Shown here one piece after another: positions 1 to 64,000 of a stretch of 64,000 nt of DNA. Made by a program: the position numbers and the translations under genes. Below the pieces are notes generated by a model, which saw only the letters and a program-made list of their open reading frames with translations, made no database searches and had not been told where the DNA came from. The stretch covers positions 2,232,001 through 2,296,000 of the forward strand of contig NZ_AP023420.1 of NCBI RefSeq assembly GCF_018408705.1, written 5' to 3'. Every line of letters starts with the position of its first letter. Position 1 is the first letter of the stretch. Origin of the DNA: Pusillibacter faecalis. Its GTDB lineage: Bacteria > Bacillota > Clostridia > Oscillospirales > Oscillospiraceae.

Positions 1-521
1 GTGTGCCCTCAGGGTCAATGCTGCGATGGGAACCGAATGGACAGGCCGCAGGCCGAACGGCATTCTGCATGGCGCAGGCATCCTCCTTTCAAAAGAGTTT
101 GTTACTTATTTTGTTACTTATTATGATGCATCATGAACGGTATGTAAAGGGCAAAATGGTGTATTTGTCTATTCAAAAAAGGCGTTGTCCAGCCATATCT
201 GGACACTCGCAGTTGCTTCTGGGACAACCGTAGCGATGAAAGGTCTGAAAAACGATTCCATTGCCGCTGAGTTTCAGAGTCCTGCTGGCAAGGGCGCTTG
301 GGGAGGACTTATTCTGGAGCGGAGCGGCCATAGGTGGCGGAAGGGTTTGCCCCTCAGTGGAAAGGCCCCTGATACGGATGTCTGAATGATTCAGGAATGA
401 GGCTTCGCCTTTTCCCACAGCCTGGTGAATCGGGATTCCCACTACAGAGGGCACTGGCAAAGGAGCTGCCGCCGCCACAGATTAAGCTTTTTTAAAGTAG
501 GGGAGTCTCTTACCCAATAGA
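1..521. other. Stretch without a convincing gene
   Basis: No open frame here has a good ribosome binding site or a recognisable family. One plus-strand frame ending near position 129 could be the tail of a gene that starts outside the window, because a plus-strand terminator follows at 522-557, but it cannot be named. A perfect 7-bp inverted repeat, TGTCCAG-N6-CTGGACA, lies at 186-205. The rest looks like decayed intergenic sequence. Confidence 0.4.
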
Positions 522-557
522 GCAGGAGGCGGATTTTCGACCCGCCTCCTGCGTTTT
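522..557 (+). terminator. Rho-independent terminator
   Basis: An 11-bp perfect stem, GCAGGAGGCGG paired with CCGCCTCCTGC, encloses a 9-nt loop and is followed by GTTTTT. The T-run is only on the plus strand, so it should end a plus-strand transcript entering from the left. Confidence 0.75.
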
Positions 558-679
558 TGCGCGTGCCAAACAGCAAAAATTGCTCTTGAAAAAAGTTACT
601 GCAAAGAGAGTATTATCAACTGGGGAAAACCGGTGTAAAATAGCAGTGGATTCGGCGCATCCCCATACTGCGGCAAATG

Positions 680-1490
680 CTACAGGTCGCTGTCAAACAG
701 AATCTCCTTGCCGCGAATCAGTGCATTGACACGATCACTTACATTGAGCTTCGCATAAATATTCTGAATGTGCTTGCGTACTGTGAATTGCGAGATGACT
801 AGCGTGTTGGCGATCTCCCGGTAATTCATTCCCTTGCACAGGAGAGAGAGAATTTCCTTCTCCCGGGGAGTCAAAGAGGCTCCTTCCCCAGTGATATCCG
901 TGGGACTGCAAATCACATGGCTCATCAATGAATTCAGCCGGTCGGAGTAGGACAGCGGCAGGTCAATGAAGTGGTTGGCAATGGCGTATTGAAGAATCGG
1001 AAGCAGCTTTTTCCCGTTCTCTGCAAATGGAGCGCAGATTTCGTCAGGAAGAGCCAGGGATAAAGCGGCGCTGAGCTCTGTCACTGCCTGGGCGGTGCCG
1101 TAGAGAGCATAGGCGGAAATAGCCTTTTCAATCCGATAGTGGATTTCTGTCAGCAGATTACTGCTGCTTTTCAGCACCTTTAACCACTGCTTGGACATCA
1201 TCTCAAAGCCAATGAAATCTTTCCGGTGAAGCATCATCCTGCCAATGATAATATAAGCGTAGGAGGAGTGCTGAGAGAGGCGATTGGCGTGCTCGCTGTG
1301 AATCCATTCAGGGACCTTTTCCCACTGACCTAGGCAAGTATAAATATATCCGCGGCAGATATCGCTCAGGCTGGAGAGCCGCGCGTCCCGAGAGGAGGAA
1401 AACATGGAACCAATCCGGTCGGCCAGCTCCTCAGCCTTGGCTGGGTCGCCATTCATGATAGAGGCCTTCCCAATAATGAAATACGCATAG
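680..1490 (-). pseudogene. LuxR/MalT-type regulator, C-terminal fragment (split by IS110)
   Basis: This is the 3' part of a large LuxR-family regulator gene whose 5' part lies at 3202-4863. The last 65 or so residues form a clear LuxR helix-turn-helix (LTPREKEILSLLCKGMNYREI, then VRKHIQNIYAKL). The rest is the helical MalT-type sensor region. Reading on past the ATG at 1456 the frame stays open to the IS boundary (residues LYAYFIIGKASI precede the internal Met), so it is a true continuation and not a separate gene. A truncated protein could start at 1456 and would carry the DNA-binding domain without the ATPase. Whether it is expressed cannot be seen. Confidence 0.85.
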
Positions 1491-3199
1491 AGTCCAATGG
1501 TATGAAGTCAAGTGGGTGAGGAAGAAAAAAATTAAGCGAAACAGAGTAAAAAGCACTGTGTAGGTAGCAAAAAGGCAACACAAATCTAAACCCTGCCCCC
1601 TGAGTTTTTGAAACAGGGCGATTTCGTCAGAGCGGCAAGCGGTGTGCTCAGCCCTCCGGCGGGATATACAGGCGGTTGTCTTTCAGCAGCCGAAAGACCA
1701 ACCGAACCAGTTTTCTGGCAGTTAAAGCGAGTGCTCGTTTGTGCTGGTACTTGTTGACCTCTTTTAATTTGAGGTTATAGTAGCGCCGAAACTCGGAGTC
1801 GCATCTTCTCACAGAGTTGGCTGCTTCCAGCAGGTAGTAACGGAGATAGCGGTTGCCGGATTTAATCATCCTGGAATGCTCCGCCTCGAAGTCACCAGAC
1901 TGATTTCTGTTCCAGACAAGGCCAGCGTATTTGGCGACAGAGGCTTGGGATTCAAAGCGGTGGATATCGCCAATTTCAGCGATGATACCAGCGGAGTAGA
2001 CCTTGCCAATACCGGGGATGGATGTCAGCGTGTTCGGGATGATTTCAAACTGGTGTTCAATGGCCTTGTCCAAAACCTTGACCTGCTTCTCTAAAGCCCG
2101 TATGGAAGCAATAGATACGGCCATGGCCTGGTTTACAGAGTTGTTCACGGTAACTGGCAGACGGTAAGAATCTCTGGCTGCACTGCGAATAGCCTTAGCT
2201 TTTGCTGCTGGGTCAGCGAAGTTCCTGCCCTTTTCATCAATGAAGACAGTCAGTTCATCCAGATTGGCGTTCGCCAGGTCATCCACAGTTTCAAACTGTT
2301 CCATGAGCGCAATAGTAGTGGCGCTGGTGTTCTGAATGTCTTTGTCCTGGGCCATGCCGGAGCATTTGAGGAATAAGTAGTTGGCGAACCGCTGCTTTTC
2401 ACGGGTCAAATTCTGAATAACATCAAATCTGGCCCTGGTAAGGGTTTGCAGGGCTTTGTAGCGGTAATCGTCCATGTAGACCTCCCTGTTGATTCTGCCA
2501 AAACGGAGATGGTCGGCAATCACAAAGGCGTCCACCCAGTCGTTCTTTGGCAGGTCAGAATAGGCTTCCTTGAACTTCCGCACCTGCTTGGGATTCAGAA
2601 CATGGATTTTCCTCTGAAACCGCCCCCAGGCTGCCATCCTCACGAAGAGCGTAGACCAAGCTGTCCCCGTAGATGGAGGTGGCCTCCAGGCCAATCACCA
2701 CATCGCTGAGCTGCATGGAACGAAGTGCCGACACGATTCTCTCTGACAACAGCTTAGCACCGCCAAGATTGTTTTGCACAGAGAAATTGGAGTGCTTGCT
2801 GCCGTCCGGCTTCATCAGGTAGGCCACATTGTTCTTGCTGCTCACATCAATGCCAACGAATAGTGGATTCACAATTTTCACCTCCCCATGTGGAGATTTC
2901 AGGCCAGCAGGCTTTGAGATACCCATGATAACCGGAGCATCCTCACCCTTGCTTATTAGAATCATTCCAGAGTTGGTCAATGCGATAGCCCTCACTGCCA
3001 ACAGGGCGACCTTATCTCTGGCAAACAGCCAATGAGTTTGCAGCTAACTTCCGGCTCAGGGGAACAGACTCAAACTGAAGTAGCCTTTTGGCTCAACTGG
3101 AGATGATAGAACTTGACCCTGCTGTCCTACAGCTATTGTATCACGGGCATCTCAGAGCCTGCTGATACCTGAAATATTTGCTTTGAAACTTATTATACA
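1491..3199 (-). mobile_element. IS110-family insertion sequence, copy 1 (frameshifted)
   Basis: A 1709-bp element that matches copy 2 (16352-18059) base for base as far as I compared, apart from one extra C in a run of C at about 2627 (CCGCCCCC against CCGCCCC). Its ends were defined by comparing the flanks of the two copies. Both junctions carry the dinucleotide AG on the plus strand (CT on the transposase strand), which fits the short core used by IS110 elements; there are no terminal inverted repeats and no long target duplication. It interrupts the LuxR-type regulator. Confidence 0.9.
1648..2872 (-). pseudogene. IS110 transposase, frameshifted copy
   Basis: Same protein as the intact transposase at 16509-17732, but a single inserted base near 2627 breaks the frame about 80 codons in. 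The N-terminal DEDD part and the C-terminal Transposase_20 part are therefore in different frames. The C-terminal frame alone (1648-2694) lacks the first catalytic Asp. IS110 transposases are not known to need programmed frameshifting, so this copy is probably dead as an autonomous element, though the intact copy could supply enzyme. Confidence 0.9.
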
Positions 3200-3201
3200 A
3201 G

Positions 3202-4863
3202 GGAGATGAGGCTGGCGGATTTGCGGTCAGAATCTGTGATGCTCTCCAGGGCATAGTAGATGGCCTTGGAGGGATAGCCAGTTTCCAGCTGGTACTCCGC
3301 CTGGGTGATGTTGGCACACTTGATGGGGGAGAGGTAATCAGCCCCGTCCGAAGCGCAAAGGGACTGGAACGCAGCCACCTCCTCCACCATACTGCCAACA
3401 GAGCTGTGGACACTTCCGAGAAGACTCGGTGCAATCCAGGAGGGATAGACACCTCCCTGAGGAGAGGCGGCGGTCAGCCGAATGAGCCCCTTTGAGTAAA
3501 TCTGCCCGCTCTGCCGGTTGGCCAGCGTCAGTTCAATCTGGCCAAGAACGGCCTCCCGGTCATAGGACAAGGTTTCTGTATGAAGTGTATACTCCCGCAG
3601 ACTCTCCAGAAGGCGGATGCCGGTTTGCGCATAGAGGTCCGATTTCAAAAGGATGAAGGCGATCTGGCAAACAGCGATGGGGTGAACCGCCATCTGGGGA
3701 ATTCCAATATCCTCGCTGCACTGGAAAAGCGTTGTGATGACCAACTCACTGAATTCCTCCACCACGTGCTGATCCAGCAGGCTCAGCAGTCCGTCCAGAT
3801 CATGGTGCCGAAACAGCAGGGAGATGGCCAGGGAGGGACTGCCGGCGGAAAAGTATTTCAAGGCGATGTTCTGCAGCCCGATCCGGACCATGGAGGAGTG
3901 GACCTTCCGGGATTCCTCCTGCAAAAATTCAACAGCAGAGGGACACATGATATAGGTGGTCTCTTGGCGGCTGAGAAAAACGGTTTCCGCCGCCAGAGTG
4001 TCCAGCCATTGATGGATGGTGTCGGCATCCTCATATTTATCCAGAATTTCAATGGCATCTTCCAGCGTGAACTGCTGGAGCTCACAAAGTACCAGCAGAA
4101 TATCCGCCATTTGCGGGTCCAGCTCACGGGAAAAGGCGATTCTGTACATTTGGGAGGCCAGGCGCGCGGCGTAATAGCGGTTTAAAACCTTGTCACGGGA
4201 CTCCGAAAGGATATAGACAATCAGATGCGGCCACCCTCCCGTATACTCCGCCAGCCAGAAAGAGTCTGAGGCGGCATACCGCTTGTTGAGGGAAGTGGCC
4301 AGCCGGTCTGTCTGCTCCCTGCTGAACTGCAAAATGTCCTTGCCGATAAAATTGCAGTCCGGAAAGAGCAGATAACCATCGCTGTACAAAAGCGGCGGGC
4401 TCTGGCTGATCGTGACAAGATGGAACTGGCTGGAGGCGCACTGCAGCATACGTTGCAGGAGTTTATCAACCCTCTGCGTTTCCACGCGGTCAAAGTCCTC
4501 CAGAACAATCACGAGGTGCCCGTCCCTGCATAGCCCTTCCAGAAGACCGACAACCGTGGAACAAGCCTCAAAAGAGTCCGGATACTGAAATTTTGACATC
4601 TCTCTGGCAACAGTGGGAGAGAGCTTGCCAATGGCAGTGACAAACTCCCTCCAAAAGCCCTCGCCGGATTCCTGGCTCCAGAAAAGGCGAACCCAGACGA
4701 AGAGAGCACCGTGCTGGGCCGCGAAGTGTCTGAGGATGGAGACCTTGCGGTAGCCGTCCGGCGCGGCAATGATAGTCAGTGGATAGCGAAAAATGTTTAA
4801 AAGAGCTTGATCCTGCTGCGGCGTTGTAATCAACTCATCTAAAGCATGGCTTGAGGTGGTCAT
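3202..4863 (-). pseudogene. LuxR/MalT-type regulator, N-terminal fragment (split by IS110)
   Basis: This is the 554-codon front part of a large ATP-binding LuxR regulator (LAL/MalT type). After residue 30 the P-loop region reads APDGYRKVS, a degenerate form of the usual APAGYGKTT; a Walker B-like stretch, HLVIVLEDFDRV, follows near residue 125. The remainder is the winged-helix and helical-repeat region of such proteins. With one CT core dinucleotide the frame joins exactly to the C-terminal part at 1490, giving 824 residues. It is divergent from the DUF4438/TRAP cluster, so it was probably the regulator of that cluster. The present allele encodes a protein without a DNA-binding domain. Confidence 0.85.
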
Positions 4864-5115
4864 AGTACTTCCTTTCTGTGGATAAACAACCTGCCGTACC
4901 TGTGGTGTGCTGCAGAAAACAAGAGGAGGGTCTCAGGCCAGCCAAACAAGGCCATAGGAACCCAATTGAAATCAGTATAGCATTTTTCGTCGAAATTACA
5001 AAGAGATTTTATAAAAAAACCGGAATATAGACCGACGTTCTTGATTTTGTCCTGAAGAAGCGGCGTTAGCAAACAGGACACCCGGTTTATAAAAAAGAAA
5101 GTGAGGAAGCAACCC

Positions 5116-5997
5116 ATGCGTACAAAGGCAATATGTAATGCGGAGAGACTGGTCATTCAGTATGGAATGGGGGTGGTTCGCCAGCCATATCTGCGCTTGA
5201 TGCCCTGGCAGATCAGCCACGAGGGAGTCCCTATGATTCTGCCGAGAATGGGATCTATTACTCTGAATGTCCAAATCGGAGACAGTGTTTACAGTATGGA
5301 GGGAGACCATGTGGAGCCCGGCGTCAGCATCAAGAACCCGGGGGAGGAGGAGAACAATGCCCTGAACCTGCTCTCCTGCATCGGCAATCCGGCCACCGTG
5401 ATCTCCGGTGCCGCAAAAGGAGAAAAGGGGTTTGTCACCGGCTCTCATGGCGGCGTAGATGATCTGCTGATTTACTTCCCTCGAGAGACTCTGGAAAAGA
5501 TGACCGTGGAGGATAAGGTCCAGGTCCGCATGCAGGGCCGGGGGATGAAGATTCAGGGTTTTGAGGACACAGTGCACTGCATCAGTGTAGACCCGCAGCT
5601 GTTTGAAAAGATGGATATCATGGTGGAAGATGGCAGGCTGGTAATCCCGGTTGCGGCCCGGATTCCCGCGCACCTGATGGGAAGCGGAATGGGGGAGTTT
5701 AGCGCAGTCAAGGGCGATTATGATATCATGACGGCGGACCGGGAGGAGATTCGCCGGCTACATTTGGACCGGCTGCGCTATGGGGACATTGTACTGCTGG
5801 AGAACTGCGATAATACTTATGGCCGCGGCTATTTGAAAGGAGCCGTTAGTATTGGGGTTGTGATTCATGGCGACTGTATTTTAATGGGGCATGGGCCCGG
5901 AGTAAGCACAATGTTTTCCGCGAAGACACCGGTGATTGAGGGAAGGCTAGACTGTCATGCAAACCTGGCGGATCTGATGGGTGTCTCCCATAAATAG
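5116..5997 (+). CDS. DUF4438 domain-containing protein
   Basis: This 293-residue protein resembles the DUF4438 family, whose biochemical role I do not know. It has no signal peptide or membrane segment, so it should be cytosolic. Glycine-rich loops (GSHGGVDD, YGRGYLKGAVSIGVVIHG and MGHGPG) are the most conserved-looking parts. I chose ATG 5116 because GAGGA lies 8 bases upstream; a GTG at 5101 is an alternative. It is the first gene of the plus-strand cluster leading to the TRAP transporter and is divergent from the split LuxR regulator, which suggests a role in the same catabolic pathway. A terminator-like hairpin follows, so it may be transcribed partly apart from dctP. Confidence 0.7.
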   Translation: MRTKAICNAERLVIQYGMGVVRQPYLRLMPWQISHEGVPMILPRMGSITLNVQIGDSVYSMEGDHVEPGVSIKNPGEEENNALNLLSCIGNPATVISGAAKGEKGFVTGSHGGVDDLLIYFPRETLEKMTVEDKVQVRMQGRGMKIQGFEDTVHCISVDPQLFEKMDIMVEDGRLVIPVAARIPAHLMGSGMGEFSAVKGDYDIMTADREEIRRLHLDRLRYGDIVLLENCDNTYGRGYLKGAVSIGVVIHGDCILMGHGPGVSTMFSAKTPVIEGRLDCHANLADLMGVSHK

Positions 5998-6482
5998 GAC
6001 AACCAGACTTAAGGAGGGCTGCGGCAATTACCGCAGCCCTTTACCGCATAAAAGGGAGCTTCTGCATAAAGGACAAAAATTTGTCAAAAATAACAAAAAT
6101 GCTAAAGAAAAATTGGGTAATTAACAGAAAATAGGTTGATTTGCCTAAAAAGGGGCCAAAATACTACGTTTGCAGTATTTTGTAATACACACAGGAACAT
6201 TATGATAAATACATCTTCAATGGCAACACAGGAAGGGAAATGAGTACAAACGCTTTCATATATCATAGCTATCTTGCAGGTTGATCATGGTATCTCGGAG
6301 GGGAGACTTGCTGATCTGCCAAAGCGCTGTTTATAAAAGAAAACATTTCCCTGTGATGCATGGATGTAAAAAGAAGCAGTGTTTCAGATAGGAGGGATGC
6401 CGCGTTTCTTTCACGGACCCGGTTTGCAGAACCAGATATCGAAAAAAGAAGCAAGCAACATATATGGAAAGGGGAAAATCGT
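5998..6482. promoter_or_regulatory. AT-rich gap before the TRAP operon
   Basis: This 485-bp gap holds no gene. It starts with a GC-rich hairpin at 6015-6040 and turns AT-rich. A perfect 8-bp inverted repeat, AAAATACT-N8-AGTATTTT, lies at 6158-6181 and could be an operator. The dctP ribosome binding site (AAAGGGGAAAA) ends it. I could not place a convincing -35/-10 pair. Confidence 0.4.
6013..6042 (+). terminator. Terminator-like hairpin after the DUF4438 gene
   Basis: A perfect 10-bp stem, AGGGCTGCGG with CCGCAGCCCT, has a 6-nt loop but only a short T tract (TTTACC). It may terminate weakly or act as an RNA-stabilising 3' end. Confidence 0.5.
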
Positions 6483-7643
6483 ATGAAAAGAAACTTTTTG
6501 AGGAGAATTGCGCTCTTGCTTGTGCTATGTATGGCGCTTGGCCTGGCTGCCACTGGATGCGGCTTTGAGAGTGCGGAAGTTCCTGACAACAGTACCACTG
6601 ATACAAGCGGGAATAGCACAGCGGTTCAAGGCGCTGTTGCAGATGACGCGCCATATCAGGACATTTACGCATACATTCAGACTCCTTCCGATAATCCGGA
6701 TAAGGTTACAATCCGTTACGCTACCATGGCCTCAGAGGATACGCTTTATGGACAGGCATACACCCGCGGCTATGTCATGATGTTGAAATGGCTGAAGGAT
6801 GCGCTGGGCGATCAGATTGAGGTGCAGTTTATTATGAACGGCAGCGTCGGTGGTACCGCAGACGCGGTGCTGGGCAACCTGCAAATGGGCAACATCGAGA
6901 TGACGGACTTTACCACGACTTCCTGTGGAGAATTTTCTAAAGCGTATATGCCGCTGGACCTATTTTATCTAGTGAAGGATTTTGATGAGATGGGCGCACT
7001 GCTGGATGGTCCTGCGGGTGACATGATGAATGAGCAGTTTACCGCAGATACCAATTTGAAAAATCTCACCTATGGTATCCTGGGACCCCGCAATATGACG
7101 AACAGCAAGCATGCCATTACCGGCGTTGCCGATATGTCTGGCTTGAAGATGCGTGTACAGTCCAACCAGCTCCATATGATGGGAATGAAGGCGCTGGGAG
7201 CCAGTGCGACAAATGTTGCATTCTCTGAACTGTTCACTGCCATGCAGCAGGGCACTGTGGATGGTCAGGAAAACCCGCTTGATACCATTTTACAGCACCG
7301 TTATTACGAGGTGCAGGACTATCTGACAATTACCAACCATTTGGTGGCTGTTGCAGGCCTGTTTGTCAATAATGACTGGTTTGAGGGTCTAGACCCTGAA
7401 ATTCAGGCTGCGTTTGAAGAGGCTGCTCAAAAATCCGAAACCTATGCCCGCGAAGCCTGGCATGCAGAGAACGATGCCACGCTGGAGGAGCTGAAGGGCC
7501 TGATGGAAGTCAATGAGCTGGATGACGCTGCACTGAATGAGTTCCAGGAAGCAGCCAAGAGCGCCTGGACAGAGGCCGCCGCATACATTGGCGAGGAGTA
7601 TTTTAACCAGTTCCTGGAGACCTCTGGTCTGAGTGTTGAATAA
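6483..7643 (+). CDS. TRAP transporter solute-binding lipoprotein (DctP family)
   Basis: This is the extracytoplasmic receptor of a tripartite ATP-independent periplasmic-type transporter, which captures a carboxylate-like solute for the DctQM membrane unit. The 386-residue protein starts with a charged N-terminus (MKRNFLRR), a hydrophobic segment and a lipobox-like LAATGC with Cys26, so it should be a lipid-anchored lipoprotein, as expected in a Gram-positive cell. The mature part has DctP features such as MKMLKWLKDALGD-like and GLKMRVQSN-like stretches and the conserved Q-Q-G-x-V-D-G-Q-E-N-P substrate loop around residue 260. ATG 6483 was chosen over an upstream in-frame start because it has a ribosome binding site and yields the signal peptide. 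The ligand cannot be read from the sequence; neighbours suggest a ureide, hydantoin or N-carbamoyl amino acid. Confidence 0.93.
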   Translation: MKRNFLRRIALLLVLCMALGLAATGCGFESAEVPDNSTTDTSGNSTAVQGAVADDAPYQDIYAYIQTPSDNPDKVTIRYATMASEDTLYGQAYTRGYVMMLKWLKDALGDQIEVQFIMNGSVGGTADAVLGNLQMGNIEMTDFTTTSCGEFSKAYMPLDLFYLVKDFDEMGALLDGPAGDMMNEQFTADTNLKNLTYGILGPRNMTNSKHAITGVADMSGLKMRVQSNQLHMMGMKALGASATNVAFSELFTAMQQGTVDGQENPLDTILQHRYYEVQDYLTITNHLVAVAGLFVNNDWFEGLDPEIQAAFEEAAQKSETYAREAWHAENDATLEELKGLMEVNELDDAALNEFQEAAKSAWTEAAAYIGEEYFNQFLETSGLSVE

Positions 7644-7662
7644 AAAATTGCGGCGATGCCAA

Positions 7663-7684
7663 GGGGGCGGGGCTTTGCGCCCCC
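7663..7684 (+). terminator. Intercistronic hairpin between dctP and dctQ
   Basis: The stem GGGGGCG with CGCCCCC encloses GGGCTTTG, and no T-run follows. Such a hairpin between receptor and permease genes usually protects the upstream mRNA or attenuates read-through, giving more receptor than permease. That role is inferred. Confidence 0.5.
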
Positions 7685-7709
7685 CTTCCTGTTAAGTGAG
7701 GTGTTGTAC

Positions 7710-8261
7710 ATGAAAGAGAATAAAGCCCAGATGCGCGGCATCAAGTACCTGTGGCACAACCTGGAATACATTTTGGCTGCGGTGTTTTTCGTCATTATGT
7801 TAGTTGCCTTATTCATACAGGTGTTTTTTCGTTTTGTCCTGAACAATCCCATTGGCTGGACGGAGGAACTGGCTGTGACATGCTTTGTCATGATGGTTTA
7901 TATTGGTTCAATTGGAGCCACCCGGAATGACGAGCATATGAAGATGGAAATGGTGATTAACCTGTTTGGTCCCAAGGGACGGCTGGTGATGCTGATCATT
8001 GGCGATGTGGTATTTGCTGTTGCCAACTTGATCCTGGCATACGGTATCTTCACAGTTTCCTTAAACTTGAAAAAGTATGGAATGACGACCGCGATGCTGC
8101 ACATCCCCAAGTGGATTCCCTATATGGTGCTTCCGATCTGCTTTGTAACCATGGATTTTAAACTGCTGCAGAATATCGGCAAAAAAATAAAAAAGATCAA
8201 AGAGCTTGACAACCCGGAGTCCGCTTCCGTGAATAAGAGTGCGAATCAGGAGGGGGAGTGA
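7710..8261 (+). CDS. TRAP transporter small permease (DctQ family)
   Basis: This 183-residue membrane protein is the small subunit of the TRAP transporter. It has four hydrophobic segments (starting about residues 17, 53, 90 and 132) and the DctQ signature region FRFVLNNPIGWTEELA. It forms a complex with DctM and helps dock the loaded receptor. ATG 7710 has GAGG upstream; a longer frame from 7656 lacks a binding site and overlaps the intercistronic hairpin. The tail is Lys-rich and cytoplasmic (KKIKKIKELD). It stops 2 bases before dctM, so the two are translationally coupled. Confidence 0.93.
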   Translation: MKENKAQMRGIKYLWHNLEYILAAVFFVIMLVALFIQVFFRFVLNNPIGWTEELAVTCFVMMVYIGSIGATRNDEHMKMEMVINLFGPKGRLVMLIIGDVVFAVANLILAYGIFTVSLNLKKYGMTTAMLHIPKWIPYMVLPICFVTMDFKLLQNIGKKIKKIKELDNPESASVNKSANQEGE

Positions 8262-8263
8262 GT

Positions 8264-9535
8264 ATGGAAATTCTGATTTTGGTCCTTGTAGCGCTTGCCA
8301 TGCTGGCAATTGGTGTCCCCATTGGTATCGCCCTTTGCTGCGGCCTCCTAGCGCTCTCCTTTTCCTATGGCACCATTGATGTCAGCTTTATTTCCCAGGC
8401 TATGTATACCGGGCAGGAGTCACTGCCAATTTTAGCGGTTCCCTGTTTCATGCTGGCTGGAGATCTGATGCTGCGGGGTGGGCTGACAGAGCGCCTGGTC
8501 AATATCGCAAAGACCTTTACTGGGCACACCGCGGGTGGCCTGGGAAATGTAACCGTGCTGGCTAGTATGTTCTTTGGCGCAATTTCCGGGTCGGCACCGG
8601 CCACTACCTCCGCTATCGGCGGAAATATGATCCCGGCCATGGAAAAAGAGTCTCATTATGATAAAGCTTACGCGACAGGGCTTGCCTCGGTCGCGGGCTC
8701 TCTTGGCATCATCATTCCGCCCAGCATTCCCTTTGTGGTATACGCCAGCGCTACATCCGCCTCTGTGGGTGACTTGTTTATTGCTGGGGTGGTTCCTGGT
8801 ATTATTGTTGGCGTGGTCATGATGGTTGTTCATACATTCCAGGCAAAAAAACACGGCTACGTGGACAAAAAGCCAAGGGTAAACTGGGCTGGCCGCCTGC
8901 GGGCCATTAAGGACGGCTTTTGGGCTGTCATGATGCCGGTGATTATTTTGGGCGGCATTTATTCCGGCGTGTTTACACCTACCGAGGCATCTGTGGTATC
9001 GGTGGCCTACGGCATTATTGTTGGAATTTTCATCTATCGCAATTTGACCTGGAAAGATGTGTGGGAGCTCACGCTGCGGACTGCCACGAAAATCGGCGGA
9101 TTCATGCTGGCCTACGCACCGGCTGCCTGTTTAGGCAGCACGCTGATTCTGCTGGGTGTTACCTCGAAGCTTTCTAATCTGCTGCTGGGGATCAGCCACA
9201 ACATCTATATTATCCTTTTCATTGTGGTGATCATTCTGATGATCGGCGGGATGTTCCTGGACACGACTTCTAATATTGTGGTGTTTGGCCCCATCCTGTA
9301 TGCGGTACTCAGCCCGTTGGGCGTCAATGTCATTCACCTCGGGGTGATCATGATTGTGTGCCTAGCGGTTGGCTTTGTAACGCCTCCTGTCTGCATGAAT
9401 GTGTTTGTGGCGTCGAATATGACGGGACTTCCTGTGGAGAGAATTGTGAAGCCGGTGATTCCGCAGATTGTTGCTCTGTTCCTCGTTTGCGTGATGCTGG
9501 CCTTTGTCCCCGGACTGAGCCTGATCTTTGTGTGA
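8264..9535 (+). CDS. TRAP transporter large permease (DctM family)
   Basis: The 423-residue, highly hydrophobic DctM subunit carries the translocation pathway and is driven by an ion gradient. Typical motifs are visible: GVPIGIALC at the N-terminus, GAISGSAPATTSAIG near residue 105, and IIPPSIPFVVYA near 150. About a dozen membrane segments are expected. ATG 8264 is preferred to the overlapping GTG at 8258 because AGGAGGGGG lies at the right distance. It completes the dctPQM set; no alternative receptor is nearby. Confidence 0.95.
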   Translation: MEILILVLVALAMLAIGVPIGIALCCGLLALSFSYGTIDVSFISQAMYTGQESLPILAVPCFMLAGDLMLRGGLTERLVNIAKTFTGHTAGGLGNVTVLASMFFGAISGSAPATTSAIGGNMIPAMEKESHYDKAYATGLASVAGSLGIIIPPSIPFVVYASATSASVGDLFIAGVVPGIIVGVVMMVVHTFQAKKHGYVDKKPRVNWAGRLRAIKDGFWAVMMPVIILGGIYSGVFTPTEASVVSVAYGIIVGIFIYRNLTWKDVWELTLRTATKIGGFMLAYAPAACLGSTLILLGVTSKLSNLLLGISHNIYIILFIVVIILMIGGMFLDTTSNIVVFGPILYAVLSPLGVNVIHLGVIMIVCLAVGFVTPPVCMNVFVASNMTGLPVERIVKPVIPQIVALFLVCVMLAFVPGLSLIFV

Positions 9536-9666
9536 GACTGTAGGCTTGGATCATCGAAAGAATCCCTTACAGTGCCGCATTCAAGCAGAACCGTGTTAAG
9601 CAAGTCATGACATGCGCCAGCTATAACTTGAAATTTTTGGAGTAGAATAAGGTGGAGGTAACAAAT

Positions 9667-11454
9667 ATGTCTGACAAAACAGTTTTGAATCAGCTCTTGG
9701 ATCAGATTAATGTAGACACGATCTGGGAGCGTGCTTCCCATATCTGCGATACCTGGCCGGACCGGCTTCCCGGTACCCCGGGCGCCAAGGAGTATGCGGA
9801 ATATGTTGCGGATTATTACAGGGAGACCGGCCTGGATGACGTAAAAATTCATGTGGGTATGGGCCTTTTGAAAAATCCTGGCCCTGCTGACGTCCGGCTG
9901 CGCATCGGCGGCCAAGAGGAGAAACTGGAGTGCAACGCCAACGCCCAGTGCGGCGATACGCCCGTAGGTGGTTTTTCCGGCGAACTGGTCTATGTGGGCC
10001 CCGGCGGTGAGGATGACTATGACGGCGTGGACGCCAAGGGCAAGGTGATATTGACAGAGCTCTCCTATGCGCCGCCACGCTCCGAGAAGATGCGCCTGGG
10101 CATGGTTCATGGCGCCATTGCCATGGTCATTATGAACTGGGGTCCGGAGACCAGCACCTCCGTGCCCTATGGCACCTCGAAATCCGTCTGGGGAAATCCC
10201 ACGCCGGAGGACGAGCACTTTATGTATGAGACAATCCCGGTCTTCTCCATCTCCAAGGCGGAGGGCGTCCGGCTGCGCAAGCTGCTGGAGGCAGGCGAAA
10301 AAATTGATGTTTTCATGAATTATCAGCAAAAGCAGGGCTGGGACCCGCTCTATCTGCCCAGTGGTACTGTCAAGGCCCCGGACAACCAGTCCGGCGAGTT
10401 CATTCTCGTCGCCGGCCATATGGACTCCTGGCCTGTGGGGGCCTCCGACAATGCCGCCGGAAATGCCACTGCCATGGAACTGGCCCGCGTTTTAAACGCC
10501 AACCGGGACAAGCTCAGCCGGGATGTCCGCTTCCTCTTCTGGCAGGGGCACGAGGGCGGCCAGATGGAGGGGTCTACCTGGTACTGCGACAATCTGTGGG
10601 ATGACCTGAATAAGCACTGTGTCATGTATGTCAACATCGACGCCATCGGCCTAGGCGATGGGGCCACCGTGCTGCACAGCGAGCCGGCCTTTGAGCTGTG
10701 GAACTGGATTCACGAGATGAACGAGTTTGCCATGCCGGGGTGGGAAAAGGACTACTGCTTCCCCTTCAAGAACGCGGACATGTCTTTCCTGGGAATCGGC
10801 GTGCCCTCCTGCTATAACTGGATTTACCACACACCAGAGCTCCGCACGGCCTGGGGCAACGCAACCTTGGGCCTGCCCTATCACAGCGCCGATGACACGA
10901 TGGACACCCTGGACAAGAACGTGATGTACTACGGTGTCCGGGACGATGCGGCCTTTGTCTTTGACCTGGCTATGCGTAAGACGCTGCCCCAGGACTTCAC
11001 CGTGATGGCTGCGGAGATCTCCAAGCGGATCAGCGAGATGAAGGAATATATCCAAGACATGCCCGAAGCACAGGAGGGACTGGATTTGGACAGCGCGCTG
11101 GCGATGTCCAGGACCTTTGAGGAGAAGGCCGCAGCTGTGGAAAAAATCCGCCTGGCACAAGAGGCCAGCGGCGAGCGCAACGACCGGCTGAACTACCTGC
11201 TGATGCGGATTTCCCGGGTGGTCATGCCCATGCTGACCACGGTGACGGGCCGGTTTGAACAGGACCGGTATGGCCTGACGGGGCTCAAGTACATCATTCC
11301 CAACAGTGTCTCCGTGCTGGAGTTATCCAAGCATGCGGAGGGCACTCACGAATTTTATTTGTGGTTGAACCGTGCCAGGAAGGAGCGCAACAAAATCACG
11401 GACGCGGTGGATATGGCGATTGACATCTGCGATCTGATCCTGTCCGGCCGGTAA
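9667..11454 (+). CDS. M28-like metallopeptidase with PA-type insert
   Basis: This 595-residue protein resembles zinc aminopeptidases of family M28. A protease-associated-like insert lies about residues 100-215, and the catalytic fold follows: H251 and D253 (AGHMDSW), D261 (GASDNAAG), E296 (WQGHEGGQMEGS), D325 (NIDAIG) and H406 (LPYHSADDT). The canonical Glu-Glu pair is His295-Glu296 here, so the usual general base is missing or replaced. There is no signal peptide, so it should be cytosolic and act on an imported compound such as a dipeptide or acylated amino acid. ATG 9667 has GGAGGTAA upstream. It sits between the TRAP genes and a racemase in one direction. The exact substrate is unknown. 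Confidence 0.85.
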   Translation: MSDKTVLNQLLDQINVDTIWERASHICDTWPDRLPGTPGAKEYAEYVADYYRETGLDDVKIHVGMGLLKNPGPADVRLRIGGQEEKLECNANAQCGDTPVGGFSGELVYVGPGGEDDYDGVDAKGKVILTELSYAPPRSEKMRLGMVHGAIAMVIMNWGPETSTSVPYGTSKSVWGNPTPEDEHFMYETIPVFSISKAEGVRLRKLLEAGEKIDVFMNYQQKQGWDPLYLPSGTVKAPDNQSGEFILVAGHMDSWPVGASDNAAGNATAMELARVLNANRDKLSRDVRFLFWQGHEGGQMEGSTWYCDNLWDDLNKHCVMYVNIDAIGLGDGATVLHSEPAFELWNWIHEMNEFAMPGWEKDYCFPFKNADMSFLGIGVPSCYNWIYHTPELRTAWGNATLGLPYHSADDTMDTLDKNVMYYGVRDDAAFVFDLAMRKTLPQDFTVMAAEISKRISEMKEYIQDMPEAQEGLDLDSALAMSRTFEEKAAAVEKIRLAQEASGERNDRLNYLLMRISRVVMPMLTTVTGRFEQDRYGLTGLKYIIPNSVSVLELSKHAEGTHEFYLWLNRARKERNKITDAVDMAIDICDLILSGR

Positions 11455-11481
11455 GATCAAATTTTCTCCTTGTGTTGGACA

Positions 11482-11510
11482 GGGCCTGCCTGTTGTACAT
11501 GGGCGGGCCC
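11482..11510 (+). terminator. Hairpin between peptidase and racemase genes
   Basis: GGGCCTGCC pairs with GGCGGGCCC (one G-T pair) around an 11-nt loop. The tail (TTGTCCCGTT) is not a strong T-run, so partial termination or mRNA protection is more likely than a full stop. Confidence 0.45.
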
Positions 11511-11539
11511 TTGTCCCGTTGGTGAGAGAGGAGCATACC

Positions 11540-12259
11540 ATGGAATTAGCGGTAATTATTCCTGTTTTGGCGATGTCCGACGAAATGATTCGGGCACGGA
11601 TTGAGCTTTTACGAGAAAAGGCCCTGCCTACAACCCAATTTCATATTTATCAGAGCCAACGGGGGCCTGGAGCAATTGAGTCCCGATGCGACCGGCAGCT
11701 GGCCGGAGATGAGGTCATGCGTCTGAGCTGTCAGGCGCAGCGGGATGGCTGTGCCGCGGCAATAGTCTGGTGTGCTGGGGACCCAGCTGTGGATGCCGCC
11801 CGGGAGCTGGTGGATATCCCGGTGATTGGAACCGGAGAGGCTGGGATGCTGTTCGCCTATCACCTGGCACAGAATTTCTGCCTGCTGACCGGCGACGAGG
11901 ACTTGGCGGCAACCTCCTATGACGTGGCAGTCCGCTCTGGGCTGGGACGGCGCATGGTGTCGATCCGGGGCATCCAGATGTCGGTGGAGAAGCTCCGCAC
12001 GGACCGGGAGGCGGCGCTTGAGAAGTTGGCGCAGGTGGCGGAGGAGGCTGTGAGGCAGGACGGGGCCCATGCTTTTGTGTTTGGCTGTCTGGCATTGACC
12101 GGGATGGGGGAGGCCCTCACTGAGCGGATCGGACTGCCGGTGGTGGATTCGGCACACTGCGCGGTGTCGCTGGCGGAGAGCCTTGTCAAGATGGGGCTGC
12201 GGTACAGCCGCCGCACCTATGCGGCGCCCCCGGTGCTGCCGGAGAACCTGCGCCTGTAA
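11540..12259 (+). CDS. Asp/Glu/hydantoin racemase family protein
   Basis: This 239-residue protein is of the two-cysteine racemase family (Asp/Glu racemase, hydantoin racemase, allantoin racemase HpxA). Two catalytic cysteines are visible: one in VWCAGDPAVDAARE near residue 75, followed by the typical IPVIGTGEAG, and one in FGCLALTGMGEAL near residue 183. The DPAVDAARE context resembles hydantoin racemases most. It would invert a chiral hydantoin or ureide so that a stereospecific hydrolase can act, which agrees with the amidohydrolase downstream. ATG 11540 has GAGAGGAG upstream. Two facing genes share the terminator that follows. Confidence 0.85.
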   Translation: MELAVIIPVLAMSDEMIRARIELLREKALPTTQFHIYQSQRGPGAIESRCDRQLAGDEVMRLSCQAQRDGCAAAIVWCAGDPAVDAARELVDIPVIGTGEAGMLFAYHLAQNFCLLTGDEDLAATSYDVAVRSGLGRRMVSIRGIQMSVEKLRTDREAALEKLAQVAEEAVRQDGAHAFVFGCLALTGMGEALTERIGLPVVDSAHCAVSLAESLVKMGLRYSRRTYAAPPVLPENLRL

Positions 12260-12346
12260 AAACAGCGTGGGACGGGCATGTGTGCCGTTAGGCGGCATGC
12301 GATGAGAAGCCGCCTGGCGGGCTGTGCCCTTTCACAGCAAACAGAC

Positions 12347-12390
12347 AGAAAAAAGCCGCTTCAGGATTCCCCCCTGAAGCGGCTTTTTCT
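12347..12390. terminator. Bidirectional terminator
   Basis: A long stem (AGAAAAAAGCCGCTTCAGG against CCTGAAGCGGCTTTTTCT) with A-tract and T-tract on opposite sides serves the plus-strand racemase gene and the minus-strand PucR gene, which converge here. Confidence 0.85.
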
Positions 12391-12394
12391 GCAG

Positions 12395-13999
12395 TTATCC
12401 AAGCATTTCTGCCACACAGATTCCCAGATATATCGTCATGAGGTCATTGGTGTCCTTGAAATCACAGTGAAGAAGCTCCTTAATTTTTTCCATTCGGTGG
12501 AGCAGCGTGTTCCGATGCACATAGAGCTCCTTAGCGGCTTGAGAGGCGTTAAACTGGTGGGCATAAAAGGCCTCTAGGGTTTTGAGAAATTCCGTACCGT
12601 TGGCACGGTCATATTCCGACAGCCCCACGATGGTGTTGAGATAGATGCGGCGGAGCTCAGCAGGAGGAAGCTGGTTAAGCAGATGGTAGATGGTGTTTGT
12701 GCTGGCAAAAAAAACGTTTCGGTCTGGAAAGACAGGAAGCATCAGATGAACAACATCTGCGCACTCTTTCAGGGCGTGAGGGATGCTGGAAACGCTTTGA
12801 TGGCAGTGGCCAACCCCGATCCGAAGCTGTGTGAAGGCGCCCTCGCCAAGCTGGTCCTGGAAGGAGCGGATTAGGACTCTGGCCTGCGCCAAAAGCTCTG
12901 GATTGCTGACAGAGGCATCACAGAGCAGGAACAGGCAGCATTGGCGGGCATCCATGCATAGGAAGTGGGACTGAACCGGACCAGTACTGCGGCAAAGAGC
13001 CTCTGCCGCCGTTTGTAGTGGGGCAGACAGAGCTGAAGGGTCTGAAAAAGCGGCGTCTTTTGGGAAAAGAGCGATACAAAGGCGCTTTTTTTGATAGTCA
13101 AAGTGGTGGAGATGGCAGATATGAAGAATCTCCTCATCCGCTAGATCCTCAGCAGCATCTGTCAAAAGACTGAGAAAGCCGCCCTCACACTCGCCGGAGG
13201 AGAGCCGCTGGAGCCGTGTTTGCTCCAGTTTCAGGGAGATCAAAACGGCGGCATGCTGCAAAGTGGTCAGCGCGCCTCGCAGAGAGTTGGCAGGGTCCTC
13301 TAAGAAGAAAAGACCGCCGTAGCCGCCCGGGAGAGTCACACAGAAAAACAGGTGCTGCCGGCCTGCGCAGGAGAGGGAGATGGTTTCGCCGGAGACGGGC
13401 ATGGCAAAGGGACGAAACCGCTCCATACCCCGCAGCTCGGTACCGCTTGTATAAGCGGCGTCCAGACAAGTGCCGGAGCGGCTGAGCAAAAGGACAGACG
13501 TGCGGTATTGCTGGACAAGGCATTGGAGCATATGGGAGAGGCCGGCCCCAGAAAATAGGGCGTTGCTCAGAGCCATCAGCAGCCGCTGTTCGCTGCGTAC
13601 GCGATAGGAGCTCTGTAAAAAAAGCCGCTGAAAGACCACGCGGCTGATATCGGAAAAGGAATAGAAAAAGGGCAGTTCCAACAGCGGCAATCCCACCCGT
13701 TCCGCTTCCTGAAGCATGGCCTCCGGAATGGTTTGAAAGAAGCGGCGGGTCTTGATGCCAAGCGCGCTGCAGCCCACCTGATGCAGCTCCTGAACCAGCT
13801 GCCGCTGTAGTGACTCGTCGTCCATAAACAAATACCCGCTGCTCAAAACCAGCTCATTGGGTTTGATCCACTTGACAACATCCAGGTTATCCAGCACATT
13901 CACGCTGGAAATCGGCGTGTCCAGCTTGTCGCTGCAGGCGACACAGTGCAGATTTTCCAAAGAACTGCTCTCGATGAGCCAGCGGAGAGTAGTTGACAT
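12395..13999 (-). CDS. PucR-family transcriptional regulator
   Basis: This 534-residue regulator has the PucR layout: an N-terminal sensory domain (about residues 8-125, with WIKPNELVLSSGY), a middle GGDEF-like/CdaR-type domain, and a C-terminal PucR helix-turn-helix (FNASQAAKELYVHRNTLLHRMEKI, about residues 475-500). Family members such as B. subtilis PucR activate purine and ureide catabolism genes. ATG 13999 was chosen for its GGGAG site; a longer frame to 14170 is less likely because it runs through the palindrome at 14092-14124. It is divergent from the cupin/amidohydrolase operon and likely controls it. Confidence 0.92.
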   Translation of the reverse strand: MSTTLRWLIESSSLENLHCVACSDKLDTPISSVNVLDNLDVVKWIKPNELVLSSGYLFMDDESLQRQLVQELHQVGCSALGIKTRRFFQTIPEAMLQEAERVGLPLLELPFFYSFSDISRVVFQRLFLQSSYRVRSEQRLLMALSNALFSGAGLSHMLQCLVQQYRTSVLLLSRSGTCLDAAYTSGTELRGMERFRPFAMPVSGETISLSCAGRQHLFFCVTLPGGYGGLFFLEDPANSLRGALTTLQHAAVLISLKLEQTRLQRLSSGECEGGFLSLLTDAAEDLADEEILHICHLHHFDYQKKRLCIALFPKDAAFSDPSALSAPLQTAAEALCRSTGPVQSHFLCMDARQCCLFLLCDASVSNPELLAQARVLIRSFQDQLGEGAFTQLRIGVGHCHQSVSSIPHALKECADVVHLMLPVFPDRNVFFASTNTIYHLLNQLPPAELRRIYLNTIVGLSEYDRANGTEFLKTLEAFYAHQFNASQAAKELYVHRNTLLHRMEKIKELLHCDFKDTNDLMTIYLGICVAEMLG

Positions 14000-14091
14000 C
14001 AGGTTTCTTCTCCCTTCTATCATTTTCTTTAACCATATCATAGGGTGCAAGTGGTTGTAAAGAGGCAGGGAGACATGGGACAGAGAAAAAG

Positions 14092-14124
14092 CAAGGATGG
14101 TGTGCATGTTGCACACCATCCTTG
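14092..14124. promoter_or_regulatory. Large palindrome in the pucR/cupin divergent region
   Basis: CAAGGATGGTGTGC and its exact reverse complement GCACACCATCCTTG are separated by ATGTT, giving 14-bp perfect arms. It lies between the divergent pucR gene and the cupin gene, 93 bp from the pucR start. No T-run follows, so an operator (possibly for the PucR protein itself) is more likely than a terminator. The core TGTGCA-N3-TGCACA is a typical helix-turn-helix dyad. Confidence 0.55.
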
Positions 14125-14286
14125 TGCAGATGGGGGAAAAAACGTGGAAAAAGAGCGATGGAATTGACAAGTGAGGGAAGCTTTTGTTTAATAAAGATCA
14201 GAAAACACATGGAAATACCGGACAAAATTTTATCAAAATTTCCGCCAGCTCTATGGTGGGCATGATTAACAGAGAGGAGTATTCAC

Positions 14287-15051
14287 ATGGCATATCCGAA
14301 AGACTTGTTATCCACAAGAGCGATTGTAAAACCTGGGATGTACGCAGTAATTCCGAAAGACGGCTTAGTGAACAACGTTCTGCCCTGCCTGAATGGGTGC
14401 CGAACCAGTATTGTGGCATCACCCAAAATGGGGGCCAGCTTTGTGATGTATATCTGCGATGTGCAGCCAGGCGGCGGAACCATCGGTTCCTTTGGAAACG
14501 CCCAGGGCGAAGAGGCATTTCTCTATGTGATCAGCGGTGCCGTGAAGGCCTCTGGCGAGGGCAGGGAGTTTTCTCTGGCAGCGGGAGGCTATCTCTTCAC
14601 ACCGCCGTCTGCGGGGCTACAATTTAAAAATGAGAGTAGCGAGGCGGCGAAGGTCCTGCTTTATAAACAGCTGTATGTTCCCTGCGAAGGGTTTTTCCCC
14701 TATCTTTATTCTGGAAATGTCAATGACATCTCCTATCGGGATTACGAGGATATGGCGAATGTCCACATCAAAGACCTGCTTCCGGTGGAATTGAACTTTG
14801 ATATGAACATGCACATTCTCTCCTTTGATCCGGGCGGGTGCCACCCTATCGTGGAGACTCATGTGCAGGAGCATGGCATGTATATCCTTCAGGGGGAGGG
14901 CATGTACCTGATGGACGATGTGTGGATGGGCATCAAAAAGGATGACTTCATCTGGTTTGGCGCATATGCAGCCCAGTGCGCGTATGGTGTTGGTACGGAG
15001 CCGTTCACCTATATCTACAGCAAAGACTGCAACCGCGATGTCGTGCTGTGA
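14287..15051 (+). CDS. (S)-ureidoglycine aminohydrolase-like cupin (AllE family)
   Basis: This 254-residue double-cupin protein resembles AllE/YlbA, which releases ammonia from (S)-ureidoglycine in allantoin breakdown. The C-terminal cupin has the metal-site pattern ETHVQEHGMYILQGEG (Glu, His, Glu-His-Gly) near residue 195. The ending YIYSKDCNRD is also AllE-like. It should be a cytosolic metal-dependent enzyme. The start has GAGAGGAG upstream. Its stop overlaps the proposed start of the amidohydrolase by 14 bases, so the two are coupled. No allantoinase gene is in the window, so the true substrate may be a related ureido compound. Confidence 0.8.
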   Translation: MAYPKDLLSTRAIVKPGMYAVIPKDGLVNNVLPCLNGCRTSIVASPKMGASFVMYICDVQPGGGTIGSFGNAQGEEAFLYVISGAVKASGEGREFSLAAGGYLFTPPSAGLQFKNESSEAAKVLLYKQLYVPCEGFFPYLYSGNVNDISYRDYEDMANVHIKDLLPVELNFDMNMHILSFDPGGCHPIVETHVQEHGMYILQGEGMYLMDDVWMGIKKDDFIWFGAYAAQCAYGVGTEPFTYIYSKDCNRDVVL

Positions 15052-16366
15052 CCGTCACGAGCCGCCGATCAAACTGGAGGCGGACCAGCGGCGGATGGAG
15101 CGCTGGATTGAGGAGATTGACCAATATAACGCCACACCGGGAAACGGAACGACCCGGCAGTATCTGACGGATGTGGAGTGGGAAGCACGGATGTATCTCC
15201 GGGGCGAGATGGAGCGGATCGGACTTGTAGTGGAAATGGACTGCATGGGGAACTTGATCGGGACGCTTCCCGGCACCGAGCCGGAACTGGCTCCCGTCTG
15301 GACCGGCTCCCACTTTGACACGGTTCTTCACGGCGGCCGCTTTGACGGCGTGGCCGGCGTGGTGGCCGGCATGGAGGCACTGAAGCTGATCGCGGACTCC
15401 GGCGCCGCCCACCGCAGGAATCTTGCCTGCGTTGCCTATGCGGCGGAGGAGCCGGCCCGCTTTGGAATCGGCTGCATCGGCAGCCGCGCGATGGCAGGTG
15501 CTCTATCCGTTCAAGACCTGAAGACGACCCGTGCGCTGGACGGCCCGTCCCTCTATGATGAACTGAGAGCCAGAGAATTGGCGGCGGATGATATTGAGAG
15601 CTGCCGCAAAAAGCCGGGAGATGTGTTCTGTGCGGTGGAGCTGCACATTGAGCAAAACAGCGTCCTGGAGACCTCTGGGGTGCGCCTTGGGGTTGTAAAG
15701 GCCATCTGCGCGGCGCTGAATTTTACGGTGACGGTTACGGGCACAGCGGCGCACGCCGGTGGGATGCCGATGGAGAGCCGGCGGGATGCTTTCGCAGCGG
15801 TAAGTGAGATGTCTCTGGCGCTGGAACGGATGACGCGGGAAAACCGGATGAGCGAGTACTGTACGGGGACCATCGGCTTTTTGCAGATCGAGCCCAACGC
15901 ATCCAATATCATTCCGGGGCGTGTGAATTTCACGGTGGATATCCGGGACTGCGACGCGGCATCGAAGAACCAGCTCTGTGACAAAGTACGAGAGGAGTTC
16001 GCAGAGATCGCGGCGCGGCGCGGGGTCGCCCTGGAGATGAGGCTGCAGAACAATGACGCGCCGGTTTCCAGCCACCCGGCTTTAAGGACGCTCCTGGCGA
16101 ACTGCTGTGAGCAGCGCGGAATTTCCCATTGCGAACTGATCAGCGGCCCATTCCATGACTCCTTGTTTGTCGGGAGATTTGCCCCCATCGGCATGCTGTT
16201 TGTGCCCAGCCGGGACGGCCTCTCCCACTGCCCTCAGGAGTGGACGGACTGCGCTGATATGAAGGTGGGCGCGGAGGTGCTGGCAGACGCGCTGCTGCAC
16301 GCGGCCAACCTGGAAAGCCTGGATCAGGATGGAACAGACAATCACATTTTGAGTCCAATGGTATGA
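15038..16366 (+). CDS. M20-type amidohydrolase (allantoate amidohydrolase / N-carbamoyl-amino-acid hydrolase family)
   Basis: This zinc-dependent hydrolase of about 442 residues is of the AllC/HyuC type and splits the carbamoyl or ureido group from allantoate or N-carbamoyl-L-amino acids. Metal motifs are clear: GSHFDTVLHGGRFDG (His, Asp), AAEEPARFGIGCIGSR (Glu pair), ELHIEQ (His) and a late SRDGLSHCPQEW (His). ATG 15038 is proposed because it keeps the N-terminal helix common to the family; it has no good ribosome binding site and relies on coupling to the cupin gene. ATG 15095 is an alternative. The last codons come from IS110 copy 2: the present ending is NHILSPMV, whereas the uninterrupted site would give NHILRR. 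This change is at the extreme end and is probably tolerated. Confidence 0.85.
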   Translation: MSCCDRHEPPIKLEADQRRMERWIEEIDQYNATPGNGTTRQYLTDVEWEARMYLRGEMERIGLVVEMDCMGNLIGTLPGTEPELAPVWTGSHFDTVLHGGRFDGVAGVVAGMEALKLIADSGAAHRRNLACVAYAAEEPARFGIGCIGSRAMAGALSVQDLKTTRALDGPSLYDELRARELAADDIESCRKKPGDVFCAVELHIEQNSVLETSGVRLGVVKAICAALNFTVTVTGTAAHAGGMPMESRRDAFAAVSEMSLALERMTRENRMSEYCTGTIGFLQIEPNASNIIPGRVNFTVDIRDCDAASKNQLCDKVREEFAEIAARRGVALEMRLQNNDAPVSSHPALRTLLANCCEQRGISHCELISGPFHDSLFVGRFAPIGMLFVPSRDGLSHCPQEWTDCADMKVGAEVLADALLHAANLESLDQDGTDNHILSPMV

Positions 16367-16508
16367 AGTCAAGTGGGTGAGGAAGAAAAAAATTAAGCGA
16401 AACAGAGTAAAAAGCACTGTGTAGGTAGCAAAAAGGCAACACAAATCTAAACCCTGCCCCCTGAGTTTTTGAAACAGGGCGATTTCGTCAGAGCGGCAAG
16501 CGGTGTGC

Positions 16509-17732
16509 TCAGCCCTCCGGCGGGATATACAGGCGGTTGTCTTTCAGCAGCCGAAAGACCAACCGAACCAGTTTTCTGGCAGTTAAAGCGAGTGCTCGTT
16601 TGTGCTGGTACTTGTTGACCTCTTTTAATTTGAGGTTATAGTAGCGCCGAAACTCGGAGTCGCATCTTCTCACAGAGTTGGCTGCTTCCAGCAGGTAGTA
16701 ACGGAGATAGCGGTTGCCGGATTTAATCATCCTGGAATGCTCCGCCTCGAAGTCACCAGACTGATTTCTGTTCCAGACAAGGCCAGCGTATTTGGCGACA
16801 GAGGCTTGGGATTCAAAGCGGTGGATATCGCCAATTTCAGCGATGATACCAGCGGAGTAGACCTTGCCAATACCGGGGATGGATGTCAGCGTGTTCGGGA
16901 TGATTTCAAACTGGTGTTCAATGGCCTTGTCCAAAACCTTGACCTGCTTCTCTAAAGCCCGTATGGAAGCAATAGATACGGCCATGGCCTGGTTTACAGA
17001 GTTGTTCACGGTAACTGGCAGACGGTAAGAATCTCTGGCTGCACTGCGAATAGCCTTAGCTTTTGCTGCTGGGTCAGCGAAGTTCCTGCCCTTTTCATCA
17101 ATGAAGACAGTCAGTTCATCCAGATTGGCGTTCGCCAGGTCATCCACAGTTTCAAACTGTTCCATGAGCGCAATAGTAGTGGCGCTGGTGTTCTGAATGT
17201 CTTTGTCCTGGGCCATGCCGGAGCATTTGAGGAATAAGTAGTTGGCGAACCGCTGCTTTTCACGGGTCAAATTCTGAATAACATCAAATCTGGCCCTGGT
17301 AAGGGTTTGCAGGGCTTTGTAGCGGTAATCGTCCATGTAGACCTCCCTGTTGATTCTGCCAAAACGGAGATGGTCGGCAATCACAAAGGCGTCCACCCAG
17401 TCGTTCTTTGGCAGGTCAGAATAGGCTTCCTTGAACTTCCGCACCTGCTTGGGATTCAGAACATGGATTTTCCTCTGAAACCGCCCCAGGCTGCCATCCT
17501 CACGAAGAGCGTAGACCAAGCTGTCCCCGTAGATGGAGGTGGCCTCCAGGCCAATCACCACATCGCTGAGCTGCATGGAACGAAGTGCCGACACGATTCT
17601 CTCTGACAACAGCTTAGCACCGCCAAGATTGTTTTGCACAGAGAAATTGGAGTGCTTGCTGCCGTCCGGCTTCATCAGGTAGGCCACATTGTTCTTGCTG
17701 CTCACATCAATGCCAACGAATAGTGGATTCAC
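16509..17732 (-). CDS. IS110-family transposase (DEDD / Transposase_20)
   Basis: This is a 407-residue bridge-RNA-type recombinase if translated from GTG 17732, which has GGGGAGG 8 bases upstream and puts the first catalytic Asp at residue 9 (FVGIDVSS). A longer frame to 17861 is open but has no such site and would use up half of the non-coding left end. The N-terminal RuvC-like DEDD domain includes IGLEATSIY and NDWVDAFVIADHL. The C-terminal domain has LTSIPGIGKVYSAGIIAEIG, then NRNQSGDFEAE with the likely serine nucleophile, and IKSGNRYLRYYLLEAA. It should mobilise both copies. Confidence 0.95.
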   Translation of the reverse strand: MNPLFVGIDVSSKNNVAYLMKPDGSKHSNFSVQNNLGGAKLLSERIVSALRSMQLSDVVIGLEATSIYGDSLVYALREDGSLGRFQRKIHVLNPKQVRKFKEAYSDLPKNDWVDAFVIADHLRFGRINREVYMDDYRYKALQTLTRARFDVIQNLTREKQRFANYLFLKCSGMAQDKDIQNTSATTIALMEQFETVDDLANANLDELTVFIDEKGRNFADPAAKAKAIRSAARDSYRLPVTVNNSVNQAMAVSIASIRALEKQVKVLDKAIEHQFEIIPNTLTSIPGIGKVYSAGIIAEIGDIHRFESQASVAKYAGLVWNRNQSGDFEAEHSRMIKSGNRYLRYYLLEAANSVRRCDSEFRRYYNLKLKEVNKYQHKRALALTARKLVRLVFRLLKDNRLYIPPEG

Positions 17733-17747
17733 AATTTTCACCTCCCC

Positions 17748-18059
17748 ATGTGGAGATTTCAGGCCAGCAGGCTTTGAGATACCCATGATAACCGGAGCAT
17801 CCTCACCCTTGCTTATTAGAATCATTCCAGAGTTGGTCAATGCGATAGCCCTCACTGCCAACAGGGCGACCTTATCTCTGGCAAACAGCCAATGAGTTTG
17901 CAGCTAACTTCCGGCTCAGGGGAACAGACTCAAACTGAAGTAGCCTTTTGGCTCAACTGGAGATGATAGAACTTGACCCTGCTGTCCTACAGCTATTGTA
18001 TCACGGGCATCTCAGAGCCTGCTGATACCTGAAATATTTGCTTTGAAACTTATTATACA
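17748..18059 (-). ncRNA. Candidate bridge RNA region of IS110 copy 2
   Basis: IS110-subgroup elements encode a structured bridge RNA in the non-coding end upstream of the transposase. This 312-bp left end is the place to expect it; copy 1 has the same sequence at 2888-3199. It contains several inverted repeats and, at 17959-17966, the octamer GGAGATGA (plus strand), which also occurs at both insertion sites right next to the core. The exact RNA ends and loops were not determined. Confidence 0.45.
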
Positions 18060-18074
18060 AGGAGATGAACACAT

Positions 18075-18335
18075 ATGGATATTGGATCGGATGGCGTCCG
18101 GCATACTGTCATTACCTTTGAACCCTTCCTAAAGCGGAAAGAGCTTTGTGGCTTGACAGACGCACAGATTGGAAAACGCTTCGGTTTAACAAAAGATACC
18201 GTAAATGCAATGCGGTTACATGACGAGGTGCCGTTTAATACGGTCCAGAAAATTTGTCAGGAACTACATTGCCAACCGGGTGATATTATGGAGGCATTAG
18301 ATGTTTGGATCATCCCGGCAACCAAGGAAAAGTAG
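18075..18335 (+). CDS. Small Cro/C1-type DNA-binding protein
   Basis: This 86-residue protein is almost entirely one XRE-like helix-turn-helix (LTDAQIGKRFGLTKDTVNAMR, then VQKICQELHCQPGDIME). The ribosome binding site AAGGAGATGA overlaps the IS110 end; before insertion the site would have read GAGGAGATGA, with the amidohydrolase stop codon only 6 bases before this ATG. It was therefore probably the last gene of the cupin/amidohydrolase operon. Its target is unknown. Confidence 0.75.
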   Translation: MDIGSDGVRHTVITFEPFLKRKELCGLTDAQIGKRFGLTKDTVNAMRLHDEVPFNTVQKICQELHCQPGDIMEALDVWIIPATKEK

Positions 18336-18383
18336 GAAGCGTTTCTGGCGGGCTGCTTAAAAAGCAAATACATCTCAGTATGA

Positions 18384-18428
18384 TAAAAAGCGCCCTGGGC
18401 CGTCCAAAGTTGGAACGGCCTGGGGCGC
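18384..18428 (-). terminator. Terminator of the TauE gene
   Basis: A long hairpin with GCGCCC/GGGGCGC and GGCCGT-type arms is followed on the minus strand by CTTTTTATC. It should end the marR-tauE transcript and may also stop plus-strand read-through. Confidence 0.75.
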
Positions 18429-18484
18429 TCATCGTATTGTCAGCGCTCATCACAGGGAAACCAAGCCCGTGCCGGAATCCGTGA

Positions 18485-19252
18485 TTACAAATAATTGACG
18501 GCCAGCATGACGATACCAAGAAGCGCAAGGATAGCGCCGGTAGCCCGGTTGAGGACGGCCGGGCTGGCCTTGTTGGCAAATTTGGCCGCTATCCGCGCCC
18601 ACAGGAGGGTGGAGAGCACACAAAATATCAGGCACCAAATATCCGGAGCACCGCCAATGGCAAAGTGGCTCGCCGCGCCGGTGAGCGCGGTGAAAGTCAT
18701 AATGAATACGCTGGTGCCCACGGCGGTCTTGAGCTCATAGCCCAAAACGCTGGTCAGCAGGAGCAGCATCATCATGCCGCCGCCCGCGCCCACGAAGCCG
18801 CAGATAAAGCCGACGATCACGCCGCAGGCCACAGACTGGAAAAACCGCTTCCGGGGACTGACCGCATCCATAGACTCCTTGGCGGTCATCACAGGCCGGA
18901 CGAGGAACTTGATGCCCAGGAGGAGGGTCATAAATACAGAGAAGCCGCCCATGGTCGCGTTGGGGAGAAGGCTGGCGACCCAGCTTCCCACCAGGGTGAA
19001 CAGGAGAACTACAGCCATCATCACAAGGCCGTTTTTAATGTCCAGGTTTTTGTTTTTGTGATAGATATAAGCGCTGACCGCGCTGGCGAGCACGTCGCTG
19101 GCCAAGGCGATCCCCACCGCCTGATAGGCAGGCAGATCCAGGAACGTGATGAGCATGGGGGAAATGACGGCCGCAGCGCTCATACCCGCAAAGCCGGTCC
19201 CCAGGCCGGCGCCGATCCCGGCCACGAAGCAGATGAAAAAGGTGTAGAGCAT
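18485..19252 (-). CDS. Sulfite exporter TauE/SafE family membrane protein
   Basis: This 255-residue protein has about eight hydrophobic segments in two related halves, the layout of the TauE/SafE family, which moves sulfur-containing or organic anions such as sulfite or sulfoacetate. Glycine-rich repeats mark each half (GIGAGLGTGFAGMSAAAV near residue 10, and GFICGFVGAGGGMMMLLLL near 150). It lies 3 bases after the MarR gene in the same operon, so MarR probably controls its expression. The substrate cannot be deduced. Confidence 0.88.
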   Translation of the reverse strand: MLYTFFICFVAGIGAGLGTGFAGMSAAAVISPMLITFLDLPAYQAVGIALASDVLASAVSAYIYHKNKNLDIKNGLVMMAVVLLFTLVGSWVASLLPNATMGGFSVFMTLLLGIKFLVRPVMTAKESMDAVSPRKRFFQSVACGVIVGFICGFVGAGGGMMMLLLLTSVLGYELKTAVGTSVFIMTFTALTGAASHFAIGGAPDIWCLIFCVLSTLLWARIAAKFANKASPAVLNRATGAILALLGIVMLAVNYL

Positions 19253-19255
19253 TGC

Positions 19256-19687
19256 TTAGGCATCTCCTTTGAACGCAAGGCGCAGATTTTCGCCGATGCG
19301 GGTGAAGGCGGATTCCAGGGCGGCCCGCTCCTCTGTGGTCATCCCCTGGGAAAGCTGTACGCGCAACGCGGCCTGAGCGGCCTGTCCGTCGGCTACGGCA
19401 GACGAGGAGGCAGGCAGAAGGCGGAGGTGGGCGCTCTTTCGATTTCCGGGGAGGTAGCTCCGCTCCAACCACCCCCGGCGGATCAGGGAGTGAATCGAGA
19501 CGGACACATGGGATTTGGTAAGTCTCCGCCGCTCCACAATATCGGCGGCGGTATCATAGGCCGGCGCGTTGGCCAGGAAGAGCAGGATGTCCAGCTCCAT
19601 CCGGGTGAGGTCCCATTGCTGAGCGATGGGGTCCATCGTCTGATCATAGAGCCGCTTGAACAGAAAAAGATGATCCCAGAATTCCAT
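19256..19687 (-). CDS. MarR-family transcriptional regulator
   Basis: This 143-residue winged-helix repressor starts at ATG 19687, preceded by AAGGAGGGCGAGG. The recognition helix region is AADIVERRRLTKSHVSVSIHSLIRRGWLER near residues 45-75. It is the first gene of a two-gene operon with TauE and probably represses it in response to a small ligand. A short inverted repeat, GTTCT-N4-AGAAC, lies 44 bp upstream and is a candidate autoregulatory site. Confidence 0.85.
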   Translation of the reverse strand: MEFWDHLFLFKRLYDQTMDPIAQQWDLTRMELDILLFLANAPAYDTAADIVERRRLTKSHVSVSIHSLIRRGWLERSYLPGNRKSAHLRLLPASSSAVADGQAAQAALRVQLSQGMTTEERAALESAFTRIGENLRLAFKGDA

Positions 19688-19730
19688 CCTCGCCCTCCTT
19701 CCCCGCAACATAAACAGCAGGCGCATTATT

Positions 19731-19744
19731 GTTCTATTCAGAAC
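19731..19744. promoter_or_regulatory. Candidate MarR operator
   Basis: The perfect 5-bp inverted repeat GTTCT-ATTC-AGAAC lies upstream of marR next to TATAAT-like sequence. The arms are short, so it could be chance. Confidence 0.35.
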
Positions 19745-20015
19745 TATAATGCAGTGTAAAGGAAAAAACTGGTTTTGTCAAGAGTGGAGCTTGATGGGAG
19801 GTGTTATCCTCTTGCACTTCCCTGATTGAACAAAAATTCGTGTGGAGAGCCATGTATGACGGACAAAATCCAGTGGGGCACGGGCGGCTCGGCGGAGTTG
19901 ATCCTCCGTGCGCTCCGGCAGGCATATCCCGACTTGTGCGAATAACATAAAACAGAAAGTAACCAAGAAAACGGCCTTTGTTTCATGCAAGGGTCGTTTT
20001 TGATTGCCAGCCCTC

Positions 20016-20067
20016 TTGACAGTTCAGACTCAAAGTGCTATATTCAAAACATCGTTATAAAACAGTG
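20016..20067 (+). promoter_or_regulatory. Promoter and operator of TetR regulator 1
   Basis: TTGACA (20016-20021) and TATATT (20039-20044) are 17 bp apart, a near-consensus sigma-A promoter. An imperfect dyad, CATCGTTATAAAACAGTG, follows at 20050-20067. It matches the perfect palindrome before TetR regulator 2 (30002-30019) in its left half, so both regulators probably bind a similar site and autoregulate. Confidence 0.7.
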
Positions 20068-20089
20068 TTTTGAAAAAGGAGGAATGACA

Positions 20090-20713
20090 GTGGCAAAACA
20101 AAAGGCGGGCGTCTATGACAAGGTGCTGGAGTGCGCCAAGGAGGAGTTTTTGTCCAAGGGGTTTCTGGACGCTTCTCTGCGCACCATAGCTCAGGCGGCA
20201 GATACCAGCACCGGCTCTATCTATACCCGCTTCGGGGATAAGGAGGGGCTGTTCCGGGCCATCGCAGAGCCGGTGGTGGATCAGTTCAAGTCCATGTTCC
20301 GCAGGGTACAGGAGGATTTTCACCAGCTCAGCGAGGAGGAACAGCGTGCGGATATGGGACAGTACACCGCCCGCCATCAGGAGGAAATGCTGGACTACAT
20401 CTACGACCACTTTGATGTTTTCCGTCTGCTGCTGGACGGGGCTCACGGCACCCGGTTTTCCTGCTTTCTGGACGAATTGGTGGACATAGAGGTAGAGTAC
20501 ACCTACAAGTACATGGAGGTCATCGGCTGCGAGAGCGTCAAGTCCGGCCTGGTGACGGAGGAGTTTATCCACATCATCGTCACCGCCTACTTCAACGGCA
20601 TGTTTGAGGTGGTGCGGCATAACATGGACCGCGCCGCCGCCCACCGCTATGTCAAGATGCTCAACCGCTACCACATGGCGGGATTTTCCACCGTGTTCGA
20701 TCCTCAGTCCTGA
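20090..20713 (+). CDS. TetR-family regulator 1
   Basis: This 207-residue TetR repressor has its helix-turn-helix at about residues 25-48 (SLRTIAQAADTSTGSIYTRFGDKEGLF). GTG 20090 is preferred because AAAGGAGG lies 7 bases upstream; ATG 20084, two codons earlier, is too close to it. The C-terminal helices (FVFRLLLDGAHGT-type region) should bind a ligand or metal. It stands directly before a heterodimeric ABC transporter and resembles the regulator at 30042-30659 in sequence and setting. A hairpin at 20717-20743 separates it from the ABC genes. Confidence 0.9.
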   Translation: MAKQKAGVYDKVLECAKEEFLSKGFLDASLRTIAQAADTSTGSIYTRFGDKEGLFRAIAEPVVDQFKSMFRRVQEDFHQLSEEEQRADMGQYTARHQEEMLDYIYDHFDVFRLLLDGAHGTRFSCFLDELVDIEVEYTYKYMEVIGCESVKSGLVTEEFIHIIVTAYFNGMFEVVRHNMDRAAAHRYVKMLNRYHMAGFSTVFDPQS

Positions 20714-20757
20714 TAAGAGGCTGTGCCTTTGGGTGCAGCCCTCTCATTTGTACAAAA

Positions 20758-20773
20758 GTTAGCAATTACTAAC
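20758..20773. promoter_or_regulatory. GTTAG box A (upstream of ABC pair 1)
   Basis: GTTAGCAATTACTAAC lies 21 bp before the ABC start codon. It is identical to box F at 53337-53352 before the ECF operon and one of eight such boxes in the window. It is probably a repressor site shared by all these operons. Confidence 0.75.
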
Positions 20774-20793
20774 CAAAAGGAGGAATTTATATC

Positions 20794-22536
20794 ATGAAAC
20801 AACAAAGTCCCATGCTCCGTCTGTGGGAGCTGGGAGAGGGACAGCAGGGCGGCTTGAAGCGGGCGGTCCTGTCCGCTGTGGTGGGGGTACTGTTTGGGAT
20901 GCTCCCTTACTTCGCCGCAGCGCAGATCATCCTGGGCCTGCTGAAAGGGGAGGAGAGTACACAATACTACCTGATATGGTGCGCAGTGGCGCTTGTGGGC
21001 TTTTTGCTCCGGGCCACCCTGTATTCCCTGGCCCTGTCCCAATCCCACAAGGCCACCTTTGCTATCCTGAAATCTATCCGGGAGAAAGTGCTGGAGAAAC
21101 TGCCGAAGATGCCTCTGGGTACGATTCTGGACACCTCCAGCGGCCAGATGAAACAGGTCATCGTGGACCAGGTGGAGAGCATGGAGCGGCCTCTGGCCCA
21201 TCTTCTGCCGGAGATGACCGCCAATGTGCTGGGGCCGGTGTGCATCCTGATTTATCTGTTCGTCTTGGACTGGCGGATGGCCCTTTTGAGCCTGGTGTCC
21301 ATCCCGGTGGGCATGGCTTTCATGATGGCGGTGATGGCCGGCTACGGAAAGCAGTACGAGAGCTCGGTCAAAACCACCCAAGCCATGAACAGCGCCATTG
21401 TGGAGTACATCGGCGGCATTGAGGTCATCAAGGCGTTTAACCAGGGCAAGCAGTCCTATGCCCGCTTCTCTGACAGCGTAAAGGCCAACGCCTCCTACTT
21501 CTACCACTGGATGAAGAGCTGCCAGATGCCGGTCTCTTTGGCCCGTGCCATCTCGCCCACCACCATGATCACCATTCTGCCGGTGGGCTGGCTCCTCTAT
21601 ACCGGAGGGAGCTTGCCCATCGAGACCTTTATCACCACCATCGTCCTGTCCCTGGGCATTGCCGGGCCCCTGCTGGCCGCCATGGACTTTGTGGACAGTC
21701 TCGCTAAGGTGGGCACCATCGTGGGCTCGGTGGATGCCATTTTGAACGGAGCGGAGCAGGACCACGGGGAAACGCCGGCGGAGTTCCAGGGCCGGGATAT
21801 TCAGCTCTCCCATGTGTCTTTCGGCTACCATGCAGACAAGGAGGTGCTCCACGATGTATCTCTCACCATCCCCGCCGGGACCATGACCGCCTTTGTAGGG
21901 CCCTCCGGCTCCGGCAAGTCCACCATCGCCAAGCTGATCGCCGGCTTCTGGGATGTGACCTCCGGCTCCATTACTCTGGGCGGGCAGGATCTGAGGCATA
22001 TCCCGTTAAAGCAGCTCTACGACCAGGTGGCCTTTGTATCCCAGGACAACTACCTCTTTGACGAGAGCATACGGGAGAATATCCGCATGGGCCGCCCAGC
22101 GGCCACCGACGCCGAGGTGGAGGCCGTGGCAAAGGCCGCCGGGTGTGACGCCTTTATCCGCAGTCTGGAACACGGCTATGGCACGGTGGTGGGCGGAGGC
22201 GGCGCCCACCTGTCCGGCGGTGAGCGTCAGCGCATCGCCATCGCCCGGGCCATGCTCAAGGACGCGCCTATTGTGGTGCTGGACGAGGCGACCGCCTACA
22301 TAGACCCCGAGAACGAGGCCGTAGTCCAGCAGGCCGTGGGCAGGCTGGTAGCGGGAAAGACCGTGCTGGTCATCGCCCACCGCCTCAGCACCATCACCGG
22401 CGCGGATCAGATCGTGGTAGTCAATGGCGGCCGCATCCAGGATGTGGGCACCCACGGGGAACTTTTGAAAAACTGCCCGCTGTATCAGGAGATGTGGCGG
22501 GCGCATATGGGCGCAAAGGAGGGAGAGCAGGCATGA
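20794..22536 (+). CDS. ABC transporter, fused permease/ATPase (pair 1, first half)
   Basis: This 580-residue half-transporter has a six-helix type IV exporter domain (residues 1-310) and a nucleotide-binding domain with Walker A GPSGSGKST at about 369, signature LSGGERQ at about 473, Walker B VVLDEAT at about 493 and the H-loop AHR. It should pair with the next gene product, whose ATG overlaps its stop (ATGA). Pairs of this kind include drug exporters and the YbtP/YbtQ- and IrtA/IrtB-type siderophore importers; direction cannot be read from the sequence. The GTTAG box upstream and the TetR gene before it suggest two layers of control. Confidence 0.92.
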   Translation: MKQQSPMLRLWELGEGQQGGLKRAVLSAVVGVLFGMLPYFAAAQIILGLLKGEESTQYYLIWCAVALVGFLLRATLYSLALSQSHKATFAILKSIREKVLEKLPKMPLGTILDTSSGQMKQVIVDQVESMERPLAHLLPEMTANVLGPVCILIYLFVLDWRMALLSLVSIPVGMAFMMAVMAGYGKQYESSVKTTQAMNSAIVEYIGGIEVIKAFNQGKQSYARFSDSVKANASYFYHWMKSCQMPVSLARAISPTTMITILPVGWLLYTGGSLPIETFITTIVLSLGIAGPLLAAMDFVDSLAKVGTIVGSVDAILNGAEQDHGETPAEFQGRDIQLSHVSFGYHADKEVLHDVSLTIPAGTMTAFVGPSGSGKSTIAKLIAGFWDVTSGSITLGGQDLRHIPLKQLYDQVAFVSQDNYLFDESIRENIRMGRPAATDAEVEAVAKAAGCDAFIRSLEHGYGTVVGGGGAHLSGGERQRIAIARAMLKDAPIVVLDEATAYIDPENEAVVQQAVGRLVAGKTVLVIAHRLSTITGADQIVVVNGGRIQDVGTHGELLKNCPLYQEMWRAHMGAKEGEQA

Positions 22537-24263
22537 TCGGTGTTTTGAAAAAAATCTGGGACTTTGCCGGAGAGGAGCAGGGCAATATCCGAAAGTCCAT
22601 GATTTTAGGCTTCTTCTACGCGGTGTTCCACATGTTCCAGATCGCGGCCATCTATGTGGTGGTGCTGGCCCTGGTGGGCGGCTCCACAGACTCCGCCCCG
22701 GCATGGCAGGCTCTGGGGCTTCTGCTGGCCAGCATTCTGGGCCGGGCGGTCCTCAACCGCTTCAGCCAGCTCCAGCAGACCCACGCCGGCTACTTTATGG
22801 TGGCGGACAAGCGCATTTCCATCGGTGACAAGCTCAAGCGGGTCCCCATGGGCTATTTCAACGACCAGAGTTTGGGAGAACTCACCGGCATCACCACCAC
22901 CGTTCTGGACGAGGTGGAGAGCACCGGCCCCATGGTGCTGGTCAGTATTCTGGGCGGCCTGATCAATTCCGCCGTCATGCTGCTGTGCGTCCTGTTCTGG
23001 GACTGGCGGATCGGCCTGCTGGCCCTGGCGGGGATGCTGGTATATCTGGCCCTCCTCTCCGGAATGGAGAAGCAGTCCGCCAAGATTGCCCCCAAGCGCC
23101 AGCGGGATGAGGCCCGGCTGGTGGAGGCGGTGCTGGAACAGCTCCAGGGCATGAGTGTCATCAAGTCCTTTAACCTGACGGGAAAGGGTGACAAGCGGGT
23201 GCGGCAGGCGCTGGAGGACAGCAGGGCGAACAATCTGGCGGTGGAGAAGCTGTTCACTCCCTATATCTGGGGCCAGGAGATGGTCCTCCACCTGTTCAGC
23301 GTGCTGATTCTGGCGGCGTCGGTGGGGCTGTGCCTGACGGAAGCCATGTCCCTCGCCAACGCACTGATGGCGGTCATCGTTTCTTTCCTGATTTTTTCCC
23401 AGATCCAGTCCGCGGGCAGCGGCGTGTCCGCCCTGCGTCTGGTGGGCAGCTCCATTGACCACGCCAACCAGGTGGACGACATCCCGGAGATGGATCAGCG
23501 CGGCACGGCCATCCGCCCGGAGAGCCACGAGATTGTATTCGACCATGTGAACTTCTCCTATGGAAGCCGCCCCATCCTCAAGGATGTGTCACTGACTATC
23601 CCAGACCGGACCACCACCGCCATTGTGGGGCCTTCCGGCTCCGGCAAGACCACCCTTTGTAACCTGATCGCCCGGTTTTGGGATGTGGACGGCGGCCGTG
23701 TGACCATTGGTGGCCGGGATGTGCGGGAGTACACACTGGAATCCCTCATGGAGCAGGTGAGCATGGTGTTCCAGCGGGTGTACCTCTTTGCCGACACGGT
23801 GGAGAACAACATCAAGTTCGGCTGCCCGGGCGCTACCCATGAACAGGTGGTGGAGGCCGCAAAAAAGGCGTGCTGCCACGACTTCATCTCTGCCCTGCCG
23901 GATGGATACGGCACGGTAATTGGCGAGGGAGGAGCCACGCTTTCCGGCGGGGAGAAGCAGCGCATCTCCATCGCCCGGTGTCTCCTGAAGGACGCGCCCA
24001 TCGTCATCTTCGATGAGGCCACGGCCAATGTGGACCCCGAGAATGAGGACCAGCTCCAAAAGGCTATGGAAGCCCTGACGCGGGAGAAAACCGTGCTGAT
24101 GATCGCCCACCGGCTCAAGACGGTGCGGGGTGCGGATCAGATTCTGGTGGTAGACCAGGGCCGCGTCGTCCAAAAGGGTACCCACGACGAACTGATCCAG
24201 CAGGCGGGCATCTACCGGAATTTCGTCTCCGAGCGAACGGAGTCCAGCCGCTGGACACTTTGA
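22533..24263 (+). CDS. ABC transporter, fused permease/ATPase (pair 1, second half)
   Basis: This 576-residue partner of the preceding half-transporter has a membrane domain to about residue 300, Walker A at about 366 (GPSGSGKTT), signature LSGGEKQ at about 470, and IVIFDEAT at about 490. Both halves retain complete catalytic motifs. ATG 22533 overlaps the upstream stop by four bases, indicating coupled translation in equal amounts. It ends with residues SSRWTL; a related C-terminal tryptophan motif (ARWKL, AEWKV, AGWSL) is found in the other ABC halves of this window, showing they are one paralogous family. Confidence 0.92.
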   Translation: MIGVLKKIWDFAGEEQGNIRKSMILGFFYAVFHMFQIAAIYVVVLALVGGSTDSAPAWQALGLLLASILGRAVLNRFSQLQQTHAGYFMVADKRISIGDKLKRVPMGYFNDQSLGELTGITTTVLDEVESTGPMVLVSILGGLINSAVMLLCVLFWDWRIGLLALAGMLVYLALLSGMEKQSAKIAPKRQRDEARLVEAVLEQLQGMSVIKSFNLTGKGDKRVRQALEDSRANNLAVEKLFTPYIWGQEMVLHLFSVLILAASVGLCLTEAMSLANALMAVIVSFLIFSQIQSAGSGVSALRLVGSSIDHANQVDDIPEMDQRGTAIRPESHEIVFDHVNFSYGSRPILKDVSLTIPDRTTTAIVGPSGSGKTTLCNLIARFWDVDGGRVTIGGRDVREYTLESLMEQVSMVFQRVYLFADTVENNIKFGCPGATHEQVVEAAKKACCHDFISALPDGYGTVIGEGGATLSGGEKQRISIARCLLKDAPIVIFDEATANVDPENEDQLQKAMEALTREKTVLMIAHRLKTVRGADQILVVDQGRVVQKGTHDELIQQAGIYRNFVSERTESSRWTL

Positions 24264-24572
24264 TTGAAAAAGACAACGCTGCGGTGTGGGTATTCTATTA
24301 CCTGCGCCGCAGCTGTCTGATTACAGAATATTCAGATTTTTAGGATGCTGGAGAGATGGGGGCCTTTTACAAGCATGAGTGACATATGTTCCCTTCGAGG
24401 TCCGAGGCCCTTTGCGCTAATTTTGAGTGCCTGCATTGGAAACGCAAGGGAAAAAGCATCCAAACCGGCCCGCACAGTTGCATTTTCCGTGAGTTCCCTG
24501 TTATAATACCAGCAGGAAAACGGTTGGAGCGCGGCGTGGTTTGGCTCGGAATATCAAATTGGAGGTATTTCG
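24264..24572. other. Intergenic stretch with hairpin and promoter
   Basis: A GCTGCGG/CCGCAGC hairpin at 24278-24313 is a weak terminator candidate for the ABC genes. A promoter candidate for the next gene has TTGCAT at 24478-24483 and TATAAT at 24502-24507, 18 bp apart. No gene is supported here. Confidence 0.45.
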
Positions 24573-24779
24573 ATGCGTACAGAGGATTCCCTGGAGCAAT
24601 CGCTCCGCCGTGTACTGAAGGCGGCTGGCTACATGATGCGGAAATCCCATGCGCCCATCAGTGCGGACAACCTTGGCGGCTACATGATCGTGGATATGTC
24701 CAGGAATACGGTTGCGGCAGGCGGCCGCTTTGAGCTGACTTTGGAAGATGTCCGGGAGTGGGCACGGGATATGTGCTGA
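24573..24779 (+). CDS. Small conserved-looking protein of unknown function
   Basis: This 68-residue protein has a strong ribosome binding site (TTGGAGG) before ATG 24573. It is mixed alpha/beta in appearance, with the stretch ISADNLGGYMIVDMSRNTV in the middle and an acidic end. There is no signal peptide or membrane helix. I do not recognise a named family. It stands alone between the ABC pair and the HU gene, with its own promoter. Confidence 0.65.
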   Translation: MRTEDSLEQSLRRVLKAAGYMMRKSHAPISADNLGGYMIVDMSRNTVAAGGRFELTLEDVREWARDMC

Positions 24780-24912
24780 CCGCGGCTGCGGCTGAGGGAG
24801 GAACGCCCTCAGCCGTTATGCCTTGGGCTTCATCTCTGTGGTAAGCCGCTGATGCGGCTATCATGTAAAGAGTGCTTATCCAAATCAATAGAAAGAGAAA
24901 GGAATTTGCTTT

Positions 24913-25185
24913 ATGAACAAGGGAGAACTGATTGCTGGTATGGCCGAGGAGAGCGGGGTTTCCAAAGCGGATGCAGAGAAAGTCTTGAACGCATTCCTAT
25001 CCCAGGTCGAGAAAGCGTTGTGCGCGGGAGATAAGGTCCAGCTCACCGGCTTCGGCAGCTTTGAAGTGAAAGAGCGTGCTGAGCGTACGGGCCGGAATCC
25101 CAAAACCAATGAGCCCATTGTGATCCCAGCCGGAAAGATGCCAGTCTTTAAGGCTGGCAAGGTATTAAAGGACGCAATTAAATAA
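24913..25185 (+). CDS. HU-family DNA-binding protein
   Basis: This 90-residue histone-like protein bends and compacts DNA as a dimer. The fold is complete: N-terminal helices (MNKGELIAGMAEESGVSKADAE), the GFGSFEVKERAERTGRNP beta arm, and the closing FKAGKVLKDAIK. The start has GAAAGGA upstream. It is followed by its own terminator, so it is transcribed alone. Length and motifs match the usual HU protein. Confidence 0.97.
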   Translation: MNKGELIAGMAEESGVSKADAEKVLNAFLSQVEKALCAGDKVQLTGFGSFEVKERAERTGRNPKTNEPIVIPAGKMPVFKAGKVLKDAIK

Positions 25186-25238
25186 AAAGGCAGACGGCGC
25201 AACACATATCAACTGCATATAAGAACCTGATTCAAAAG

Positions 25239-25279
25239 TCACCCCTCTGAACACTCGCTCAAGAGGGGTGATTTATTTT
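25239..25279 (+). terminator. Terminator of the HU gene
   Basis: A perfect 10-bp stem, TCACCCCTCT with AGAGGGGTGA, has a 13-nt loop and is followed by TTATTTTG. Confidence 0.85.
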
Positions 25280-25414
25280 GTGTCCCGAAGAAAGGTTTCA
25301 AAGCAGGTAAGGTAGACTAACTTGTAGCAGCGAGGCCGTTTCCTTGGATGAAAGCTGTACCGTACATTCCAATATTCCTATAATCTGGATGAACGAAGCA
25401 CTCTATGCCTTTCC

Positions 25415-25469
25415 TTGACAGAAGCCGGTGGTTCCGGTATAATTAAATTGAGGTTAGCAATGACTAACC
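25415..25469 (+). promoter_or_regulatory. Consensus promoter with GTTAG box B
   Basis: TTGACA (25415-25420), exactly 17 bp, then TATAAT (25438-25443) form a perfect consensus promoter. The 18-bp dyad GGTTAGCAATGACTAACC (25452-25469) starts 8 bp after the -10, over the expected transcription start. That placement is ideal for repression. It drives the methyltransferase and Cys/His-rich peptide genes. Confidence 0.85.
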
Positions 25470-25494
25470 ATATAAAAACAAAGGGGGTTTTTTA

Positions 25495-26505
25495 ATGTTC
25501 ACAATCAACAAGTCTGTAAGTGTTTGGGAACAGTTAGTCCAGCTTCCATTTTTAAATCTATATTCCAGATTGCTCAATGCGGCCATGGAGCTGGATGTAT
25601 TTTCTCAACTTTGCCAGCCGGTTACTGCTGAAGCACTGGCAGTTCATATGGGATGGCATAAGGCAAATACAGAATATCTGCTCAGTGCATTGGTATCCAT
25701 CGGCTTTTTAAACAAGACGGACGGCACTTACCAGAACACCGCGGAAGTTGACCGCTATCTGGTCAAAGGGAAAGATGAATATTTGGGAGGCTTTCTGCCC
25801 TTTTATATGCAGGAAGGCATGGCACCTATGGATGTGAAGCTGTTGGTCACAAAAGGCCCCCAGTCCCAGCAACAGGAAGCGATGGAGCAGCAGTTGGATT
25901 TTGCCTCTTTTGCACAGCGGATGCGACAGGCACAGGAAGGTTACCGGCAGCAGGAGTTGTTGCGGATTGTGCGTTCTCTGCCGGAAAATGACCAAATCAG
26001 GCGCGTGCTGGACCTAGGCGGTGCTACAGGACTTTTAGGGCTGGCAGTCATCGGTGATCGGCCGGATCGTACTGGCGTCCTATTTGACCGTTTTCCCCCG
26101 GCGGTGGTGGAAGAATCCATCTCCCTTATGGGACTCACTGACCGCACGGAAGTGATGTGCGGCAACTTTATGGCAGACAGAATTGGAGAGAGGTATGATC
26201 TAATCCTGGCCCTCAATGTGATGCTCTTTGCCAAAGGCCGTATGGAAGAACTGCTGAAAAAGTGCTATGACGCACTGAATCCCGGAGGGGTGCTGCTGGT
26301 TATCAGCGAGGCTATCCTGCCTGACCACACCGGCCCCTGGGATATGGTAATGGGGTATCTGCCGTATTACTTCCAGGGGATGGATATGGGCGTATTAAAA
26401 AACGAAGTATCGGATGCGGCCGTACGCGTGGGCTTTACAAAATGTGAAAAACGCACGGAATGCCTCTGCTCTGGCACACAGGACATTGACATTATTCGGA
26501 AATAA
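25495..26505 (+). CDS. O-methyltransferase-like protein (Methyltransf_2 type)
   Basis: This 336-residue protein has an N-terminal winged-helix dimerisation domain (residues 15-85, with ALAVHMGWHKANTEYLLSALVSIGFL) and a C-terminal Rossmann methyltransferase fold with the SAM motif VLDLGGATGLLGLAV near residue 170 and the late NPGGVLLVISEAILPD. Such enzymes usually methylate hydroxyl groups of small molecules such as secondary metabolites. The substrate is unknown. It is the first gene of a two-gene operon with the Cys/His-rich peptide under the GTTAG box, so it may act on a metallophore or on the peptide. Confidence 0.85.
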   Translation: MFTINKSVSVWEQLVQLPFLNLYSRLLNAAMELDVFSQLCQPVTAEALAVHMGWHKANTEYLLSALVSIGFLNKTDGTYQNTAEVDRYLVKGKDEYLGGFLPFYMQEGMAPMDVKLLVTKGPQSQQQEAMEQQLDFASFAQRMRQAQEGYRQQELLRIVRSLPENDQIRRVLDLGGATGLLGLAVIGDRPDRTGVLFDRFPPAVVEESISLMGLTDRTEVMCGNFMADRIGERYDLILALNVMLFAKGRMEELLKKCYDALNPGGVLLVISEAILPDHTGPWDMVMGYLPYYFQGMDMGVLKNEVSDAAVRVGFTKCEKRTECLCSGTQDIDIIRK

Positions 26506-26517
26506 GGAGTGTATCTC

Positions 26518-26691
26518 ATGCTCGAATCTTTAATAAATGCCAAAATCCAAGAGTCGACGGAAACAGAAAAAGTAGACCTTCTTCACTTGAATCCGGCAGA
26601 TGCTGGTTGCTGCTGTGGAGGACATGCTGGACATCACTGTTGTGGGAAACACAGACACCATAATACAGAGCAACAGGAAAAGTCTGAATAG
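26518..26691 (+). CDS. Cys/His-rich 57-residue peptide
   Basis: The peptide starts at ATG 26518 with AAGGAG 8 bases upstream, 12 bases after the methyltransferase stop. Residues 1-29 are helical and acidic (MLESLINAKIQESTETEK). Residues 30-48 hold five Cys (31-33, 41, 42) and six His (36, 39, 40, 45, 47, 48). The tail is hydrophilic. It has no signal peptide. This looks like a metal-binding peptide or metallochaperone; the leader-like first half and compact core also recall ribosomally made peptide precursors. I do not recognise a family. Confidence 0.7.
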   Translation: MLESLINAKIQESTETEKVDLLHLNPADAGCCCGGHAGHHCCGKHRHHNTEQQEKSE

Positions 26692-26854
26692 CACGCTTCA
26701 ACTAAAGCGATTCTGCGGAAGAAAGTACTGCTAACGCAGCCGTTTGGTTCAGGTGTGGAACCACGGTGCGATAGACAATGATGCATAGACGCACCGGAAA
26801 AGGACTTGCTTTGTTGCCCTCCGATTTATCTCACTGAAGTCACAAAATGCAAGG

Positions 26855-26887
26855 GCGGGCCATCGGCGCTGTATGCCGATGGCCCGC
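26855..26887. terminator. Terminator between convergent genes
   Basis: A perfect 13-bp stem, GCGGGCCATCGGC with GCCGATGGCCCGC, has a 7-nt loop. TTTCGC follows on the plus strand. It separates the peptide gene from the convergent methyltransferase gene and probably serves both. Confidence 0.65.
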
Positions 26888-26907
26888 TTTCGCCCCATTC
26901 TGGGCAG

Positions 26908-27519
26908 TTACTTCCTGCCGGCCACATAGCACACAGGCAGTACACGCCCCCCGAGCAGGGTGTGTTCCGTCACCCAAAAATCGTGGGAGGAAAGATAAGC
27001 AATGAATTCCCCGGCGTTCCAGGCGTGGTAGACACGAAAGCCGGTCCGCTCCATACCCCAGGTCCGCAGTCTGGCCAATTTTCCACCGGCGTGGACAAAG
27101 GTGGGGGCAAATAACCATCCTCCCGGCTTTAAGACTCTCCGAGCTTCCCGCAAAACCTTTTCCGGCTCCGGTAAGATATGCAGGGCATTGGCAATCACCA
27201 CCGCGTCAAAGGTTTCCGAGGCATACGGCAGACAGGAGGCATCCCGCACTGAGAAATGAAGCCGGGAAGATCCGCTCCGCTTCTTGGCTTCCGCGATCAT
27301 ATTGGAAGAGGCATCGGTGGCCTCCCACAGCCGGACACACGGAGACAGGGGAAAGGACAGCTGGCCTGTGCCGCAGGCCAGTTCCAATACATTCATATCC
27401 CGTGTGAGATGCGGACGAATGTGATTGCAGATTTCTGTATATAACGGTGCAGAGCGCCGCATGAATTTGGTGTAATGTGCGGCCATTCCCTGCCAGAAGT
27501 CCAAGTCTGATTTCTTCAT
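26908..27519 (-). CDS. Class I SAM-dependent methyltransferase
   Basis: This 203-residue methyltransferase has motif I VLELACGTGQLSF at about residues 44-56, a later ASCLPYASETFDAVVIANALH block and VLKPGGWLFAPTF. It is of the UbiE/Methyltransf_11 type; the substrate is unknown. The gene stands alone on the minus strand with its own promoter and a GTTAG box, so it belongs to the same regulon as the neighbouring transporters. It could modify a small molecule carried by those transporters, or detoxify one; neither can be proved from sequence. Confidence 0.85.
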   Translation of the reverse strand: MKKSDLDFWQGMAAHYTKFMRRSAPLYTEICNHIRPHLTRDMNVLELACGTGQLSFPLSPCVRLWEATDASSNMIAEAKKRSGSSRLHFSVRDASCLPYASETFDAVVIANALHILPEPEKVLREARRVLKPGGWLFAPTFVHAGGKLARLRTWGMERTGFRVYHAWNAGEFIAYLSSHDFWVTEHTLLGGRVLPVCYVAGRK

Positions 27520-27539
27520 AGTGATACGCCTCTTTGCGG

Positions 27540-27587
27540 GTTAGTTATTGATAACTAAAGAATACTCCAAAAGTCTCTGTTCCACAA
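27540..27587 (-). promoter_or_regulatory. Promoter with GTTAG box C
   Basis: Read on the minus strand, TTGTGG (27582-27587) and TATTCT (27559-27564) are 17 bp apart. The box GTTAGTTATTGATAAC (27540-27555, plus strand) begins 3 bp after the -10. One arm base deviates from the consensus. Confidence 0.65.
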
Positions 27588-27647
27588 GCCCTTTTTGATG
27601 GAGAAAGCCGCGTTACAGACCAGACGGCCCGTAACGCGGCTTCCCTG

Positions 27648-29267
27648 CTATGCTAAAAGTTCCAACAACTGCCGGATATTTTTCTTGCCGAAAGATACCT
27701 GCTCCCCATCATTGATGACCAGGCAGGGAACGCTCATCACCTGATACTTCTCCCGCAGGTCTGGGAAGCGGTTCAGGTCATAGACCTGGGCGGTGATGTG
27801 CGGATTTTCCGCAGCGATCCGCTGAGCCGCCGTCACCAGCTCCGGGCACATGGTACAGGAGAGGGAGACCAGAAGCTCTAACTTGATGGGCTTCTGGATG
27901 GACTGGATTGCTGCTCTTGTATCTTCATCCAGAGCCTGTCCCGGCCCGGCGGCATTGTAGAGGCCCAGGACGAAGGAGGTGAACTCGTGGCCGCCGGGGA
28001 CCCCATGGAAAGCGAGGCCCGTCCAGCTCCCATCCGGCCGGCAGACCCGGACACAGGGCAGGTGTTCCATCTCTTCGGCCGCCCCTGTCTCCACTGAGAG
28101 CTTGCTGCTCTGCGTCGCCAGTTCTTCCATATACTGCTTCAGTTCAGCCGAAAGAGGCGTTTCGTCCAGATACAGCCGCAGGATCAGAGGCGAGGACATC
28201 CGGGCGAACACCGTATGGAGCTGGGCCAGCATATCCCCCGTAAAAAGCGTGCTGCTTGTTTCGGTGGAAGCCGCCGTTTCTGCTGTCCGGCTCACCGGAG
28301 CATTGGGATGGATGCCAGTCTTTTCCTGCATGGCGGCGCACAGGCGTTCCAGCTCCGTGGCGGCAAGGGCGCCGTCTCCCACGGCGGTGACGACCTGACG
28401 CAGAGGCTTGACGCATACATCACCCGCGGCGTACAGGCCGTCCGCAGTTGTTTTTTGGCTCCGGTCTGTGAGGATATAGCCCTGGTCATTCAATTCAGCC
28501 AGGCCGCGCACCAGCTCCGTAGCCGGCTCATAACCGGCAAAGACGAACACGCCGAAGGTTTCTCCGTCTGCCGCGTGGTGCTTGGTCACTTGACCGGTTT
28601 TGGTATTCCGGTACCGGAGATAGCGGAGAGAAGTGTCACCGGAGACCTCCTCCACCTCTGTGTTGGTGAGGACGGTGATCTTCTCGTGGCTTCTGGCTGC
28701 GTCCGCTGTTGCCTGGGCGCAGGTGAAGTCGTCTCCCCGGATGAGGATGGTCACCTGGCGGGCGTACTTGGTCAGGAACACGCTCTCCTCAGCCGCAGCG
28801 AAGCCGCCGCCCACCACAAAGACATCCTTCCCGGTGAAGAACTCGCCGTCGCAGGTGGCGCAGTAAGCCACGCCCCGACCGCGGAATTGCTCCTCACCCT
28901 GGAAGCCCACCATGCGGGGATGGGCGCCGGTTGCCAGGAGAATGCCGAAGCACTTCAAATCGCCCCGGCCGGTGCGGACGGTCTTTACATCGCCGGAGAG
29001 CTCCAGACCAGTGACCTCGGCCAGCAGAAATTCAGCGCCGAAGCCCTCCGCCTGCTTCCGCATGGTCTCGGTAAGTTCCGTCCCGCTGGTCCTGCCCACG
29101 CCGGGATAGTTCACCACTTCCGAGGTAATGGTGATCTGCCCGCCGAAGTGATCCTTCTCCACGACCAACACCCGGTAGCGGGCCCGAGCAAGATAGAGGG
29201 CGGCGGTAAGTCCTGCTGGACCGCCGCCGATGACCACGACATCGTAGAAATTTGCCGTCTGCTCCAT
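27648..29267 (-). CDS. AhpF-like flavoprotein disulfide reductase with permuted domains
   Basis: This 539-residue reductase has an N-terminal thioredoxin-reductase fold (FAD motif GGGPAG at 14-19, redox pair C136-A-T-C139, NADPH motif GGGFAAAEE) and a C-terminal double thioredoxin-like domain with CTMC at about 468-471. Classical AhpF has the order reversed, with the thioredoxin-like part first. It should pass electrons from NAD(P)H through CATC to CTMC and then to the AhpC encoded 3 bases upstream. Complete motifs suggest a working enzyme. The alternative name is thioredoxin reductase with a glutaredoxin-like tail. Confidence 0.9.
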   Translation of the reverse strand: MEQTANFYDVVVIGGGPAGLTAALYLARARYRVLVVEKDHFGGQITITSEVVNYPGVGRTSGTELTETMRKQAEGFGAEFLLAEVTGLELSGDVKTVRTGRGDLKCFGILLATGAHPRMVGFQGEEQFRGRGVAYCATCDGEFFTGKDVFVVGGGFAAAEESVFLTKYARQVTILIRGDDFTCAQATADAARSHEKITVLTNTEVEEVSGDTSLRYLRYRNTKTGQVTKHHAADGETFGVFVFAGYEPATELVRGLAELNDQGYILTDRSQKTTADGLYAAGDVCVKPLRQVVTAVGDGALAATELERLCAAMQEKTGIHPNAPVSRTAETAASTETSSTLFTGDMLAQLHTVFARMSSPLILRLYLDETPLSAELKQYMEELATQSSKLSVETGAAEEMEHLPCVRVCRPDGSWTGLAFHGVPGGHEFTSFVLGLYNAAGPGQALDEDTRAAIQSIQKPIKLELLVSLSCTMCPELVTAAQRIAAENPHITAQVYDLNRFPDLREKYQVMSVPCLVINDGEQVSFGKKNIRQLLELLA

Positions 29268-29270
29268 GGC

Positions 29271-29834
29271 TTAAAGCTGGCCCACCAGGTCCAAACTGGG
29301 CTTCAGGGTCTCGGCGCCGGGCTGCCACTTCGCCGGGCACACCTCGTCTCCGTGCTCCGCCACGAACTGGCAGGCCTGCACCTTCCGCAGCAGCTCGTCG
29401 GCGTTCCGGCCCACATTGCCGGCGTTGACCTCGTAGGCCACAATTTTTCCCTCGGGGTTGACGATGAAGCTGCCCCGCTCTGCCACGCCGTCGGCTTCGA
29501 TGTAGACCTCAAAATCCTTTGCCAGACAATGCGTGGGATCGGCCAGCATGGGATACTGGATCTTCTGGATACGCTCGGAGGCGTCATGCCACGCCTTATG
29601 GACAAAGTGGGTATCGCAGGAAACTGCGTAGATCTCACAGCCGGCCGCCTGGAACTCGGCGTACTTATTTGCCAGGTCCTCCAGCTCCGTGGGGCACACA
29701 AAGGTGAAGTCGGCGGGATAGAAGAAAAACACGCTCCACTTTCCCAGTACATCCGCCTTGGTAACGGCGTGAAAGGCGTTATTCTGGTAGCACTGGACAG
29801 AGAAATCGGCAATTTCTTTTTGAATCAGGGACAT
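29271..29834 (-). CDS. ahpC: Alkyl hydroperoxide reductase peroxiredoxin subunit
   Basis: This 187-residue typical 2-Cys peroxiredoxin reduces organic peroxides, H2O2 and peroxynitrite. The peroxidatic Cys47 lies in FTFVCPTE and the resolving Cys166 in EVCPAKW. ATG 29834 has GGAGG upstream and gives the normal family length. It forms an operon with the AhpF-like reductase. A strong promoter with a GTTAG box controls it, linking peroxide defence to the same regulator as the transporters, which makes sense if that regulator senses iron. Confidence 0.97.
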   Translation of the reverse strand: MSLIQKEIADFSVQCYQNNAFHAVTKADVLGKWSVFFFYPADFTFVCPTELEDLANKYAEFQAAGCEIYAVSCDTHFVHKAWHDASERIQKIQYPMLADPTHCLAKDFEVYIEADGVAERGSFIVNPEGKIVAYEVNAGNVGRNADELLRKVQACQFVAEHGDEVCPAKWQPGAETLKPSLDLVGQL

Positions 29835-29862
29835 AGGGATACCTCCATTCATAATTTCACTG

Positions 29863-29915
29863 GTTAGCAATAACTAACTACTTGAAATTATACAACTTTC
29901 AGAGAGATGCGTCAA
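29863..29915 (-). promoter_or_regulatory. ahpC promoter with GTTAG box D
   Basis: On the minus strand TTGACG (29910-29915), 17 bp, TATAAT (29887-29892). The box GTTAGCAATAACTAAC (29863-29878) begins 8 bp after the -10 and covers the likely start point. Confidence 0.85.
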
Positions 29916-29970
29916 GCGGCGCTTGAGATTTTCTGAAACAGGCCGCAGCCCTTGTCCATTTACATTTGTG

Positions 29971-30019
29971 TTGACAAGTTCAAGGTCGAAGAGTAAAATA
30001 GCATCGTTATATAACGATG
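29971..30019 (+). promoter_or_regulatory. Promoter and operator of TetR regulator 2
   Basis: TTGACA (29971-29976), 17 bp, TAAAAT (29994-29999). The perfect 18-bp palindrome CATCGTTATATAACGATG follows at 30002-30019. Its left half matches the site before TetR regulator 1, so it is most likely the operator of this TetR protein. Confidence 0.85.
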
Positions 30020-30041
30020 TTATAGAGGGGTGAGGCAAAAC

Positions 30042-30659
30042 ATGGAGGAAAATTCCGCCACCACCCTGGAAAAGATCCAAGAGGCCGCTTTGGCAGAGTT
30101 CCTGAAGAAGGGCTTTTTGGGCGCCTCCCTGCGGCAGATCGTGAAAAATGCCGGTGTCACTACCGGGGCCTTTTACGGCTACTTCTCCAGCAAGGAGGCC
30201 CTGTTCACCGCCATCGTAGAGCCTCACGCTTCTATGCTCATGAGTCGTTTTATGGAGGCCCAGACCACCTTTGCCGATCTGCCTGAAGAGGAACAGCCTA
30301 AGCACATGGGTGTAGAGTCCAGAGACCATGTTGCTTGGATGGTGGGCTATATCTGCCAGCACCGGGAGCCAGTGAAGCTGCTCCTGTGCTGCGCGGAGGG
30401 GACCAGCTATGAGCACTTCGTCCACAACATGGTGGAAGTAGAGGTGGAGTATACCCTCCGGTACATGGGGGTACTACGCCGCATGGGACGGGACATCCCA
30501 CAGATGAGCCGATCCCTGTGCCATATCATCGCCAGCGGGATGTTCAACGCCATCTTCGAGGTGGTCATCCACGATATGCCCTATGAACAGGCCCTGCGGG
30601 ATGTGGAGCAGCTGCAGGCGTTTTATACGGCTGGTTGGTCAAAACTGATGGGGGAATGA
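30042..30659 (+). CDS. TetR-family regulator 2
   Basis: This 205-residue repressor has its helix-turn-helix at about residues 28-50 (SLRQIVKNAGVTTGAFYGYFSSKEALF). ATG 30042 is preferred to GTG 30030 because GTGAGG lies 6 bases upstream. It is related to TetR regulator 1 in sequence, including a shared C-terminal region around VEVEYT-YMGV, and has the same position before an ABC pair. The perfect palindrome over its own promoter suggests autorepression. Confidence 0.9.
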   Translation: MEENSATTLEKIQEAALAEFLKKGFLGASLRQIVKNAGVTTGAFYGYFSSKEALFTAIVEPHASMLMSRFMEAQTTFADLPEEEQPKHMGVESRDHVAWMVGYICQHREPVKLLLCCAEGTSYEHFVHNMVEVEVEYTLRYMGVLRRMGRDIPQMSRSLCHIIASGMFNAIFEVVIHDMPYEQALRDVEQLQAFYTAGWSKLMGE

Positions 30660-30681
30660 TCCCCTATCTTTTTGGAAATAG

Positions 30682-30697
30682 GTTAGTTTATGCTAAC
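30682..30697. promoter_or_regulatory. GTTAG box E (upstream of ABC pair 2)
   Basis: GTTAGTTTATGCTAAC lies 21 bp before the ABC start, the same distance as box A before ABC pair 1. No clear -35/-10 pair is visible in the 58-bp gap, so the box may also act on read-through from the TetR promoter. Confidence 0.7.
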
Positions 30698-30717
30698 TTC
30701 GAGAAGGAGGTTTTTTC

Positions 30718-32511
30718 ATGAAGCAGAAGAAAAAGAGTGATGTGGCCGTCCTGTTGGACTACGCAGGCAACCACAAGGGCCTGACCTTTCTGGGCCTGGC
30801 CCTGTCGGCGGTGTCCATGCTGCTGAGCATGGCACCCTACATCTGCATCTGGCTGGCAGCCCGGGACCTGATCGCGGTGGCGCCGGACTGGACGAAGGCG
30901 CAGAGCGTCGCCCAATACGGCTGGCTGGCGTTCGCCTTTGCGGTGGCCGGCATCATCCTGTATTTTGCGGGATTGATGTGTACCCATCTGGCTGCCTTCC
31001 GCACGGCCGCCAACATCCGCAAGCAGGGTGTGGCCCATGTGATGAAGGCCCCGCTGGGCTTCTTCGATTCCAACGCCTCCGGCCTCATCCGCGGGCGGCT
31101 GGACGCGGCGGCGGCCGACACGGAGACCCTGCTGGCCCACAACCTGGCGGACATCGTGGGCACCATCACGTTGTTCATCGCCATGCTGGTGATGATGTTC
31201 ATCTTTGACTGGAGGATGGGCGCGGCCTGCCTGCTGGCTGCGGTGATCTCCATTGTGGCCATGTTCTCCATGATGGGCGGCAACAACGCCAAGCTGATGG
31301 CGGAATACCAGGCGGCCCAGGACCGTATGACCAAGGCAGGCACCGAGTATGTCCGTGGCGTCCCGGTGGTCAAGATCTTCCAGCAGACCGTCTATTCCTT
31401 CAAGGCGTTCCAGCAGGCCATCGAGGATTATAGTGACAAATCCGAATATTTTCAGGCCAAGGTCTGCCGGGTCCCCCAGTCCATCAACCTGACCTTCACC
31501 GAGGGCGCCTTTGTGTTCCTGGTTCCGGCGGCCCTGTTCCTGGCGCCTAGTGCCCTGGCCGGCAGCGACTTCGCAGGATTTGTCACAAACTTTGCCTTTT
31601 ACGCAGTGTTCTCCGCCATCATCTCCACAGCCCTTGCCAAGATCATGTTCGCCGCATCGGGCATGATGCTGGCCGGCACCGCCCTGGGCCGCATCGACCA
31701 AGTCATGGGCGCTCCTGAACTGAAAAATCCGGACCATCCGCAAAAACCTCAGAACAGCCGTGTGGAATTTGAGAATGTGAGCTTTACTTACGACGGCGCG
31801 GAGACACCCGCCCTCTCCCATGTCTCCTTCACAGCGGAGCCGGGGCAGACCGTGGCTCTGGTGGGGCCCTCCGGCGGCGGCAAGACCACCGCCGCCAGCC
31901 TGATCCCCCGCTTCTGGGACGCCACCTCCGGTGCGGTGAAAGTGGGCGGCGTGGATGTACGGCAGATCGATTCCCATGTGCTCATGGATCAGATCGCCTT
32001 TGTGTTCCAGAACAGCCGCCTGTTCAAAGCATCCATCTTTGAAAATGTCCGGGCTGCCCGCCCCAACGCCACCCGGGAGCAGGTGCTCTCGGCGCTGATG
32101 GCCGCCCAGTGCGGGGACATTCTGGAGAAGCTGCCCCAGGGCATGGACACCCTGATCGGCTCCGAGGGGACCTATCTCTCCGGCGGCGAGCAACAGCGCA
32201 TCGCCCTGGCCCGGGCCATCTTAAAGGATGCGCCCATCGTGGTCCTGGATGAGGCCACCGCTTTCGCGGACCCCGAGAACGAGGCGCTGATCCAAAAGGC
32301 GTTCTCCGAGCTGACCCGGGGCCGCACCGTTATCATGATCGCCCACCGCCTGTCCACGGTCGTGGGGGCGGACAAGATCCTGGTGCTGGAGGAGGGCCGT
32401 ATCGTGGAACAGGGCTCCCATCAGGAGCTGACCGCCGCCGGCGGCCTCTATGCCCGGATGTGGGCGGATTACAACCAGGCGGTCCAGTGGAAGATCACCA
32501 GCGAACAGTGA
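30718..32511 (+). CDS. ABC transporter, fused permease/ATPase (pair 2, first half)
   Basis: This 597-residue half-transporter has an exporter-type membrane domain, Walker A GPSGGGKTT at about 383, signature LSGGEQQ at about 487, Walker B VVLDEAT at about 506 and an AHR switch. It is followed 16 bases later by its partner. It is paralogous to the ABC genes at 20794, 46793 and 48542, all of which end in a short W-K/W-T/W-S motif. Substrate and direction are unknown; the YbtPQ/IrtAB-type siderophore importers are the closest functional analogy given the predicted metal regulation. Confidence 0.92.
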   Translation: MKQKKKSDVAVLLDYAGNHKGLTFLGLALSAVSMLLSMAPYICIWLAARDLIAVAPDWTKAQSVAQYGWLAFAFAVAGIILYFAGLMCTHLAAFRTAANIRKQGVAHVMKAPLGFFDSNASGLIRGRLDAAAADTETLLAHNLADIVGTITLFIAMLVMMFIFDWRMGAACLLAAVISIVAMFSMMGGNNAKLMAEYQAAQDRMTKAGTEYVRGVPVVKIFQQTVYSFKAFQQAIEDYSDKSEYFQAKVCRVPQSINLTFTEGAFVFLVPAALFLAPSALAGSDFAGFVTNFAFYAVFSAIISTALAKIMFAASGMMLAGTALGRIDQVMGAPELKNPDHPQKPQNSRVEFENVSFTYDGAETPALSHVSFTAEPGQTVALVGPSGGGKTTAASLIPRFWDATSGAVKVGGVDVRQIDSHVLMDQIAFVFQNSRLFKASIFENVRAARPNATREQVLSALMAAQCGDILEKLPQGMDTLIGSEGTYLSGGEQQRIALARAILKDAPIVVLDEATAFADPENEALIQKAFSELTRGRTVIMIAHRLSTVVGADKILVLEEGRIVEQGSHQELTAAGGLYARMWADYNQAVQWKITSEQ

Positions 32512-32527
32512 GAGAGGGGTGAAGAAG

Positions 32528-34279
32528 ATGTTCGGCAAAAACTTTCAACGCAAATACGCCCTTACCGACCAGGGCGTGAAAAACACCAAAAAGGGCGCCT
32601 TCTGGACGGTCATTGTCAATCTGGTCGTCATGGGCGGCATGGGCATCCTGTACCTGTTCATGAATACTTTGATTGGGACCCTGACAGATGGAGCGCCGCT
32701 GCCCGGCCCGGCGCTCTTTCTTGGGCTGGTAATCGCGTTCGTCATTCTGTCCTTTGTGACCCACCTGCAGCAGTACCACGCCACTTACGGCCTGGTCTAC
32801 AACGAGGTGAAGTCCACCCGCCTCAGCCTGGCGGAGCGGCTGCGCAAGCTGCCCTTGGGCTACTTCGGCAAGCGGGATCTGGCGGACCTGACCGAGACCC
32901 TCATGGGCGATGTGAACCGCATGGAGCACGTCTGGTCCCATGTGCTGGGATACCTGTACGGCGCCTACATCTCCACGGCCATTATCGCGGTTTGCCTGCT
33001 GGTATATGACTGGCGGCTGACTATCGCCTGCCTGTGGGGGGTGCCGGTGGCCTTCGGCCTGCTGTTCGGCACCCGGAAGATCTCCGCCCGGGCCTCGGAG
33101 CGGACGAAACAGGCCGCAATCCGTGTCTCCGACGGCATCCAGGAGGCGTTGGAAAACGTCCGGGAGATCCGCGCCACCAACCAGGAGGTGCGCTATCTGG
33201 CCGGGCTCAACCAGAAGATCGACGACCATGAGAAGGTCACCATCCAGGGCGAGCTGGGCACCGGCATCTTTGTCAATGCGGCCAGCGTCATCATGCGCCT
33301 GGGGGTCGCCACCACCATCCTGGCGGGGGCCAGCCTGATCGTCTCCGGACAGATCGACTTCATGCTGCTGTTTTTGTTCCTGCTGGTCATCACCCGTGTG
33401 TACGCCCCCTTCGACCAGAGCTTGGCCCTCATTGCAGAGCTGTTCGTGTCCCAGGTGTCTGCCGACCGCATGAACGAAATCTATAACACCCCCACCGCCG
33501 AGGGAGTGGAGCGTTTCCAGCCCAAGGGCCACGACATTGTGTTCGACCATGTGGGCTTCGCCTACGACAAGAAGAAGGTACTGGACGGTGTGAACTTTAC
33601 CGCCCGGGAGGGTGAAGTGACCGCTCTGGTGGGGCCCTCTGGCTCCGGCAAGAGCACCTGCGCCCGGCTGGCCGCCCGGCTGTGGGATGTTACGGAGGGC
33701 ACCATCCGGGTAGGCGACGTGGACATCTCCACCGTGGACCCGGAGGCGCTGCTGACCGACTACTCCATGGTGTTCCAGGATGTGGTGCTCTTTGACGATA
33801 CCGTGATGGAGAACATCCGCCTGGGCAAGCGGGGCGCCACCGACGAAGAGGTGCGGGCCGCGGCGGAGGCCGCTAACTGCGGGGAGTTCATCCGCCGACT
33901 GCCCCAGGGCTATGACACCCCCATCGGAGAAAACGGGGCGAAGCTCTCCGGCGGGGAGCGGCAGCGCATCTCCATTGCCCGGGCGCTTTTGAAGAACGCC
34001 CCCATCGTCCTGCTGGACGAGGCCACCGCCAGCCTGGATGTGGAGAACGAGACCAAGGTGCAGGGCGCCCTCTCCCGCCTGCTGGCCGGCAAGACGGTGT
34101 TGGTTATCGCCCACCGGATGCGAACCGTGGCCGGGGCGGACCACATCGTGGTGCTGGAAAACGGTCATGTAGCCGAGCAGGGAACTCCGGCGGAGCTGAT
34201 GGAGCGCGGCGGCCTCTACCGCCGCATGGTGGAGCTCCAGAGCGAGAGTGCCCGGTGGAAGCTGAACAGCGAAGCATAA
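32528..34279 (+). CDS. ABC transporter, fused permease/ATPase (pair 2, second half)
   Basis: This 583-residue partner of the preceding gene product has Walker A GPSGSGKST at about 368, signature LSGGERQ at about 473 and VLLDEAT at about 492. ATG 32528 has GAGAGGGG upstream; a longer frame to 32450 overlaps the previous gene. The N-terminus is charged (MFGKNFQRKYALTDQGVKNTKKG), as expected for a cytosolic elbow helix. A strong terminator follows, ending the TetR/ABC module. Confidence 0.92.
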   Translation: MFGKNFQRKYALTDQGVKNTKKGAFWTVIVNLVVMGGMGILYLFMNTLIGTLTDGAPLPGPALFLGLVIAFVILSFVTHLQQYHATYGLVYNEVKSTRLSLAERLRKLPLGYFGKRDLADLTETLMGDVNRMEHVWSHVLGYLYGAYISTAIIAVCLLVYDWRLTIACLWGVPVAFGLLFGTRKISARASERTKQAAIRVSDGIQEALENVREIRATNQEVRYLAGLNQKIDDHEKVTIQGELGTGIFVNAASVIMRLGVATTILAGASLIVSGQIDFMLLFLFLLVITRVYAPFDQSLALIAELFVSQVSADRMNEIYNTPTAEGVERFQPKGHDIVFDHVGFAYDKKKVLDGVNFTAREGEVTALVGPSGSGKSTCARLAARLWDVTEGTIRVGDVDISTVDPEALLTDYSMVFQDVVLFDDTVMENIRLGKRGATDEEVRAAAEAANCGEFIRRLPQGYDTPIGENGAKLSGGERQRISIARALLKNAPIVLLDEATASLDVENETKVQGALSRLLAGKTVLVIAHRMRTVAGADHIVVLENGHVAEQGTPAELMERGGLYRRMVELQSESARWKLNSEA

Positions 34280-34296
34280 GAAAAAGTAAAATGGCG

Positions 34297-34338
34297 AAGT
34301 CCGGAAGTCTTTTGAACGACAGAGACTTCCGGACTTTT
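34297..34338 (+). terminator. Terminator of ABC pair 2
   Basis: A perfect 13-bp stem, AAGTCCGGAAGTC with GACTTCCGGACTT, has a 14-nt loop and TT tail. It closes the metal island; accessory DNA begins after it. Confidence 0.8.
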
Positions 34339-34488
34339 GACCGTAGAAAGAAATGTTAGAGAACTATTCTCCTTTAGTTGCAGTGTGTTATAGAGATTGT
34401 AGGTGTTATTCCTGAGGACTCTATACTGTCCATTTGTTTCCCTTTCGGTCAATCAAACGAGGAGGAAAGAAACTCAAAAAACAGAAAT

Positions 34489-34531
34489 AAAAAAGAGCCG
34501 GGGACATCGTTAACAAGGTCCCCGGCTCTTT
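34489..34531 (-). terminator. Terminator of the accessory minus-strand operon
   Basis: AAAGAGCCGGGGAC pairs with GTCCCCGGCTCTTT, and TTTTTTATTTC follows on the minus strand. It ends the operon running from 40378 down to 34552. Confidence 0.85.
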
Positions 34532-34551
34532 CAGAAATCTTTGACAACAAA

Positions 34552-35349
34552 TTAGGCAATTCCTATATTCAGCGGCATCATGGTCAACTGACCGGTACGC
34601 TTGGTAAAATCACAGCAGACGATTTCGCAGTGTGGGGATGTCCCATGCCAATCAGCCTGGTATTGTGATGTGTCGATCCCGACATTAAAATCCAGTTCAA
34701 TACCTGTCTGTTGCTCAAATAGACGAGCGGGGCCTGTCTCCCGCCAGCGCACATTATTTGTGCCACTGTAAACAAATGGCGCGCTTATCTGGGGGATGAT
34801 AAAAACACCTGCGTCGGCAATTGAAGCAGCAGCCTCAATGACCATATACTCAAACTGACTGCTGCTGTAATTCCTACGGTATGGAGAGTGGATGCGCCCG
34901 AATGGCGGATTTGAGATGGCGCAGTCGAAATGCCCAAGACTACTGAGCAGAGCCGGATCGAGGGCGTCGCTGCAGATCCATGTTGCTTCTGGCAGAAGTT
35001 GTTTTCCAACATCTACATAATCTTGATTGATTTCAATGCATGTGATTTCCACACTGCACTGGTTATGATTATCGCAAGCACGTGCCGCCATATAACTGAG
35101 TATGCCGATACCAGCGCAGAGATCGATGAGTTTGACGTGGTCTTTGTAATTGAGCGGGATATGCAGCCTAAAGTCACGGGCCAGTCCGTATGGTGTAAAA
35201 AAGGCTCCTGCTGTACTATTGATATGGTTGGCGTCTTCGCGGTAGTGATTAAAAACAAAGCGTGTGTCGGCTTCGCTCAATTCCTTGCACTGTAGCAACT
35301 TCACTGCCTTCTCGTGAAGTTTGGCCTGGGCTTTTGTCAATTTAGCCAT
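34552..35349 (-). CDS. DNA (adenine-N6) methyltransferase-like protein
   Basis: This 265-residue protein has the gamma-class layout of N6-adenine methyltransferases: a SAM motif LIDLCAGIGILSYMAA near residue 82 and the catalytic NPPF tetrapeptide (CAISNPPFGR) near 150. A preceding TAGAFFTPYGLARDF resembles the F-x-TP region seen in such enzymes. No specificity domain is present and no restriction gene is nearby, so it is probably an orphan methylase of a mobile element. ATG 35349 has GAGGAGG upstream and overlaps the previous gene by 8 bases. It is the last gene of the operon. Confidence 0.8.
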   Translation of the reverse strand: MAKLTKAQAKLHEKAVKLLQCKELSEADTRFVFNHYREDANHINSTAGAFFTPYGLARDFRLHIPLNYKDHVKLIDLCAGIGILSYMAARACDNHNQCSVEITCIEINQDYVDVGKQLLPEATWICSDALDPALLSSLGHFDCAISNPPFGRIHSPYRRNYSSSQFEYMVIEAAASIADAGVFIIPQISAPFVYSGTNNVRWRETGPARLFEQQTGIELDFNVGIDTSQYQADWHGTSPHCEIVCCDFTKRTGQLTMMPLNIGIA

Positions 35350-35746
35350 GCTCTGCATCCTCCTCAACAGCGGAATGGAGGTATTGGCGCAGCGCACCGA
35401 CTGTTTTGTCGTTGAGCAGGACGGTGCCGTTGTTGGGGAAACAGGCAGCCTGCTTCTCGGTCATATCTTCCAGTGCCTCCAGAAGCCCCTGTACTGTCTG
35501 CTTTGGTGCAAGTTTGCTGCGGACTGCATCCGCCTGTGCCGAAGGAATATAAACATTGGGCGCCAGGCTGTGCCGGTGGAGAGCCGATAAATTTACGACT
35601 GCATAGATTGGATGCGTCCCGCTGATCTGTACTCCGGGCATCGGATCCGTAGCCTCGATGGCCGCTCCAATCTCGTTCTTCAGAGCCGAAAGGAACTGCT
35701 GTGCCTGCTGCTCCAGAGCGAGGGCTTCCTTGATTTGTTTGTTCAT
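35342..35746 (-). CDS. Small protein of unknown function
   Basis: This 134-residue protein starts at ATG 35746, which overlaps the stop of the gene before it (ATGA). The first half is a predicted helix (IKEALALEQQAQQFLSALKNEIGAAIEA), and the C-terminal 50 residues are acidic. There is no cysteine cluster, signal or membrane helix. Its tight overlaps with both neighbours show it is a real operon member. I do not recognise its family. Confidence 0.7.
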   Translation of the reverse strand: MNKQIKEALALEQQAQQFLSALKNEIGAAIEATDPMPGVQISGTHPIYAVVNLSALHRHSLAPNVYIPSAQADAVRSKLAPKQTVQGLLEALEDMTEKQAACFPNNGTVLLNDKTVGALRQYLHSAVEEDAEHG

Positions 35747-36219
35747 GCCAAATCACCTCGGCCTGTGGAAATCGGCGCCTGGATCGACTCACCTGTATCT
35801 TTTCTGCAGAGTTGCGCCATAGCAGTATATTTCTGGTCCAGCAACATTCGCTCCGTCTGTCTGAACCGTTTAGCGGCCGCAGTTTGAGCAAAATAGAGAT
35901 GAGCCTTATCCTCATCGCTCAGCAAAGAATAAGCAGCGTTCAGTTTGGCTATGAATTGCTGGTGGATTTGGGTGGCTTTCTTACTCCTCAGCGCAGAACG
36001 GTACCGGGCGATGCTTTTATGGTTGCCGACCAACTGTGCATACTCGCAAAGCATACGGATTACCTCGCGGTCCAGGCCGGGAAGCCCCTCCTTCCGATAG
36101 ACCTCTGAGAGACTTTCGCAGTGCCAAAAGCGGTATGGCTGGTCATCATTATTGCTCTTGGAAGTCAGATAGACATTATTCTTTTGCACCGTTACGGATC
36201 GAATCAATTCTGTACCCAT
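35743..36219 (-). CDS. Protein of unknown function
   Basis: This 158-residue protein is mostly helical and basic in its middle part (SIARYRSALRSKKATQIHQQFIAKLNAAYSLL-like region, residues 68-100). It contains no known motif that I recognise. It lies 15 bases after the upstream gene, and its stop overlaps the next start. It probably belongs to the accessory element maintenance or transfer functions, but that is only context. Confidence 0.65.
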   Translation of the reverse strand: MGTELIRSVTVQKNNVYLTSKSNNDDQPYRFWHCESLSEVYRKEGLPGLDREVIRMLCEYAQLVGNHKSIARYRSALRSKKATQIHQQFIAKLNAAYSLLSDEDKAHLYFAQTAAAKRFRQTERMLLDQKYTAMAQLCRKDTGESIQAPISTGRGDLA

Positions 36220-36234
36220 TATAGTATCTCCTAT

Positions 36235-37422
36235 TCATCTATTTACGTAGCGGCGGATATACCACGGCAGGATTCGCTCGGCGGCGGCCAGAAACGCCGC
36301 ATCAGTATATGGATCAAAGAGATCCTGCTCCTCGAAGATTGCTTTGCTGATGTCGTGGGCGGTCTGTCCACTTTGGTCATGGACGGATTCTGCCATCGGT
36401 GAACCGTGTGTTCGCGCCACACACCTCATAGCGTAAAGGGCCAATTCCTTATACCAGTCAAGAGGATAGGAGCGGAATAGATCACACTGGTCATCAAATG
36501 CGGAGGGATCATTCCGCAAAATCTCGCGTAGTCGGTAATATTCCTCTGCCGGATACAGTGTCTCGCTAGATAGCGCACATTGACAGTCCGGGAACAGATA
36601 CACGGGTACCAGACCGGCTTGATTGCTCTGGGAGCCGATCAGATAGGCGTCATCGCCATCGGTGTGGACTGCCCTGGGCCAGTTGTGCTCCGCCTGCAAC
36701 TGAGCCAACTCGGCGGTTTGAAAGGATTGACGGAGCGGACACTCCAAGCATGGTTTCTTACCTTGGCCAGTACAGGCTGGATAGGGGAGACCCGGTACGG
36801 GGGTGAAACAGGTGTAGTTTGTTTCAAAAATCCGGCCCCCAGTTGCCAATGGTGCTGCGTAAACAAACAGAATTTTGTCAGCATAGGGGCCCTCGCGGCC
36901 TTTGCGCAGATTGCGCACGATACCACTGTTCCCGTTCTCGCTGCGAAAAGAGTGGTAGGCCGCTTGTGCCCTTAAATTGGCCTTGATAAACTGCGTATAG
37001 GTTGCCGGCTCCTGGAAGATGTCCCGGATTTCAGGCCAGTCCATATCGCAGCTGTCCAGACAGCGGCCACGGGCAGCATATTCGCTTCTGTCTCCGCTAT
37101 ATTCTTCTGTGATGTATCGGCGGCCATCTTTACAGACAAAGATTACCCTGCGTCTTGTCATCCCTCTGACTCCTTCTTCATTCGCGGCGTGTCTGGCCGC
37201 GCAGATTATAAGTTCCTTTGTCGTATGCGGGAATTGGCTGATGGAATCAGCCAGATTCAACTGATAAGTCTCCGGGTAATGGAACAGCCCATACGAGATA
37301 TTGGCCAGAATTTCTCCAGTCTGAAGATTAACTTGGCCGGAACAGTGTCCATATTCGCTGGCCATCCTCTCGGAGGTCCTGAACGAAAAAAACCTGTAAA
37401 TAGGACGATTTATGGATTCCAT
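36235..37422 (-). CDS. Large protein of unknown function with a Cys cluster
   Basis: This protein of about 395 residues starts at ATG 37422, which has AAAAGGAG upstream; a longer frame to 37503 runs through the terminator hairpin at 37495-37533 and is rejected. Four or more cysteines cluster near residues 220-235 (CTGQGKKPCLECPL), a possible zinc or Fe-S site. The N-terminal part looks beta-rich and contains TRRRVIFVCKDGRRYITEEY. There is no membrane segment. The family is not recognised. It is the first gene after a terminator and may have its own promoter. Confidence 0.65.
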   Translation of the reverse strand: MESINRPIYRFFSFRTSERMASEYGHCSGQVNLQTGEILANISYGLFHYPETYQLNLADSISQFPHTTKELIICAARHAANEEGVRGMTRRRVIFVCKDGRRYITEEYSGDRSEYAARGRCLDSCDMDWPEIRDIFQEPATYTQFIKANLRAQAAYHSFRSENGNSGIVRNLRKGREGPYADKILFVYAAPLATGGRIFETNYTCFTPVPGLPYPACTGQGKKPCLECPLRQSFQTAELAQLQAEHNWPRAVHTDGDDAYLIGSQSNQAGLVPVYLFPDCQCALSSETLYPAEEYYRLREILRNDPSAFDDQCDLFRSYPLDWYKELALYAMRCVARTHGSPMAESVHDQSGQTAHDISKAIFEEQDLFDPYTDAAFLAAAERILPWYIRRYVNR

Positions 37423-37494
37423 CCGCAAGCGTCTCCTTTTCATGAGTTGAAGTGGGGCCTCTCTGAGCAGCACTGTGCCTGAGAAAATGGAAAA

Positions 37495-37533
37495 GCGGAG
37501 CATGAGTGGTGTAACCCTGTCCTCGTGCTCCGC
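37495..37533 (-). terminator. Terminator inside the accessory minus-strand cluster
   Basis: GCGGAGCATGAG pairs with CTCGTGCTCCGC (one mismatch), followed on the minus strand by TTTTCCATTTT. It ends the upstream gene set (37618-40378). Confidence 0.7.
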
Positions 37534-37617
37534 TTTGTGCTGTTCAGTCCTGTGCCAGATTAAGATAAATGCTTGAATTTAGGCATTGAGTATAATCTTC
37601 CAACTCCAGTCTGTTGC

Positions 37618-37935
37618 TTAACATATGACTGGGTGTTTGAGATGTCCATCGGGGAACAAAATGCTCTGCAGATCACTGGAGGCCGTGAGTGGACCGACCG
37701 GCTGCGGATTATCTCCCAACTTGATTTCCATGACCGCCCCGTTCGCATAGTGCAGAAAAATCCGGTACCCCATGTCAAACAGTTCGGTGCGGAGAAAGGC
37801 GGTCTGATCTGTGTGGATATATGGCTGTTTGTATTTCAATAGACGGCCTGTAATATAATACCCGCTGCCAGTAACGTGTCCCTTTGGAGAACGTCTGGGG
37901 ATATCCCAGTAATCTTCGTACCAGTGGTACTCCAT
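37618..37935 (-). CDS. Small protein of unknown function
   Basis: This 105-residue protein starts at ATG 37935, with GAAAGGA upstream. It is rich in aromatic residues at the start (MEYHWYEDYWDIPRR), followed by VTGSGYYITGRLLKYKQPY. It is probably a small beta-rich domain. No family is recognised. A terminator follows it. Confidence 0.6.
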   Translation of the reverse strand: MEYHWYEDYWDIPRRSPKGHVTGSGYYITGRLLKYKQPYIHTDQTAFLRTELFDMGYRIFLHYANGAVMEIKLGDNPQPVGPLTASSDLQSILFPDGHLKHPVIC

Positions 37936-37991
37936 AAACCAAATCCTTTCTGGAGAACGGGCTGTGTGGACACAGACCATTCTTTCTCCGA

Positions 37992-38285
37992 TTAAAAATT
38001 ACTACATGTTTCCACGAGTTGTAGATCTCGGAAATACCGGCTTTGCTCATCTACTTTAAGCGCATCCGTCCATTCATTACGGCTTTCATAATCAGCGGCT
38101 CTTGCGATGACCGCCTCCATAGAGCGCATATAATAGTCGCAGGGGGGAGGCAGGCTTCCGGAGTGCTTGCGGCGGATCACATCCATCTGATCCAGCAGAT
38201 GCAGGGCAAGCCCGCGATCTAAAACCAGTTCGCCGGTGGTGGGGCCGGCTTTTCTGATAGGCTTTGAGGGATGATTCTCACTCAT
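37992..38285 (-). CDS. Small protein of unknown function
   Basis: This 97-residue protein has an ATG at 38285 that overlaps the stop of the zinc-ribbon gene (ATGAGTGA), showing coupling. It is helical, with LALHLLDQMDVIRRKHSGSLPPPCDYYMR in the middle. No family is recognised. Confidence 0.6.
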   Translation of the reverse strand: MSENHPSKPIRKAGPTTGELVLDRGLALHLLDQMDVIRRKHSGSLPPPCDYYMRSMEAVIARAADYESRNEWTDALKVDEQSRYFRDLQLVETCSNF

Positions 38286-38706
38286 TGTTTGCCGCTCCAT
38301 CAGCGTGTTTTTCCAAGCCTAGTCGCTTGATATAGGTATAGGGGCAGTTTGGCCAATGGCCAATCTCGCACTGTAGGCAATTGGTCTGTACGCAGTGTTC
38401 CTCCATGCAGTTACGACACAATGAGGTACCCACATAGTCGGGGGAAGCGATAAAATCAGGCGGAGCCATATCCGCAGGTGATTTACGGATCAGCGGGCGT
38501 CCGCAACGCTCACAGTTCTGTTCAACCCACCGGACAGGTTCTGCCTTGTCATACTCGATGGGCTCACCACAGATGGAACAGAACTTCCATGGCACCGGGT
38601 TTGGGCATGTTTCAGGGCCATTCGGCGGTGGTAACGCATGGCCGCAGGTCCCACACCAGTATTTAGGCGCAACATTGGGCCGCTCCTGTGTAATTTTAGG
38701 GATCAT
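38278..38706 (-). CDS. Multi zinc-ribbon protein
   Basis: This 142-residue protein has at least four Cys pairs: CGTC near residue 18, CSIC near 42, CERC near 65 and CRNC near 97, plus CLQC near 111. They form two or three small zinc ribbons. It has no catalytic domain and is probably a nucleic-acid- or protein-binding adaptor of the accessory element. It lies 4 bases after the stop of the upstream gene. Confidence 0.7.
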   Translation of the reverse strand: MIPKITQERPNVAPKYWCGTCGHALPPPNGPETCPNPVPWKFCSICGEPIEYDKAEPVRWVEQNCERCGRPLIRKSPADMAPPDFIASPDYVGTSLCRNCMEEHCVQTNCLQCEIGHWPNCPYTYIKRLGLEKHADGAANNE

Positions 38707-38710
38707 TCTC

Positions 38711-39364
38711 TTACTCCTCCTTGTTCTTGTTTATTCCGCTTTGATCGGGCAGCGCCGCAGACAAATCCTCGGCCTGCCAGTCATACAGCAACAGGTCACG
38801 GCTGTCGCTTCCCGAGGGTAGGGAGGCAGGCCGAAAGCGGTAATTTGTAAATACAAAGCCAGTAGGAATGTGCGTATATTGGATTGCAAGGATATGGAAC
38901 TCAACACCCATCCAACTGGCGGCGCCTACGATCTGCTCGGTCACATGCCTGAAATCCAGATTGAAGACCCAATTTTCCCAGTAACGGTGCGGATCAGCAT
39001 ACGCCTCACCGCCCGGCAGGGACAGCAGTTTCGCTTTCATTTCCTCATAGCTCCGCAGTTTCGGCTGCTGTCCTGCAAATGAGTTTGCAAGAGACTTTTC
39101 AAACTCATTGAAAGGGACAAATGGCCTTTTTCCCTCAAAGTCTCCGTTGCCGTCCAAGGCGATGACCCGACCTCCGGCAACAACCTCAATGATCACATCC
39201 TGCTGGATACGGCGGTCATTTGCATAATAGTCCGGTGTTGAGGTGTACCACACTCCGCTTGCAGTGTCACGATTGTAGTAGTAATGGGGAATATCTACTG
39301 ACTTGAAGACATCCTTGCAGAAGCCCGAATCCTCGAAAAAATAGGTGACTTGAATTTTCTTCAT
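38711..39364 (-). CDS. Protein of unknown function next to a radical SAM gene
   Basis: This 217-residue protein starts at ATG 39364 with GGGGGAT upstream. It begins with a beta strand (MKKIQVTYFF) and has a tyrosine-rich segment (VDIPHYYYNRDTASGVWYTSTPDYY) near residue 25. No cofactor motif or signal peptide is visible. It follows the radical SAM gene by 20 bases, so the two may work together. I do not recognise its family. Confidence 0.6.
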   Translation of the reverse strand: MKKIQVTYFFEDSGFCKDVFKSVDIPHYYYNRDTASGVWYTSTPDYYANDRRIQQDVIIEVVAGGRVIALDGNGDFEGKRPFVPFNEFEKSLANSFAGQQPKLRSYEEMKAKLLSLPGGEAYADPHRYWENWVFNLDFRHVTEQIVGAASWMGVEFHILAIQYTHIPTGFVFTNYRFRPASLPSGSDSRDLLLYDWQAEDLSAALPDQSGINKNKEE

Positions 39365-39384
39365 TGGGTATCCCCCCATCTTGG

Positions 39385-39885
39385 CTACGGATTTTTTGAC
39401 GGCTGGTACCGCATCAGCACCTCCCCCTCTGGCAGCGGGCAGTTGGGAATCCACCTCATGTGGTCCTTCACCTGCCATTCCGGACGGCAGATGACAGTTC
39501 CGACTTCATCAAATACATTCAACCGAAGCGATTTCCCCGTAAGGTTCTGGGCAGTCCGGTCAAAAGACTGGAATACCGGGATATCCTCCGGTGTGTGAAG
39601 CGTCACCGTCACGCCGTCCAACAGTGGCATCAGCGCGTCCAGTTGTTCCGGCATAGCCGTATAGAGGTAGATAGGCACATTGGTCTGCCTCCGGATTGCT
39701 GCGATGGCCTCCCGAATAATCTCCGGATACAGCATAGGTTCACCGCCTGTGAGCATGATGAGACGATATGGTGTGTAGTCCTGACAGAGCGGGAGAGCTT
39801 GGAGGTCCCAATCCCGGTTGCAGCAGCCGGGACAGTTTCGATTGCAGTCATCAAAAAGGAGCAGACGCAGTTTATCCTTGGTCAC
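39385..39885 (-). CDS. Small radical SAM protein
   Basis: This 166-residue protein has the radical SAM cluster motif C14-N-R-N-C18-P-G-C21, the SAM-binding MLTGGEPMLYPE and a partial barrel. At 166 residues it is about the size of ribonucleotide-reductase activases (NrdG-like) and shorter than most radical SAM enzymes. The C-terminal end reads PNCPLPEGEVLMRYQPSK. It probably generates a 5'-deoxyadenosyl radical; the target is unknown. No ribonucleotide reductase gene is adjacent. Confidence 0.8.
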   Translation of the reverse strand: MTKDKLRLLLFDDCNRNCPGCCNRDWDLQALPLCQDYTPYRLIMLTGGEPMLYPEIIREAIAAIRRQTNVPIYLYTAMPEQLDALMPLLDGVTVTLHTPEDIPVFQSFDRTAQNLTGKSLRLNVFDEVGTVICRPEWQVKDHMRWIPNCPLPEGEVLMRYQPSKNP

Positions 39886-39887
39886 GG

Positions 39888-40118
39888 CTATTCCACCTCC
39901 TTGTCCTTATCAGCGTATGCCAGACAGACCTTGACATCTGTTTCGCTGAAATGGAATACCTCAATCAGTTCTTCTTCGGTAAAATCAAGGTCTGACAGGG
40001 TCTCGATCACCTCGCGGACATGGCCGCCAGCGTCATTGACCATATGATCGATGATATAGTTGGTCAAATCCAATAGGCGTTCCATCGTAATGGCGATGGG
40101 TTGGTTTTCGTCGGGCAT
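39888..40118 (-). CDS. Small acidic protein of unknown function
   Basis: This 76-residue protein starts at ATG 40118 with GAAAGAGG upstream. It is strongly acidic and helical (MERLLDLTNYIIDHMVND, then SDLDFTEEELIEVFHFSETDVKV). It lies 2 bases before the radical SAM gene. Its role is unknown. Confidence 0.6.
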   Translation of the reverse strand: MPDENQPIAITMERLLDLTNYIIDHMVNDAGGHVREVIETLSDLDFTEEELIEVFHFSETDVKVCLAYADKDKEVE

Positions 40119-40132
40119 TTCCAGCACCTCTT

Positions 40133-40378
40133 TCAAAACTCAATGAGGTCATAACCGCTTTGCGCAGCGGCAGAACCTAAAATATTGTGGATAGCAAGTT
40201 CCACAACGGAATCTGTGTCGGGGTCATCCAGAACTTGCTTGAGCCTGGTCAACTCCACCCGGAGGGCGCGCTTTTGCTCCGGTGTGAGGGGGCGCTCCAA
40301 CTGAATCATCACATCAGCAAAGTCACCGTCGCCATTGACATTCAGTTCTCGAATCAGTAGCAGATTTGCGCGGGTCAT
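40133..40378 (-). CDS. Small acidic protein of unknown function, first gene of operon
   Basis: This 81-residue protein starts at ATG 40378 with CGAGGTG upstream. It is acidic, with LTPEQKRALRVELTRLKQVLDDPD in the middle. It is the first gene behind leader RNA L1 (40460-40676). Confidence 0.6.
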   Translation of the reverse strand: MTRANLLLIRELNVNGDGDFADVMIQLERPLTPEQKRALRVELTRLKQVLDDPDTDSVVELAIHNILGSAAAQSGYDLIEF

Positions 40379-40459
40379 CCATAGCACCTCGTTTCTTTTG
40401 TGAATTTTCAGATGAAAACTTCTTCTTATGTGTTTTTATCCGCTCCTCTCTTCGCATTT

Positions 40460-40676
40460 ATGGGATTATATATAAAAAGGCACACGGGCATAGAGCCTCG
40501 TGTGCCTTGTGGACGGAACCGCCTAAGTTAGAATTGTTCCACCAATGGGCCGGAAAACAAAAAAACTCCCAAAGGCATAAACCTCTGGGAGTTTTAAACA
40601 CGGTTACTTTGTTTGCTTTGGGCAAACAACGGATACTATATGTCTGCATTATACAGGGATGGATCAGAAATTGCAA
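40460..40676 (-). ncRNA. Leader RNA L1 with tandem terminators
   Basis: The promoter is TTGCAA (40671-40676), 17 bp, TATAAT (40648-40653, minus strand). The leader then has a GTTTGC/GCAAAC hairpin, the linker AGTAACCGTGTT, a terminator hairpin (AACTCCC/GGGAGTT plus a run of T, about 40560-40596), the string CACAAGGC, and a second terminator (GGCACACG/CGTGTGCC plus TTTTTATATA, about 40468-40508). It stands 80 bp before gene 40378. The same layout recurs at L3 and L4, and the first half at L2. Confidence 0.7.
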
Positions 40677-40718
40677 GAGGGAAAGTATCGAATTGGATGT
40701 CATGGCGCGGGAAAACTA

Positions 40719-40850
40719 TTGCCATTTGTCCATACACAGGGTATAATAGTTTCAATCAGTCTCAGAAATTGCTTTGAGCAGTTTACAGTGAACAGTGTTA
40801 CACGGTGTCTGAAAGCCTGTTGGCTTTTGGGCACTTTTTGTTTTTCAGAC
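40719..40850 (+). ncRNA. Leader-type RNA L2 (no cassette behind it)
   Basis: The promoter is TTGCCA (40719-40724), 17 bp, TATAAT (40742-40747). It has the AATTGC/GCAGTT hairpin, the linker AACAGTGTT and a terminator hairpin (GTGTCTGAAAGCC with GGCTTTTGGGCAC, then TTTTTG). Only the 3' end of a minus-strand gene lies beyond it, so it is either a free small RNA or a remnant. It is divergent from L1, with 42 bp between the -35 boxes. Confidence 0.6.
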
Positions 40851-40925
40851 ATGCAGCGCAGATACAAAGGAGTGGTGGGTACCAAACTGGCATCTGTGTT
40901 GCTCCGTCATAGTCCTAACTGCGTC

Positions 40926-41771
40926 TCAGACAGGACTGCTGTCTGGCTGCGCCGGGCGGAAGAGTTCTACATCAGCAATCTCGACCCCACAAAGTTCGCC
41001 TACAACAGTCTCCTGGAAAGCGACTTCAAGCGTTGCGTGTTCATCGACCATATACTCCACCGCTGTTAAGGCATAGTCAAAAAACGGAATACAGATCCGG
41101 TGGATATACTCGGAAAAAGCCTCGCCCTCACTGATTTCCTCATAGCCCTTGATGGTCTCACACATATACCGCTGAAAATCAGCGGCGAGTTTGACTGACG
41201 AAGTTTCACCGACGAATAGATCGAGGAAAATATACCCGAAAATAATGAAGTACCAAAAATATACCGGGTGTTCTCTGGTGATAAGAGAGCGGAAGTCTGC
41301 TTCTAAGGCGCCGCGTTGAGTGGCCTTCTGGGCCTGCTCAAGCAAATCCAAAACATTAAACAGTGCATCTGGATAGTTGGTCACAAACTGCCATCTTCTA
41401 TACAGTTCCGGGTTTACTGTCTCAATTTGATTAAAATACTCTACAAAGTATCCCATGATATCTTCACCGATATCATACGCCAGAAATTCCTCTGCGTTGA
41501 ACGTATAGGAGTCCCATCTATGCATGGCCGCTTCCCGGACAAATTTATTGTATATTCGGATAAATCGCTCCTTGTCGCTCTCTTGCAGGGAGTAGGCAGA
41601 ACAACCCAGTGCATCAGCCAGAGCAGGAAGGTTTTTTTCCAATGGCTCCCGCGCTCCTAACTCATATTTTTGATAATTGCTGACGGCCATCCCCAGTTTG
41701 TTCGCCACCTGAGCCTGGGTCTGCCCACTGCGCTGCCGATAGTATTTGATTCGGTCCATCATTCGGTCCAT
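40926..41771 (-). CDS. XRE-family regulator with large C-terminal domain
   Basis: This 281-residue protein has an N-terminal Cro/C1 helix-turn-helix (residues 9-60, SGQTQAQVANKLGMAVSNYQKYELGAREP) and a 200-residue helical domain of unknown function with many aromatic and acidic residues (HPVYFWYFIIFGYIFLDLFVGE). ATG 41771 has GGGAGTG upstream. Two identical-type palindromes cover its promoter (41787-41832), so it is autoregulated. It is probably the main repressor of this accessory segment; the large domain may sense a peptide or ligand. Confidence 0.8.
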   Translation of the reverse strand: MDRMMDRIKYYRQRSGQTQAQVANKLGMAVSNYQKYELGAREPLEKNLPALADALGCSAYSLQESDKERFIRIYNKFVREAAMHRWDSYTFNAEEFLAYDIGEDIMGYFVEYFNQIETVNPELYRRWQFVTNYPDALFNVLDLLEQAQKATQRGALEADFRSLITREHPVYFWYFIIFGYIFLDLFVGETSSVKLAADFQRYMCETIKGYEEISEGEAFSEYIHRICIPFFDYALTAVEYMVDEHATLEVAFQETVVGELCGVEIADVELFRPAQPDSSPV

Positions 41772-41786
41772 GACTATGCACTCCCA

Positions 41787-41835
41787 ACATACAAAATTGT
41801 ATGTATAGTATAACACATACTTTTTTGTATGTCAA
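41787..41835 (-). promoter_or_regulatory. Promoter and twin operators of the XRE gene
   Basis: On the minus strand TTGACA (41830-41835), 17 bp, TATACT (41807-41812). Two dyads of the form ACATAC-N6-GTATGT lie at 41787-41804 (over the start point) and 41815-41832 (over the spacer). The strict match of arms and spacing indicates cooperative autorepression. Confidence 0.85.
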
Positions 41836-41939
41836 CAGAAAAATAAAGAACATCCGAATATGTTTTCAAAGCGGTTCTGATGCTGCTCTGTTTCCTGATG
41901 CCGGCCCGGGATTAGCCTGGGCCACTGTACAAGAAATAG

Positions 41940-42045
41940 ATCGGTTTATCGGCCGCTTTTTTTATATAGATCCCCGCTGTCATTGTGGCCGGGGCGTCCC
42001 TGTTCTGCGGTGCGCCCTGCGGCACACCGATTATATATAGATCAC
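41940..42045 (+). ncRNA. Partial leader RNA L5
   Basis: This segment keeps the downstream half of the leader family: CTTTTTTTATATAGATC (compare L3 and L4), then a GC-rich part with CCCCG/CGGGG and GGTGCGCC/GGCACACC hairpins that matches L3 (58604-58680, minus strand) closely, including GGCCGGGGCGTCCCTGTT. The first hairpin and the typical promoter are not seen. It precedes gene 42067. Confidence 0.5.
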
Positions 42046-42066
42046 ATCAAAAAAGGAGATATGAGA

Positions 42067-42615
42067 ATGCCTTATAATGTTGAACTTTGCTACGGATATT
42101 TTGAAGGCGAATGTGGTATTTATCACGCATTTAGGCTTGTAGCCCCGGAGAAAGATTTTCCCGACGATGTGGAGAAATCTCTTGCGGAAAGCCTTGAGAC
42201 CAAAGCAGACAATCCGAATTTCAAATGGGACTGTATGCACCTCAATTTGCCGGATGCCATTGTGGAACGCATCAAAGCGGATGGTGTACGGGAGTATCTT
42301 ACTGCTCAGAAAGGTGAACATCAGGACATACAGCGGTCTGTGGACCAGCAAAACGATCATGCGAGAGGAACTTACCAGACGAAGTATATCAGGGTGTTGG
42401 GCCATGCAGAAGTTACAGTTTCAGTCCGGATCAAAGTCAGAGATGATGAAACACTTAGCGAGCAGGATATATATGCCAGGGCTGGAAAGAAATTTGGAGG
42501 CATCATGGCCTTTGTCGGCAATGGCGGCATGGATAAACTCATCGGTGTTGAGGGCGAAGGGGAGACAATTTCAGCCGATGAGGCGCCGGTGTTCGATGAC
42601 TATATGGAGGAGTGA
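42067..42615 (+). CDS. Protein of unknown function, first gene behind L5
   Basis: This 182-residue protein starts at ATG 42067 with AAGGAG 8 bases upstream. It has an N-terminal MPYNVELCYGYFEGECGIYHAF segment and an acidic middle, and is mixed alpha/beta in character. No motif is recognised. It is the first of five plus-strand genes. Confidence 0.6.
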   Translation: MPYNVELCYGYFEGECGIYHAFRLVAPEKDFPDDVEKSLAESLETKADNPNFKWDCMHLNLPDAIVERIKADGVREYLTAQKGEHQDIQRSVDQQNDHARGTYQTKYIRVLGHAEVTVSVRIKVRDDETLSEQDIYARAGKKFGGIMAFVGNGGMDKLIGVEGEGETISADEAPVFDDYMEE

Positions 42616-42620
42616 ACAGT

Positions 42621-43190
42621 ATGAAAGAGAATAAACAGGTGAATCCCGCTGTTTCCAGCTGCACTGCAGAGATTGTTCAAAAGGATGGACTTGCCAAGAT
42701 TTCCCGCAGTCCTGGTATTGCTGTACACAACTATATTGTGGGCGGCGGTTGGCGAGGATGTTCCAACGAGTTGGACACCGTTGTCATGCGGGAAGCCGAG
42801 TTCCTGCGGGACCACTATCACATCAATGTTACCATCCGGTTTAATTCGAATCGGTTGAGCGGCGGGGCATGGCTGATCGACTCCAAGAAGGACGGCATCG
42901 GCAGCAACAGCAGTATCGGCCTGGGTGCCAGCCTTGTGAACAGCAGACTGCGTGCAATTTTATTGGAAGAGAAGATGAAGATGTCCAGCGAGGAATTCCG
43001 GCGACTGTGCCGCGAAACGGATTCCATGATGTTCTCCACACACATCGACCTCAAGAAAGCAGAGCACTGTGTACCCGCAGATAGTAAATATATTCTTCTG
43101 GATTCAGAACACCGGGATTTTACATCTTTAGATGAGGCAATCTGCTATCTCAAAACCCATGCTTTCGGGTTAAAACAGGAAAGGATTTGA
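42621..43190 (+). CDS. Protein of unknown function
   Basis: This 189-residue protein starts at ATG 42621 with GGAGG upstream, 5 bases after the previous stop. It has a central ISRSPGIAVHNYIVGGGWRGCSNELDTVVMRE segment and a helical C-terminal part. No catalytic motif is recognised. Confidence 0.6.
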   Translation: MKENKQVNPAVSSCTAEIVQKDGLAKISRSPGIAVHNYIVGGGWRGCSNELDTVVMREAEFLRDHYHINVTIRFNSNRLSGGAWLIDSKKDGIGSNSSIGLGASLVNSRLRAILLEEKMKMSSEEFRRLCRETDSMMFSTHIDLKKAEHCVPADSKYILLDSEHRDFTSLDEAICYLKTHAFGLKQERI

Positions 43191-43201
43191 GGAGAAAGAA
43201 C

Positions 43202-43684
43202 ATGAATGAAGTCAAAAGACAGGCGACTGAGACAATGGACGAACTGCATCAGACCATCCCGTACTGTAGTTACTGTGCGGTGATGGATGGGCTGCAGGAG
43301 ATAGAGACTCTGCGCGACCGGGATGAGGAACTGGAGAAACTCTGGGCTGAGTTTGGAGATGTGCCGATGAACCCGGAGACCGAATGTATCGAGGCCCCAT
43401 TCATGGGGTGGGGGGTCGGTATTCACCGGGAGGAAATATGGAGTTGGTTTGATCAGCGGTATAGCAAGGGCATTGCCTACCTGCTGTACGGAGGTGCCGA
43501 GGATTATGTACCGGAGACAAAGCGGCTCTATGGATTAAGGAAGCGCTGCTTTGAGTGCGAATCTCGGTCTTGCCAGTTCAATCATGACGGAGAATGCAGG
43601 TTCGTTCTGGTTCATGAACGGGAGCCGCAGATTACGGAAGCGGACGGATGCATTGATTACGACTATTCAGAAGAGAATACGTGA
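43202..43684 (+). CDS. Protein with C-terminal Cys-rich module (paralog of 56646-56849)
   Basis: This 160-residue protein starts at ATG 43202 with GAGGAG upstream. The N-terminal half is helical. The C-terminal module CFECESRSCQFNHDGECRFVLVHEREP... matches the small protein at 56646-56849 (CESRACAYNRDGICRFSLVHDRPP) with the same following ITEADGC/ITEADDC. The four spaced cysteines suggest a zinc-binding unit. The family is unnamed to me. Confidence 0.7.
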   Translation: MNEVKRQATETMDELHQTIPYCSYCAVMDGLQEIETLRDRDEELEKLWAEFGDVPMNPETECIEAPFMGWGVGIHREEIWSWFDQRYSKGIAYLLYGGAEDYVPETKRLYGLRKRCFECESRSCQFNHDGECRFVLVHEREPQITEADGCIDYDYSEENT

Positions 43685-43775
43685 CGATAGATAGAGATAC
43701 TGGTGAACACTGGTCTGATGCTATGTGTGAGGCCGGATGCGCACAGACTATATCTGGAACAAATCTGGAGGAGAC

Positions 43776-44177
43776 ATGAAACAATTCGATTTATTTGAGT
43801 GCCAGAAAGAATTGGATATCCAAGCAAAGCGGGAACAAATGTTTCAAAAATGGAGGCTGCTTCCACCAGAACGCCTGATTCTGGCGGGAACTCCGGACAG
43901 ACGCCGACTTGGCGAAGAACTGGCAGATGGATACTGCATGGTCTGGGAACAGGCCCTTCATCGTTGCCAGGGACTCCCGCCCAATCAGGAGATTTGGCTA
44001 AACCACATAGAGAAGCCTGAGTATTGGGTCATGAATTGGAATGATGATCCATGTGGAGAGCATATTGAAATCTGCCCATTTTGCCACGCCAACCTCGCAT
44101 GTGGGGAGGGCGATGCGGTTCTGATTAAAGCCGATGATGGTTGGTGGCGCATCCTGGGCTTCATGGAAGCAGAGTGA
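43776..44177 (+). CDS. Protein with zinc-ribbon-like end
   Basis: This 133-residue protein starts at ATG 43776 behind GGAGGAGAC. The first 40 residues are helical and basic (MKQFDLFECQKELDIQAKREQ). Near residue 108 a CPFCHANLAC stretch forms half of a zinc ribbon. It is probably an accessory-element protein that binds nucleic acid or a partner. Its function is unknown. Confidence 0.6.
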   Translation: MKQFDLFECQKELDIQAKREQMFQKWRLLPPERLILAGTPDRRRLGEELADGYCMVWEQALHRCQGLPPNQEIWLNHIEKPEYWVMNWNDDPCGEHIEICPFCHANLACGEGDAVLIKADDGWWRILGFMEAE

Positions 44178-44293
44178 TGAGCAACAGGAGCAGGAAGTTG
44201 GCTTTCCATACAAAAGGAGTCCGCAGGTTACAAGCCTGTACCTTGCAACTGATAGAATCCCCTATAATGAATCATCAGGGAAGGAATGCGAAT

Positions 44294-44902
44294 ATGAATT
44301 TTTCAGAAATCAGACACGATTATATTTGGGGCCCCGCAGTGGAAAACGGCGCAAATGGTGGCCATGACCTGCTTGCCGCCGTTTCCATCGATGCTTGGAA
44401 GAGCGCAGACGACAATGAAGAGGGTGAGGTCCTCGCCAATGTGCTTCTGACAGCGCATGGCGACATGATTGTAGACTTTCACGATAATGGGGTCAGGATG
44501 CATCAACCGGTTCTGGATCACATCCGGGCAGCAGAAGAAACCCTGAAGCAGATCTGGCAGGAAAAGGTTTGCCAGTACAGCGGGAAAATAGTCTGTGCCA
44601 CGGTACTGACCATTCCGCGCAGCGTGATGGATCAGATCAATGACTACCTGAACGCTGATACAGAGGATGCCTATCAGGGGGAGGACAACACCATCACCTA
44701 TACAGCTCATTTCCCCGATGGGAAAGAAATGGATGTGAAGTGCTGCGGCTGCCGAGACGAATCCTCATGGACGGAGGCGGTTCTCTTCGATAAAAACGGT
44801 GCTGAATTGTGCTGTAGTGAACCTGCCGATGAGTATGACGGAACATGGACCCTGGAGAATGAAGGGGTGGAATACATCGTCTACATCGCAGTTGAGAAAT
44901 AA
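44294..44902 (+). CDS. Acidic protein of unknown function
   Basis: This 202-residue protein starts at ATG 44294 with AAGGAA upstream; a longer frame from 44141 overlaps the previous gene and is less likely. It is acidic and contains CCGC near residue 150 and CC near residue 175. It is the last gene before a bidirectional terminator. The family is not recognised. Confidence 0.6.
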   Translation: MNFSEIRHDYIWGPAVENGANGGHDLLAAVSIDAWKSADDNEEGEVLANVLLTAHGDMIVDFHDNGVRMHQPVLDHIRAAEETLKQIWQEKVCQYSGKIVCATVLTIPRSVMDQINDYLNADTEDAYQGEDNTITYTAHFPDGKEMDVKCCGCRDESSWTEAVLFDKNGAELCCSEPADEYDGTWTLENEGVEYIVYIAVEK

Positions 44903-44931
44903 GGGCAACTAAAGTTATTCAGAAAAGCAGA

Positions 44932-44963
44932 CAGGGCGGGTATCTGTACAGATACCCGCCCTG
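44932..44963. terminator. Bidirectional hairpin between convergent genes
   Basis: The perfect palindrome CAGGGCGGGTATCTG-TA-CAGATACCCGCCCTG spans 32 bp between convergent genes. T-runs are weak on both sides, but the stem is very stable. Confidence 0.65.
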
Positions 44964-44985
44964 GTGCTCTCTCAGAATGGATGCG

Positions 44986-45225
44986 TTAATTCTCGCTTGT
45001 ATCCTGTCTGCTTCGGCGTTTCTGACGCTGAGGCGTCTTTTTTTGCTGCTTGGCGTCCATCTCGTAGAGCCATACACTAACCGGGGCGTTCCAAGGCTCG
45101 TTTTTGCTGGGGATATTTTTGATCAGACTCTGGGAGGTCAGCCCCAGACGCTTGGCCAAGGCGATATCCGCATCGTTCAACCGGCACTTTTTCTTGGCAT
45201 TCTGCCACATCTGCTCACTGTACAT
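44986..45225 (-). CDS. Small basic protein of unknown function
   Basis: This 79-residue protein starts at ATG 45225, with a G-rich site upstream. It has a helix-turn-helix-like stretch (LNDADIALAKRLGLTSQSLIKN, residues 15-37) and a very basic tail (KQQKKTPQRQKRRSRQ). It may bind DNA. It stands alone on the minus strand. Confidence 0.6.
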   Translation of the reverse strand: MYSEQMWQNAKKKCRLNDADIALAKRLGLTSQSLIKNIPSKNEPWNAPVSVWLYEMDAKQQKKTPQRQKRRSRQDTSEN

Positions 45226-45289
45226 TGCCACACGCCCCCCTGATATACAGTATTATATAATCAGTAGTAATACAAAAAGGATAGATTAT

Positions 45290-45440
45290 TGCGCGCCCCA
45301 TTCGACAGGCATCCCACTCGGCTGTATTGTACTCTGCGTCAGAGTCTATCAGCAGACAGGTGAAAAAAGAGTGCTTCTCGTAAATTTTTCACCAATTTCG
45401 TCACAGGTCAAGCGACTTATGTGTTTCGACGACAATGCTC
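45290..45440 (-). pseudogene. Decayed fragment of a DtxR/MntR-family gene
   Basis: On the minus strand this reads KIYEKHSFFTCLLIDSDAEY..TAEWDACRMGRAI, which aligns without gaps to KTYEKHCFFTRLLVDAGVEP..TAEQDACRMEHAI of the intact regulator at 46408-46776. An in-frame stop precedes KIYEKH and the N-terminal half is missing. It is the remnant of a second metal-dependent repressor, about 65 percent identical in this stretch by eye. Confidence 0.8.
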
Positions 45441-45638
45441 CAACTGGGGAACGTCCATGACTTATCACATTCTGACAACCCTACCTGTGGATATATCCTT
45501 TGGTGCCTGCTCTGGGTCTACAAACTGGACGCCGCCTGTAACGGCGTATGGTGTTTCCACTTAAAAACGCTTTACAGCGGTTTGGTTTGTCTGTACAATA
45601 ATTCTATAAATTGGCGTTTCTAAAGGAGGAGTATCATT

Positions 45639-45863
45639 ATGAACAATAAATCAATAGTAGGCGCATTGCTCATACTCGCATCAGCTGTTTTATTTTCTGC
45701 TTCCCTAATCTGCTCATCGCTTTCTGCTGTCGCAACTGCTACATTAGGATTCATTGCCACATCTAAACCATCAAGTATCACGATTTTGATATACGTCATT
45801 AGCGCGCTTCTTGCTGCAACGGGTTTAATATTGATTCTATTAGACTTTAAAGCAAAACATTGA
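45639..45863 (+). CDS. Small two-helix membrane protein
   Basis: This 74-residue protein starts at ATG 45639 with a very strong site (AAAGGAGG). It has two hydrophobic segments, at about residues 7-40 and 47-68, ending in DFKAKH. It is probably an integral membrane peptide, for example a holin-like, toxin-like or transporter-associated protein. Nothing further can be said. It lies between two decayed gene fragments. Confidence 0.6.
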   Translation: MNNKSIVGALLILASAVLFSASLICSSLSAVATATLGFIATSKPSSITILIYVISALLAATGLILILLDFKAKH

Positions 45864-45995
45864 TATGTACCCAAGTTTTATGCCATCGTAAGTTCTAGTA
45901 GCTGATCAAATCAACATAAATGACAGTTTCTAACTTGTAAGAAAAAGCGGCATCATACAGAGTGCGGAGTATAAGAAAGCACGCAACTATATTAA

Positions 45996-46030
45996 AACAG
46001 GGGGGCTTTTGATCGGAAGCTCCCCCTGTT
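45996..46030 (+). terminator. Terminator after the small membrane protein
   Basis: AACAGGGGG and CCCCCTGTT pair around a loop with a second short CTT/AAG stem; AGGCTTTATT follows. Confidence 0.6.
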
Positions 46031-46070
46031 AGGCTTTATTATGGCGTCCCGGCGGCAAAAATTTATAACC

Positions 46071-46295
46071 TTACCCATACACGATTTGGATAAAGTCAGC
46101 GTTCAGCTTATGACGCAACTCGTAAATGATGCTGGAGATACCCGTCCAACTGCTGTCGAACGAATCAGGATCGACAAGTTCATAGATTTCCCTTTGTGAA
46201 AACACCCGTCCGGGCCGCTGGACAAGCAAATGGAACACATCAAACTCCATAGGGGGCAACTCTATGATTGACCCTGCCAGAACACTTGACGGCAC
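46071..46295 (-). pseudogene. Fragment of an OmpR-type response regulator (DNA-binding domain)
   Basis: The frame encodes most of a winged-helix output domain (PPMEFDVFHLLVQRPGRVFSQREIYELV, then ISSIIYELRHKLN), typical of OmpR/PhoB-type regulators. The receiver domain is absent, and the end (IQIVYG) stops short of the usual VRGVGYRF. No ribosome binding site precedes it. It is a truncated remnant. Confidence 0.7.
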
Positions 46296-46407
46296 GCAAC
46301 ATCAATACACAAAGCCATGCACCGCAGGGAGGCGGAGGGCATAACCGTACATATGAACAGTTTTCCCGCTCTATCACCCCCAATGGCCTCGACGGATCGG
46401 CCGCCTT

Positions 46408-46776
46408 TTATTTGTCCTTTAGCCCTGATTTTATTTTCTGAAAACTGTCGTCGCTGATTGCGTGCTCCATGCGGCAGGCATCTTGCTCGGCGGTCTTGGG
46501 CTCTACACCTGCATCCACCAGCAGGCGGGTGAAAAAGCAGTGCTTCTCATAGGTTTTTTCAGCAACCTCTCGGCCCACATCTGTCAGGTGCAAGAAAGAG
46601 TCTTCGTCCATAATGAGAAACCCACCCTCTTTCAAAGTAGAGACCGCATGACACACACTGGGTTTCGATACATCAAGATGCCGGGCCACATCTACGGAGC
46701 GTACCATACCTTTCTTCCTCTTTAGGACAAGGATTGCTTCCAGATAGTCTTCGCCAGATGCGTGTAATTGTTTCAT
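46408..46776 (-). CDS. DtxR/MntR-family metal-dependent repressor
   Basis: This 122-residue regulator has a winged helix (residues 10-60, VRSVDVARHLDVSKPSVCHAVSTLKEGG) and the metal-binding dimer domain, without the C-terminal SH3-like domain of DtxR. Likely metal ligands are D10, E13, H79, C101, E104 and H105. Cys at 101 corresponds to the iron-type DtxR Cys102, whereas Asp at 10 corresponds to the MntR Asp8, a mixed set. It is the last gene of the ECF/ABC operon, with GGAGAGGAG upstream. It is the best candidate for the protein that binds the GTTAG boxes. Confidence 0.88.
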   Translation of the reverse strand: MKQLHASGEDYLEAILVLKRKKGMVRSVDVARHLDVSKPSVCHAVSTLKEGGFLIMDEDSFLHLTDVGREVAEKTYEKHCFFTRLLVDAGVEPKTAEQDACRMEHAISDDSFQKIKSGLKDK

Positions 46777-46792
46777 GGGGAGCTCCTCTCCA

Positions 46793-48541
46793 TCAAGACA
46801 GACTCCAACCGGCAGAGTTCATACGGATATGGACGAAATCCTGATAAATACCGGGTTGTTTCATCAACTCCTCATGAGTGCCATGCTGCGAGATCCGTCC
46901 GTCGCTGATGACCAAAATCTGGTCGGCGTTCTGGATGGTGTTCAAACGGTGGGCGATGACCAGCAGGGTCTTACCCTTTACCAGCTCAGAGATGGCCTCC
47001 TGAATGTAGCTCTCGTTGTCGGTGTCCACACTGGCGGTCGCCTCGTCCAAAATGACAATGGGAGCGTCTTTCAGAATGCAGCGGGCGATAGAGATGCGCT
47101 GTTTCTCACCGCCAGAGAGGGTTGCGCCGCCCTCTCCCACCACAGTCTGAAACCCATCGGGCAGAGCCATGATGAAATCGTAGCAGCGGGCTTTTCTTGC
47201 CGCCTCATAGACCTCTTCTTCGGTGGCGTCTGGCTTGCCCATACTGATGTTGTTGTAGATCGTGTCCTGGAAGAGATACACGCGCTGGAAGACCATGCTG
47301 ATGTGATCCATCAACTCTGCGAGGGGGACTTGCCGGGTATCCACACCCCGGATGGCAACACTGCCGCTTTTCACATCCCACAGCCGGGCCAGCAGATTGG
47401 CGATGGTGGACTTCCCGCCGCCGGAGGGACCCACAAGAGCGGTCATGGTATTGGGCGACATAGAGAAACTGATGTGGTGCAGCACCTCCTTGTCCTGGTA
47501 GGCAAAGGCCACATCATGAAACCGCACCTCTGGCTGGCCGGGCTGTGCCTGAGCCGGAATATGCTGTTTCCCTGTGTCCGGGAGCTCCGGCTCATCCAAT
47601 ACAGCCTCAATACGATCCAGGGCGGCGTTCATCACGGTCAGGCGGGACGCCTCGCCATAAAGCGCCTTGAGCGGCCCGAACAGGTCAAAGACGAACAGGA
47701 GAACGCCCAGCACATAGGCCAGAGAAAGGACACCGCTCCGCTCCAGAAAGACCGACAGGCCAAAAATCGCGGCAATCCCAATTCCATAAAGGACATTCAG
47801 CCCCATGGTCCACGGGGTCATCTTCCGCTCAAAGGCGAGGGATGTATTTCTGGACCGCTTGAAATTGTCGGTCAGTTCTTCCGACTTCTCGCCCAGCAGG
47901 TTATAGCTCTTGATGACCCCGATGCCCTCCACAAAGGACAGCACCGCGTCCGTCAGCCGTTCACTCTGCTCCTGGCGGCCAGCGGCTTCCCGCAGGGAAA
48001 CCTTGTTCATCCCTCTGGAAACCAGCCACGCCAGAATGGTCACAAGGGCCGCGATCAGGCCCAGCTGCCAATTCAGATAGAACATGAACGCCAGCAGGAC
48101 CAGGGAGGACAGCAGGTAGCTCATCATGTTGCCCAGCGTGCTCATGGCGACTTCTTCAATGAACACCATATCGGTGCTGAGGACAGAACTGATTTTGCCG
48201 ATATTGCCGGAGGTGAAGTAGCCCATGGGCAGTTTCCGCAGGTGTCCACCCAGCTCCATGCGCTTCCCGGCAAACATCAGGTAGCCCGCCGCACTCTGGA
48301 GGCTGTCGCTGAGATAGTGGACCAGCATCTGCACCAGCACGGCCGCCGCGAGGCCAAGGCCCACATAGAGGCAGGTCTGCCCGGTCAGTGTTCCGGCGGC
48401 AAAGCCGCTCAACACCAAAAAGGCCAGGAAGATCGGCATTTTAGACAGGATCGACTCCACAAACGCGCAGGCAAAAGCGCCCTGAATACGCCCTTTATAT
48501 GGACCGGCAAGTTTCAAAATCCTTGAAAACAGTGCAAACAT
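46793..48541 (-). CDS. ABC transporter, fused permease/ATPase (pair 3, second half)
   Basis: This 582-residue half-transporter has Walker A GPSGGGKST at about 369, signature LSGGEKQ at about 474 and VILDEAT. Its start directly abuts the stop of its partner gene (48542), with AAGGAGGG in the partner's last codons. It ends with AGWSLS, like the other ABC halves in the window. Together with the ECF genes upstream and the DtxR gene downstream it suggests metal or metallophore transport. Confidence 0.92.
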   Translation of the reverse strand: MFALFSRILKLAGPYKGRIQGAFACAFVESILSKMPIFLAFLVLSGFAAGTLTGQTCLYVGLGLAAAVLVQMLVHYLSDSLQSAAGYLMFAGKRMELGGHLRKLPMGYFTSGNIGKISSVLSTDMVFIEEVAMSTLGNMMSYLLSSLVLLAFMFYLNWQLGLIAALVTILAWLVSRGMNKVSLREAAGRQEQSERLTDAVLSFVEGIGVIKSYNLLGEKSEELTDNFKRSRNTSLAFERKMTPWTMGLNVLYGIGIAAIFGLSVFLERSGVLSLAYVLGVLLFVFDLFGPLKALYGEASRLTVMNAALDRIEAVLDEPELPDTGKQHIPAQAQPGQPEVRFHDVAFAYQDKEVLHHISFSMSPNTMTALVGPSGGGKSTIANLLARLWDVKSGSVAIRGVDTRQVPLAELMDHISMVFQRVYLFQDTIYNNISMGKPDATEEEVYEAARKARCYDFIMALPDGFQTVVGEGGATLSGGEKQRISIARCILKDAPIVILDEATASVDTDNESYIQEAISELVKGKTLLVIAHRLNTIQNADQILVISDGRISQHGTHEELMKQPGIYQDFVHIRMNSAGWSLS

Positions 48542-50326
48542 TTAGTTTCCCTCCTTTGCGGTATGTACTTTCCATTCGGCGCTGTCCTGGGCCGCCTTCC
48601 ACAGCTTTTGATATTCCGGGCAGGACTGGATCAGATCCTGATGCTTTCCTGACGCAACCAGTTTGCCGTGGTCTACGACGCAAATTTGATCGGCGTTCAT
48701 AATCGCGGGCAGCTTATGGGCGATGACCACCAGAGTCTTGCCCTTCACCAGCTCCGCAATCGCCGCCTCCATCTTTTCCTCGTTCTCGGGATCGGCGTAG
48801 GCGGTGGCCTCGTCAAGCACCACAATAGGGGCGTCCTTCAGGATGGCACGGGCCAGAGATATGCGCTGGCGCTGACCGCCGGAGAGCATCTTACCCGCAT
48901 CGCCCGCCATGGAGTGAATTCCTTGGGGCAGCTTCTCCAGAAACTCCATGCACTGGGCCTTGCGCGCTGCCTCCAAGACCTCCTCATCGGTAGCGTTCAA
49001 CCGTCCAATGCGGATATTTTCCAGCAGAGAGGTGTTGAACAGGTATTGATCCTGCGCCACATAGGAAATACGGCTGTTCAGGGCTTCCAGGCTCATGTCG
49101 CACAGCTTCTGCCCGCCGATAGAGATGCTGCCTTTCTGCGGGTCATAGTAGTGGATCAGCAGTTTTGCCAGAGTGCTCTTGCCCGAGCCGGACTCTCCCA
49201 CCAGGGCCGTTTTCTGTCCGGCCTTGGCCGTAAAGCTGATGTCGTGGAGTACCTCATCCTCCACCACCATGGGCTTTCCGTCCGGGCCGGGCTGTGTCTT
49301 GGTGTAGCCAAAGGAAACATGGTCATAAACGATGGTATCGTCCTTGCCGTGGAAGCTGTCAGGCGTCTGCTGAAGCTCCGGCGCGTCCAAAACCTGTTCC
49401 AGCGCAGAAATTTTGTAGTTGAGCTGGGGCATGGTGGGCAGGAAACCCAGGGATTTGAGGAGCGGCATCCCGATGCTCAGGGAGAGGCACAGCACCAAAA
49501 TCAGGTCCGGCAGAGCCGACCAGCCGGAGAGGACAAACCACGCCCCCAGCGGCAGGGCCAGGATCACAGTGCAGGGCAAGAGGCTGCTGTAAATTGCCAT
49601 CCAGGGCCACGCTGCCTTGTACCAGGCCAATGTATAATCCCGGTAATCCGAAACATCCTTGCGAAACCGCTCATAGGAGTCCGCGTCCTTGTTGAATACC
49701 TTGACAACCTCCATGCCGTTGATGTACTCAATGATAGTGTTGTTCATCTTCTGGCCGGCCATATAGTAGGGACCCATTTTCTTCATGCCAACCGAGTACA
49801 TGGTCATCATGGCGATCAGGCTGATGGGGATGGAGGCCAGGGACAGCAGCGCCAGCTTCCAGTCCACGAAAAACATAGCCACATAGACCGCGATGGGGAC
49901 CATCAGGTTTGCGATCCCCTCCGGCATAGAGTGGGCCAGCAGGACCTCCAAACTGTCCACATCATCGACAAACAGCTTTTTGACTGTGCCGGTGCCCTTG
50001 TCCTGGATCACGCCCAGGGGCAGCTTCTCAAACCGCTTTTGCAGAGCGGTCCGCAGCCGGAGCAGCGTGTCATAGGCGGCCTTGTGCGAAAGATTGAGCC
50101 CCCAGCCATAGAGAACAGCCTGCAAGACCAGGCACACCAGCACCAAAGCCACCCGCAGGATGAGAAACGAAGCCTCAATTTCCGCTCCCATCACCAGCGG
50201 AGCAATCACCTGGTAGGCCAGCACAAAGGGCAGGACGCCCATCAAAACGCTGACCAGCACCACCGCTGTGGCCGCGTAGAGGCCCTTTTTATGCGGCCCC
50301 GCGTATTCAAATACCTTTTGAAACAT
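48542..50326 (-). CDS. ABC transporter, fused permease/ATPase (pair 3, first half)
   Basis: This 594-residue half-transporter has Walker A GESGSGKST at about 376, signature LSGGQRQ at about 480 and VVLDEAT. The membrane domain has six predicted helices. The start has GGGAGG upstream, 16 bases after the EcfA-type gene. Pairing with the next gene gives a YbtPQ-like heterodimer by analogy. The acidic ligand-contact regions cannot be judged from sequence alone. Confidence 0.92.
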   Translation of the reverse strand: MFQKVFEYAGPHKKGLYAATAVVLVSVLMGVLPFVLAYQVIAPLVMGAEIEASFLILRVALVLVCLVLQAVLYGWGLNLSHKAAYDTLLRLRTALQKRFEKLPLGVIQDKGTGTVKKLFVDDVDSLEVLLAHSMPEGIANLMVPIAVYVAMFFVDWKLALLSLASIPISLIAMMTMYSVGMKKMGPYYMAGQKMNNTIIEYINGMEVVKVFNKDADSYERFRKDVSDYRDYTLAWYKAAWPWMAIYSSLLPCTVILALPLGAWFVLSGWSALPDLILVLCLSLSIGMPLLKSLGFLPTMPQLNYKISALEQVLDAPELQQTPDSFHGKDDTIVYDHVSFGYTKTQPGPDGKPMVVEDEVLHDISFTAKAGQKTALVGESGSGKSTLAKLLIHYYDPQKGSISIGGQKLCDMSLEALNSRISYVAQDQYLFNTSLLENIRIGRLNATDEEVLEAARKAQCMEFLEKLPQGIHSMAGDAGKMLSGGQRQRISLARAILKDAPIVVLDEATAYADPENEEKMEAAIAELVKGKTLVVIAHKLPAIMNADQICVVDHGKLVASGKHQDLIQSCPEYQKLWKAAQDSAEWKVHTAKEGN

Positions 50327-50342
50327 GATTTACAACCTCCCA

Positions 50343-51809
50343 TCAATGAAAATACTGTTCCGACAGAGCTTTCAATATCTGCGGCGTGAGCCGGTGGTTT
50401 TGAACGGCCCCCTGGTCGTCCAGCTGGACCACCTCCGTACAGGTCCGGACGATAAACTCGAAGTCGTGGGAAACCACAAACACGATCACGCCGGAAGCGG
50501 ACAACTGCTCAATCAGCCGGCTGACCCGCACCATGGAGTCATAGTCCAGGCCGCTGGTGGGCTCGTCAAAATAGATCACCGGGCTGTCCTTGACGATGGC
50601 CGCGCCAATGGTGACCCGCTGCTTCTGCCCGCCGGAGAGGGCCGCCGGGTGCTGCTCCCGGTATTCGGACAGCTCCAGCGCCTCCAGCGCGGCGTCCACC
50701 TTCTCTTTGCAGTCCTCCTGAATCCCCAGGGAGAGTTCTTCCTCCACACTGCTGGCAAAGAGCTGGTAATCCGTGTCCTGCATGACCAGATAGGACAGCG
50801 CCCGGCGCTGGCGTGGAGTGAGCTTCCTGCCGTCAAATGTGATCTCGCCGTTCCGCTGCTTCAAGAGGCCGGTCAGGATGGACAAGAGGGTGGTCTTGCC
50901 CGCTCCATTATGGCCCAAGATGCCGATCACATCCCCAGCGTGGGCTTCAAAGCTGACATTCCGAAAGACCTCCTGCTCTTTCGGATAAGCAAAGGAAAGA
51001 CCCTGCACACTCAGCAGGTGTTTCCCCATGGGGCGGCGTTCTTTCTCCTGATAATGCTCTGCATCCCGCTCCGGATATGCAGTCCGCAGCCCATAGGATA
51101 TGCGCGTTTCCTCCGGTAAGGAACAGAACTGCTCCCTTGTAAATTCCTGTTCGATTTTCCCGTTTTGTATGAGAAATACCCGGTCGATTAAATCACGCAG
51201 ATAGTAAAAGCGGTGCTCCACCACAAAGATGGTGTATCCGTCCCGCTTCAATTTTCCCATGATCTCCGCAAGCCGCTTGGTGGCCGCGTAGTCCAAATTT
51301 GCGGAGGGCTCGTCAAAGATATAGACCTTTGGTGAAAGCGCATAGACCGAGCCCACGGCGATCTGCTGCTTCTCTCCGCTGGACAGGGCAAAGATGCTCC
51401 GATTAAGATAATCCGTCAGTTCCAAATCTTTTGCGGCTTTTGCGATACGGTCAATGGTTTCCTCACGGGGGAGGCCCATATTTTCGCAGCCAAAGGCCAG
51501 TTCCCGCGTGGTGTCCGTCATGAAGAACTGGGAGCGCGGGTCTTGAAACACTGTTCCCACCTGTCCGGCCAACTGTGAGGGTTTCATTTCCAGCAGAGAG
51601 CGCCCGTCCATCACAAGGTCGCCCTGTATCTCACCGGGATAAAAGTGCGGGATCAGACCGTTGAGGGAGCGGATCAGCGTGGTCTTGCCACAACCACTTC
51701 GCCCGGTCAGGAGGACAAATTCGCCGGTCTGCACCGTCATATCAATGCCACGGAGGGTAAAGTCCTTGCTCTCCTCATAGCGAAAGCTGAAATTCTGAAA
51801 CGAGATCAT
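50343..51809 (-). CDS. ECF transporter double ATPase (EcfA1-EcfA2 fusion)
   Basis: This 488-residue protein has two complete nucleotide-binding domains. The first has Walker A GRSGCGKT (36-43), signature LSSGEKQ (about 140) and FDEPSANLD. The second has GHNGAGKT (about 298), LSGGQKQ (about 390) and FDEPTSGLD. Most ECF systems use two separate ATPases, but this fused form is common with MptE-type S components. It drives the EcfT/S complex. It follows EcfT by one base. Confidence 0.92.
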   Translation of the reverse strand: MISFQNFSFRYEESKDFTLRGIDMTVQTGEFVLLTGRSGCGKTTLIRSLNGLIPHFYPGEIQGDLVMDGRSLLEMKPSQLAGQVGTVFQDPRSQFFMTDTTRELAFGCENMGLPREETIDRIAKAAKDLELTDYLNRSIFALSSGEKQQIAVGSVYALSPKVYIFDEPSANLDYAATKRLAEIMGKLKRDGYTIFVVEHRFYYLRDLIDRVFLIQNGKIEQEFTREQFCSLPEETRISYGLRTAYPERDAEHYQEKERRPMGKHLLSVQGLSFAYPKEQEVFRNVSFEAHAGDVIGILGHNGAGKTTLLSILTGLLKQRNGEITFDGRKLTPRQRRALSYLVMQDTDYQLFASSVEEELSLGIQEDCKEKVDAALEALELSEYREQHPAALSGGQKQRVTIGAAIVKDSPVIYFDEPTSGLDYDSMVRVSRLIEQLSASGVIVFVVSHDFEFIVRTCTEVVQLDDQGAVQNHRLTPQILKALSEQYFH

Positions 51810-51810
51810 G

Positions 51811-52584
51811 TCACACCCTCCACAAGATGATTTCCCCGATTCGGGTCTGGTCCAGGACCAGCAGCGCCGCCATGAAAAGGATGCCCAGCAGGGACACCAG
51901 GATCTCCGGCCAAGAGAAACGAATGGGGCGCAGGGCGTACCGTTTGCACTCCAGCTCCAGCCCCCGGGTAGTGCCGGAGGCCGCCAGCTCGTCCGTGACC
52001 TTCAGGCACCGCATCAGCAGGGGAATTAAAATATACTCAATGGTGGCAAGAGGATGAGATACCCGTTTCCACAAGGTATCACTGATCCCCCGGATGTCCA
52101 TGGTGCTGCGGATCTGCCGGTATTCGATCCGCAGGGTGGGGATATAGCGGAACATGACCACCAGCGGGATCGTCACCGCCTGGGGAAGCCGCATCCGCTG
52201 GAGTGCTACCATCAGGTCGTCCATGTAGGTAGTCCGCAAAATCCAAAGGCCCATCATCACAATGGGGATCAGCTTCAAAAGCGTCACACCGAACACGCTC
52301 ATAATCACGCTCAATACCGGCACCTGCACATAACGGAGTAAGGCGTTGAGATAGGCGACGATGATGTAGGCCGCAATCATCTTCAAGGCCCACTTTCCCC
52401 CGTTTCCTACGGCGATAAACAGGCCATACACCAGCATGAGCGCGAGGCTGACCACCTCCCCGGCCAAAAAGTAACTGACAAACCCGATACAGACCAAAAG
52501 TAAAATCTTGCAGCGGGGATCTAACAGTGCCGATCCATGAAGGGGCTGCTGTTCAATGATTTGTTTGATTTGTGATTCTTCCAT
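51811..52584 (-). CDS. ecfT: ECF transporter transmembrane protein EcfT
   Basis: This 257-residue membrane protein couples the double ATPase to the S component. It has about five hydrophobic segments and the two coupling-helix motifs with Ala/Ser-x-Gly-type signatures (DIRGISD near residue 165 and AASGTTRGLE near 208). ATG 52584 has AGGGAGG upstream. It lies between the S component and ATPase genes in one operon, with a hairpin before it. Confidence 0.88.
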   Translation of the reverse strand: MEESQIKQIIEQQPLHGSALLDPRCKILLLVCIGFVSYFLAGEVVSLALMLVYGLFIAVGNGGKWALKMIAAYIIVAYLNALLRYVQVPVLSVIMSVFGVTLLKLIPIVMMGLWILRTTYMDDLMVALQRMRLPQAVTIPLVVMFRYIPTLRIEYRQIRSTMDIRGISDTLWKRVSHPLATIEYILIPLLMRCLKVTDELAASGTTRGLELECKRYALRPIRFSWPEILVSLLGILFMAALLVLDQTRIGEIILWRV

Positions 52585-52611
52585 TCCAATGCCTCCCTAT
52601 CCAAATCAAAG

Positions 52612-52637
52612 CGCGGGGCCATTTTCAGCCCCGCGCC
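52612..52637 (-). terminator. Intercistronic hairpin between S component and EcfT
   Basis: The perfect 9-bp stem GCGCGGGGC/GCCCCGCGC has an 8-nt loop, followed on the minus strand by TTTGATTTGG. It probably attenuates the downstream genes or protects the S-component mRNA, giving more substrate-binding subunit. Confidence 0.55.
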
Positions 52638-52699
52638 CTGAGATCAGGCAGCCCGCTTGCCTGCGTTTGTCTGATTGACTGCCGAGGGGCTGTGCCTTG

Positions 52700-53302
52700 T
52701 TATTTGACTGAAACGAGTCCGGCTTTGATAAAGTGCTTCTTCAAAGCCTTCTGCCCAATCACGGCGCCGATCAGTCCACCCACCAGGCCGGCCGCAACGA
52801 TGACCACCAGCATAGGGACGGAGGTGATGTTCAGCATCCCGTCTATGTACTCCTGGGCAATGTTGTTCTTCTCCATGGCGCCCACAAAGGCGCTCTGGAG
52901 GAACTTGATGGGGCAGATGGCGCTGAAGGCAAAAATGGCGCTGAACAGGGCGTAGGCCACGGTCATGGACTTCATGGTGATTTCCTTTCGGCCCATGACC
53001 AGAAAATCGCAGATCACGCCGCCGATCACCAAGCCGATGGGGATAAACCAGAAAGCGCCCACCAGCAGGAACAGGATGGCTTGGATTGCGGAGCAGATAG
53101 TGAACACACCTTTTTTCGGCACCTTAGCCAGTAAGAGCATCATCACGATACCATTGGGAATTGCAACAACAGATGGGTAGAACACATTGGTCACTGGACC
53201 AGCAACACTCATAATGGTGCTGATAATCATGCAGATGATCCACATGAGGGCGGTCAGGACGCCGATCAGGATAAAATCTTTCGCATTCAACTTTTGTTTC
53301 AT
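52700..53302 (-). CDS. ECF transporter S component (MptE/Trep_Strep-like)
   Basis: This 200-residue membrane protein has about six hydrophobic segments and resembles MptE-family (Trep_Strep) S components, which bind the substrate in ECF systems. The N-terminus (MKQKLNAKDFILIGVLTALMW) is typical. The substrate is not established for most members; the DtxR-type regulator, GTTAG box and YbtPQ-like genes in the same operon suggest a metal chelate such as a siderophore or haem. It is the first gene of the operon, with GAGGAGG upstream. Confidence 0.85.
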   Translation of the reverse strand: MKQKLNAKDFILIGVLTALMWIICMIISTIMSVAGPVTNVFYPSVVAIPNGIVMMLLLAKVPKKGVFTICSAIQAILFLLVGAFWFIPIGLVIGGVICDFLVMGRKEITMKSMTVAYALFSAIFAFSAICPIKFLQSAFVGAMEKNNIAQEYIDGMLNITSVPMLVVIVAAGLVGGLIGAVIGQKALKKHFIKAGLVSVK

Positions 53303-53321
53303 GCTTTGCCTCCTCTATACA

Positions 53322-53367
53322 ACAATATGCGTTGAGGTTAGCAATTACTAACCTCAACGCATATTGT
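53322..53367 (-). promoter_or_regulatory. GTTAG box F within a 46-bp palindrome
   Basis: The box GTTAGCAATTACTAAC (53337-53352) is the centre of a perfect inverted repeat with 20-bp arms: left arm 53322-53341 (starts ACAATATGCG), spacer CAATTA, right arm 53348-53367. It lies just upstream of the ECF operon. Transcribed, it would also form a strong hairpin in the 5' untranslated region. Box sequence is identical to box A. Confidence 0.8.
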
Positions 53368-53433
53368 ATCAGTTATGCTTTTCTAATTCGACCCAAAACC
53401 TACCCGTTTTTACCCAAAAGCAGTTGAATGTCA

Positions 53434-54411
53434 CTATTTTGAATTGCTGAAACGGGATGCCCTGTAATTTTTGGGGGCAACACCGTATTTCTTCTTAAAG
53501 GCGGCCGCAAAATTGCTTGGCTTTCCATAACCGACAATCGTGGCGACCTCACCCACATTCCGATCTCCGTCCAGCAGCAGTTGAGCCGCCTGTATCAGGC
53601 GTTGTTCAATGATATATTGATGGATCGGCATACCGTAAAAAGAGGAAAATCCACGCGTCAGTTTGGTAAGGCTCAGATGTACCTGTTGAGACAGTTCTTC
53701 ACAAGAGGGGGCGAAGGCAAGCTGGCTGTCGATGATCCGCTTCGCCTCCATGATGGCGGTCCGCTCTGTCCGGGACATGGAAATATTTTTACCCATCAGA
53801 ATATCCAATTCCAGAACTTCCCCCAGATAGATAGACAGCAGCTCCAACAACTTGCCATCCAAATAGAGGTAGCCCAACCCTCCGCGATATTGAGAAAATT
53901 TGCTTATTTCCGATAGGACCTGCTCCATAACAGGGGTGACAGAAACTTTGGCAATGCCATTTAGGAGTTTCTTTTCGTAAGCCGCAATTTCCTGCCCGTC
54001 AAAGTAATCGGCAAGGAGTTGTGAAAAGTAGGGCGTAGGAATTTTAATGCTTTTGAATGAGAAGTTGCTGTCCTTTTTGTAACAAATATATTCTGTACCA
54101 TCATGTCCGGCATAAATACAAGACTCGTTTTTCTGAATGGCCATAGAGCGATGCCCATTCAAAATACCCCAGGAAATTCCATCGTTCAGGCAGAATATGA
54201 TCTGCATATATTCCTTGCTAACAGGTCCCTGCACATTCATATCAGAGCGATAATTCATCTGCCAGTCTGAAAGAATGACACCATGTTTGATTTTTGTTTG
54301 AGAAACCCGGCCTTGTCCAACCTCTGAAGGAATGTCCATAGTGATTGTCTGAGGGGTATTGGTTATTAAGTCATTATAAAGTTTAGCAAGATATAGATTA
54401 CTATGTGGCAT
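53434..54411 (-). CDS. AraC-family transcriptional regulator
   Basis: This 325-residue regulator has an N-terminal effector domain and a C-terminal AraC double helix-turn-helix (about residues 218-318: APSCEELSQQVHLSLTKLTRGFSSFYGMPIHQYI, then NVGEVATIVGYGKPSNFAAAFKKKYGVAPKNYR). It resembles YbtA-type regulators that activate siderophore transport genes on binding the siderophore. It is upstream of the ECF/ABC operon and under its own GTTAG box, so it should be made only when the repressor is inactive, then activate uptake genes. Confidence 0.9.
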   Translation of the reverse strand: MPHSNLYLAKLYNDLITNTPQTITMDIPSEVGQGRVSQTKIKHGVILSDWQMNYRSDMNVQGPVSKEYMQIIFCLNDGISWGILNGHRSMAIQKNESCIYAGHDGTEYICYKKDSNFSFKSIKIPTPYFSQLLADYFDGQEIAAYEKKLLNGIAKVSVTPVMEQVLSEISKFSQYRGGLGYLYLDGKLLELLSIYLGEVLELDILMGKNISMSRTERTAIMEAKRIIDSQLAFAPSCEELSQQVHLSLTKLTRGFSSFYGMPIHQYIIEQRLIQAAQLLLDGDRNVGEVATIVGYGKPSNFAAAFKKKYGVAPKNYRASRFSNSK

Positions 54412-54437
54412 AAGCCACCCCTTTCTAACCCACCATA

Positions 54438-54485
54438 GTTAGTGCCTGCTAATCTAATAATACTTGATTTTTTCTTGATGGTCAA
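54438..54485 (-). promoter_or_regulatory. araC promoter with GTTAG box G
   Basis: On the minus strand TTGACC (54480-54485), 17 bp, TATTAT (54457-54462). The box GTTAGTGCCTGCTAAT (54438-54453) starts 3 bp after the -10. One base of the arm deviates. Confidence 0.75.
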
Positions 54486-54552
54486 GAGAACTTCACACCA
54501 CGATGTTGTTGTATATTTTGCTCAAATCTGAATTGGTGATATCGGCATAGTA

Positions 54553-54603
54553 TTGACGTACTGCCAGAATTATGTTATACTAAAAAAGTTAGCAGACGCT
54601 AAC
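54553..54603 (+). promoter_or_regulatory. Promoter with GTTAG box H
   Basis: TTGACG (54553-54558), 17 bp, TATACT (54576-54581). The box GTTAGCAGACGCTAAC (54588-54603) covers the expected start. It faces away from the araC promoter and no protein gene follows. Confidence 0.8.
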
Positions 54604-54850
54604 TAGCGCGTAGAAACACAGTAAAAAGTAATAGACCCATTACTCTACCATCCTGTCTGAGATTAAGCGGTGGTACTTTTATTAAGAAGCGGATATAAAA
54701 TCGCAGGCATAAAATAACAAGGAAGAGTCCCTTGCCAAATAGAAGGATCCACTTATTAAGAAATACTGATGATGGGCCTGCGCATAGGATAAGCGGATCA
54801 ATCCGTAGAAAGGGGCATTGCTCATCAGAATGAAGCAATGCCCTTTTTCC
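54588..54850 (+). ncRNA. Candidate metal-regulated small RNA
   Basis: A GTTAG-controlled promoter is followed by about 220 bp without an open frame longer than a few codons, then by a terminator (54813-54847). A transcript of about 260 nt is predicted. This is the layout of iron-responsive small RNAs such as RyhB or FsrA, but the sequence is not related as far as I can tell. The terminator is shared with the convergent XRE gene, so its use by the plus-strand transcript is inferred. Confidence 0.55.
54813..54847. terminator. Terminator shared by small RNA and XRE gene
   Basis: The perfect 10-bp stem GGGCATTGCT/AGCAATGCCC has an 11-nt loop and TTTTTCC on the plus strand. On the minus strand CTTTCT follows, and the stem begins 8 bases after the XRE stop codon. 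Confidence 0.8.
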
Positions 54851-55216
54851 TTAGAGTTCTTCTGTTTCGCCCAATCCGCACTCTCGCTGACGTACATCAA
54901 GTATGGTATCCACAATAGCAGCAATGAGCATCCGCTCCTTTGGTGTACACTGCAGGATTATCTGTGCCAGATGCTTGCTCTCATTTTCCACTTCCTGTTG
55001 CGGCCCATAGAAGATAGCATCGGCAGATGCCCCCATAGCGCGGATAATCCGCACCATTACATCGGCCTTAGGGATTTTCTCACCGAGCTCGATTGCAGCC
55101 AAGTACCGTGGAGAGATATGGGCGCGCTCGGCAATTTGCTCTCTGGAATAACCAAGCCGTTCACGCTCCGCCCGCATTTGGGTACTGCAACCTTTAAATT
55201 CATCATTTATTACCAC
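54851..55216 (-). CDS. XRE-family regulator of Tn916-like module
   Basis: This 121-residue Cro/C1-type protein has its helix-turn-helix at about residues 22-50 (GYSREQIAERAHISPRYLAAIELGEKIP), followed by a helical tail. In Tn916-like elements a protein of this size and orientation (orf9) precedes the sigma-like orf7 and orf8 on the other strand, as here. It probably represses conjugation or excision genes. Confidence 0.85.
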   Translation of the reverse strand: MVINDEFKGCSTQMRAERERLGYSREQIAERAHISPRYLAAIELGEKIPKADVMVRIIRAMGASADAIFYGPQQEVENESKHLAQIILQCTPKERMLIAAIVDTILDVRQRECGLGETEEL

Positions 55217-55471
55217 CGGTGGTTCACCTCCGAATCACATTCTATGTTGTGCATGAATCGGATAAAATGCTCTACTGGTAGTGAGAAATAAGTTCTAATG
55301 GTTCATAGTAGGGGAAAAGGTGGAGAGAGAATGAGGTTGGCTATGCTGGTGGAGTAGCAGTCTGCCCCGACATATTATATCGGCCGGGACATTTGAAAAA
55401 GATTGATCTGGCCGGTGGGCACTTTGTCTGCGTTGGACATGAACCCATGGTTCCAAATAATCGACACCAAA

Positions 55472-55504
55472 CTGTCAAGCATTTTTTGCTTGGCAGTTTT
55501 TATA
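55472..55504 (+). terminator. Terminator-like hairpin before the sigma gene
   Basis: CTGTCAAGC pairs with GCTTGGCAG (one G-T pair) around ATTTTTT, and TTTTTATATT follows. In Tn916-type elements transcription into orf7-orf8 is attenuated, and this may be the attenuator. The 377-bp gap 55217-55593 has no other feature I can support. Confidence 0.65.
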
Positions 55505-55593
55505 TTGTGTGGCAAAATCGGCGCCCACTTTCGGGGAAAGGAGCGAAAGGGGACGAAGAAACCGCCTCCGCGGGTAGGGGAGGAGGTGATTTG

Positions 55594-56010
55594 ATGGAGA
55601 CCACACAGGCCACTCAGAAAAGAGTCCGTTACCAATTTGAGATATTCTGCATGAAGGTCATCGACGGAGAGCGGTGTGATTATCTCCGAAAACTGATGAA
55701 GAAGATGGGGTGGGAGTCCTCGTTTTCAGATTTGCCAGAAGCTGTGCTGACCAGTCTCTGCACCTTTGATAGCGATCCGGCAGAGCAGTATATCTTCCAT
55801 GTCTACGGGCATCGGATTCCGATTAGAAACGACCGGCTGGCGGAGATCCTCCTCGCACTCGGCGATGAGGGATACAGCATCCTGCTGCTGTACTACTCCC
55901 TTCAGCTCAGAGACCGGGAGATCGCTTCGCTCCTAGGGCTTTCCAGATCCAAGATACAGAAGGACCGAAAGATCCTATTCGATGAGTTGAAGAAACGGAT
56001 GGTGGAGTAA
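55594..56010 (+). CDS. Sigma-70-like factor of Tn916-type module
   Basis: This 138-residue protein has a sigma region 4-like helix-turn-helix (LQLRDREIASLLGLSRSKIQKDRKILFDELKKRM, residues 103-136). ATG 55594 has GGAGGTG upstream; an upstream frame from 55393 is not needed. It matches the orf7 type of Tn916-like conjugative elements. It lies 1 base before the orf8-like gene. In these elements the pair regulates excision and transfer. Confidence 0.88.
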   Translation: METTQATQKRVRYQFEIFCMKVIDGERCDYLRKLMKKMGWESSFSDLPEAVLTSLCTFDSDPAEQYIFHVYGHRIPIRNDRLAEILLALGDEGYSILLLYYSLQLRDREIASLLGLSRSKIQKDRKILFDELKKRMVE

Positions 56011-56011
56011 G

Positions 56012-56260
56012 ATGAAAAGAAAAAGCAGTATCCCAGAAGAAAAACTCCTGCCCTATGAAACCATTTGCGCTGCGACCAGAGGTGACCCGGAGGCAATGGA
56101 TGAGGTGCTGCGGCACTTTGACGGCTACATATCACACAAAGCCACCCGCATCTTTTACGATGAATATGGCCAGTCCTACTGTGGTGTGGATGTAGAACTA
56201 AAGCAGCGCATCCAAAACAAACTAATTGCCCGCATCATGGAACGGTTTAAACCTGAGTAA
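56012..56260 (+). CDS. Conjugative-transposon helix-turn-helix protein (orf8 type)
   Basis: This 82-residue protein has the HTH_16 pattern (LLPYETICAATRGDPEAMDEVLRHFDGYI) found in Tn916 orf8 and related elements. It is coupled to the sigma-like gene. The excisionase and integrase genes that normally follow are absent, so this is a remnant or rearranged module. Confidence 0.85.
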   Translation: MKRKSSIPEEKLLPYETICAATRGDPEAMDEVLRHFDGYISHKATRIFYDEYGQSYCGVDVELKQRIQNKLIARIMERFKPE

Positions 56261-56645
56261 ACATCCCCGTAGCCCCGGGCCGGGTATATGGTGTGTCCCC
56301 TCCATCTATCCGGCCTGGGGATTTCATGCGCCATAAGGCAACTTGGGTTGAATAATCAGCCTGCTATCCGTGAAATAGGTATAGCAGATGCGACATAATT
56401 GATGCGTTGGTTCTCAACATCCTAATGTATGGACTCCAAGGAATGGGAAATAAAATTGAAATATTACCGTTAATGCCTGTGGGGTAGGGGAAGGCAGAGA
56501 ATACAGTTAAAGCATATTTTCAGGTTATAAAAGAGTATATTAACTTTCTAAAGAATCGAAAGAAAAGCCACCCCAGGGGTGGCTTTTTAGTGTGTATCTT
56601 AGGGGGGAGACTTCCTTAACTCCCATCTTCCAGGTAGTCAGCGAC
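56261..56645. other. Intergenic stretch with two hairpins
   Basis: CCCCGGGCCGG (56273-56283) pairs imperfectly with CCGGCCTGGGG (to 56320) and is a terminator candidate for the HTH gene. AAAAGCCACCCC/GGGGTGGCTTTTT at 56563-56588 is a bidirectional terminator for the minus-strand cluster (T-run CTTTTCTTTC on that strand). Between them no gene is visible; this is where xis and int would be expected. Confidence 0.55.
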
Positions 56646-56849
56646 TTATCGCATTTTTTCGGGCTGATATGGCCGGGACACAAATTCGGCGCAGTCATCC
56701 GCCTCAGTGATATTGGGCGGACGGTCATGGACAAGTGAGAACCTGCAGATTCCATCTCGGTTATAGGCACAGGCACGGGACTCACAGACATCACGGTTAT
56801 CAACTCCTCCATGCTCAGGAGTGGCTTCGCCTTGTGCATCTGTACTCAA
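56646..56849 (-). CDS. Small Cys-rich protein (paralog of 43202-43684)
   Basis: This 67-residue protein has a proposed TTG start at 56849 overlapping the upstream stop (TTGA). It consists almost only of the module CESRACAYNRDGICRFSLVHDRPP plus ITEADDC, shared with the C-terminus of the protein at 43202-43684. Four cysteines suggest zinc binding. The start codon is uncertain. Confidence 0.6.
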   Translation of the reverse strand: MSTDAQGEATPEHGGVDNRDVCESRACAYNRDGICRFSLVHDRPPNITEADDCAEFVSRPYQPEKMR

Positions 56850-57142
56850 TTTTTCAAAATAAATGGGATCCCCGCTTGAAACGGGTAGAAGGTGAATGTG
56901 CCATCTCCCCATTTTCGGATGGCATGGCCGCCCTTTGCTTTGCGGAGGACAACCCGTTTAGACTTCGAAAACAGATGGGAAATATGACTCGCGCTGTACC
57001 GGCTTTCAAATTCAACGAGTTGCAGAATATATGATTTCCCAGTCTCTTTCACATCCATGACAATGCGGTATGCCTTGAGGATGTTTTCTGCATTTTCCGC
57101 TTTGAAACGCCCGAGCAGGGGGCCGGGGTTACTGCTGTCCAT
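56846..57142 (-). CDS. Protein of unknown function (gut-plasmid type)
   Basis: This 98-residue protein starts at ATG 57142, overlapping the previous gene by 14 bases. Its second half reads RVVLRKAKGGHAIRKWGDG, then TFTFYPFQAGIPF, a compact beta-rich fold. I recall similar small proteins in accessory elements of gut Firmicutes but not their function. It is part of a coupled minus-strand operon behind L3. Confidence 0.6.
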   Translation of the reverse strand: MDSSNPGPLLGRFKAENAENILKAYRIVMDVKETGKSYILQLVEFESRYSASHISHLFSKSKRVVLRKAKGGHAIRKWGDGTFTFYPFQAGIPFILKN

Positions 57143-57386
57143 CGTCACGGTCCTCCATTTCCCTATATTCGCAGTCAAGGAATTCCTCAAAGCAGGGCCA
57201 TATCTCCGTGTTAAATCCATACTCAAACTCCCAGTCATGGAAGATGGACTCCAGACTCAGCTCCGGCGACTCTTTTCGGAGTTGTTCCAGTTCGTCTATG
57301 AGATCTTTGAGTGTGTACCCGTGGGCAAGCATCCATTCGAGTTTGAACCGCTCATATGCAGCCTGTATTGCATTGGTTTCTGGCAT
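57129..57386 (-). CDS. Small acidic protein of unknown function
   Basis: This 85-residue protein starts at ATG 57386 with GGAGGAAG upstream. It is helical and very acidic (LIDELEQLRKESPELSLESIF, then DWEFEYGFNTEIWPCFEEFLDCEYREMEDRDD). Acidic proteins of this size can be DNA mimics or antitoxins, but nothing proves this. Confidence 0.6.
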   Translation of the reverse strand: MPETNAIQAAYERFKLEWMLAHGYTLKDLIDELEQLRKESPELSLESIFHDWEFEYGFNTEIWPCFEEFLDCEYREMEDRDDGQQ

Positions 57387-57421
57387 TTCAGCTTCCTCCA
57401 TAGCACGATTTGGATTAAAGG

Positions 57422-57955
57422 TCAGGCGCTTCGTTCCGCCCTTGTGAGCCTCCCGGAGGTCCATGCGCTTTTGTAGGTTCCGATGCTTGGTAGCCGATCC
57501 AGCAGGCATTTTTCAATCCCCTTTAGATAGGCTTGATAGTGACGGGATTGAAGGCCAGCGTAACTTTGACACCATGGCGGCTCTTTCTGGATGAGTTCCA
57601 CCGCCAGCGACCACTCGTTGTCCTCAAGGCAGATATAGAAAAGTGGGCTCTCCAAGATGGCCCGCTGGCTGCGGGAGATCCACCGCTCCGGGCGGACTCG
57701 CTTGAAACTGGGGAACATCTGCAGAAAGTTCGCCGTAAAGCACTCCAGAATGTCCTCCTCTTCCAGTTCCGTGGCAAGGTCATCATAGAGCCAAGTGCCA
57801 TCCGTCAATTCTTCATAGTCCAGATCCCGCATCAGGCGGGGCTCCGGGCAGTCGTCCGACGCGGCGTCTGCCCTGCGGAATACATGGAAATCATCATTGT
57901 CAATATAGTACAGGCCCTCGTAGCGGCCAAACACACAGCAATTCCCGCACCCCAC
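57422..57955 (-). CDS. Protein of unknown function with N-terminal Cys motif
   Basis: This 177-residue protein starts at GTG 57955 with GGAGGG upstream, immediately after the HD gene stop. It begins MGCGNCCVFGRYEG, a possible metal site, and continues with acidic helices (DDLATELEEEDILECF). The family is unknown. Confidence 0.6.
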   Translation of the reverse strand: MGCGNCCVFGRYEGLYYIDNDDFHVFRRADAASDDCPEPRLMRDLDYEELTDGTWLYDDLATELEEEDILECFTANFLQMFPSFKRVRPERWISRSQRAILESPLFYICLEDNEWSLAVELIQKEPPWCQSYAGLQSRHYQAYLKGIEKCLLDRLPSIGTYKSAWTSGRLTRAERSA

Positions 57956-57957
57956 TG

Positions 57958-58572
57958 CTATCCCTCCATTGACGCCAATTCGTCTAAGTAGGTTGCCTGG
58001 AGATCGGCAATGTGGAGTTGTAGCGCCAGCGGACAGATCGTATAAACTTTGCTGGTGTTGCGGTCGGTGAAGTCGCCCATATGGAACCGGATGGCCAGCG
58101 CCTCATCGCGGGTAAGATGCATATGCTCATTGATCAGAAAGACCGATTTCTCACCGTGGCCAAAGGGAAATTTCTCATCTACCGTGTAGAACGGCACAGA
58201 TTCCAAGTCGTAAGCACCGCGTTTATCAAACTTCGTGCCATGATCGGAGTAGACCTTCTGGTCTTTGAAGTCCAGCTTATAGGACTGGGTCTTACAGATG
58301 TCATGCAGCAGGGATACAATGGCGACGGATTCCACCTGTTTGGGCGGGAATAGCGCGTCCGTGCCCAACTCATTCATACAGTTGCGGCACATGCGCTGGA
58401 AAACATTCAGGGAATGTAGCACAAGGCCGCCGGCGAAACTGTTGTGGAACTTTGTGCTGGCAGGCGCCTCGAAGAAATCGGTAGCCAGCAACCGGTCCAA
58501 CAGCGAGTCTGAGCCAGTTCTGTGTATATATTTCTGGTATGCGGAAATGAAGGTGTCTTTTGGGTTCATCAT
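57958..58572 (-). CDS. HD-domain hydrolase-like protein
   Basis: This 204-residue protein has an HD phosphohydrolase pattern: H near residue 44-53 (HNSFAGGLVLHSLNV), the H-D pair in VSLLHDICKTQ near 90, GHGEKSVFLI near 138 and ADLQATYLDE near 190. Members hydrolyse nucleotides or cyclic nucleotides, or act as YfbR-like enzymes. ATG 58572 or 58569 is the start behind AAAAGGAG. It is the first gene behind leader L3. Confidence 0.8.
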   Translation of the reverse strand: MMNPKDTFISAYQKYIHRTGSDSLLDRLLATDFFEAPASTKFHNSFAGGLVLHSLNVFQRMCRNCMNELGTDALFPPKQVESVAIVSLLHDICKTQSYKLDFKDQKVYSDHGTKFDKRGAYDLESVPFYTVDEKFPFGHGEKSVFLINEHMHLTRDEALAIRFHMGDFTDRNTSKVYTICPLALQLHIADLQATYLDELASMEG

Positions 58573-58603
58573 AAAAATGCTCCTTTTCAAAGTCGTTTTT
58601 TAT

Positions 58604-58869
58604 ATCATCGGTGCGCCGCAGGGCGTACCGTAAAAACAGGGACGCCCCGGCCGCAGATGCGTCTGGGGAGATCTATATAAAAAAGGCATCCGAAGAATCC
58701 TCTCCGGACGCCTTGTGACTTCAGTATCAGATTGCATGTGGTCAAAAAGCAAAAAGCGCCCAAAGGCCAATCGCCTTTAGACGCTGTGCAACACGGATGA
58801 CTATAATTGCCGGAAGCAATTTCTGATACTGATTGACTTGATTATAATGCAGATCGCGCTAAATAGCAA
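58604..58869 (-). ncRNA. Leader RNA L3 with tandem terminators
   Basis: On the minus strand the promoter is TTGCTA (58864-58869), 17 bp, TATAAT (58841-58846). The leader has CAGTATC, the AATTGC/GCAATT hairpin, the linker GTCATCCGTGTT, a terminator (AGCGTCTAAAGGC pairing with GCCTTTGGGCGCT plus TTTTTG), TCACAAGGC, a second terminator (GGCGTCCG/CGGATGCC plus TTTTTTATATAG), and a GC-rich double hairpin shared with L5. It stands before the HD-protein operon. Confidence 0.7.
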
Positions 58870-58886
58870 TACCCTTGCACCAAGGA

Positions 58887-58915
58887 TTGCAATTCGGGAC
58901 ATACTCTGCTATACT
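58887..58915 (+). promoter_or_regulatory. Promoter of the Fic gene
   Basis: TTGCAA (58887-58892), 17 bp, TATACT (58910-58915). Downstream TGATAC is repeated and CTGATA/TATCAG forms a loose dyad. It is divergent from the L3 promoter, 17 bp between the -35 boxes. Confidence 0.7.
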
Positions 58916-58954
58916 GATACAAATTGATACTAAAAAATATCAGAGGTGAGCAAT

Positions 58955-60130
58955 ATGGAAGCGGCGCTGTTTGCGAAGATGATGTCGGACAAGAGCGTGA
59001 CCGATCTAAAGAAACTGGGCTATAAATATCCTCAGGCGGATATAGCCGAATTTATCGGCCTGTTGAAAACTGGATTTTACACAACGCTGCCGATGAAGGA
59101 CTTCAATGGAGAACCTCTGGTCTATCTGGAGAGTGTAGCCCAAGTCCACCTTTCGGCCGCCAAGATCTTGCTGACGCCGCACAATAGCAGCCAGCACTAT
59201 GGTATCAAGGCCATGGAGGATGAAATCGTATCGACCTTGACCATCGAGCAAATCGACACCTCACGTGACAGCGTCCGGAGGATACTCACTGGCTATGCGC
59301 CGGCCAGCGAAACTGAGAACCGCATTTATGGAATGAAGAAAGGGGTGGAGTTTATCGCAGACCCCAACCATCGGATTACGGAGGAAAATCTCCATCAGTT
59401 GTATGAGATGACGGTAGGGGACTTTCTGGCAGGAGAAGATCGTTTGTTGCCGGGCAATTACTACCGTCACGACAGCGTCTATGTCGTAGGCGACAAAGTG
59501 GAGCATATGGGGCTGCCTTGGAAGAAACTGCCGGAATATATGGCGGATTTGATCGCCTATGCAAATGCAGAAGGCTCAGACAATGATTTGTTGAAAGCGG
59601 CGCTGCTTCACTTCTATATCGCTTACCTGCATCCTTACTTTGATGGAAATGGCAGGATGGCGCGGCTGCTGCACCTGTGGTACTTAGTCCAACAGGGGTA
59701 TTCCTCCGCGCTGTTCATCCCGTTGTCCAGATATGTGGAAAGGAGCAGGAGGGGTTACTACGATGCCTACACACTCACGGAGCAGAATGCCCGCATCAGT
59801 GGTGTTTTGGATGTGACGCCGTTTCTGGTCTATTTCATTGAGCATGTCTATCATCAGTTGGAGGATGTGGCATCTTCGGCCTCCGCAATAGGTGCCTTTC
59901 AAGCTGTGTTGGAGCGGGGCGGCATTACAGAAAAGGAGAAGGACCTGTGGCATTTTGTCCTCTCGGCCTATGGCAATGGCGAGTTCTCCACAAAACAGTT
60001 GGAGCGTGACTTCGGTAATGCCGCATATGCCACTATCCTCAGTTTTGTCCTAAAGTTTGAGGAACTCGGACTTCTACAGTCTCAAAAGTATGGCAACCGG
60101 GTCAAATACAGCCTCCGACAGTGCGGCTGA
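58955..60130 (+). CDS. Fic-domain AMPylase-like protein
   Basis: This 391-residue protein starts at ATG 58955 with GAGGTG upstream. The Fic motif is complete: H226-P-Y-F-D230-G-N-G-R-M-A-R237, so it should transfer AMP (or another nucleotide part) to a target hydroxyl. An inhibitory-helix-like sequence T94-L-T-I-E98 lies before the catalytic core, placing it in the class with a built-in inhibitor, though the residue after Glu is Gln where Gly or Asn is usual. A winged-helix-like end (FSTKQLERDFGNAAYATILSFV) resembles a DNA-binding tail, as in self-regulated Fic proteins. No antitoxin gene is adjacent. Confidence 0.92.
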   Translation: MEAALFAKMMSDKSVTDLKKLGYKYPQADIAEFIGLLKTGFYTTLPMKDFNGEPLVYLESVAQVHLSAAKILLTPHNSSQHYGIKAMEDEIVSTLTIEQIDTSRDSVRRILTGYAPASETENRIYGMKKGVEFIADPNHRITEENLHQLYEMTVGDFLAGEDRLLPGNYYRHDSVYVVGDKVEHMGLPWKKLPEYMADLIAYANAEGSDNDLLKAALLHFYIAYLHPYFDGNGRMARLLHLWYLVQQGYSSALFIPLSRYVERSRRGYYDAYTLTEQNARISGVLDVTPFLVYFIEHVYHQLEDVASSASAIGAFQAVLERGGITEKEKDLWHFVLSAYGNGEFSTKQLERDFGNAAYATILSFVLKFEELGLLQSQKYGNRVKYSLRQCG

Positions 60131-60205
60131 TCATAAGCGTATTTTCTTTGAGGCAATAAGCAGATTTTCACACTCTAATAAAAGAAAAATGCGGGGTATC
60201 AGGAT

Positions 60206-60481
60206 ATGAGTCATAAACTATATTCTTCGGATTTCCAGCACCCGGATACAGGCGTGTTAATCCACTTCGTTTTGGATGAGGATGCGGAACTCCTTTGGCT
60301 GGAGCCTTGTGAGGCCACCTGTGAACAAAGAGAACGTGTTGAGTCTGAATATCAGGAAACCTCTGTATGGTGTAAACTGTTGGGAGAACATACCTGCAGT
60401 TCGGTCGCGGAGGCGAACCGGCTCATACAGTCCAGATACTCAAAATATCTGGCGAAAAACGGCTGCTTCCCGACGGACTGA
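60206..60481 (+). CDS. Small protein of unknown function
   Basis: This 91-residue protein starts at ATG 60206. It is acidic in the middle (FVLDEDAELLWLEPCEATCEQRE) and ends YLAKNGCFPTD. No family is recognised. It lies between the Fic gene and leader L4. Confidence 0.55.
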   Translation: MSHKLYSSDFQHPDTGVLIHFVLDEDAELLWLEPCEATCEQRERVESEYQETSVWCKLLGEHTCSSVAEANRLIQSRYSKYLAKNGCFPTD

Positions 60482-60535
60482 TTCAGTAATGGCAGCGTTG
60501 ATAATTGGAAGTGCGCGAGCGATTCTACTTTCTGC

Positions 60536-60740
60536 TTGCAATCTCTGGAGTATTCCGATATAATTCAAACATACAGTATCCGTTGTTCGTCGAAGACGAG
60601 CACAGTAACCGTGTTTCAAAGCACCCGGAAGCCGCAAGGGCTTTTGGGTGCTTTTTGCGTTTCAACAACGCAGATTGATTGAGGACAGTATGTTCACAAG
60701 GCGCATGAGGTATTTCAGCCCATGTGCCTTTTTATATAGA
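60536..60740 (+). ncRNA. Leader RNA L4 with tandem terminators
   Basis: The promoter is TTGCAA (60536-60541), 17 bp, TATAAT (60559-60564). The leader has CAGTATCCGTTGTT, a TCGTC/GACGA hairpin, AGTAACCGTGTTTCAAA, a terminator (AGCACCC/GGGTGCT plus TTTTT, 60618-60656), TTCACAAGGC and a second terminator (GGCGCATG/CATGTGCC plus TTTTTATATAGA, 60698-60735). Many positions match L1 exactly. The gap on to gene 60922 holds only a 14-codon frame from 60786. Confidence 0.7.
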
Positions 60741-60921
60741 TTTTCCCTGCGGAAGGCGCCGCAAAATAAGAAGGGGGGACAATAAATGAGGTTTTCAAAA
60801 AAGAAGCGAGAGGGGGACAGTTTTATATAAGCCAAATTCTGTATTTTGATATGAGAAAGAACTGCCGCCCCCTGGCCCCGTGCAAGCATAGAGCTGGGTT
60901 ATCTGGGAAAGGAGTACTACT

Positions 60922-61209
60922 ATGAGCCACACAACCGAGCAACCTGTACTGGAGCCATCAAACCCACAGGGACTCCGCATCGGCGACATCTGCAGCTATT
61001 CCTTCGGCGAAAAGAACAGATCCTACTCAATTGTTGAGATTGTCAGGATCCTGGATAACCCATATGGAGTTGCGGAAGTGAAATTCCTTGATGTGGTCGT
61101 GGACGACAGTGGGAATGGTTACTTCACCTACCTGCTGAAGACGAAAAAGACCATGAACGCAAGTCTCAAGTACCTGAAAAGGGTATGCAACGAAGATGAG
61201 GCAAGGTGA
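60922..61209 (+). CDS. Small protein of unknown function
   Basis: This 95-residue protein starts at ATG 60922 with AAAGGAG upstream. It contains a small beta-rich segment (GLRIGDICSYSFGEKNRSYSIVEIV) and is the first gene behind L4. The C-terminal part is basic. Confidence 0.6.
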   Translation: MSHTTEQPVLEPSNPQGLRIGDICSYSFGEKNRSYSIVEIVRILDNPYGVAEVKFLDVVVDDSGNGYFTYLLKTKKTMNASLKYLKRVCNEDEAR

Positions 61210-61275
61210 AAGCCGCTGAGCAACAGAGACACCATGCACATTGATAGGAAAGTCGCCTATATGACGGCTTAAAGT

Positions 61276-61311
61276 ATAGAGAGGCGGATATGTTTCGCCC
61301 CTCTATTTTAT
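61276..61311 (+). terminator. Possible terminator
   Basis: TAGAGAGGCG pairs imperfectly with CGCCCCTCTA and is followed by TTTTATT. It lies between two plus-strand genes of the L4 cassette and may only attenuate. Confidence 0.4.
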
Positions 61312-61335
61312 TGGTACAGAATTGGAGGAACAACC

Positions 61336-61773
61336 ATGAGATATTACAGTACACAGCGCCCGGTCGGGCCGGGGACATTCCCGAAATTGCCGGAAAACAA
61401 AGTTTTGGAGGTCCATAACTTCGATGCCAAGACTTTCTGCGAGGAAATCGGCCGGGAGGCATGGGGGTATATTGATTTTGAGTCGCCTCTTACCCAGGAG
61501 CAGGCCGACAACTATGAACTGATCGCCCCTGGCGTTGGCTGTACAGGCTGTGTCAATGAGACGGCAAGCCGCGATATGGACTGCTGCTGGAACTGCAGCA
61601 GGAACCGGCGTTCCAAGAAAGACCTGTATAGGCGCAGGCCAGCAGGGGGATGCAGTCGTGATCGACTATGCAAAGATCCTCACGGAACTGGAAGAAGAAC
61701 GGGCCGCCTGCCAGTACGTATACGGCGGCATGATCCCGGCGTTCTATACGCAGGCGCTTCACAGGGCCATTGA
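61336..61773 (+). CDS. Mobile-element protein with Cys-rich end
   Basis: The first 70 residues (MRYYSTQRPVGPGTFPK, then FDAKTFCEEIGREAWGYIDFESPLT) are a pattern I associate with accessory elements of gut Clostridia. A Cys-rich stretch follows (CTGCVNETASRDMDCCWNCSRN). The last 45 residues are Arg-rich and overlap the next gene in another frame, so the original end is probably lost and this is a read-through into non-native sequence. Confidence 0.55.
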   Translation: MRYYSTQRPVGPGTFPKLPENKVLEVHNFDAKTFCEEIGREAWGYIDFESPLTQEQADNYELIAPGVGCTGCVNETASRDMDCCWNCSRNRRSKKDLYRRRPAGGCSRDRLCKDPHGTGRRTGRLPVRIRRHDPGVLYAGASQGH

Positions 61774-61852
61774 AGCCGTCAAGGAATGCCAGGACTGCGC
61801 GGCGGAGGCCGGGCGCATGGCTAAGGAGGTATCCCGGCATGACATGGCGTGA
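61658..61852 (+). CDS. Small protein of unknown function
   Basis: This 64-residue protein has a GTG start at 61658 behind AGGGGG. It reads IDYAKILTELEEERAACQYVYG and is helical. Its stop overlaps the next start. Its role is unknown. Confidence 0.55.
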   Translation: MIDYAKILTELEEERAACQYVYGGMIPAFYTQALHRAIEAVKECQDCAAEAGRMAKEVSRHDMA

Positions 61853-62036
61853 CGAAATCGACATGGAGATCCGCCGGCAGGCCATACGGCTCTACCCGGA
61901 CTGTGCCGCCCTGTTTGAACTGCCCCGCAGAGTCTACGCACAGATCATGCAGGACAACAGCATGAGGAGAAAGCCCTACCGGGTGAGCGAGGTGAAGATC
62001 AGGAAGATCATTGCTACAATGCCAGAATTTCAGTGA
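61839..62036 (+). CDS. Small protein of unknown function
   Basis: This 65-residue protein starts at ATG 61839 with a strong AAGGAGG site. It is helical and basic (MTWRDEIDMEIRRQAIRLYPD), with MRRKPYRVSEVKIRKIIA near the end. No family is recognised. Confidence 0.6.
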   Translation: MTWRDEIDMEIRRQAIRLYPDCAALFELPRRVYAQIMQDNSMRRKPYRVSEVKIRKIIATMPEFQ

Positions 62037-62052
62037 GAGGGTGGAGCGCGAC

Positions 62053-62232
62053 ATGTATCAAAGAGTTTCCACTGAGGAGTTCTTCAAAGTGATAGGGCCG
62101 CTTAATGTAACCCTTGAGATCAGAGGAAATTATCCGTATAAGACCCTGTTTCGTTTGAAACAGGGTGGAAAGCTGGTCGGATTTGAGGAACACGAGAGAT
62201 ATTACCTGAATGTGGAGGATACCAGATCATGA
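62053..62232 (+). CDS. Small protein of unknown function
   Basis: This 59-residue protein starts at ATG 62053 with GGGTGGAG upstream. Its stop overlaps the next ATG (ATGA). The stretch FKVIGPLNVTLEIRGNYPYKTLF looks beta-rich. Confidence 0.55.
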   Translation: MYQRVSTEEFFKVIGPLNVTLEIRGNYPYKTLFRLKQGGKLVGFEEHERYYLNVEDTRS

Positions 62233-62663
62233 ACCAATATAGGGAACTTCTCCAGAAGCATCAACAGGAAGTCAACGTACTCCCAATCCGCTATGCGTTT
62301 GGAGAGCAGCAATTTCGGGAGATGATGAATGCCTGGGGCCTTGACCCGGAGAAAGACCTCGACAAAATTTACAGGCTTGGAGATGCAGGCGGTTTCTATC
62401 TGAGAACTGATGCGCGGCTTGTCTGTGATACCTTCTGCAGGCTTAAAGAAGAGCGGGAAGCCGCCATTGCAGAGGACAAGACCGGGGATGGCTTTATCTA
62501 TCAGATGTTCCTCTGCGAGTTGTCCAACCACGAATACAACTATACCGAGGATGTGGAAGAAACGCTGGACGCACTTGGGTACACATGGGAGCAGATCATG
62601 GCAGATAAAAGGCTCCTGCATGGACTCAAAATGGCGCAGAAGAAGATCACAGGGCAGGGATAA
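62229..62663 (+). CDS. Protein of unknown function (DUF-type, mobile-element associated)
   Basis: This 144-residue protein is coupled to the preceding gene by ATGA. It has LPIRYAFGEQQFREMMNAWGLDPEKD, then FYLRTDARLVCDTFCRL, and an acidic helical C-terminus. Similar proteins occur on ICEs and plasmids of gut Firmicutes, by my recollection, but their function is not known to me. Confidence 0.65.
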   Translation: MNQYRELLQKHQQEVNVLPIRYAFGEQQFREMMNAWGLDPEKDLDKIYRLGDAGGFYLRTDARLVCDTFCRLKEEREAAIAEDKTGDGFIYQMFLCELSNHEYNYTEDVEETLDALGYTWEQIMADKRLLHGLKMAQKKITGQG

Positions 62664-62690
62664 TGGCATGTATTGTAGTTGCCATACGGT

Positions 62691-63189
62691 ATGGACGGAG
62701 AGACCGGTACTGTAAATGTGGTCCTGCTGATTGCCAGAACCAAAGTTATCAATCACTTTGCCGGCGAATATTTCTTTCTGAGCAATTTCTATACCTGCCG
62801 TGTGGCATTTTACGGCATGTGATTCCCATCAGTAGAAGCCGCTTTCCAAGCGGCAAAGTGTGCGGCCCCAACGACCGGGTGCAATTTCTGCACTTGGCGG
62901 CCAACCAGGCGAAGAGGCGCGGGCGTCAGATCAAGATGCGTCCAGATTGGGAGGACCGCAAACTGACCATCATGCACAACCTGCTCGTCCATAAGTTCAA
63001 CGAAAACCTTGAACTGATCCCCAAACTGCTGGATACCGGCGGCGCGGTGCTGGTGGAGGGCAATACTTGGCATGATAATTATTGGGGATGCTGCAGCTGC
63101 CCCGGTGCGGAGGCAATCGCGGACGGAACAATCTGGGACGCCTGCTGATGCAGCTGCGCGCCGACTATACGGAGTCTATCAGGAGGTGA
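62691..63189 (+). pseudogene. Decayed NADAR-family gene
   Basis: Across three frames the sequence encodes a NADAR (RibA/RibD-fused, N-glycosidase-like) protein: FAGEYFFLSNFYTCRVAFYGM, a TGA stop, FPSVEAAFQAAKCAA, a shift, KMRPDWEDRKLTIMHNLLVHKF and LLDTGGAVLVEGNTWHDNYWG, a second shift, and NNLGRLLMQLRADY. One in-frame stop near 62818 and two frameshifts (near 62864 and between 63095 and 63125) make it non-functional. Confidence 0.85.
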
Positions 63190-63195
63190 GTAAGG

Positions 63196-63393
63196 ATGCA
63201 GTACTGTATGACAATGGAGCAGACCAGGCGCATAGCCGTTTTCTTCGACTCAGACGATGATGAGGCGGCGATAGAAAAAGCCAATCAGATATTGAAGGAA
63301 ACACCATCTGAAGATTATGAATCTGGGGACAAAGAATATGATTATGCTCTTTGCAACGTGGATACCGAGAGGACCATCCTCGATTGGGATTAA
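63196..63393 (+). CDS. Small acidic protein of unknown function
   Basis: This 65-residue protein starts at ATG 63196 with GGAGGTG upstream. It is acidic throughout (FFDSDDDEAAIEKANQILKE). No family is recognised. It follows the decayed NADAR gene. Confidence 0.55.
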   Translation: MQYCMTMEQTRRIAVFFDSDDDEAAIEKANQILKETPSEDYESGDKEYDYALCNVDTERTILDWD

Positions 63394-63473
63394 AGAGTAT
63401 GGACAAAGGAACGGCGAAACCAAGCTGAACATGGCTGCAGCATAATGTTTACAATGTAGAAAGGATGGATCAC

Positions 63474-64000
63474 ATGAAGCGTGGAATCAGCGTTACCCGT
63501 GATTACGACTACCATAATACCCCATGTGTTGTCATCACAAAAAAGCGTGGGAAACTGACGATCCCTGAGATTACCGATATCCTGCATTATGAAGACCAAC
63601 AGCGATGGAGTGGCCGTTATGCCCTTCTCCTCGACTGTACAGAGGTAACAATGGGAGGTAACGGTTGCCTGGATATGATGGATGAACGGCCCGGAGATGC
63701 TGTGGTGCTCTACGAACTGGAGGAGGGTGAGCCCTGTCCGGTATGTAATGCCTCATTGCCGCCGTTCCAATACTGCCCCACATGCGGCAGTGCGTGGGCG
63801 GAGAACGGAACGAATATTGAAACCCACTTAGCTGACATGCAGCAGGAGGCAAGCCGGAGCATCAAAAATCCGGACGCTTCAGAGGCATCACGCTTGGCGT
63901 GGTACTGGTCGCACATCGGCTCTATTGACCTCGCCCGGCAGTTGGGCCTCATTTCAGAAAAGCGTCGGCAGGAACTCTATGAAGAGATGCGGCCGCTCAA
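63474..64000 (+). CDS. Zinc-ribbon protein of unknown function (runs off the window)
   Basis: This frame starts at ATG 63474 with AAAGGA upstream and is still open at the window end (175 codons seen). After a beta-rich part (CVVITKKRGKLTIPEI) it has a zinc ribbon, CPVCNASLPPFQYCPTCGSAW, at about residues 88-108, then a helical region. It may bind nucleic acid. The rest of the gene lies outside. Confidence 0.65.
   Translation, partial: MKRGISVTRDYDYHNTPCVVITKKRGKLTIPEITDILHYEDQQRWSGRYALLLDCTEVTMGGNGCLDMMDERPGDAVVLYELEEGEPCPVCNASLPPFQYCPTCGSAWAENGTNIETHLADMQQEASRSIKNPDASEASRLAWYWSHIGSIDLARQLGLISEKRRQELYEEMRPL

Follow-up and report, generated by a model that had tools for sequence, protein, structure and literature searches.

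EqbA of the horse bacterium Streptococcus equi is a short DtxR-like repressor whose binding depends on a 36-bp palindrome with GTTAGATGTATCTAAC at its centre (PMC3672683). EqbA responds to Fe2+, Zn2+ and partly to Mn2+, and deletion of eqbA raises the eqbE transcript 13-fold (PMC3672683). The published 19-mer of DtxR/IdeR contains TTAG-N6-CTAA at positions 1 and 6, i.e. with an offset of 5 bp, and a single IdeR dimer can occupy half of such a site (PMC8464063). Among the open-licence PMC papers listed for this subject, none describes a GTTAG-N6-CTAAC regulon. Here, we analyzed a window of 64,000 nucleotides from Pusillibacter faecalis that carries this box repeatedly, and judging from sequence we consider it highly probable that the box serves EqbA-like repressors of the DtxR family, which lack an SH3 domain and are activated by metal, as an operator for one dimer, with iron as the signal.

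Six exact boxes were identified in the window, at 20758, 25453, 29863, 30682, 53337 and 54588 (shuffles: mean 0.04, maximum 1), and two further boxes with one mismatch, at 27540 and 54438, bring the total to eight (shuffles: mean 0.73, maximum 5), and the eight places named in the initial annotation are confirmed. Sites with two mismatches were rejected as chance matches (12 in the window against 12.9 expected). The five promoters it had claimed are all present, with a 17-bp spacer and a -10 ending 3-9 bp ahead of the box, and support the classic repressor position proposed there. The exact box 25453..25468 (plus strand) lies 9 bp past TTGACA-17-TATAAT and precedes an O-methyltransferase gene (25495..26505, plus; PF00891 and PF08100), and the one-mismatch box 27540..27555 (minus) lies 3 bp past TTGTGG-17-TATTCT, the weakest of the five promoters, before a methyltransferase gene (26908..27519, minus; PF08241). 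The exact box 29863..29878 (minus), 8 bp past TTGACG-17-TATAAT, stands before the ahpC gene (29271..29834, minus), whose assignment and that of the AhpF-like reductase behind it (27648-29267) are confirmed by NCBIfam. An AraC-family regulator gene (53434..54411, minus) follows the one-mismatch box 54438..54453 (minus), 3 bp past TTGACC-17-TATTAT, and the exact box 54588..54603 (plus) lies 6 bp past TTGACG-17-TATACT.

The remaining three boxes are placed differently. The exact box 20758..20773 (plus) has a G+C-rich hairpin on its upstream side and is followed by the RBS of ABC transporter pair 1, two fused permease/ATPase genes (20794..24263, plus) called as ORFs, with an ABC family match for 20794-22536 only; its promoter was read as architecture II, TTGTAC-16-TAACCA, with a poor -10 that overlaps the box. 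Architecture II was also assigned to the exact box 30682..30697 (plus), which lies inside the spacer of TTGGAA-16-TAACTT, between the gene of a TetR-family regulator (30042..30659, plus) and ABC pair 2 (30718..34279, plus; ORFs 30718-32511 and 32528-34279, which served as BLAST references against relatives). The exact box 53337..53352 (minus) belongs to architecture III, with TCGAAT-17-TACAAT ending 10 bp ahead of it, and occupies the tip of a 21-pair hairpin (53322..53367, minus) whose outer arm reaches into the hexamer predicted as the -10 (53363-53368). Behind it follow an ECF module (50343..53302, minus; S component of the Trep_Strep/MptD kind 52700-53302, CbiQ-like T component 51811-52584, ATPase 50343-51809), ABC pair 3 (46793..50326, minus; 46793-48541 and 48542-50326) and, as the last gene of the operon, a short DtxR-family repressor of 122 aa (46408..46776, minus; PF01325 and PF02742), with intergenic gaps of 115, 1, 16, 0 and 16 bp; the metal repressor is thus encoded inside a boxed operon, as proposed. 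At 45287..45388 (minus) lie the decayed remains of another DtxR of this type. Some genes were mis-called by the ORF caller, e.g. on the wrong strand at 547745-550525, so wherever Pfam or BLAST is cited, the identity of the gene was taken from there.

The small RNA proposed at 54588 is a weak part of the regulon. A good promoter and the exact box precede a speculative untranslated transcript with a hairpin at its end (54604..54860, plus), and its predicted RNA fold beats shuffles (z -3.1). The transcribed part stands behind a box in only one near-identical record among the sequences searched, CCNA10 (99%); a partial match occurs in 1 of 294 other genomes of the order, there without a box, and Rfam gave no match in the window. 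A conserved iron-responsive small RNA was therefore rejected. On the minus strand, the bases of the 54588 box read as a hairpin followed by a T-tract.

The whole genome, for which the box scan had been set beforehand as a check, contains 26 exact boxes versus 1 match to the reversed control pattern, and the regulon of eight sites was accordingly drawn too small. With up to one mismatch allowed, 47 boxes stand against 59 control matches, so isolated one-mismatch sites carry no weight unless they are positioned. Exact boxes precede all three feoB genes found (817873, 860264 and 557601), a flavodoxin gene, AhpC and many ABC/ECF transporter operons, a content that fits the iron-type gene set suggested earlier; these feoB genes give the only strong FeoB_N matches (190-227 bits), and the other 11 matches (at most 52 bits) are probably other GTPases. 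A box lies between feoA and the dtxR gene termed 861. The box has the extended consensus R-GTTAGY-N4-RCTAAC-Y. A C-A/T-G asymmetry at positions 6 and 11, marked in this genome, is not general and was discarded.

Similar target genes would also be expected of Fur-family control, and Fur-family genes occur in 34 of 38 good genomes, this one included; we rejected this reading as extremely improbable, since both Fur-family genes of the genome (1183267 and 1871368) lie more than 300 kb from every exact box, and the box is, as we take it, unlike a Fur box.

The box is conserved in relatives. It is kept before feoB in seven relatives examined and before the flavodoxin gene in five of those, and tandem boxes 54-60 bp apart precede feoA/feoB or flavodoxin genes in six genomes (G000, G043, G020, G013, G018 and G024), one partner carrying a mismatch in G018 and G024. 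Single cases stand before zip, ABC pairs and AraC genes. In 74 named loci, which carry a relative of the window repressor and partly overlap, a spacer of 6 gives 110 matches (84 distinct contexts), a spacer of 10 gives 2, and the other 14 lengths give none. Permuted half-sites give 0-7 matches in 28 of 29 cases; the exception, ATGTG-N6-CACAT with 41 matches, is an artefact, as all of them lie within the dtxR coding sequence. Of 70 ECF_S starts, 60 have an exact or one-mismatch box 5-130 bp ahead of them, and the same scan found none at the starts of internal genes (ECF_ATP 0/102, ABC_A2 0/59, DtxR 0/87; 0/248 together), so the box is restricted to first genes.

The AraC or TetR genes that adjoin many boxes might suggest that such a regulator of the same operons reads the box, with DtxR as a passenger. 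We consider this very unlikely, as the AraC genes carry the box themselves (at 39 of 78 starts if one mismatch is allowed, 16 of them exact), the boxes at feoAB and flavodoxin in relatives have no neighbour that matches the AraC/TetR references used, and the symmetric 5-6-5 palindrome with its TTAG/CTAA core fits the DtxR units and the EqbA operator. DtxR-family control of a real regulon, as initially annotated, is supported by that operator core, the TTAG-N6-CTAA unit and the boxed iron genes, and the box before iron-uptake genes is very probably a landing site of iron-sensing DtxR-type repressors. With enough Fe2+, which Mn2+ or Zn2+ might replace, a dimer, presumably one per box, would occupy the box, which overlaps the -10 or follows it closely, and block the promoter; a drop in iron, the likely signal, would open feoAB, flavodoxin and transporter operons, AhpC/F and AraC.

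Boxes outnumber control matches in 37 relatives with one PF02742 match (141 versus 36, summed). Against DtxR control, the same holds for 15 without such a match (29 versus 9, summed), in 10 of 59 relatives boxes are fewer than control matches, and the common C2-type dtxR has no adjacent box in the loci read. A more sensitive search in 6 of those 15 gave no convincing DtxR in G008, G043 and G052 (at least 95% complete; 4, 7 and 5 boxes), where DtxR may have been lost from assemblies of 50-160 contigs. Box count and DtxR count correlate with a Spearman coefficient of 0.37 (p 0.004) across 59 relatives and of 0.24 (p 0.15) across the 37 that are at least 90% complete.

The window repressor consists of an N-terminal Fe_dep_repress winged helix-turn-helix (PF01325, 40.3 bits, cut-off 26) and a metal-binding/dimerization domain (PF02742, 50.0 bits, cut-off 27), and ends after the latter at 122 aa without an SH3 domain. 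It carries D10, E13, H79, C101, E104 and H105, with C101 in a DACRMEH motif, and the recognition helix reads S37-K-P39-S40-V-C-H43. We take S37, P39 and the Cys-x-x-Glu-His motif to be common to DtxR/IdeR, whose T40 and Q43 are presumably replaced by S40 and H43, and D and E to stand at the places of MntR D8 and E11. The repressor lies under the NCBIfam equivalog cut-offs for MntR and DtxR (for MntR, 81.9 against 153 and 61.4 against 138 bits). A protein-database search returned at least 7997 relatives, and names are nearly absent among the best 120.

The initial annotation had made this 122-aa protein the probable controller of the regulon, which was not borne out, because the genome encodes nine PF02742 proteins, the relatives with one PF02742 match have boxes in excess of the control, and, among the 37 of 49 DtxR loci of relatives in which the recognition helix is readable, 36 are of other types and one (in G024) is of the window type, as assigned by eye from the alignment and helix motif. 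The helix count also favors a reading in which one chromosomal DtxR, of the 861 type or the common C2 type, is the master, and the window copy acts on a somewhat different target, if on any. The 861-type dtxR and feoA share a boxed region in this genome and on a G020 contig. Furthermore, 22 of 56 sites in window-type loci have the inner bases C-T or their complement A-G, compared with 12 of 98 in other loci (p 0.0002, Fisher test), so one DtxR paralogue may not stand in for another. The box at 53337 falls outside this class. Against a single master, the window type and boxed operons go together (exact box in 62 of the 74 loci), and window-type and other sets agree in the purine/pyrimidine that flanks the box, with small differences (p 0.02 at position 0 and p 0.04 at position 8, uncorrected). 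We regard a single master as rather unlikely. In the preferred reading, the operator is common to several of the nine paralogues, and the window repressor may bind the box before its own operon in a feedback loop.

New in this analysis are three promoter architectures of the box, in one of which the operator forms the tip of a hairpin with covarying arms. A -35/-10 pair just upstream of the box was found in 80 of 159 oriented readings (single-base shuffles, the control for promoters and terminators in place of dinucleotide ones: mean 18.0, maximum 30); a site counts twice when start codons flank both sides, e.g. L256, so that the 15 class III readings represent 14 sites. Sites for the arm and promoter tests came from all collected loci, many chosen for holding a box or a DtxR. 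In architecture II, 7 of 25 readings fit architecture I too, and the two bases after the box weakly favor TT (6/25 versus 18/134). There, TTG is enriched at offsets -5 and -3 as well.

Most boxes have no longer palindrome; in an unselected test, long perfect arms surround 11 of 170 sites, many of them at transporter operons. The covariation alignment (25 rows, 24 distinct) is 96.9% paired, a conditional value because its rows were picked for visible arms. Two measures are not distinct from shuffles: pairs changed on both sides number 10 versus 9.4 (261 of 500 reach 10), and further pair types 29 versus 25.6 (37 of 500 reach 29). The arms may be no more than a functionless by-product of quasi-palindrome correction at replication, an explanation that we hold to be possible while short of probable: at 53337, L242 and L246 they run into the predicted -10 region, which is untranscribed, yet long perfect arms are restricted to few sites, and those of the EqbA operator are likewise paired at 10 of 10 positions. 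Only tentatively, and with some doubt, we suggest that architecture III is a composite element, in which one palindrome would serve as DtxR operator, overlap the -10 and fold into a long hairpin, in many cases with a T-tract, to halt read-through from the co-directional gene upstream, the pairing of the arms and not their sequence being conserved from gut Clostridia to the Streptococcus eqb element. A literature search on overlapping terminators and operators gave no result. If the composite reading is true, 36-46 bp would both insulate and iron-control tandem, horizontally moving iron operons.

Collectively, the box offers a simple, searchable candidate operator for iron control across a large group of gut Firmicutes, and makes iron regulation in gut commensals and cross-talk of up to nine DtxR paralogues directly testable. 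It ties these bacteria to a metal-dependent operator tested in S. equi as well as to the classical DtxR box. Closely similar repressor-plus-transporter operons of different genera share the same operator.

Compared with known systems, MntR of B. subtilis and E. coli has the two-domain architecture of the window repressor, and the best solved-structure matches of a profile from ten DtxR-like proteins of the genome are MntR (2h09 and 1on1); the window repressor differs in C101, which replaces the Mn-type Glu, in its iron gene set and in its scores under the NCBIfam cut-offs. By its gene list, as far as the source presents it, the sia operon of Streptococcus pyogenes is similar, with the DtxR-family repressor MtsR over heme ABC, further ABC and ECF A/T/S genes (PMC6593403). 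The operator of DtxR/IdeR of Actinobacteria combines two TTAG-N6-CTAA units, shifted by 5 bp against each other, to which two dimers typically bind, and these proteins have an SH3 domain, which the window repressor lacks (PMC1382209, PMC8464063). The box equals one such unit, and a second unit at offset 5 occurs in 0 of 170 non-redundant sites here. The likeness of the half-sites to TTAG/CTAA noted at the outset thus holds, whereas the claim that the spacing differs was wrong, because the 19-mer comprises two such units; the spacing is identical and the second unit alone is missing. EqbA/eqbB of ICESe2 is, like the window system, short, without SH3 and with a DtxR-type cysteine, as taken from its description, and adjoins YbtPQ-like ABC genes on a mobile element (PMC3672683). 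Its operator, as given there, has the same GTTAG-N6-CTAAC core within paired arms (10+16+10), a plan shared by the box at 53337. In the account of that system, one operator goes with a siderophore synthesis cluster (PMC3672683), whereas here 26 exact sites are joined by ECF modules and nine paralogues.

The sequence evidence indicates that the GTTAG-N6-CTAAC palindrome (the box) marks a sizeable, real DtxR-type iron regulon. The eight sites listed in the initial annotation were recovered, six exact and two with one mismatch; 0.04 exact boxes would be expected in the 64-kb window by chance, and two-mismatch sites occur there at chance level. The five claimed promoters are all present, four of them good and that at 27540 weak. 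The genome-wide scan identified 26 exact boxes in the 3.41-Mb genome versus one match of the reversed control pattern. Thirteen of the boxes fall within 481-577 kb, five within 817-861 kb and six within the window, and there are single boxes at 2194 kb and 2370 kb. Tolerating one mismatch genome-wide brings no gain (47 box versus 59 control matches).

The genes behind the boxes make up an iron gene set. Three strong FeoB_N matches (190-227 bits) were found in the whole-genome search, each with an exact box (feoAB, source-genome position 817873; feoB, 860264; feoB, 557601), and the remaining 11, at 52 bits or less, look like other GTPases. Boxes also lie between feoA (about 860348-860557 by BLAST) and dtxR-861 (860851), in tandem at a flavodoxin gene (857082/857140), at a ZIP transporter gene (551886), and at ABC pairs adjoining AraC or TetR genes, ECF modules and AhpC/F. 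Another exact box (C1:568919, 13919 in locus L029) stands on the plus strand, 3 bp past a perfect TTGACA-17-TATAAT, and is directed away from a 1288-aa CoA-activase-like gene, with the next called plus-strand gene about 840 bp on.

Pooling 59 relatives gave 207 boxes versus 86 control matches, or 194 versus 45 without G026 and G034, which have high control counts; boxes outnumber control matches in 40 relatives, equal them in 9 and are fewer in 10. In seven relatives whose box surroundings were inspected, feoA/feoB (G008, G013, G018, G020, G024, G043) or a feoB (G052) is boxed, and five of them (G013, G018, G020, G024 and G043) have flavodoxin boxed too, the two partners lying 54-60 bp from each other. 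Fifteen relatives lack any PF02742 match yet hold 29 boxes versus 9 control matches, and a more sensitive search of G008, G043 and G052 revealed no convincing DtxR; assembly gaps are the only explanation we can offer.

The source genome encodes nine PF02742 proteins. A tenth, DtxR-like protein (C1:857458-857805, minus strand; 9458-9802 in locus L032) follows feoB and a Cys-rich small frame; it keeps the wHTH with altered DtxR metal-site residues, and its relatives follow feoB in G013, G018 and G024. The window repressor (46408-46776, minus strand) has four further copies of its type at 475-590 kb, 72-81% identical, and, roughly 1 kb away in the window, a decayed fragment (45287-45388, minus strand). 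Among 49 DtxR loci of relatives, the recognition helix is readable in 37 and of window type in one. In the simplest reading, the putative operator would be common to several DtxR paralogues with some preference, and the window repressor would feed back on its own operon.

A search of named genomes recovered window-type DtxR in 310 stretches, and 74 loci came from the best 80. An exact box occurs in 62 of these; scanning spacer lengths gave 110 matches (84 distinct contexts) at spacer 6, two at spacer 10 and none at the other fourteen lengths. Upstream boxes accompany 60 of 70 ECF_S starts (49 exact), 39 of 78 AraC, 27 of 46 ABC_A1, 16 of 28 ABC_B1 and 2 of 35 TetR starts, and none of the ABC_A2 (0/59), ECF_ATP (0/102) or DtxR (0/87) starts. 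Flanking bases at window-type loci resemble those elsewhere except in one clear respect: sites of inner class C-T/A-G (GTTAGC-N4-TCTAAC or its complement) make up 22/56 versus 12/98 (Fisher p 0.0002), hinting that paralogues may differ in operator preference. The ECF-ABC-DtxR segment is highly identical across genera (window 46351-54486, 93.5-94.4% in Enterocloster, Bittarella, Eisenbergiella and Diplocloster records; 46300-54950, 97.6% in Clostridiales bacterium CCNA10), which points to recent horizontal transfer of this operon. The window also encodes a Fic-domain protein (58955-60130) and a DarA_C-type protein (PF18789, 61336-61773), hinting at a mobile element at its far end.

Three promoter architectures were distinguished in 159 oriented readings, which count a site twice if start codons lie on both sides; a rule-based split gave 67 I, 35 II, 15 III (14 sites) and 42 unassigned. 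In architecture I, the -10 ends 1-16 bp ahead of the box (80/159 readings; shuffled mean 18.0, max 30). In architecture II, TTG lies 10 or 11 bp ahead (25/159), and the box is predicted to fill the 16-17-bp spacer, its own TAAC beginning the -10. In the 88 readings whose start codon is no more than 45 bp away, TTG occurs 18 times at -10/-11 versus 0-4 at each offset from -34 to -12, and is also raised at -5 and -3. Terminator-like hairpins with a T-tract, no more than 75 nt upstream, accompany 35/159 readings (shuffled mean 3.0, max 8). The window boxes of the two ABC pairs, at 20758 and 30682, are read as architecture II.

Architecture III places the box at the tip of a long hairpin. At least six perfect extra pairs flank 11 of 170 non-redundant sites (permuted mean 0.26, max 3 in 2000). 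In 24 distinct rows selected for visible arms, the arms covary, with 93 cells changed on both sides versus 25.9 shuffled (score 0.746 versus 0.204), and sliding the arm register abolishes this. The 21-pair stem at 53337 (z -11.0) overlaps the predicted -10 with its outer part, so that, if this -10 is right, the whole arm lies outside the operon's own transcript. A separate upstream terminator is found in 0/15 class III readings (versus 28/35 II and 7/67 I), and a co-directional gene lies just upstream in 11/15 (II, 21/35; I, 31/67); class III hairpins may therefore insulate the operon from that gene, with palindrome correction, giving arms of no function, as a live rival.

The small RNA proposed at 54588 is possible but unsupported. 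The box there has a good promoter with only short open frames downstream, and its sequence on the minus strand yields a hairpin with a T-tract. The region is 99% conserved in CCNA10; a Flavonifractor record and one order genome, which may belong to the same organism, match it partly (70%) and lack a box.

Compared with DtxR/IdeR, the recognition helix of the window repressor retains S37 and P39 and has S40 for T40 and H43 for Q43. Its metal ligands mix MntR-like D10/E13 with DtxR-like C101/E104/H105, given the roles of these residues in MntR and DtxR. EqbA, according to PMC3672683, which also treats the role of the DtxR-type cysteine, is a DtxR-like repressor with that cysteine and without SH3; its promoter-fragment binding occurs with Fe2+, Zn2+ and partly Mn2+ and depends on a 36-bp palindrome, printed with GTTAGATGTATCTAAC at positions 11-26 and flanks 10/10 paired. 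Clostridium difficile is reported to carry, on a mobile island, an equibactin-like cluster with a DtxR-type gene (PMC6814731). The classical DtxR 19-mer, TTAGGTTAG(G/C)CTAACCTAA in PMC1382209, holds TTAG-N6-CTAA at positions 1 and 6, and IdeR can occupy a half-site as one dimer (PMC8464063); the box is thus a single DtxR unit, and the arithmetic suggests that the published half-site is exactly TTAG-N6-CTAA. A second unit at offset 5, the 19-mer plan, occurs at 0/170 non-redundant box sites; one within 40 nt occurs at 22/170, 21 at 30-36 bp and one at 4 bp. The operator core is already published for one Streptococcus site; new are the breadth of the regulon, its many paralogues, the between-genera spread and the hairpin-embedded operator.
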